Source of the DNA: Boothiomyces macroporosus
Taxonomy: Eukaryota > Chytridiomycota > Chytridiomycetes > Rhizophydiales > Terramycetaceae
Direction of reading: 5' to 3'
DNA: 22,719 bases
Assembly (NCBI GenBank): GCA_027604185.1
Contig: JADGKB010000165.1
Coordinates: 1 to 22,719, forward strand
Below the pieces are notes generated by a model. That model was not told where the DNA came from and searched no databases. It saw nothing but the letters and a program-made list of their open reading frames with translations. Made by a program: the position numbers and the translations under genes. This document shows positions 1 to 22,719 of the stretch, piece by piece. How positions within the stretch are numbered: the first letter of the stretch is position 1; each line of letters begins with the position of its first letter.

Positions 1-89
1 CATCTTAGTAACAAATAATATAAAAATTTCGGGATAGGAACATTTTAGGAAATACTTGTATTAAAAAACTGTTTTGATTCAAAATGATT

Positions 90-95
90 TTTATT
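90..95 (-). terminator. polyadenylation signal AATAAA (minus strand)
   Basis: TTTATT on the plus strand reads AATAAA on the minus strand, about 50 nt downstream of the stop of the small minus-strand ORF at 144-395. The position is right for its 3' end, but the motif is common in AT-rich DNA. Confidence 0.35.
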
Positions 96-143
96 CATTA
101 CCATTAGCAGGGTAACTCCAATTTTTTGAAGAAAAGTTCAACC

Positions 144-395
144 TTACTCTTTTGCAAGGTCTGAATTATACTCTGAGCAGGAGCCATTGAGTTTTAATCC
201 CACCAATGGTACTCCATTTTTGCCACTGCTTGAAGCCATCTGTGGATGTGGATAGTTTTCGTAACTTGGTATAAGAAGATGAATTGATTTGATTCCGTCT
301 TCAAGTTGATTGTGAACCTTTGTAATGCCTTCTTCGTCATAGATGGTATTGACGCCAATAAGATCTTTTAGAATGCATAGGAATTTGGATTCCAT
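144..395 (-). CDS. small hypothetical protein (83 aa), possibly the last exon of a larger gene
   Basis: The frame opens with a true ATG at 395 and ends with TAA at 144-146. The product is acidic to neutral, with no membrane segment, no signal peptide and no motif I recognise. A minus-strand AATAAA follows about 50 nt after the stop. An in-frame TAG lies two codons upstream of the ATG and ends in a plausible splice acceptor (CCGGTAG), so this may be a 3' exon rather than a whole gene; no upstream partner exon could be identified. It sits next to decayed mobile-element-like coding, so it could also be a remnant. Function unknown. Confidence 0.35.
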   Translation of the reverse strand: MESKFLCILKDLIGVNTIYDEEGITKVHNQLEDGIKSIHLLIPSYENYPHPQMASSSGKNGVPLVGLKLNGSCSEYNSDLAKE

Positions 396-485
396 TCGAT
401 TCTACCGGACCTACACTACAATCCCTACCAAAAAGAACGTTATCCAAACATGCATGTGCGTAGGAGAGTCGTTAACAAATATCAA

Positions 486-855
486 TTATTGAAAAAAAAG
501 TAGTTGAACTGCAGAATTGATATCTAGCTCATCAATATCGCTGTCGAAACCTGAAGCATCAGACAATTCTATAATCTCTCCTCCACCAGGGTAAGAGTCC
601 AGCATAATTCCCAAGTTAGTATCAATGAGTGGATTAATTGGTCCTGTTTCGATTTCTTTTCGGGCGTGGAGGTTATCCAATTGCTTTGAGATCTGACTGG
701 CAGAGGTACGGAAGTTTGTTTCGTTAAATCCACTGAGTAGTTTTATCCAAATTATAAAATTTTAGGAGGGTCTGCTTTTCTTCTGGTGTCCACTTATGAT
801 AACTGCCGCGCTTCACCCCTTTATCTGCTTGTTCCTTCCTTGACTTAGTAATCAT
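486..855 (-). pseudogene. frameshifted MYB/SANT-like DNA-binding ORF
   Basis: Reading the minus strand from an ATG at 855, a 43-codon frame contains the stretch KWTPEEKQTLLKFYNLDKTT, which has the look of the first helix of a MYB/SANT domain. It ends at a TAA (724-726). A one-base shift restores an open frame that continues with a TSASQISKQLDN-like recognition-helix segment and an acidic tail to a stop at 486-488. No 19-23 nt intron of the type used elsewhere in the window joins the two parts; a 37-nt GT-AG excision keeps frame but deletes the middle of the domain. I therefore read it as a broken gene. With the decayed DDE-like ORF next to it, it could be the accessory MYB-like gene of a PIF/Harbinger-type element. 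The domain assignment is by eye. Confidence 0.4.
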
Positions 856-877
856 CAATTGAGAGGATTTTAGAGCT

Positions 878-913
878 GTTGTAGTCCAAAAGTAACTACT
901 TTGGGACTACAAC
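878..913. repeat. near-perfect inverted repeat (17-nt arms, 2-nt spacer)
   Basis: The left arm 878-894 (gttgtagtccaaaagta) and the right arm 897-913 (tactttgggactacaac) are complementary at 16 of 17 positions, separated by 2 nt. It would form a long hairpin. It lies between the divergent MYB-like remnant and the transposase-like remnant. It could be a terminal-repeat junction, a small foldback element, or a palindromic regulatory site. Confidence 0.75.
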
Positions 914-1045
914 AAGAGCAAATTCCCTTTCCTTAATTAAGGGGGATCATTATAATTTGAGTTACTGTCCTACCTTTCACGCAGCCTCGTCACCCTAATT
1001 TAAAGATTTAGGATTCATCCAAAAGTCAACTTTATTCTTATTAGG

Positions 1046-1660
1046 ATGAATGATTTTTTTAAACTTGCCAAACTGTATATAAGCTCAGCAGCCGTGGATA
1101 TGTATACGACACATTTTGGGTTAAATCCAGATCAAACGCAGCAGGGCTGGGGAGACATTTACTTTGGGCACTTTATTTCCTCAAGAGATATGAGGTTTTG
1201 AAAGTTTCTTCCAGCTTCTTTGAAGTAGATGTCAAAACTTATAACTGTTGATCTAATTAATATGTTGTACCAAAGTTACAAGATTTCCGTCAATTATAGA
1301 GTGTAGTTCTATTCATTGGCCGTGCAGATGTTACAAGATGCCGAATAAACAAACCTAAATATTAGTCTATTTAGACACCGACTAACGTTTGTGGTTCCTG
1401 CTACAAAGCTGTTAATTGCTGATAAAGGATATGCAGGGAATCAAGTAGAATTTTACTTCCATTCAAAGGATCGAATTTTATTGCAGACCAAAGGCGATTG
1501 AATTATAAGCTCAACAAAAAAGGCAGTATATTGAACAAGCGCTTGAAAATTGATGGATTTAAAACGGAAAAGTGAGGATTATTCATTCCATGGTATTTGC
1601 GTCAATGTTATATCTCGTTTGTTAAATATACAATTTGAAATAAATCCTCTTTAATTAGTT
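1046..1660 (+). pseudogene. decayed DDE-transposase-like remnant
   Basis: An ATG at 1046 opens a 51-codon frame ending at 1199-1201. A shifted frame then continues briefly (SSSFFEVDVKTYNC-like). Around 1380-1490 a third segment reads TFVVPATKLLIADKGYAGN, where the ADKGY motif resembles the segment around the second catalytic Asp of DDE transposases (IS4/IS5/DDE_Tnp_4 type). A Lys-rich stretch follows to about 1590 in yet another frame. Multiple stops and shifts mean it is not functional. Family placement rests on one motif and on the neighbouring MYB-like fragment, so it is tentative. Confidence 0.35.
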
Positions 1661-1699
1661 TGTCAAAATTCCCTCATCTACATACGGTTGAATTATCTG

Positions 1700-2386
1700 T
1701 TATTTTCCTCTAAAATTTTTAGTTGGAATAGAATAAATAAATTTAGTTTCAAAGGTTTCTAAATCACTGAGTGTTAAAGTTGCGCGTTCATTTAAATCAC
1801 CCACCACTTGTTGAGCAGTACGGTTAGCATTGTTGAAATGATTCCATTGCCGCTCGTTAGGTGTTGCCAAATCAAATAGACGCATTAATTCAATAGGAGG
1901 GGTAGCTCGTATTAGCTCTGGATGCATATGAGTGGGTTTTCTGGAAATATCAGTTGCCCATATCCTCCAAACAATATCCATTGCTCTAAAGTGGTTGGAG
2001 TGTACCCGTTTTAGTTCAGCAGCTATCTTGTCAATTACTGCATTTGACGGCGCTCCACTATTGTCCACTTCAGCTGGTGCATAAAACAGTGTCTGAACCT
2101 TTGCGTACCTGACCTTGTTTGTAACATGATCTCCAAACCGTAATATTGAAAGTTCTGGATAAGGTGGATTCCGGCTCCAATTGGTGAGAATATCCCATGT
2201 CAAGTTATCAATTTCATAGTCATGTTGATTTCTCCTGATTTTTGCGAAACGAGCCAATTGCTCAATGGTTGGATCGAATTCGGCTATAGAATATTCTTCT
2301 CCTTCGATGGTAACAAGTCGTTGAATCTTTTGCTGCGTATATTCAAATAACTTTTCCTTGAAATTCGTCAAGGAATTGATTGACAA
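1700..2386 (-). CDS. hypothetical protein, 5' end unresolved (about 228 codons open)
   Basis: A long uninterrupted minus-strand frame ends with TAA at 1700-1702. The 5' limit at 2386 is only a TTG; the frame stays open upstream to a TAG near 2470 and contains no ATG that obviously starts it. The product is soluble and rich in Asn, Arg and Glu, with a Trp-rich middle (W at roughly residues 64, 70, 142 and 145). No family is recognised. Upstream, between about 2390 and 2800, minus-strand coding-like fragments occur in several frames separated by stops, so this may be the 3' end of a partly degraded gene or element. An intron at 2449-2468 would fuse it to an ATG at 2526 (268 aa), but its donor GTCAAA differs from every other donor here. 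Confidence 0.4.
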   Translation of the reverse strand: MSINSLTNFKEKLFEYTQQKIQRLVTIEGEEYSIAEFDPTIEQLARFAKIRRNQHDYEIDNLTWDILTNWSRNPPYPELSILRFGDHVTNKVRYAKVQTLFYAPAEVDNSGAPSNAVIDKIAAELKRVHSNHFRAMDIVWRIWATDISRKPTHMHPELIRATPPIELMRLFDLATPNERQWNHFNNANRTAQQVVGDLNERATLTLSDLETFETKFIYSIPTKNFRGK

Positions 2387-2849
2387 TTCTATATCTTCAG
2401 CAGCAATATTACTGTTGCGATGCTGGGTTTTGAATTGCTTGACTTGAACTTTAAAGTAATTGTTTGACTATCTTCTGAAGTGATCATAAAAAGTAAAGTG
2501 CCACTCCATTTGAAGCAAAACTCCATTTTTTCAATATGAATCTGCTTACTACAACCAATCTTTACCCGACGATCACACTGTAGTGTTATTCAAGAGCAAC
2601 CTTGATATTCCGGTTCAACAATCTTTCAAAACACTCAATTGGATCCAGTGTGAAAGAGTCTGCTCAATATACCTTTCTCGATATCCTATCCTGGATTATT
2701 TCGGATACCATGAGCGGAAAGAATGGAAATAACTTTAATACTCAGGCAAATCAATTACCAAACAATTGATCGAGTAGTCCAACCCTTTTTGTAGAGGCAG
2801 AGCTTGTTTTTACAATTGTCAAGACCAAAACAAAGTTTTATTAGGGAAC
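2387..2849 (-). other. stretch with degraded minus-strand coding fragments, no intact gene
   Basis: On the minus strand, fragments such as an open segment from an ATG at 2526 (MEFCFKWSGTLLFMITSED) and a Cys/Lys-rich segment just upstream (CDRRVKIGCSKQ) look protein-like. They are interrupted by stops and do not splice cleanly. It is either the ruined 5' part of the ORF ending at 1700 or unrelated relic coding. Confidence 0.3.
2837..2842 (-). terminator. polyadenylation signal AATAAA of the Cys-rich protein gene
   Basis: AATAAA on the minus strand starts 8 nt after the stop codon (2850-2852) of the nine-exon Cys-rich protein gene. The very short distance fits the compact gene ends seen elsewhere in the window. 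Confidence 0.5.
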
Positions 2850-5800
2850 CTACAAATATACTGCAAGTAACAGAACGAGGCTTAAACTGAAAGAAGATTT
2901 CAAAGTTGCAGAAGGAACAGTTGAACGAGTAGGAGACACACCTGTCATTGTACCTGTGGCATTATTTCCGTAGGTGATACCAGTAGATGTGACAGATGGA
3001 ACAGTAGTGGTAGCACCAACACTTGCTCGGCTAACCATTCTCAAAATAGGATAAAAAGTTCCTGTCATGAACGCTGGTACACTTCCACAGTATTGATTTC
3101 CATTGCTAGTAACTGAAATGTTCAAAGGTACACCGAGTGCATTGTTGGTCCTAATATTAAATAGAAATCCTACATGTTTACAAAATCTGGAACTGGGTAA
3201 AGAGTACTGTTTTGGCTAATGGACAAATCCAGACTCAAGCAAATTGAAATCGACCCTGTAGGCATTTGAGAGAATGTATATTGTTGCCCATTGCCAACCA
3301 ATTGCCCGACAATATTTCCAAAGGAATCTTTAATTACTGCAACAGATGAACTGGAAGTTGTTCTTTTTACCAGAGTTGGTAAGTTGCTGCTTACAAAGGC
3401 TGAACTACTGACATAATTGACGCTGATTGAAATCGGTTTAGAAGTGTTAAATAATCCATTTGGAATCACGACACCGGAACAAGTAGAGTTGCTGCGCGGA
3501 TCAGCTAGGCACGAATCGATAGGAGAAGATACGGGTGTACTGAAGCAACTGTATTGTCCTGGTGTACAGTCACAAGCAACCGCTTGGTAAATTGCGCCAT
3601 ATGTTCTGAACTTGACATTCAACTGGTTGACATATTTGCGAGAAATTATACGACCAATTGCATTTTGAAAGTATTGCTGAGCCAAAGAATCATCAACTAC
3701 TTGGATGTATTGATTTTGAGGGGCGTATTGAACTGGAATCCATTGAGTGTTCTTCATTTCAGTTGGAGACCATTGGGGCTATAGTTTAGAAATATCCTTA
3801 CGTCTTGCCATTGATAAAAGGTGTAGTATTCACCTCCACATGCTGCACAGCTAGATTGGTTCAAGTAAGCCATATCACCGTTTTGTTCAATGCAATAACC
3901 GCCATAAGCATCACAGGCAGCCTTAGAAGTTGCCCTAGTTGTCCAAGTTGCATTTGCACTAGTACAGTTTGCGATAGAGGTGATATTTCGAGAAATACAG
4001 TTTCCGGTACGAGTATTGAAATCTCCACCAGTGCATAAACCAGGAGTAGCCGGCTTGTAAACGCAAACTCCATTGCTTTGGCCATTTCCGTACTCATAGT
4101 CATTGCAAGTTCCTGATGCGAGACACTGTGCAGAGTTGATGCATTTAGTCATCGGATTCCATGTGCAGCCAAGAGCGTTTGCAAAGGTAGTGGTTGAACA
4201 TCCATATTGGCCTTGACTATTACAGTCCTAAAATCAAAAATTACTTACAGCCCAATTTTGTGTAGCGTTGGTGCACTTTGCCTTAGTTACTGAGGTAAGG
4301 AGACATACAGAAGAATTTCCACTGGATTGCCATTGGCCACCAACCGAATTGCAACTGGTGTAATTAGCGTAGCTTAAATCGGTACAAACCCCATAATCGT
4401 AGCCATTCATGGATTGACATCTAGCACATGGAACATTACAAGTTCCGATATTACTACAGTAGGTCTATACTTAGTAATTAGAATACCTGGTTGGTTGCCC
4501 GGGTCAGATAGTTTACTGGATCGCTGTAAAGTGTACTATCTTCAAAATCAGCACAGGTTGAATTTGGGCACTTTGCTGGAGAGTCGTAGTAGCCATAGCT
4601 AAAGTACACTCCAGGTACATATGTAAGACTACTGGATATACACGAACTTTGCGACATCATATTTGAAGCTGCACAAATAGATCTGTCGCTATCCCAGTAC
4701 ATGTTTGGTAAACTTGAACAGTTTTGAGAAGAGGTAACAGTGGAATTATAGCAAACTGAGCCAATGCATGCCCAAGGGTTTCCCATTTGACTTGCTTGAC
4801 AAGTAGGTCCGGTTAAACACAACGCAGATGAATTTCTGGAAGGATACAAACAGGTGTTATCAAATGTAAGTGTTCCATTAAGGGCTGCACAGCCACTCTG
4901 TTGAACGTCTTGGTAGTTAATTTGGCATTGAGCAAAACGAGAGATTGGTTGCGCAAAGTTTCCATCGGTTTGCCCACAGAAACCAGTGAGGTTGTCTGCA
5001 AGGCATTGCTGAAGTGTTTGGCGGGTCCAAGGTTCTAATGTACATTGCTTATCAGTTAAACAGCCAGCTTGATCTGCAGGAGCTATTACATACAGTGGGT
5101 TTCCGTTTTCGTCGGTTCCTTCCTGTTGATACGAACGGCGATAATTCCAGCTAGAAGGACCAACACAGTCGTACACGAGCCCCAAGCTTCCAATGTAATT
5201 GTAGAAATTAATGCCATCAACAGCGAAAATTCCAGTTTTTGCCAGTCCAGCAACGTGCAACAGCTCAGTTTTCATTTCATCCGCCTTTGTTAATAAATAA
5301 ATACCATCTTGTCAAAGAGACATTGGTACATCAAGGATCTATCACTAGCATCACAGAAAGAGTCAGCCCCACAATTCAAAGAGTAAGCACAGTCGGAATT
5401 TACCTTACATTGGGTTTCATAAACGGCTTTTTGACACTCATTCAAGGTCCCAGAGTAGGTGTTCCATAAGGAATCAACATTTATGTTTGATAATAGAGCA
5501 ATTCTGGCTTGAGCTTGAGCAAAATCGCTCATTAGTGCGCTTATTTTCCCAGGACTATGGCAAACACTAGTGATTGCAGTGGCATTGATTCCAGTCAAGA
5601 CTGGGGCGTAAGCAGTAATACTCTTTGGCGCACAGCATTGGGTTAGAGCAACACTAAATTAATAATATTTACACTGGGTTACAACATGGATCGGTGCTCC
5701 ATCTTGGATCGCTGGGTGGATAAACGCAGTCGGTAGTTCCGGTGATTGTAAAGTTTACAGTGCCAATTGTTGCAAAGGAATACACTAGATTCTGGCAACC

Positions 5801-6606
5801 ATAAAACGCTTCTCGTGTATTCAACACAGATACCTATTTAAGGTTTAAAGTACCATATTATTGATGCTGTCAAGCTGGTCCAAAGTAGAAATATCTTTTC
5901 CGTAATCACTTATTGCTTGAGCCAAAGCAACGAGGGCATTTACCTCGGCCAAAACACACCTTGGCTTTTGCCAAGTTACATTCAAAGGAGTGGTCCAAGG
6001 AGTCCCGTTGGCACTAGTGATCATGTACTGTCCTGTAGTCAAACCCGTGATAACACAGCTAGAGCCCAAAACACTTTGAGCATTTCCTCCGTTAACAACG
6101 ACTGCAACACCAAGACGCGATGGGAAAAAGGTTTCATTTACCTTGACTCCACCAACTACCGCGTTAACAATTGTGCTTCCAGGATCACCTGTTGGCGGAG
6201 CAACCATCAAGTTGGGTGGAGGACCGTTCATTTGGCCAGGTGGAAAGAAATTTGAAATGTTTACGGGACTCCCGTTTCCTGAGCAGGTCATAGCAATGGA
6301 ACCTACATTAAAGTTTCAACTACCTTGAGCGAGCATGGTTAACATTGGAAAATTAGTAGTAGTATTGACAGTGAGGCCAAAGCTTGTAAGTGGCACAGAG
6401 ACGTTAGCAGAAGTTGAAGTAAGATAGAGCGGTTGGTCGAAATCAATTTTAAAGACAGCAACTGATGCTTTTTGGTCGTTGCCCACATCGATTGGAAAAT
6501 CAGTCCAATAGCTTGAAACTGGTATTGGAGCTGAAGCTGACACAGAATTCAGGATAGTATATAATGCAGAGACAGTAGAGACGCGCATCAATGTAAAGTT
6601 TTTCAT
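2850..6606 (-). CDS. Cys-rich secreted / GPI-anchor-type surface protein (1195 aa, nine exons)
   Basis: Exons on the minus strand: 6606-6324, 6302-5854, 5833-5673, 5653-5305, 5284-4487, 4464-4249, 4227-3802, 3778-3174 and 3150-2850. Together they give 3588 nt, a whole number of codons. The eight introns are 23, 23, 21, 22, 20, 19, 20 and 21 nt (low to high coordinate), all GT-AG. The start ATG (6606) opens a signal-peptide-like N-terminus ending in SVSASA. The body is rich in Cys, Ser, Thr, Asn and Gln with many NxS/T sequons. Its middle (about residues 350-800) repeats short Cys-x(n)-Cys modules, reminiscent of PSI/EGF-like or other disulphide-knotted repeats, but I recognise no named domain. 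The C-terminus has a Ser/Thr-rich spacer and then a short hydrophobic tail (FSLSLVLLLAVYL) with no cytoplasmic residues, as in GPI-attachment signals. A cell-surface or wall role is inference. Confidence 0.85.
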
Positions 6607-7527
6607 AGATATGACGCGCTATTTATACTATTTACAAACAGTGGCGTGTTATAACAAGAATGAAACATCTTCAAGTTATGAATCGTTTCAAGCCTTCGTC
6701 AAGGTCACCAATAAAATACGACTTGAATATCACTTTATGGCTTTATTCGGGTGTATATCCCAGAACAGGTTAAAATGTAATATCGCGAATTTAAAAATCC
6801 AGGTGTGACACTTTTGATACAACGAAATAAAAAACAACTATTTGTTCAACACTGAATTTTGCACTATCAGATTCATAATACCTGAGCAATTTTGCTCCAT
6901 ATTACAGTAAAATTAATTGTTTACTCACTTGGAGTGGAATACAAAATTTCATAAATTTGTAATAGCACCGATTCAGCATCAACTATCAAAATACCGGTTT
7001 ATATCTCCGTATATGATTGGTAAATACATCAAAGGTATCGTGATACCCAATGAAATTTAGGATTTGTCATCTAAACGCATACTTGGGTCATGTTATCAAT
7101 TGTTTGTTTACGCGTTCCAGCACATTATGCATCTAACATAATTAATTTCCTCAATAAATAGTGGCTTTGTGTTTTTTGGGTCAAAGATTTATTCAAATTG
7201 ATAATTTATCATTTTCCGATATGGATATGGCAAAAGGTGTAATGAAGGATGATGCCGTTGATGATAAACTTGCTGCAATTATCACCGTCAATATAACTGT
7301 TGAGCTATATGGAGTGAATTTCAACAACATCTTTGGTAGATCAACACCTAATTATTTGAACTAAAGTTACCGTTTGAAAATTGATCTTTAACTGATTCTC
7401 GTTGCCTGGACAGGGTTAATTTCCTGCATTTGTAAGAAAACTCGCAATTGGACATTTGCTTGGAAATACATAATTACTATCAATCAGAAAGGATTAAATT
7501 GACGCGAAATCAGGAATTATTATTGGT
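6607..7527. other. gene-poor intergenic stretch
   Basis: About 920 nt upstream of the Cys-rich protein gene. It holds only short frames: a 65-codon plus-strand frame from an ATG at 6611, which would start 4 nt from the opposite gene's ATG, and a 67-codon frame beginning with GTG at 7161. Neither shows a domain. It presumably contains the promoter of the Cys-rich gene; no further structure was seen. Confidence 0.5.
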
Positions 7528-7875
7528 TTATTCTGGTTTATTTTCTGGGGCTTTGTTTCCAGTCCAAATGGCCGAGTCTGTACGCGTCAACTGCTGGGCA
7601 ACTGTTGGGAGAGACTTCAAGTAGTTTAACCGATAGGTGGTGATCTTGCTGTATTCCGCTTGCGACATGTTGAACACCCTGTACACAGTCTCCACAAAGT
7701 TGTCCGTGTTGAAAAAGGTAACCATCGGCTCAAACATCTTGTCCAGCTCGTGGTCTTTGCTGTGCTCTGAGATTATCAGTAACCTGTGCGACAGGAACTG
7801 GTAGATGCGGTGGGTTTCGAGGATCCAACCTGAAGGATAAAAGTGGATGTTTAGTCCAATCTTTGACTTTGTCAT
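7528..7875 (-). pseudogene. glycosyltransferase-like C-terminal fragment (115 aa)
   Basis: The frame has an ATG at 7875 and a stop at 7528-7530. It begins SKIGLNIHFYPSGWILETHR and continues with a hydrophobic/SEHSKD segment. This pattern (KIGLNIHYY...ILETxRIxxLLSxx...VVSExSxDxEL) is known from the C-terminal half of a group of bacterial-type glycosyltransferases, where it precedes the end of the Rossmann domain. The frame stays open for 21 codons upstream of the ATG (INPPRDQ precedes it) and then hits a TGA. No N-terminal donor- or acceptor-binding half is found upstream; the next 300 nt carry no matching frame. It is probably a truncated copy, or the last exon of a gene whose upstream exons I cannot see. 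Activity is unlikely as it stands. Confidence 0.4.
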
Positions 7876-8202
7876 TTGATCACGTGGTGGATTGATGAAT
7901 TTATACTGTTGTATTTGGAATGGTCATTTCTATTGACACAAAGAAACTAAAATTTCCACTTTATTCACCATAGTATTTGACTAATAGATCTACAAAGCAC
8001 CTTGAACCTACTGTGACTATCTACCCTTTTACTGTTTCTATTTCCACAGCAACAACACTTGGAATAACGACATGCACAATTGCAGTAGTCATGTTCCTGA
8101 TACACCTATACAAGTTGCAACTGATATCCCAGAACACTATAAGGAACATTATTACCCTAACCGATTTTTGATACAATAAAGCACCATGTCTGTAAATGTT
8201 TG
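7876..8202. other. intergenic stretch between the glycosyltransferase fragment and the 7-TM gene
   Basis: This stretch holds a 64-codon plus-strand frame starting with TTG at 7977 that contains one hydrophobic segment and is followed by AATAAA near 8175. It has no ATG and no recognisable family. Nothing else is supported. Confidence 0.4.
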
Positions 8203-9057
8203 CTAATTCTGTTCTTCCATATTCAATGGTATGAAATATTGATTATCATCAAATAGCGCCTTTAGTATATGGGATTGCTCCAATAAACCGCCTATAGCCC
8301 ACGAAATCATGATCCAATCCATAAACGCAACATTATCACCAGTATAATTCTCGGCTTCCAAAACTGCTACAACAATTGAAAAAAATGTAAGTACAATTTC
8401 CATAAACAACGAATAGCCAATTTGGTAAAACACGCAAAGCTTTGATGGTGATTTCTCAACAGAGGAATTGTACTGTTGCAACAATTTATAGGAAGCAGCG
8501 ATATCAAACGACATTCGTACTACGAATATCGGAACTAGAGTTATTACTTGCAGGGTTGATGCTTGAGGGAAAAACGCTGTTCCAGAATTCTCAATCATTA
8601 CAAGTACAGTTCTTGCCATTCTGATTGTAAATACAATGACCATCATTGTAACTGTAAACGTTTTGTACAGGTTTGAATGGCGTGTGGTATAGTTGATTGC
8701 TAAATACCTGCTGTCAATATCGTGTACCTTTGCATAGAAATGTGCAGTAGCCATGTCACACAAGCACTGTAAAATATTGTAGAGATATATAGTGCCCATG
8801 CGATTCCCGGCAAGTCTCGTTGCTCTAGTAAACTCCATTGATCGATCAATTGAATAGTTATATAAATAGACCACAGTAACAACACCAGCCCCAGTTTTCT
8901 TTTTGATGGATCTGAATATACAAGTGACAATTGTTTGATAATCATGCATAGCGAGAATCCAGCTGCAAAGAGTGCAAAATAGCCCCGCGTCAGCATAAAA
9001 CAGCAATGACGTTGGCACTGTAAAAGAAAAAAGTTTTACTATATTTAGATCAATCAT
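8203..9057 (-). CDS. seven-transmembrane, receptor-like protein (270 aa, three exons)
   Basis: Exons on the minus strand: 9057-9040, 9017-8728 and 8707-8203 (813 nt). The introns at 9018-9039 (22 nt) and 8708-8727 (20 nt) are GT-AG. The spliced protein has seven hydrophobic segments: about residues 18-38, 50-67, 76-100, 120-140, 153-176, 190-215 and 225-245. The third ends in a QRY triplet followed by LAI, the position of the DRY motif of rhodopsin-type GPCRs. The tail is short and hydrophilic. Receptor function is inference. The two introns total 42 nt, so an unspliced frame from the same ATG is also open (284 aa), but it reads the middle exon in another frame and loses the first three membrane segments. 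The spliced model is preferred because it yields a regular 7-TM pattern and uses introns like those of the neighbours. Exon 1 is only 18 nt; the alternative start is the ATG at 8996. Confidence 0.6.
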   Translation of the reverse strand: MIDLNIVKLFSFTVPTSLLFYADAGLFCTLCSWILAMHDYQTIVTCIFRSIKKKTGAGVVTVVYLYNYSIDRSMEFTRATRLAGNRMGTIYLYNILQCLCDMATAHFYAKVHDIDSRYLAINYTTRHSNLYKTFTVTMMVIVFTIRMARTVLVMIENSGTAFFPQASTLQVITLVPIFVVRMSFDIAASYKLLQQYNSSVEKSPSKLCVFYQIGYSLFMEIVLTFFSIVVAVLEAENYTGDNVAFMDWIMISWAIGGLLEQSHILKALFDDNQYFIPLNMEEQN

Positions 9058-9353
9058 ATTTCAATTACTTTTGGGTTGGCATTTTAATTTTCTTGTTTAT
9101 TTGAATGTTGTCTGCTGTATAAGGTAAATTCTCATGCACTACGTCAAATTTGGTAATTAGATAGTGCCAACTTTGTTTACCTTCACATATATTTGGTGAT
9201 TATTAATTCAAATTGGGTTGATCTTGGTGTATATCTTCAAATCAAAGAAATACTCAATTTCAAAAAGAAGTCAATCTCTCAAAGACTTTATGACAAATAT
9301 TCCATGCCAAAGGTAAATAGCAAAAATTCAAAACGACTGCAACCATAGACTAA

Positions 9354-9677
9354 TCAAGAGCAATTTATTGATTTTCTAAATTTTGAAACTTCATCCTCAC
9401 TTTTCTCTTTAATTTCCCCAATGAATCCGTGTAACCTTGCTAGCACCAAAACAGCAGTAAATATCTTTGGGAAAACCTCCTTTTTTGCTTGCGTATAGTT
9501 GACACCTGATAAAAGCTCTACGATCCACCCCATCAATTCAGGTTGCTGCAATGACCCGATTATTCTTTTTCTTTGATAGCCCACTGGCAATGTTGGGTTG
9601 ACTGACATTTGCTTCAAATGGTCAGCCAAGTCAATTCCCAAGATGAAATCAACCAATGCTTCAATCTTGGACTCCAT
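9354..9677 (-). CDS. small hypothetical protein (107 aa)
   Basis: The frame has an ATG at 9677 and a TGA at 9354-9356, with no intron needed. It is a mostly helical-looking, soluble protein with a charged C-terminal third rich in Lys and Glu. There is no signal peptide and no membrane segment; a short hydrophobic patch (FTAVLVLARLHGF, about residues 73-85) is probably amphipathic. No family is recognised. It lies divergent to the AMPK beta gene, whose ATG is 451 nt away, so the two may share a bidirectional promoter region. The frame is well isolated, and its length is above what chance readily gives in AT-rich DNA. Confidence 0.5.
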   Translation of the reverse strand: MESKIEALVDFILGIDLADHLKQMSVNPTLPVGYQRKRIIGSLQQPELMGWIVELLSGVNYTQAKKEVFPKIFTAVLVLARLHGFIGEIKEKSEDEVSKFRKSINCS

Positions 9678-10128
9678 TTTAATGAAATTTTTTCAAGAAG
9701 GTGATAATAGAAATCTTCCGATGATTACGTTTCGACAAACAATAATTTGTTGATGACGAGTCATTCTCGAGAGTGAATTTTTCAAATTGGCGATTGATTT
9801 AAAGTGCTATCAAAGTAATTACAAAAAAGATTTCTTTGTTTCTCAGGATTTCACTTTGGGAGCGTTTCCATTGTGAACGCGATAAATTAATCTACCGCTT
9901 CTCCCAACAGAATAAACATTTGAAAGCTATATCATGCTCACCGTTTTTAAACTATTCTAAATCTCGAAACTATTCGCTTGATCAGAATGGTGTAGTTTAG
10001 GGCGGCTAATGGAACACTAACACCACCGCCAAGCTTCCTGTAACAATATAACAATTACTATGGCTACTTTTGGATTATTGTAAACCAAGAATCCACTGCA
10101 CAAAATCTTTTTGAAAAAACGCCATAAA
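9678..10128. other. intergenic region between divergent genes
   Basis: About 450 nt between the ATGs of the 107-aa orphan and AMPK beta, presumably holding both promoters. An imperfect palindrome TCATTCTCGAGAGTGA lies near 9761-9776. No gene or RNA is seen. Confidence 0.4.
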
Positions 10129-11080
10129 ATGGGAAATGCAGAATCCCAACTTACACCACCTTCATCCACAAGATCAATCCCAGTACCAATACCAAGTAGA
10201 GAAAACAAGACTATAATTTCAGAATCGCCTGTAGCTGGTTCCCCTCTTCAAATAGCGGGGTCTATAGACTCATATACTGAAAAGAAGGTTGATATTCCCC
10301 CATCTCCCCCTAGGATAACTAGGAAAGACAACTTTATTCAACCAGCGGGTGAAAAGCCGTACAAGAACAGCTCGAAAATTATTCATCAGTTTGGTTCACT
10401 TGGACTTGCTCCTCTACAGCCAATAGGAACAGTTAAAAAGAATATACCTGTGATGATCGTATGGTCCCATGCTGGTACTTTATGCTAATATCAGGTCAAG
10501 TGGTTCATTTGACAGGTTCATTCAATAACTGGAAAAGGAAAATCAGACTAACCAAATCAACAGAAGATTTCACTACTATAGTGGATATGCCACCTGGAAA
10601 ACATTCGCTCAAGTTCATTGTTGATGATGAATGGAAATGCTCTGAAGATTTGCCAGTTGAAGAGGACCAAGATGGAAATCTAGTCAACTATATTAGCGTA
10701 AATGACGAAGAAGGACGATCTGTTGAAGATGGATTGCAAGATATCTCTGATGACTTTGGAATGGAAAAAGGTAATCATAAATAACGCAGAAATTCCTGAT
10801 AGCCCAGTTGAATCCTACCTGTGCAATTTGCCATTAATGAGGAATGATAAGCAACCGCCTTCTTTGCCAGCCCAATTGCAAAAAGTATTGCTGAATTCAA
10901 AATCAATTACTCAAGATGATCCGTATATTTTACCTGTACCTAACCATGTATCTTTAAATCATTTATACGCGTGTTCTATCAGAGATGGAGTAATGGCAAT
11001 ATCTAGTACTAGCAGGTACAGAAAAAAGGTAACTGTATACTAACAAGTTTATCACTACCGTCTTGTACAAGCCAGTGTAA
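10129..11080 (+). CDS. PRKAB: SNF1/AMP-activated protein kinase beta subunit (297 aa, four exons)
   Basis: Exons: 10129-10474, 10495-10770, 10790-11028 and 11048-11080 (894 nt). The introns are 20, 19 and 19 nt. The beta subunit scaffolds the heterotrimeric kinase and binds glycogen through a CBM48. Start: the ATG at 10129 gives MGNAESQ, an N-myristoylation-type terminus as in animal beta subunits; an in-frame ATG at 10111 would bury it. Residues about 105-190 form the CBM48, with the conserved LTGSFNNW, the Lys of LKFIVDDEW and its Trp, the residues that contact glycogen in rat beta1. Residues about 205-297 form the ASC/alpha-gamma-binding domain (PNHVSLNHLY, then RYRKK). The final 33-nt exon supplies the conserved TTVLYKPV end, which confirms the last splice. 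The Pro/Ser-rich residues 10-95 look disordered. Yeast counterparts are SIP1/SIP2/GAL83. Confidence 0.96.
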
Positions 11081-11084
11081 TAAA
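11079..11084 (+). terminator. polyadenylation signal overlapping the AMPK beta stop codon
   Basis: AATAAA uses the last two bases of the TAA stop (11078-11080). A second AATAAA follows near 11113. The mRNA 3' UTR is probably very short. Confidence 0.5.
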
Positions 11085-11205
11085 ACCGTTTTCTCTAATC
11101 TTTCTCTAGATGAATAAAGTATGGTAGCCATTATCTAGTAGATAACTATACCGTTAGATTCAATTTCTACGGTTCGATTATCGCTTTGTAACAAAGATTT
11201 ACTGA

Positions 11206-12281
11206 ATGGTACTTTGTCCTACCAGTCAGTGAAACGCGTGGGGCTTATTGCACAAAAAGTTGAACACAAAACTACTTTAATGTACAGGGAGAGACTGCCT
11301 CTCTTTGAAATCGATGAAATCACTCCAGAATACATGAATGATATGCAAGGCACACCTATTGAAAACGACAAGCAAGTTCAGCTTTCAGTTTTCAACCACA
11401 GAGAAAACAAAAGAACTGAAATCAATGTCAGCATCCCTAAAAAGATCAATCTTGATTTCTTTAAACAGCACATGTATTCTGTCGTTGAAGCCAAAGTTGA
11501 CTGTAAGGACAATGTTGCTTGGACTGGGAATGGTAGAGTTGGTGTTTATGGTTCAGTCAATGCTGCGGGTGAAGCTAGCTTTACTGCTGATCAAGTGTAC
11601 TCATTTCTCTCAATTCGGTATTATGGCAATCGAGATGACCTTTCCGAATACGACTCGTTGATTCGTGAAAAGGAATACCAACAGTTGATTGAATCAGTTC
11701 TGGCAAATGGTGTTCCACTCTCAAAAGGAGGGGTACCGCTTACAGTCTTCAAAGCATCGAATATTAATGGGGAGTTTAAAGGGGTTGTTAGCCCAGAATT
11801 ATATGGGCTTCGTAGGATTCCTAAAGGAGAAACGTTTGAAGTGTCGTACACTCCATTCTTTAATGGCAGTTTATCAATTACTAATGGCGGCTTTGATGGT
11901 GCTGTATCCATCAACTTGAAAGAGTTGGAATTTAAAAGTATTGGTGATGTCATTGTTAAAAGACTTCCAAAAGAATTAAATGTTTGGTTTCGTGCTGACC
12001 AGGTCTCTTACAATGGTAAATTCAATTATACTCATATCACTCTTTCAGGGAATACTGTTGGCCAGTCTCATTTTGCAGGAATGGGAGGATTGTTGAACCT
12101 TAGACGCGATAACAGTTGGATCCATTTTGACAGACACCGAAACCAATTCTTTAGATCTGATCGTTTGATTGCAATCATTCCACTATTGCTCCTTTTCTCA
12201 TTTTTTGTGTTCTTCATGGTCAAAAACAAAAAGAAATATCTTAAATATTTCAAGTATCGTTCAGTTGAAAATAAAAACTAA
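11206..12281 (+). CDS. hypothetical single-pass membrane protein, tandem paralogue 1
   Basis: The open frame ends at TAA 12279-12281; it is open upstream from 11142 but has no in-frame ATG before 11280. Two starts are possible: the ATG at 11280 (no intron), or the ATG at 11206 with a 17-nt GT-AG excision (11209-11225) that yields MSVKRVGL and matches the N-terminal length of the paralogue better. The body is about 310 residues of beta-type sequence with repeated elements (AWTGNGRVG, FKASNINGEFKG, GGFDGAVSINLK, SGNTVG). There is one hydrophobic segment near the C-terminus (IAIIPLLLLFSFFVFFMV, about 12163-12222), followed by a short Lys-rich tail. By the positive-inside rule the tail is cytosolic and the body luminal or extracellular, yet there is no clear signal peptide; tail-anchoring with the body in the cytosol is the alternative. 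Function unknown. It lies 126-200 nt downstream of AMPK beta and head-to-tail with paralogue 2. Confidence 0.75.
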
Positions 12282-12513
12282 AATAACATTGCGTTGATAC
12301 TTGTTTAGGACCATCTTCAATCAAGGGCTAGATTGCAAACTATGTCGTGTCTTTGTAGTGTGTCATTTGGGTTTTTGTGACCAAGAAAAACTTGATTTCT
12401 TTATTGCACATTCAGTAGGACAGTTAAACCACTCGGAACACCTGGAAAATAATCCTTGATCTATTATCCCTTTCAATCGAGTGTTCTTTCAAACCATTCC
12501 AATAGATCATGAA

Positions 12514-13623
12514 ATGAGTCACGTCACACAAACTAGCCAAGCCATTAGTACAAAGGTATTTCAATGGCAGAAAATGTTTTCTCTCAAAATGTTCCAATTA
12601 CGCTCCACACTTTTTGGCCTGAATAGAGACGCTGAAAACTTTATGGATGAACTGCCTGGTACTCCAATCCCAAACGATAAAGTCGTAACACTTGCAAGCA
12701 CACCAGAATATCCGGGATCCAAGAATACTTCTTTCCAAGTAGCCATTCCTCATCAAGTTGACCTTGATTTCTTTAAAAATCAACTGTATGGTGTAGTCGA
12801 AGCAAAGTTCTCCAGTAAAGATAATATTGCGTGGACTGGAAACGGAAAAGTTGGTATTTCGGATTATCCCATTGCCGCTGGATCGTTAAAGTTCACTGCT
12901 GAACAAGTCTACACTGGCATTTGGTTTTCTTTCTATGGAACTAGAGAATCAGCCCCAAATTTTGATGAATACATCGAGAACAAAGACTATGACTCTTTGA
13001 TTAAAGCAATAATGAATTTCAAAAGCCCTGACAATCGATATTTTGGTCCAAATTATGCAGATGTTGAAGTTTATAAGGCATCAAATGTAAATGGTGAATT
13101 TAACGGAATTGTTAGTTCACAGGATCATAGGATGCGCTATGGTCGTTATCAAAATGGCCAGAACTACTACTTTAACTACTCGCCATTCTTGAATGGAAGC
13201 TTTTCTGTAACTGATGGTGGTTTTGATGGCTCGCTTAGATTAAATCTTAAAGACATTCAATTCCACAACATTAGCGAGGTCACTGCAAGCAAGATGGATG
13301 GCTATTCATTTGAAAATTATATATCATTTGATTATAGCGTATTATTCAAGGCAGAAGAAGCAACATACGATGGTACTTTTAACGCTTCACAGCTCTCTTT
13401 CACTGGAAACACTGTTGGGAAAGCTGCCTTTGCAGGAATGGGCGGTTTACTAAATGTATCCATCGAATCATATCATGGCTACTATGATCACAACACCGGG
13501 TTCCCGTACGAATACCTCCTGATCATCCCTCTAGTTCTTTTTGTGGCATTCATTTCTTTCTACGTGTTCAAAAACAGAAAAAAGTATTTCAAATATCAAG
13601 CTGTACCATCAGATGAAGAATAA
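12514..13623 (+). CDS. hypothetical single-pass membrane protein, tandem paralogue 2 (369 aa)
   Basis: The frame runs from the first ATG (12514) to TAA (13621-13623) without introns. It aligns along its length with the preceding gene: LPGTPIPND, LDFFKNQLYGVVEAK, NIAWTGNGKVG, FTAEQVY, YKASNVNGEFNGIVS, GGFDGSLRLNLKDIQF and TGNTVGKAAFAGMGGLLN. The membrane segment is at about 13512-13569 and is followed by KNRKKYFKYQ and an acidic end. The two copies differ by indels, including about six extra residues at the N-terminus and an insertion near 13300-13350. The divergence is substantial, so the duplication is not recent. Both copies lack the internal micro-introns that most neighbours have. No known family is recognised; the beta-rich repeat pattern suggests a solenoid or beta-helix, which is inference. 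Confidence 0.85.
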   Translation: MSHVTQTSQAISTKVFQWQKMFSLKMFQLRSTLFGLNRDAENFMDELPGTPIPNDKVVTLASTPEYPGSKNTSFQVAIPHQVDLDFFKNQLYGVVEAKFSSKDNIAWTGNGKVGISDYPIAAGSLKFTAEQVYTGIWFSFYGTRESAPNFDEYIENKDYDSLIKAIMNFKSPDNRYFGPNYADVEVYKASNVNGEFNGIVSSQDHRMRYGRYQNGQNYYFNYSPFLNGSFSVTDGGFDGSLRLNLKDIQFHNISEVTASKMDGYSFENYISFDYSVLFKAEEATYDGTFNASQLSFTGNTVGKAAFAGMGGLLNVSIESYHGYYDHNTGFPYEYLLIIPLVLFVAFISFYVFKNRKKYFKYQAVPSDEE

Positions 13624-13624
13624 A
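13619..13624 (+). terminator. polyadenylation signal overlapping the stop codon of paralogue 2
   Basis: AATAAA spans the TAA stop. The stop codon of the opposite-strand CNB gene is only 7 nt further on, so the 3' UTR must be tiny or must overlap that gene. Confidence 0.5.
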
Positions 13625-13630
13625 AAAAAG

Positions 13631-16600
13631 TTAAATGTTATTGGGATTAAAATTATGCAGTACTTTGGTTTTCGTTGCTTTCCATTCTTCCTGCGACAAT
13701 ATTTTTTGCTGTAGTTCACGCATATCATACATTTGCACACAAGGCTCTCTCATTAATTTCAGTAAAAAGTCATTGCTGATCACTGGTATAAGGTCTGTGA
13801 ATTTGATTGCGGCAATAGTCACAATGCCAGCAGCAACTAATCCCATCTTTTGAAATGTATTCGGATCGCTTGGGTAAAGTTTCTGGAAAAACTCTACATA
13901 CAGATTCTTTTGAATGTCTTTTGGTGTCAGTATGCCTTGATGTATTTCAGGAACGTTGGGAAAGAATTCGCCTGTGCAAAGGTCTTGAGTTTCAACAACG
14001 ATTTGCACGTATTTCTCGTTTCGCATTTGATCAAATTGGGATATTTCTAGTACTCCTTGCGTTTTTAGAAACGGCAGCTTTCTAGTTACTTTGCATACAC
14101 CATCGAGGATCCAAAGTAGTTCGTTAAACTGGCTTCCTTCTTCTACTATTGTTTGACCTTTAGTGTATGAATAAATGTGAAAGAAATTACGCGCAATTAG
14201 TGTTTTCAAGAATGGCTGATGGTCCTGGAAGGTGTACATACCCAGTGTGTCCGTAATCTGAGATTTCGCCTCTTGGTCTTCTTTCTTTGTTATAAAATCA
14301 ACATAATCGTCTACATTAAAACCTAGTTACATTTGGATACATATAATAGTTTGCTATCTGCAGTAGTCGCAGCAGTAAACATCCTAATTCCGCCATTTAT
14401 GCCCAAACATTGCTCTCCAAATATAGAGCCAGAGTTCAAGACATCAATCCGAAACTTGTAACCATCGTTAATCCGGACTAATTCTACTTGTCCAGATAAC
14501 ACAAAATAAATACAAGTAGGTGTGTGACCTTCGGATAATAGAATTGTATCCTTGTCATAATGTTCAAGGGTAATGGCTTGGCATAGGAAAAACCGTACTG
14601 CAAGAGGAAATTTGGAGAACCCTGGCATTCTAATTCGCAACAGCATTTCCAATTTCTCAACTGCCTCATTGCTCCTTTTGAATTTAGGTTCTCGAAGCAA
14701 AGACTGTACTTGTTCGACAAAATTTGGATCAGGAACAACAACATTTGATTTCAGCACATACGATAATGAGCCGTTATCTCGTATGGGTATTGAAGATATC
14801 TTGGTATGGTTTCGTTTTGATATTGCTTTATACACATTTCGAACACATTTGACTAATTTGATGCAGTGGTAGATGCGGAGCCAATTTAAAAACGTGGATT
14901 CTTGTAGGGTTGCATCTTTTGTAACTTTGATTGTTATTTCAGGCAGTTTTGGCTTCTTGAACCTTGACAGCAGTTTCGAATGTTTGGTTAGTACGTGATG
15001 GATTTCGTCCTTGATGGAAGCTCTCAAACTCTTTCTCTTATTCTTTGCTTCTGGTGGGGTTTCAATTTTCGAATTGGTTGTGACGGAACTCCTTTGGCCT
15101 AAACTGTCTTTTGACGCAACTTGATCAATATAAACTTACCTTCAAAAGCAAGAGACTCTGAGTTTATGATACCTGAATTCCTTTTAGTTGTAGAATCTCT
15201 TGTATTTGGCACTACATTAATTCAGACTAACCTTCGAGTTTGGTACCAATAGGTCTTGCAAGAGAAAAGGCCGAGTCAATGCTAGTTTCAGTAGAAAGTC
15301 CAAATACTTTTAATTGTTTATGTTCCTGTGGTCGTTCATTTCCAAGTTGATTTTTGGGTTCTGTGGGAGCCAAGGACAATTTAGCGTCTTTTCCCGTTGA
15401 ACTCTCTTTATTTGAGCTTGATCTCGGTCTAGTAGTGACTTTATTGCTCATAAACGTACTTCGCGGTGTTGGCTCTCCACTCTCAATTTCATCCATCTTT
15501 GAATTGGATTGGATTTCTGGAATCTTTTCCGTTGAAAATATAGACAGTTTTCTAGGTTTCAATAAACTTGAGCTGGAATATTCTGCTGTTCCTTTAACCC
15601 TGTTTTCCAAGTTTTTTCTTTTATTTTTATCTGATATACCAGCAGCTGAGCTCGATTCTATTATCGGATTCGTAGAGAGTTGTGACTTTTCATTCAACTT
15701 GTTTTGTATTTTAATCAAATCATCCAGCGTTAAATTGTCTGGAGTCGAAGTTTGTATTTCTGCTTCAACATTGTCTATGGTATGCCTTCTTCTATGTCGG
15801 TACACTAACGGTTTGGGAGGGGTTTGAAAAGATACATCATCATCCTCAGTCAGATCTTGTAAAATAACGCCAAGGTACCCAGCTCCACTATCACTAGTTC
15901 GAGAATCTATTGAACTATCTATACTAGAAGAACTATCCTTTCCAAATTCTCTTGTACTTCTTTTAACCCTTCTTGTTTCGCTAGCTCTAATATTGATGGA
16001 TGATTCGCTGCTGTTTTCTGAATGAGATCTCGTTCTCTCTCTCATATTATTTATACTTGTTCCTCTTCTGCTTTGTATTGAATAAATACTTGATTTACTT
16101 TGAGAATCTGAGCTTTCGGAGGAAGAGGTTCTCCTTAATCCTTTCTTTAGAGTATTAATTTTCTGATTTTCAAAATCATCAGTAGTTTCAGCCGTTTCTT
16201 CAATTGATAAATCACTTATATTGGATCTCAAAGACGGTTTTCTGATTCGTTTTCCTTTCAAAATATCATTTGAGCTTTCTGCTCCAAGCTTTCTTTCTTT
16301 ACCAATATCATACAGGTTTTGGGCTAAAACAGAAAGTGGAAGAGAGTTTTCTGGTTTGATTTCTTGTTTTTCTAGAGACTTCTTTCTGATTCGCGTTATA
16401 TCAAGAGAGGTTTCTGTAACCATTTGATTATCGTCTTGAGAGCTTCTAGAATCACTTTTTGTTAACGAGGGTAATTCTAGAATATTTGGTTGAGAGGTTT
16501 TGGACTGGGCCATTTTCTGCCCACTTTTCTTGGCACTTTTCTCTTCCCTTTCTTTTCTCATTATTTGGTCGCTGGCAAGTGTCAAGTCTAGATTGGTGCT

Positions 16601-16774
16601 ATTCGACTTCCTTGGTTTGGTACTCGTCACGCTTTCTCTTTTGGTTTGCGTTTGTTCCACCTCTTGGGTAACAATGTCTGGTAATTGAACAGAAATGCCA
16701 ACCACATTAAATTTCCCATCTTGTTTGGCCAACGCTTTAATCGGAATTGTGGGAATTTTTTGATCTTGGCCCAT
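13631..16774 (-). CDS. cyclic-nucleotide-binding-domain protein with long Ser-rich N-terminus (1027 aa, four exons)
   Basis: Exons on the minus strand: 16774-15232, 15211-15140, 15119-14331 and 14310-13631 (3084 nt). The introns at 15212-15231, 15120-15139 and 14311-14330 are each 20 nt. The first ATG (16774) gives MGQDQ. Residues 1 to about 560 are low-complexity, Ser/Lys/Glu/Arg-rich and probably disordered, with many possible phosphorylation sites. Residues about 680-800 form a CNB beta-barrel (LEHYDKDTILLSEG, YFVLSGQVEL, then FGEQ followed 8-10 residues later by FTAAT), matching the phosphate-binding cassette pattern FGE...R-A/T-A; the canonical Arg is displaced, so nucleotide binding is uncertain. 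Residues about 830-880 (KGQTIVEEGSQFNELLWILDG) look like a second, partial CNB. The family resembles the CNBD2-type proteins of flagellated cells. The gene is convergent with the paralogue pair and divergent from GlyRS. Confidence 0.85.
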
Positions 16775-17372
16775 TAGGAGTGAAGAATGACGACTACCAC
16801 ATCGGATGATTTTCCATTGTACACACTTGGTTATTTCCAGAGTACACAATTACTCTTGAGTGTACATCAATTCAATTGTTGTTGGAGCAGAATATTGGAA
16901 AGTAATGCCAGACTCTATCTATCCCAAATCCAATCATTTTTAGCAGTATTTCATATTTTGAATATTGTCTATTGTTGCATAAACCTGGCTAGACAAACTT
17001 GCAAAAGAGATTATCTGAACCAAGGATATTGCAATCTGGGAACACACTACTACATCTAGTTTCACGTACCCTATACTGCGAAAACAACCTATTGATTGCC
17101 ACCTACCATCTAAGCAGATGCTTTATCAACCCACATCCTTTATGGGAGATGTCTATCCTCCTGCAAGGTATCCTTCATCTAAAGAGTAGAGTGCATAATC
17201 TCCACCCAAGAAGATTTGAGATCCAAAGCACCAGCAGACTGGATGTACCAACATTGGTTTGAAATTATTTTTCTTTTAAAAAGCGGATTCAGATTTTCAA
17301 TTTTTTCACACTAAAGTTTACTCAAACTCAATTATAGTTGGCAAACTCAATTAAAGTTAAATTCCCTTTTCC
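16775..17372. other. divergent promoter region between CNB gene and GlyRS
   Basis: About 600 nt. It contains a 90-codon plus-strand frame (ATG at 16787) and an 87-codon frame opening with TTG (16999). Both are Cys- and Tyr-rich without recognisable domains and I judge them chance frames. The GlyRS-proximal end holds a tandem repeat, listed separately. Confidence 0.4.
17323..17359 (+). repeat. tandem 17-mer repeat just upstream of GlyRS
   Basis: CAAACTCAATTATAGTT at 17323-17339 is repeated as CAAACTCAATTAAAGTT at 17342-17358, with one mismatch and a 19-nt period, ending 14 nt before the ATG at 17373. A shorter related piece (ctaaagttta) precedes it. It may be a duplicated transcription-start or regulatory motif. 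Confidence 0.6.
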
Positions 17373-19587
17373 ATGCCTCTAATATCAAATGTAATAACAA
17401 GAGGTGGGCTTCATCTCCACTTTGTGCGACGGATGACTCTACCCAATCATCTTGGAGCTAAATTAAAAAAATTTCTCTCAAATCTGGCAATGCCAACAAC
17501 AGACGAAATTGAAGCCAAAATCATTCAGCAAGCTGACATAGTGAAAAAAGCCAAACAAGCCAAAATGTCCAAGGAAGAATTGGAACCGTTGATTCAGACC
17601 TTGCTCTCGTTGAAGGCACAGCTAAAAGATGAACAGGCAAAAGTAAAGCCGTTCGACAGAGCTGCATTGGAAGCATTGCTTACAAAGAGATTCTTTTACG
17701 CTCCTTCTTTCCAAATTTACGGTGGTATCGCTGGGCTGTATGACTATGGACCTCCTGGATGTGCCGTACAAACAAATATCTTGAATTTGTGGAGACAGCA
17801 CTTTGTCCTTGAAGAAGATATGCTTGAAGTTGAATGCACCAATTTGACTCCTGAAGCTGTATTCCAAGCCTCTGGCCATGTGGAAAAATTCGCTGATTAC
17901 AAAGTCACTGATTCTGTTACTGGTGATATTTACAGAGCTGATCACTTGGTAAAGGAAGTATTAGGAAAGCGTTTGGAAGAAGATAGAAATTTGAAACTAG
18001 GATTGCAAAGCGATGCAAAAAAACCAAAGGGACAAAAGCCTGCTGAACCATTGACTGAAGAAACTAAAGCGCACTATGAAATGGTTCTTGAAACTGTATT
18101 ATATTTCTAATTTAGTTGGATAATTATCAAGGCGAATCATTGGTTAAACTGTTCAAGGATTTGGATATTCGTGCTCCTACTGGAAACCCAGTTACCGAAC
18201 CTGTCTTGTTCAATTTGATGTTTGACACTCAAATTGGTCCTACCGGGCAATTCCAGGGATATTTGCGACCAGAAACTGCTCAAGGTCACTTTTTGAACTT
18301 TAAAAAATTGTTGGAATCCAACAATGAACAAATGCCATTTGCATCTGCGTCTATTGGTAAATCTTTCCGTAATGAAATTTCTCCTAGACAAGGATTGCTT
18401 CGTGTTAGAGAATTTACTATGGCTGAAATTGAACACTATGTCCACCCTGATCGCAAGAACCATGATAGATTCGATGAAGTTGAAAATTTGGAGTTGCCAT
18501 TGTATTCTGCTGCTGCTCAACTTGCTGCTGAAGGGCCAAAAATGACAAAGATTGGAGAAGCTGTCAAAAACCGAACTGTAAACAATGAAACACTTGGATA
18601 CTTTATGGCTAGAATTTACTTGTTTTTGATTAGAATTGGTATTGATGCTGATAGAATTAGATTCCGTCAACATATGGCTAATGAATTAGCTCATTACTCT
18701 TCTGACTGTTGGGATGCTGATATCAAAAGCAGTTACGGATGGATTGAATGTGTTGGATGTGCAGATCGTTCTGCTTATGACTTGTCTGCACACACCAAAA
18801 AGACTGGAGAAAAATTGATTGCCAGAGATACTCTTCCAGAACCAATTGTTACGACAAAGTTGGCTTTAGAAATTCAAAAGTCCAAGTTTGGACCTGTTTT
18901 CAAAAAGGATGCCAAGACTGTTCAAGAAGCTTTATTGTCAATGGAGGAAGCTGAAATTAAAGAATTTGAACTAAAATTAAAGGATGGAAAGGCATCGATT
19001 ACTGCTGCTGATGGAAAGTCATATGAAATCACTAGTGAAATGGTTACCATTGGAATGAAGACTGAAACTATTAATGGTAAAAATATTTTAATGTAGTTTT
19101 GGAATATGTTCCTAATGTTATTGAACCATCGTTTGGTATTGGTCGTATTGTGTACTCTTTGCTTGAACATTCCTACTATGTTCGTGAAGAAGATGAACAA
19201 CGTGGTGTATTAAAATTCAAGCCTGCTATTGCACCAACAAAAGCGCTTGTTATTCCTATTTCAAACAATGCCGACTTTGCTCCACATATTAAATCGCTTG
19301 TTCAAAAGCTGCGGCAAGCAAATGTTTCCAACAAAGTCGACAACTCATCTTCAGCCATTGGACGTCGTTATGCTCGTAACGATGAAATTGGTACACCATT
19401 TGCCATCACAATCGATTTCCAAACTCTTAAAGATGACACTGTAACTCTTCGTGAAAGAGACACTACCAAGCAATTTAGAGCAACCAAAGACCAAGTTGTT
19501 GAAGCAATTAAAGATTTGGTTGATGAAAAAGTCGAATGGGATGCTTTGATTAAAAAGTATGGTGAGTTTGTTGGACAGGATGCCTAA
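17373..19587 (+). CDS. GRS1: glycyl-tRNA synthetase, eukaryotic type, with WHEP domain (724 aa, three exons)
   Basis: Exons: 17373-18095, 18116-19076 and 19097-19587 (2175 nt). The introns at 18096-18115 and 19077-19096 are both 20 nt. It charges tRNA-Gly with glycine as a class II homodimer. Residues about 43-88 form a WHEP helical hairpin (IIQQADIVKKAKQAK ... LSLKAQLKDEQAK). The catalytic core starts near residue 90 (ALLTKRFFYAPSFQIYGGIAGLYDYGP). Motif 2 is SFRNEISPRQGLLRVREFTM; motif 3 is EPSFGIGRI. The C-terminal anticodon-binding domain contains IGRRYARNDEIGTPFAITID. Splicing restores LETLDNYQG and INVLEYVPNVIEPSFG, both as in other GlyRSs. The first ATG gives a basic, Ser-free, amphipathic leader (RGGLHLHFVRRMTLPNHLGAKLKKFL) only if read in two halves; ATG 40 (17490) would give a cytosolic form. 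Dual cytosolic and mitochondrial targeting from one gene is known for GlyRS and fits here. Confidence 0.97.
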
Positions 19588-19943
19588 GCCTTTAATCTTA
19601 ATAAAATACAAGATGCTGTTACTTGGCTTTTTCTGTTAAATGCTTTTGGTAACTCTTTTTATTGTAATAACTCATAGAGTTGAGTTCACCCATAGTAGAT
19701 TACACTCGCATTTTTTAGTCCCTTCTTTGATAATCAGTTTCATGTTCAACTGATGGGCTATCTCAGGCTCTTCCAAAGAGAGAAACAAACTAAATTAGAA
19801 TATGAAATCAATAATCAGAGCCTGAATAATCAATCAGGTATCATCATGTCCCTGAGCTATCCAATCGAGAAAAACTCTAGTTCCCTGAGCAAACATAACA
19901 AGCTCTTTAAAATGGAATCCCAATTTGGTATCCAAACAGTATA
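19588..19943. other. convergent intergenic region between GlyRS and the CIA30-domain gene
   Basis: The GlyRS polyadenylation signal lies at its left end. A 64-codon plus-strand frame (ATG at 19753) runs into the 3' end of the CIA30 gene and shows no domain. No other feature is seen. Confidence 0.4.
19600..19605 (+). terminator. polyadenylation signal AATAAA of GlyRS
   Basis: AATAAA begins 12 nt after the GlyRS stop codon (19585-19587), implying a short 3' UTR. Confidence 0.55.
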
Positions 19944-20638
19944 TTAAAAAAATGAAATTGATTCAAGTTCAAGTTCAAAGTCTCCATCTTGCTGGTCAAA
20001 GAATGACTGCATCATGATAGACAACCCGTGAATTCTTTTTGGATCTAATCTATCACTAGTCTCTTTCCCACGGTAATTGCCTCTAAACTCGTCCCAATAA
20101 AAATACAAGACGCTTTCAGGGTAGAAGCGCACTTTAAAATTAAGCTGACTGGCTTTTCTGCCATCTCCCCTGTCAATGTATTTTTCAGGGAACAGGTTTA
20201 AAGAGTATTCTTTAGAGTCGCATTTGCCCAAGGAGAGTTTGATTCCTCTGTATTTACTGGCATCAATTGGTTCATCAAACGTGTACCTTTGCGATGCAAA
20301 CCTAGTTGAGTTGAATCTTACCCCGCACCGCCAAGTGTCGTCGTATCTACATTGCCATAAAATAGTACAGTCTTATTTCCTGATAGATGCGAGACTGATT
20401 TGCCTCCTCTTATAGAGTCATCTACTTGTTCCCACTTTTTCACGTTCCATTCAGGGAATAAAACCTTTCCCGTTTGTAAAACATACTGCAGTCCAAATGT
20501 AGCGTGGACTGTCACAAGAACTAAACATAACAGCTGTAACATGAGTGAAACAAAGAGCCAAAAAATGCTGTGCTGTGGCGGAAAAAATTGATTTAAAAGG
20601 ACCGTGAAAGCTTTTACAGGAATGAGTAATATTTCCAT
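19944..20638 (-). CDS. CIA30 (NDUFAF1-like) domain protein with N-terminal hydrophobic segment (two exons)
   Basis: Exons on the minus strand: from 20638 or 20542 to 20322, then 20301-19944. The intron at 20302-20321 is 20 nt; splicing joins LGGAG to FASQRYTFDEP, the conserved core of the domain. CIA30 is a galactose-binding-like jelly roll first known from the complex I assembly factor NDUFAF1. Visible motifs are KWEQVDDSIRGGKSVSHL (W..DD...GG.S), LFYGNVDTTTLGGAGF and the Phe/Tyr-rich C-terminal strands. From the ATG at 20638 the protein has 224 aa; from the ATG at 20542 it has 192 aa and starts MLQLLCLVLVTVHATFGLQ, a good signal peptide or membrane anchor. Hence it may act in the secretory pathway rather than as a mitochondrial assembly factor. 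It is divergent from the sterol glucosyltransferase and convergent with GlyRS. The inner start (20542) is favoured because the outer ATG overlaps the opposite gene's start. Confidence 0.85.
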
Positions 20639-22719
20639 GACGGTTTCTTCTCACAATTCATCAGAGGATTTACCAGAATACCAAGCGGAATTGGAAAAGA
20701 TTGACTTGGACGAGAAATCTGATCTTCCACCACCGCTTCCTCCAAGACGAAAGATGCCTCCGTTCAAGATGTACGTTGGGATAATGCCTATTTACAAGCC
20801 AAGCAAACTTGCGGAATCAATCGGATATTTTGATAAAGACCTCTTTGCAGACAACAGAAATTTCCATTTGTACTGTATCATCGAATGGGAAAACTCGTTT
20901 ACAAAATACGAGGGTAATTTACACTAATATAGTTGATTTGAACGATGATAAACGTGGAAAGAATTCTAAAACGCTAATTTCAACTGTTGGCGGATTCGAA
21001 AACAGCTATCATTTTATGGACGACTATATCCAAAAGAATCCGAGGAACAGACTCATGTTTATTGGAGAGACAATGAAATCTCCAAAAGATGCGAGTGGGT
21101 TTTGCATCAAATGGAGTCAAGATCATTCCAATAACACCCCAATGTGGGAAAACTCTCGCTTGTTTGTTGACGAATTCCTCGAAACTATTGCTGACACTAA
21201 TCCTACTTGGAAGACTAAAGTAAAGCTCACCAGTACCAGTGACTCGGTGATACCTGAAAATTCGTATGGATTCTCTTCAGCGTTAGAGTATATCGACTGG
21301 AAATTCAAAAAAACTCAGTTGCTTTTAGAGAATACAAAAGGGTTCAATGCAAGAGTTGAAAACGATCGTTTGATGGTGGAATTTACCAAAACAACTACAT
21401 TAGAGAGTAGCCGTACTTCTCCAACGAGTAGTTTAAGAGATGAAGAAATTCACTCCCATCCAGCTCCATGTCTTAATATAGTGATCCAGATTGTTGGATC
21501 TAGAGGTGACGTGCAACCATTTGTAGCTCTGGGAATTGAATTGCAGAAATATGGCCACAGAGTGCGGTTAGCTACACACGAAACATTCAGGACTTTTGTT
21601 ACTGAAAACGGGCTAGAGTTTTATCCTTTGTTTGGAGATCCGGCATTACTTATGGCTTATATGGTAAAGAACCCTGGGCTAATACCTGGGCTCGATGCTA
21701 TTAAACAAGGGGAAATACAAAAGAAGCGAGATATGATTGCTGGGATTTTAGAAAGTACTTGGAAGTCTTGCACTGAACCGGACGAAGTAACTGGCTTACC
21801 ATTCGAAGCACAAGCAATTATTGCCAATCCACCATCGTTTGGGCATATTCACTGTGCAGAAAAACTAATGATTCCTGTACTTGTTATTAACCATAGTTGC
21901 ATATTTATTTTACTATGCCATGGTCGCCAACAGTAGAGTTCCCTCATCCTCTAGTTAACGTTGACTATTCTGGTGGACACTCTGGTTCTTACAACAAAAT
22001 GTCGTATGATGTGACAGAAACAATGACTTGGAGTGGATTAGGAGATATTATCAATAATTTCAGAAAGAAAACGCTTGGGCTACATGGAATACCTATTACC
22101 CACGCACCCAGATTGTTACATGAACTAAAAGTGCCGCATACTTACTGCTGGTCGCCAAACTTGATTCCCAAACCGAAAGACTGGGGAAGCCATATCGATG
22201 TCTGTGGATTCTTTTTCCTGGATCTGGCTTCCAATTATACTCCGCCAGACGATCTGGTTCAGTTTCTGAATGCAGGTCCGCCGCCAGTGTATATCGGCTT
22301 TGGATCTATTGTGGTCGACGACCCTGATAAACTGACCAAGCTGATATTCAGCGCTGTAGAAAAGGTGAGGACCAGTTAACATAGGCTGGTGTACGAGCGA
22401 TAGTGTCTAAAGGCTGGGGAGGACTAGGGACAGATAGCGTACCTTCAAACATCTACATGATTGGAAACTGTCCCCACGACTGGCTGTTTACCAAAGTATC
22501 TGCTGTGTGCCATCACGGAGGTGCAGGAACTACAGCTGCCGGGCTTTTGAAAGGCAAGCCAACCATCGTTGTTCCATTCTTTGGCGATCAACCGTTCTGG
22601 GGAGCAATGATTGCCAGAATGAGAGTCGGTCCTGAGCCTATCCATAACAAAAAGCTAACTGCAGACAACCTCGCAGAAGCGCTTAAATTTGCGACAAGTG
22701 AAGAAATTACAAAGAATGC
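20622..22719 (+). CDS. sterol 3-beta-glucosyltransferase (ATG26/UGT80/Ugt52 family), 3' end beyond window
   Basis: Exons: 20622-20913, 20933-21876, 21897-22364 and 22385 to beyond 22719. The introns are 19, 20 and 20 nt. It transfers glucose from UDP-glucose to the 3-hydroxyl of membrane sterols (GT1 family, GT-B fold). The acceptor half begins near residue 277 ([21 protein letters not shown]) and includes [16 protein letters not shown] and, after splicing, [14 protein letters not shown] with PHPL. The donor half has VYIGFGSIV, then after the last intron VSKGWGGLG and the UDP-sugar signature [17 protein letters not shown] with [10 protein letters not shown]. The N-terminal 270 residues contain a Pro-rich PPPLPPRR stretch and an unrecognised folded region, but not the PH/GRAM domains typical of fungal ATG26. 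The start is the ATG at 20622 or 20637; a GTG at 20604 is in frame but not credible in a eukaryote. The reading ends inside a codon at the window edge. Confidence 0.95.

Follow-up and report, generated by a model that had tools for sequence, protein, structure and literature searches.

Nuclear introns of about 20 nt, probably removed by an ordinary-looking spliceosome, in a probable fungal-side opisthokont

The genes rebuilt in the window (the whole stretch of 22,719 nt analysed here, part of a 15.2 Mb eukaryotic genome) are interrupted by GT-AG segments of 19-23 nt. These are very probably real U2-type spliceosomal introns that have converged on ~20 nt. The nuclear genome that carries them probably belongs to a fungal-side opisthokont, the sampled parts of its spliceosome look ordinary, and removal probably takes place by intron definition. 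That such introns occur throughout the sampled genome (26 loci with 272,719 bases in all, or 1.8% of the total) is supported by model-free counts, by gene finding on coding signal only and by homology across the junctions.

Our recount of the gene models comprises 20 rebuilt introns, distributed over six genes and both strands, with lengths of 19 nt (four introns), 20 nt (11), 21 nt (two), 22 nt (one) and 23 nt (two). The original prediction had claimed 22 introns in seven genes but gave coordinates for only five, all of which proved to be exact GT..AG segments of 19-20 nt; the two introns beyond our 20 could not be placed. GT-AG ends, claimed for all, were found in 20/20, and a GTA start, claimed for 20 of 22, in 18/20 of the rebuilt introns, the exceptions being 15212-15231 (GTT) and 22365-22384 (GTG). 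A YTRAY-like motif close to the AG had also been proposed; 16 of the 20 introns contain exact YTRAY and the other four do not, and in 13 of the 20 its A occupies position 14-16, at a distance of 5-6 nt from the intron end. Units composed of GTA, YTRAY and AG with a length of 19-22 nt and the motif ending 4-5 nt before the end number 14 in the window, compared with a mean of 2.86 and a maximum of 9 in 300 dinucleotide shuffles. Without splicing, the frame of the first exon runs into 4 to 36 stops per gene span in the six genes.

The largest number of introns, eight, was found in a gene for a cysteine-rich protein of 1,195 aa (2850..6606, minus strand), which forms a single open frame once spliced, contains 36 stops unspliced and has, in its predicted product, a signal-peptide-like start and a hydrophobic tail. 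Its introns are located at 3151..3173 (23 nt; GT..AG, frame kept) and, by the gene model, at 3779..3801 (23 nt), 4228..4248 (21 nt), 4465..4486 (22 nt), 5285..5304 (20 nt; also called by a gene finder without motif preference), 5654..5672 (19 nt), 5834..5853 (20 nt) and 6303..6323 (21 nt), all on the minus strand. The gene for a cyclic-nucleotide-binding protein (13631..16774, minus strand; PF00027 at residues 724-808) has three 20 nt introns on the same strand, at 14311..14330, whose junction, at residue 801, is close to where the PF00027 match ends, and at 15120..15139 and 15212..15231, the latter with the GTT start, where the frame is kept. A single 20 nt intron (20302..20321) interrupts the gene for a CIA30-domain protein (19944..20542, minus strand), in whose spliced product residues 33-186 match positions 8-157 of the 157 positions of PF08547; the junction, at residue 73, lies within this match, and the unspliced translation terminates just past it. 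A further segment of the right size, 20347-20368, was rejected as an intron because the CIA30 domain match continues across it.

The three genes in which the original prediction had placed its five examples lie on the plus strand. In the glycyl-tRNA synthetase (GlyRS) gene (17433..19587; residues 29-703 match GlyRS 2q5i with E 2.5e-204), which was also detected by coding signal alone, both introns (18096..18115 and 19077..19096, 20 nt each) have gapless junctions. The AMPK beta subunit gene (10129..11080, the end of the stop codon; AMPK1_CBM and AMPKBI domains) was aligned to AMPK beta-2, and two of its three junctions are gapless, those of the introns at 10475..10494 (20 nt) and, at the conserved C-terminus, 11029..11047 (19 nt), while the intron at 10771..10789 (19 nt) keeps the frame but falls into a weakly conserved linker. 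Likewise, two of three junctions are gapless against the sterol glucosyltransferase structure 5xvm (E 9.9e-78) in the sterol 3-beta-glucosyltransferase gene (20637..22719, truncated at the window end), namely 21877..21896 (20 nt) and 22365..22384 (20 nt, GTG start), whereas that of 20914..20932 (19 nt, frame kept) lies beyond the aligned region. At E 0.001, Pfam gave no match for the window ORFs 1700-2467, 7528-7923, 8203-9057, 9354-9674, 11280-12281 and 12514-13623.

Including genes outside the window, fully printed alignments contain 13 gapless junctions, two each in GlyRS, AMPK-beta, the glucosyltransferase, Slu7 and RPC1 and three in Prp8; the remaining window junctions are supported by open frames or profile matches. 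Excision restores the GlyRS, AMPK-beta, sterol glucosyltransferase and CIA30 proteins when compared with known relatives, and for the large subunit of U2AF the score rises from 230.7 bits in raw DNA (cut-off 310.3) to 342.7 after removal of four introns of 19-20 nt. A Slu7 model with a 56-nt intron was dropped, as a 23-nt intron fits the SLU7 alignment. Frameshifts that arise from assembly or sequencing errors or from gene decay might mimic introns, and the opening 2 kb of the window do give, on reading, the impression of decayed sequence. However, errors would not yield GT-AG ends with a single length class and a preferred place of the branch motif across 26 loci, nor excision that is exact inside GlyRS, Prp8 and Slu7, and we regard this origin as exceedingly improbable.

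Beyond the window, a length histogram, proposed as a check in the original prediction and run here on the 26 loci, showed an excess solely at 19-22 nt. The scan for GTA...YTRAY...AG units found 352 of this length where 81 were expected, with the peak at 20 nt, and no peak with the false donor GAT. No other length class appeared in the 1.8% sample, the scan being flat from 23 to 400 nt, although a motif scan would overlook long introns with weak signals; long introns called by the coding-only finder were likewise not above control in this sample. When units were sorted by branch position (A) and branch-to-end distance (q), the six cells with A=14-16 and q=5-6 held 249 units compared with 39.6 expected from six control donors, and each of the 26 loci contained 3-18 units of this geometry, chance units included. 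A small excess at branch-to-end distances of 11-12 for A=14-15 was not taken to indicate longer introns, since AGs in the exons that follow true introns would, by our estimate, produce roughly this much.

Gene finding without any preference for length or motif returned 47 GT-AG introns of 19-23 nt, against a mean of 6.8 and a maximum of 13 for 24 randomly drawn dinucleotide pairs (TA donors excluded). In a run with free length, a 223-nt intron fusing two tandem window genes was called, which we consider spurious; long calls overall were not above the control pairs. When introns were chosen by coding signal only, with 15-26 nt allowed, 81 of 98 were 19-22 nt long. GTA starts 72 of these 81 and YTRAY occurs in 55, leaving 26 without the exact motif, and 46 of the 55 fall into the same six cells. 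G at +5 was found in only 16/81 despite a canonical U1. The typical intron reads GTA(A), a YTRAY branch site with its A at position 14-16, and a further 5-6 nt up to the G that closes the AG.

In total, 231 introns were modelled in the 272.7 kb sample. Those with a length divisible by 3 contain an in-frame stop in 39/39 cases, compared with 64% in the other two phases. We do not claim selection for in-frame stops in these introns, because the gene finder is blind to stopless ones and inspection by hand turned up a 21-nt intron without such a stop in SF1. In the same gene, which lies outside the window, one intron of 24 nt was called, beyond the 19-22 nt class; it takes out an in-frame TAA, but its exact ends are less sure since splicing brings no gain in the score of the helix-hairpin profile (113.8, against 114.6 for the raw sequence).

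The original prediction had suggested a search for altered or missing U2AF, SF1, PRP8 and U6, yet all four were found and look ordinary, as do U1, U2 and Slu7. The U2 and U6 snRNAs score above their family cut-offs, with GUAGUA intact in U2 and ACAGAGA present in U6. U1 reaches 68.8 bits, just below the family cut-off of 69.5, with an intact 5′ end (ACUUACCUG). For Prp8 (E 0), the 1,141 residues read are colinear with the human protein. In most introns (16/20 in the window, 55/81 of the coding-only set) YTRAY, at the preferred place, is complementary to the GUAGUA of U2. Short in-frame interruptions that are removed by DNA elimination, as in ciliates, or bypassed during translation are known elsewhere; here, GT-AG ends together with a branch motif matching U2, and the presence of U1, U2, U6, Prp8, U2AF65, SF1 and Slu7 in the genome, make such a non-spliceosomal route very improbable. 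Removal of spliceosomal introns from RNA would instead probably proceed via intron definition, in which U1 would recognise AG/GTA and U2 the branch site, and the first AG beyond the branch site would serve as acceptor. Intron length might be fixed by the shortest distance at which the parts that bind the donor and the branch site still fit next to each other.

The placement of the genome relies on protein comparisons, as an 18S rRNA motif search gave no match and hence no rRNA-based placement. EF-1alpha carries the opisthokont insertion in a yeast-like form, on account of which a mikrocytid or other rhizarian source was set aside, and among solved structures it is closest to Saccharomyces cerevisiae (908 bits versus 861 for the best mammalian chain), the species of the structure chains in these comparisons being presumably those given in the entry names. 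RPC1 is also closest to S. cerevisiae (1420.7 versus 1396.6). The insertion and these best matches make a fungal-side opisthokont likely. Another opisthokont, such as a nucleariid or holozoan, or a mixed assembly would fit better with the higher scores against human than against yeast of Prp8 (human 2362.7, S. pombe 2151.4, S. cerevisiae 1866 bits), Slu7 (420.8 versus 59.7) and AMPK-beta. However, budding yeast is fast-evolving, which leaves little weight to poor scores against it, and with EF-1alpha and RPC1 on the yeast side we consider real introns in a genome off the fungal side unlikely, though far less so than an artefactual or non-spliceosomal origin.

Uniform ultra-short introns are already known from nucleomorphs, heterotrich ciliates and mikrocytids, and at ~20 nt those described here come near the lower end of known intron lengths. 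The mikrocytids Mikrocytos mackini and Paramikrocytos canceri (Rhizaria), which the original prediction did not list among its comparisons, share uniform introns of conserved sequence, 16-17 nt long (PMC10245619); for M. mackini, 224 introns have been predicted and 17-19 spliceosomal proteins identified. In contrast to these members of another supergroup, which keep few spliceosomal proteins, 231 introns were modelled here in 272.7 kb alone, and U2AF65, SF1 and Slu7 are kept; together with Prp8, their retention speaks against a mikrocytid-like reduced spliceosome, within a census limited to U1, U2, U6, Prp8, U2AF65, SF1 and Slu7. Stentor and other heterotrichs likewise combine tiny introns (15-16 nt) with U2AF and SF1 homologues, but both Slu7 and Prp18 are entered as not found in the table of PMC9505925, whereas Slu7 accompanies the 19-22 nt introns of the present probable opisthokont. 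The introns of the Bigelowiella (chlorarachniophyte) nucleomorph are nearly equal in length range (18-21 nt, as quoted in PMC10245619), but the nucleomorph is what remains of an endosymbiont's nucleus and its genome is strongly reduced, compared with 15.2 Mb here. Trichomonas also has a short class with conserved motifs (23-25 nt; PMC12316389), but is intron-poor and has a second class of 50-196 nt, of which our 1.8% sample showed no counterpart. Among the matches listed in a search of titles and abstract starts, with subscription journals mostly outside its coverage, no description of a fungus with ~20-nt introns was found. What seems new is the lineage, the retained Slu7 and the ordinary-looking core, and the genome may offer a fresh natural test case for the lower limit of intron length.

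We think it reasonably likely that a nucleus of the fungal lineage independently drove essentially all of its ~13,000-15,000 introns (scaled from 1.8%) to a two-part ruler, in which donor and branch A are 14-16 nt apart and the end follows after another 5-6 nt, and that it did so with a spliceosome that looks unreduced. Such genomes would probably be misannotated by gene predictors whose minimum intron length is set higher. Where tiny uniform introns had been known before, in a relic nucleus, in giant ciliates and in parasites that are themselves reduced, they could be put down to a spliceosome that is altered or has shrunk. If the pattern described here is genome-wide, intron shrinkage would be separable from spliceosome reduction, tight limits would be set on the spacing of donor, branch site and acceptor for a spliceosome that resembles the ones with cryo-EM structures, and the question would arise what role Slu7 and U2AF65 play at a branch-to-end gap of 5-6 nt. 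If true, the standard spliceosome itself would be workable at such a limit, and its reduction would be no precondition.

The window forms bases 1-22719 of contig C165 in a genome of 15,203,306 bases and 216 contigs. The original prediction placed 22 introns of 19-23 nt in seven genes of the window; combining manual modelling with a simple gene finder, we rebuilt 20 of these in six genes (encoding a cysteine-rich protein, AMPK-beta, a cyclic-nucleotide-binding protein, GlyRS, a CIA30 protein and a sterol glucosyltransferase), while the other two were not placed. Each of the five introns it had located by coordinates (10475-10494, 11029-11047, 18096-18115, 19077-19096 and 20914-20932) is an exact GT..AG segment. 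Upon removal of 18096-18115 and 19077-19096, residues 29-703 of GlyRS aligned with 2q5i, which we take from its entry name to be the human enzyme, and both junctions were gapless. Junctions 1 and 3 of AMPK-beta were likewise gapless against 4rer (presumably human AMPK beta-2, judging from the entry name), and junction 2 falls in a variable linker. For the sterol glucosyltransferase, two of three junctions were gapless against 5xvm (by its entry name presumably the yeast enzyme), the first lying outside the aligned part. The domain match of the CIA30 protein spans the junction (residue 73), directly after which translation of the unspliced sequence hits a stop. In the cyclic-nucleotide-binding gene, the PF00027 match (724-808) ends shortly after the third junction (residue 801); the other two junctions, as well as all eight junctions of the cysteine-rich gene, rest on open frames only. 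The latter gene (2850-6606, minus strand) encodes a 1,195-aa product that, by eye, has a signal-like start and a hydrophobic tail and may be a surface protein with a GPI anchor. Two similar-looking intronless neighbours on the plus strand (11280-12281 and 12514-13623), both with a C-terminal hydrophobic segment and without a Pfam match, look by eye like a tandem duplication, and a stretch at ~1380-1500, which resembles the DDE transposase motif 'ADKGYAGN', appears to be the remnant of a decayed transposon.

GTA-YTRAY-AG units of 19-22 nt, where YTRAY is the branch motif, occurred 14 times in the window, compared with a mean of 2.86 and a maximum of 9 in 300 shuffles. In a sample of 272,719 bases (the window, 20 stretches and five further stretches; GC content 38.6%), we counted 92, 131, 72 and 57 units at 19, 20, 21 and 22 nt, against 21.5, 18.1, 21.6 and 20.2 expected from ten dinucleotide shuffles, an excess of ~271. 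The remaining lengths from 14 to 60 nt reached 0.6-1.7 times the expectation, overall slightly above 1, and binned means between 23 and 400 nt were flat (23.9-26.4 per length, compared with 88.0 at 19-22 nt). With GAT as a false donor, no peak appeared in the sample (35.5 at 19-22 nt, 35.5-40.0 at other lengths). At 19-23 nt, a free-length gene finder yielded 47 GT-AG introns, compared with an average of 6.8 and a maximum of 13 for 24 control pairs, and none of the other bins between 10 and 300 nt showed an excess over the controls; an earlier run on 222.7 kb with nine control pairs agrees (46 versus 4-9 at 17-24 nt). Outlier lengths include a 23-nt Slu7 intron, with a gapless junction against SLU7, and, less surely, a 24-nt SF1 intron. 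A motif-aware model placed 231 introns in 142 predicted genes of the sample, 88 of them with at least one intron; scaled up, and with the sample assumed to be representative, this count and the excess of ~271 units correspond to roughly 13,000-15,000 introns genome-wide.

We tabulated the position of the branch A, counted from the intron start, against its distance q to the intron end. The six cells combining A=14-16 with q=5-6 held 62, 52, 56, 40, 15 and 24 units, where six control donors gave expectations of 5.2, 4.6, 7.8, 6.2, 8.0 and 7.8, with a smaller excess in neighbouring (A, q) cells, e.g., (14,3), (14,4), (15,4) and (15,7). Because this table selects on the motif, we repeated the geometry on introns picked solely by their coding signal. 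When lengths of 15-26 nt were permitted, 81 of 98 such introns were 19-22 nt long; 72 of the 81 started with GTA, 55 contained YTRAY and 26 lacked the exact motif. In 46 of the 55, the branch fell in the same six cells, as in 13 of the 20 window introns (motif elsewhere in three, absent in four). The typical intron is therefore defined by two nearly fixed distances, with exceptions. In 253 motif-selected units, the exon side of the donor was A-rich with G at -1 in 44%, +4 was A in 55%, +5 was T in 42% and G in just 16%, +6 was T in 52%, and the stretch upstream of the branch was T-rich (35-49%). The coding-only set agrees on +5 (G in 16/81). Although +5 G is rare, U1 (positions 19-181 of stretch L040) retains the canonical 5′ end AUACUUACCUG; thus, a U1 change does not match the +5 G loss.

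Our search for spliceosome parts covered U1, U2, U6, Prp8, U2AF65, SF1 and Slu7. U1 scored 68.8 against a cut-off of 69.5. Two U2 copies, on stretches L023 and L024, exceeded the cut-off for U2 with GUAGUA intact; the two genes differ, with the branch-recognition sequence intact in both. U6 (L028, 1501-1606, minus strand) exceeded its own cut-off with ACAGAGA intact; compared with the Rfam consensus, it has one additional U, in GGC-U-CCC. A 1,141-residue stretch of Prp8 across introns of 21, 21 and 22 nt matched 6qw6_5A 918-2058 at equal length, and the listed part of the alignment, ~950 residues, ran without a gap through each of the junctions, which follow residues 572, 651 and 771. U2AF65 rose from 230.7 bits on raw DNA (cut-off 310.3) to 342.7 upon removal of four 19-20 nt introns, scores that are only roughly comparable. 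Two pieces of Slu7 (154.6 and 94.7 bits) became a single full-length match (289.6), gapless against SLU7 5xjc_Z at both junctions (after residues 255 and 353). In SF1, the helix-hairpin, KH and both zinc knuckles are present; excision of 21 nt completes the second knuckle. On contig C20, two RRM matches (at 74242 and 119309) scored identically and may represent a recent duplication.

For RPC1, with six introns, the listed alignment with 5fj8 (a chain we take from its entry name to be yeast) covered four junctions: it was gapless at 601 and 901, and at 969 from the match line only, and junction 105 adjoins a two-residue gap. EF-1alpha was closest to S. cerevisiae (908 bits versus 861 for the best mammalian chain) and carries what we recognise as the opisthokont insertion. 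RPC1 was likewise closest to yeast, and Prp8, AMPK-beta and Slu7 scored higher against human. From these five comparisons, with the species of the chains taken from entry names, we read the genome as probably that of a fungal-side opisthokont.

We know of no fungal case of such short introns, and there was none among the matches listed in a literature search; the passages covered of a paper that tabulates three aphelid assemblies (PMC10608142) say nothing about introns. Introns measure 16-17 nt in mikrocytids, 18-21 nt in nucleomorphs and 15-16 nt in heterotrichs (PMC10245619), and from 23 nt up in Trichomonas (PMC12316389). In a table for Stentor (PMC9505925), Slu7 and Prp18 are both entered as not found, whereas Slu7 is kept in the present genome.

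Removal most likely occurs by ordinary splicing through intron definition. The analysis itself shows the ends, branch site, distances, restored frames and presence of the parts. With the branch A at 14-16, donor pairing (U6/U1) and branch pairing (U2) would nearly abut, so that intron length may equal the least that both contacts allow. The acceptor would be the first AG, 5-6 nt past the branch; no pyrimidine tract would fit in between, and U2AF65 might therefore touch the T-rich stretch upstream of the branch or work mainly via SF1. In yeast, Slu7 is dispensable when the branch lies close to the acceptor; that this genome retains it points to another role or to recent shrinkage.
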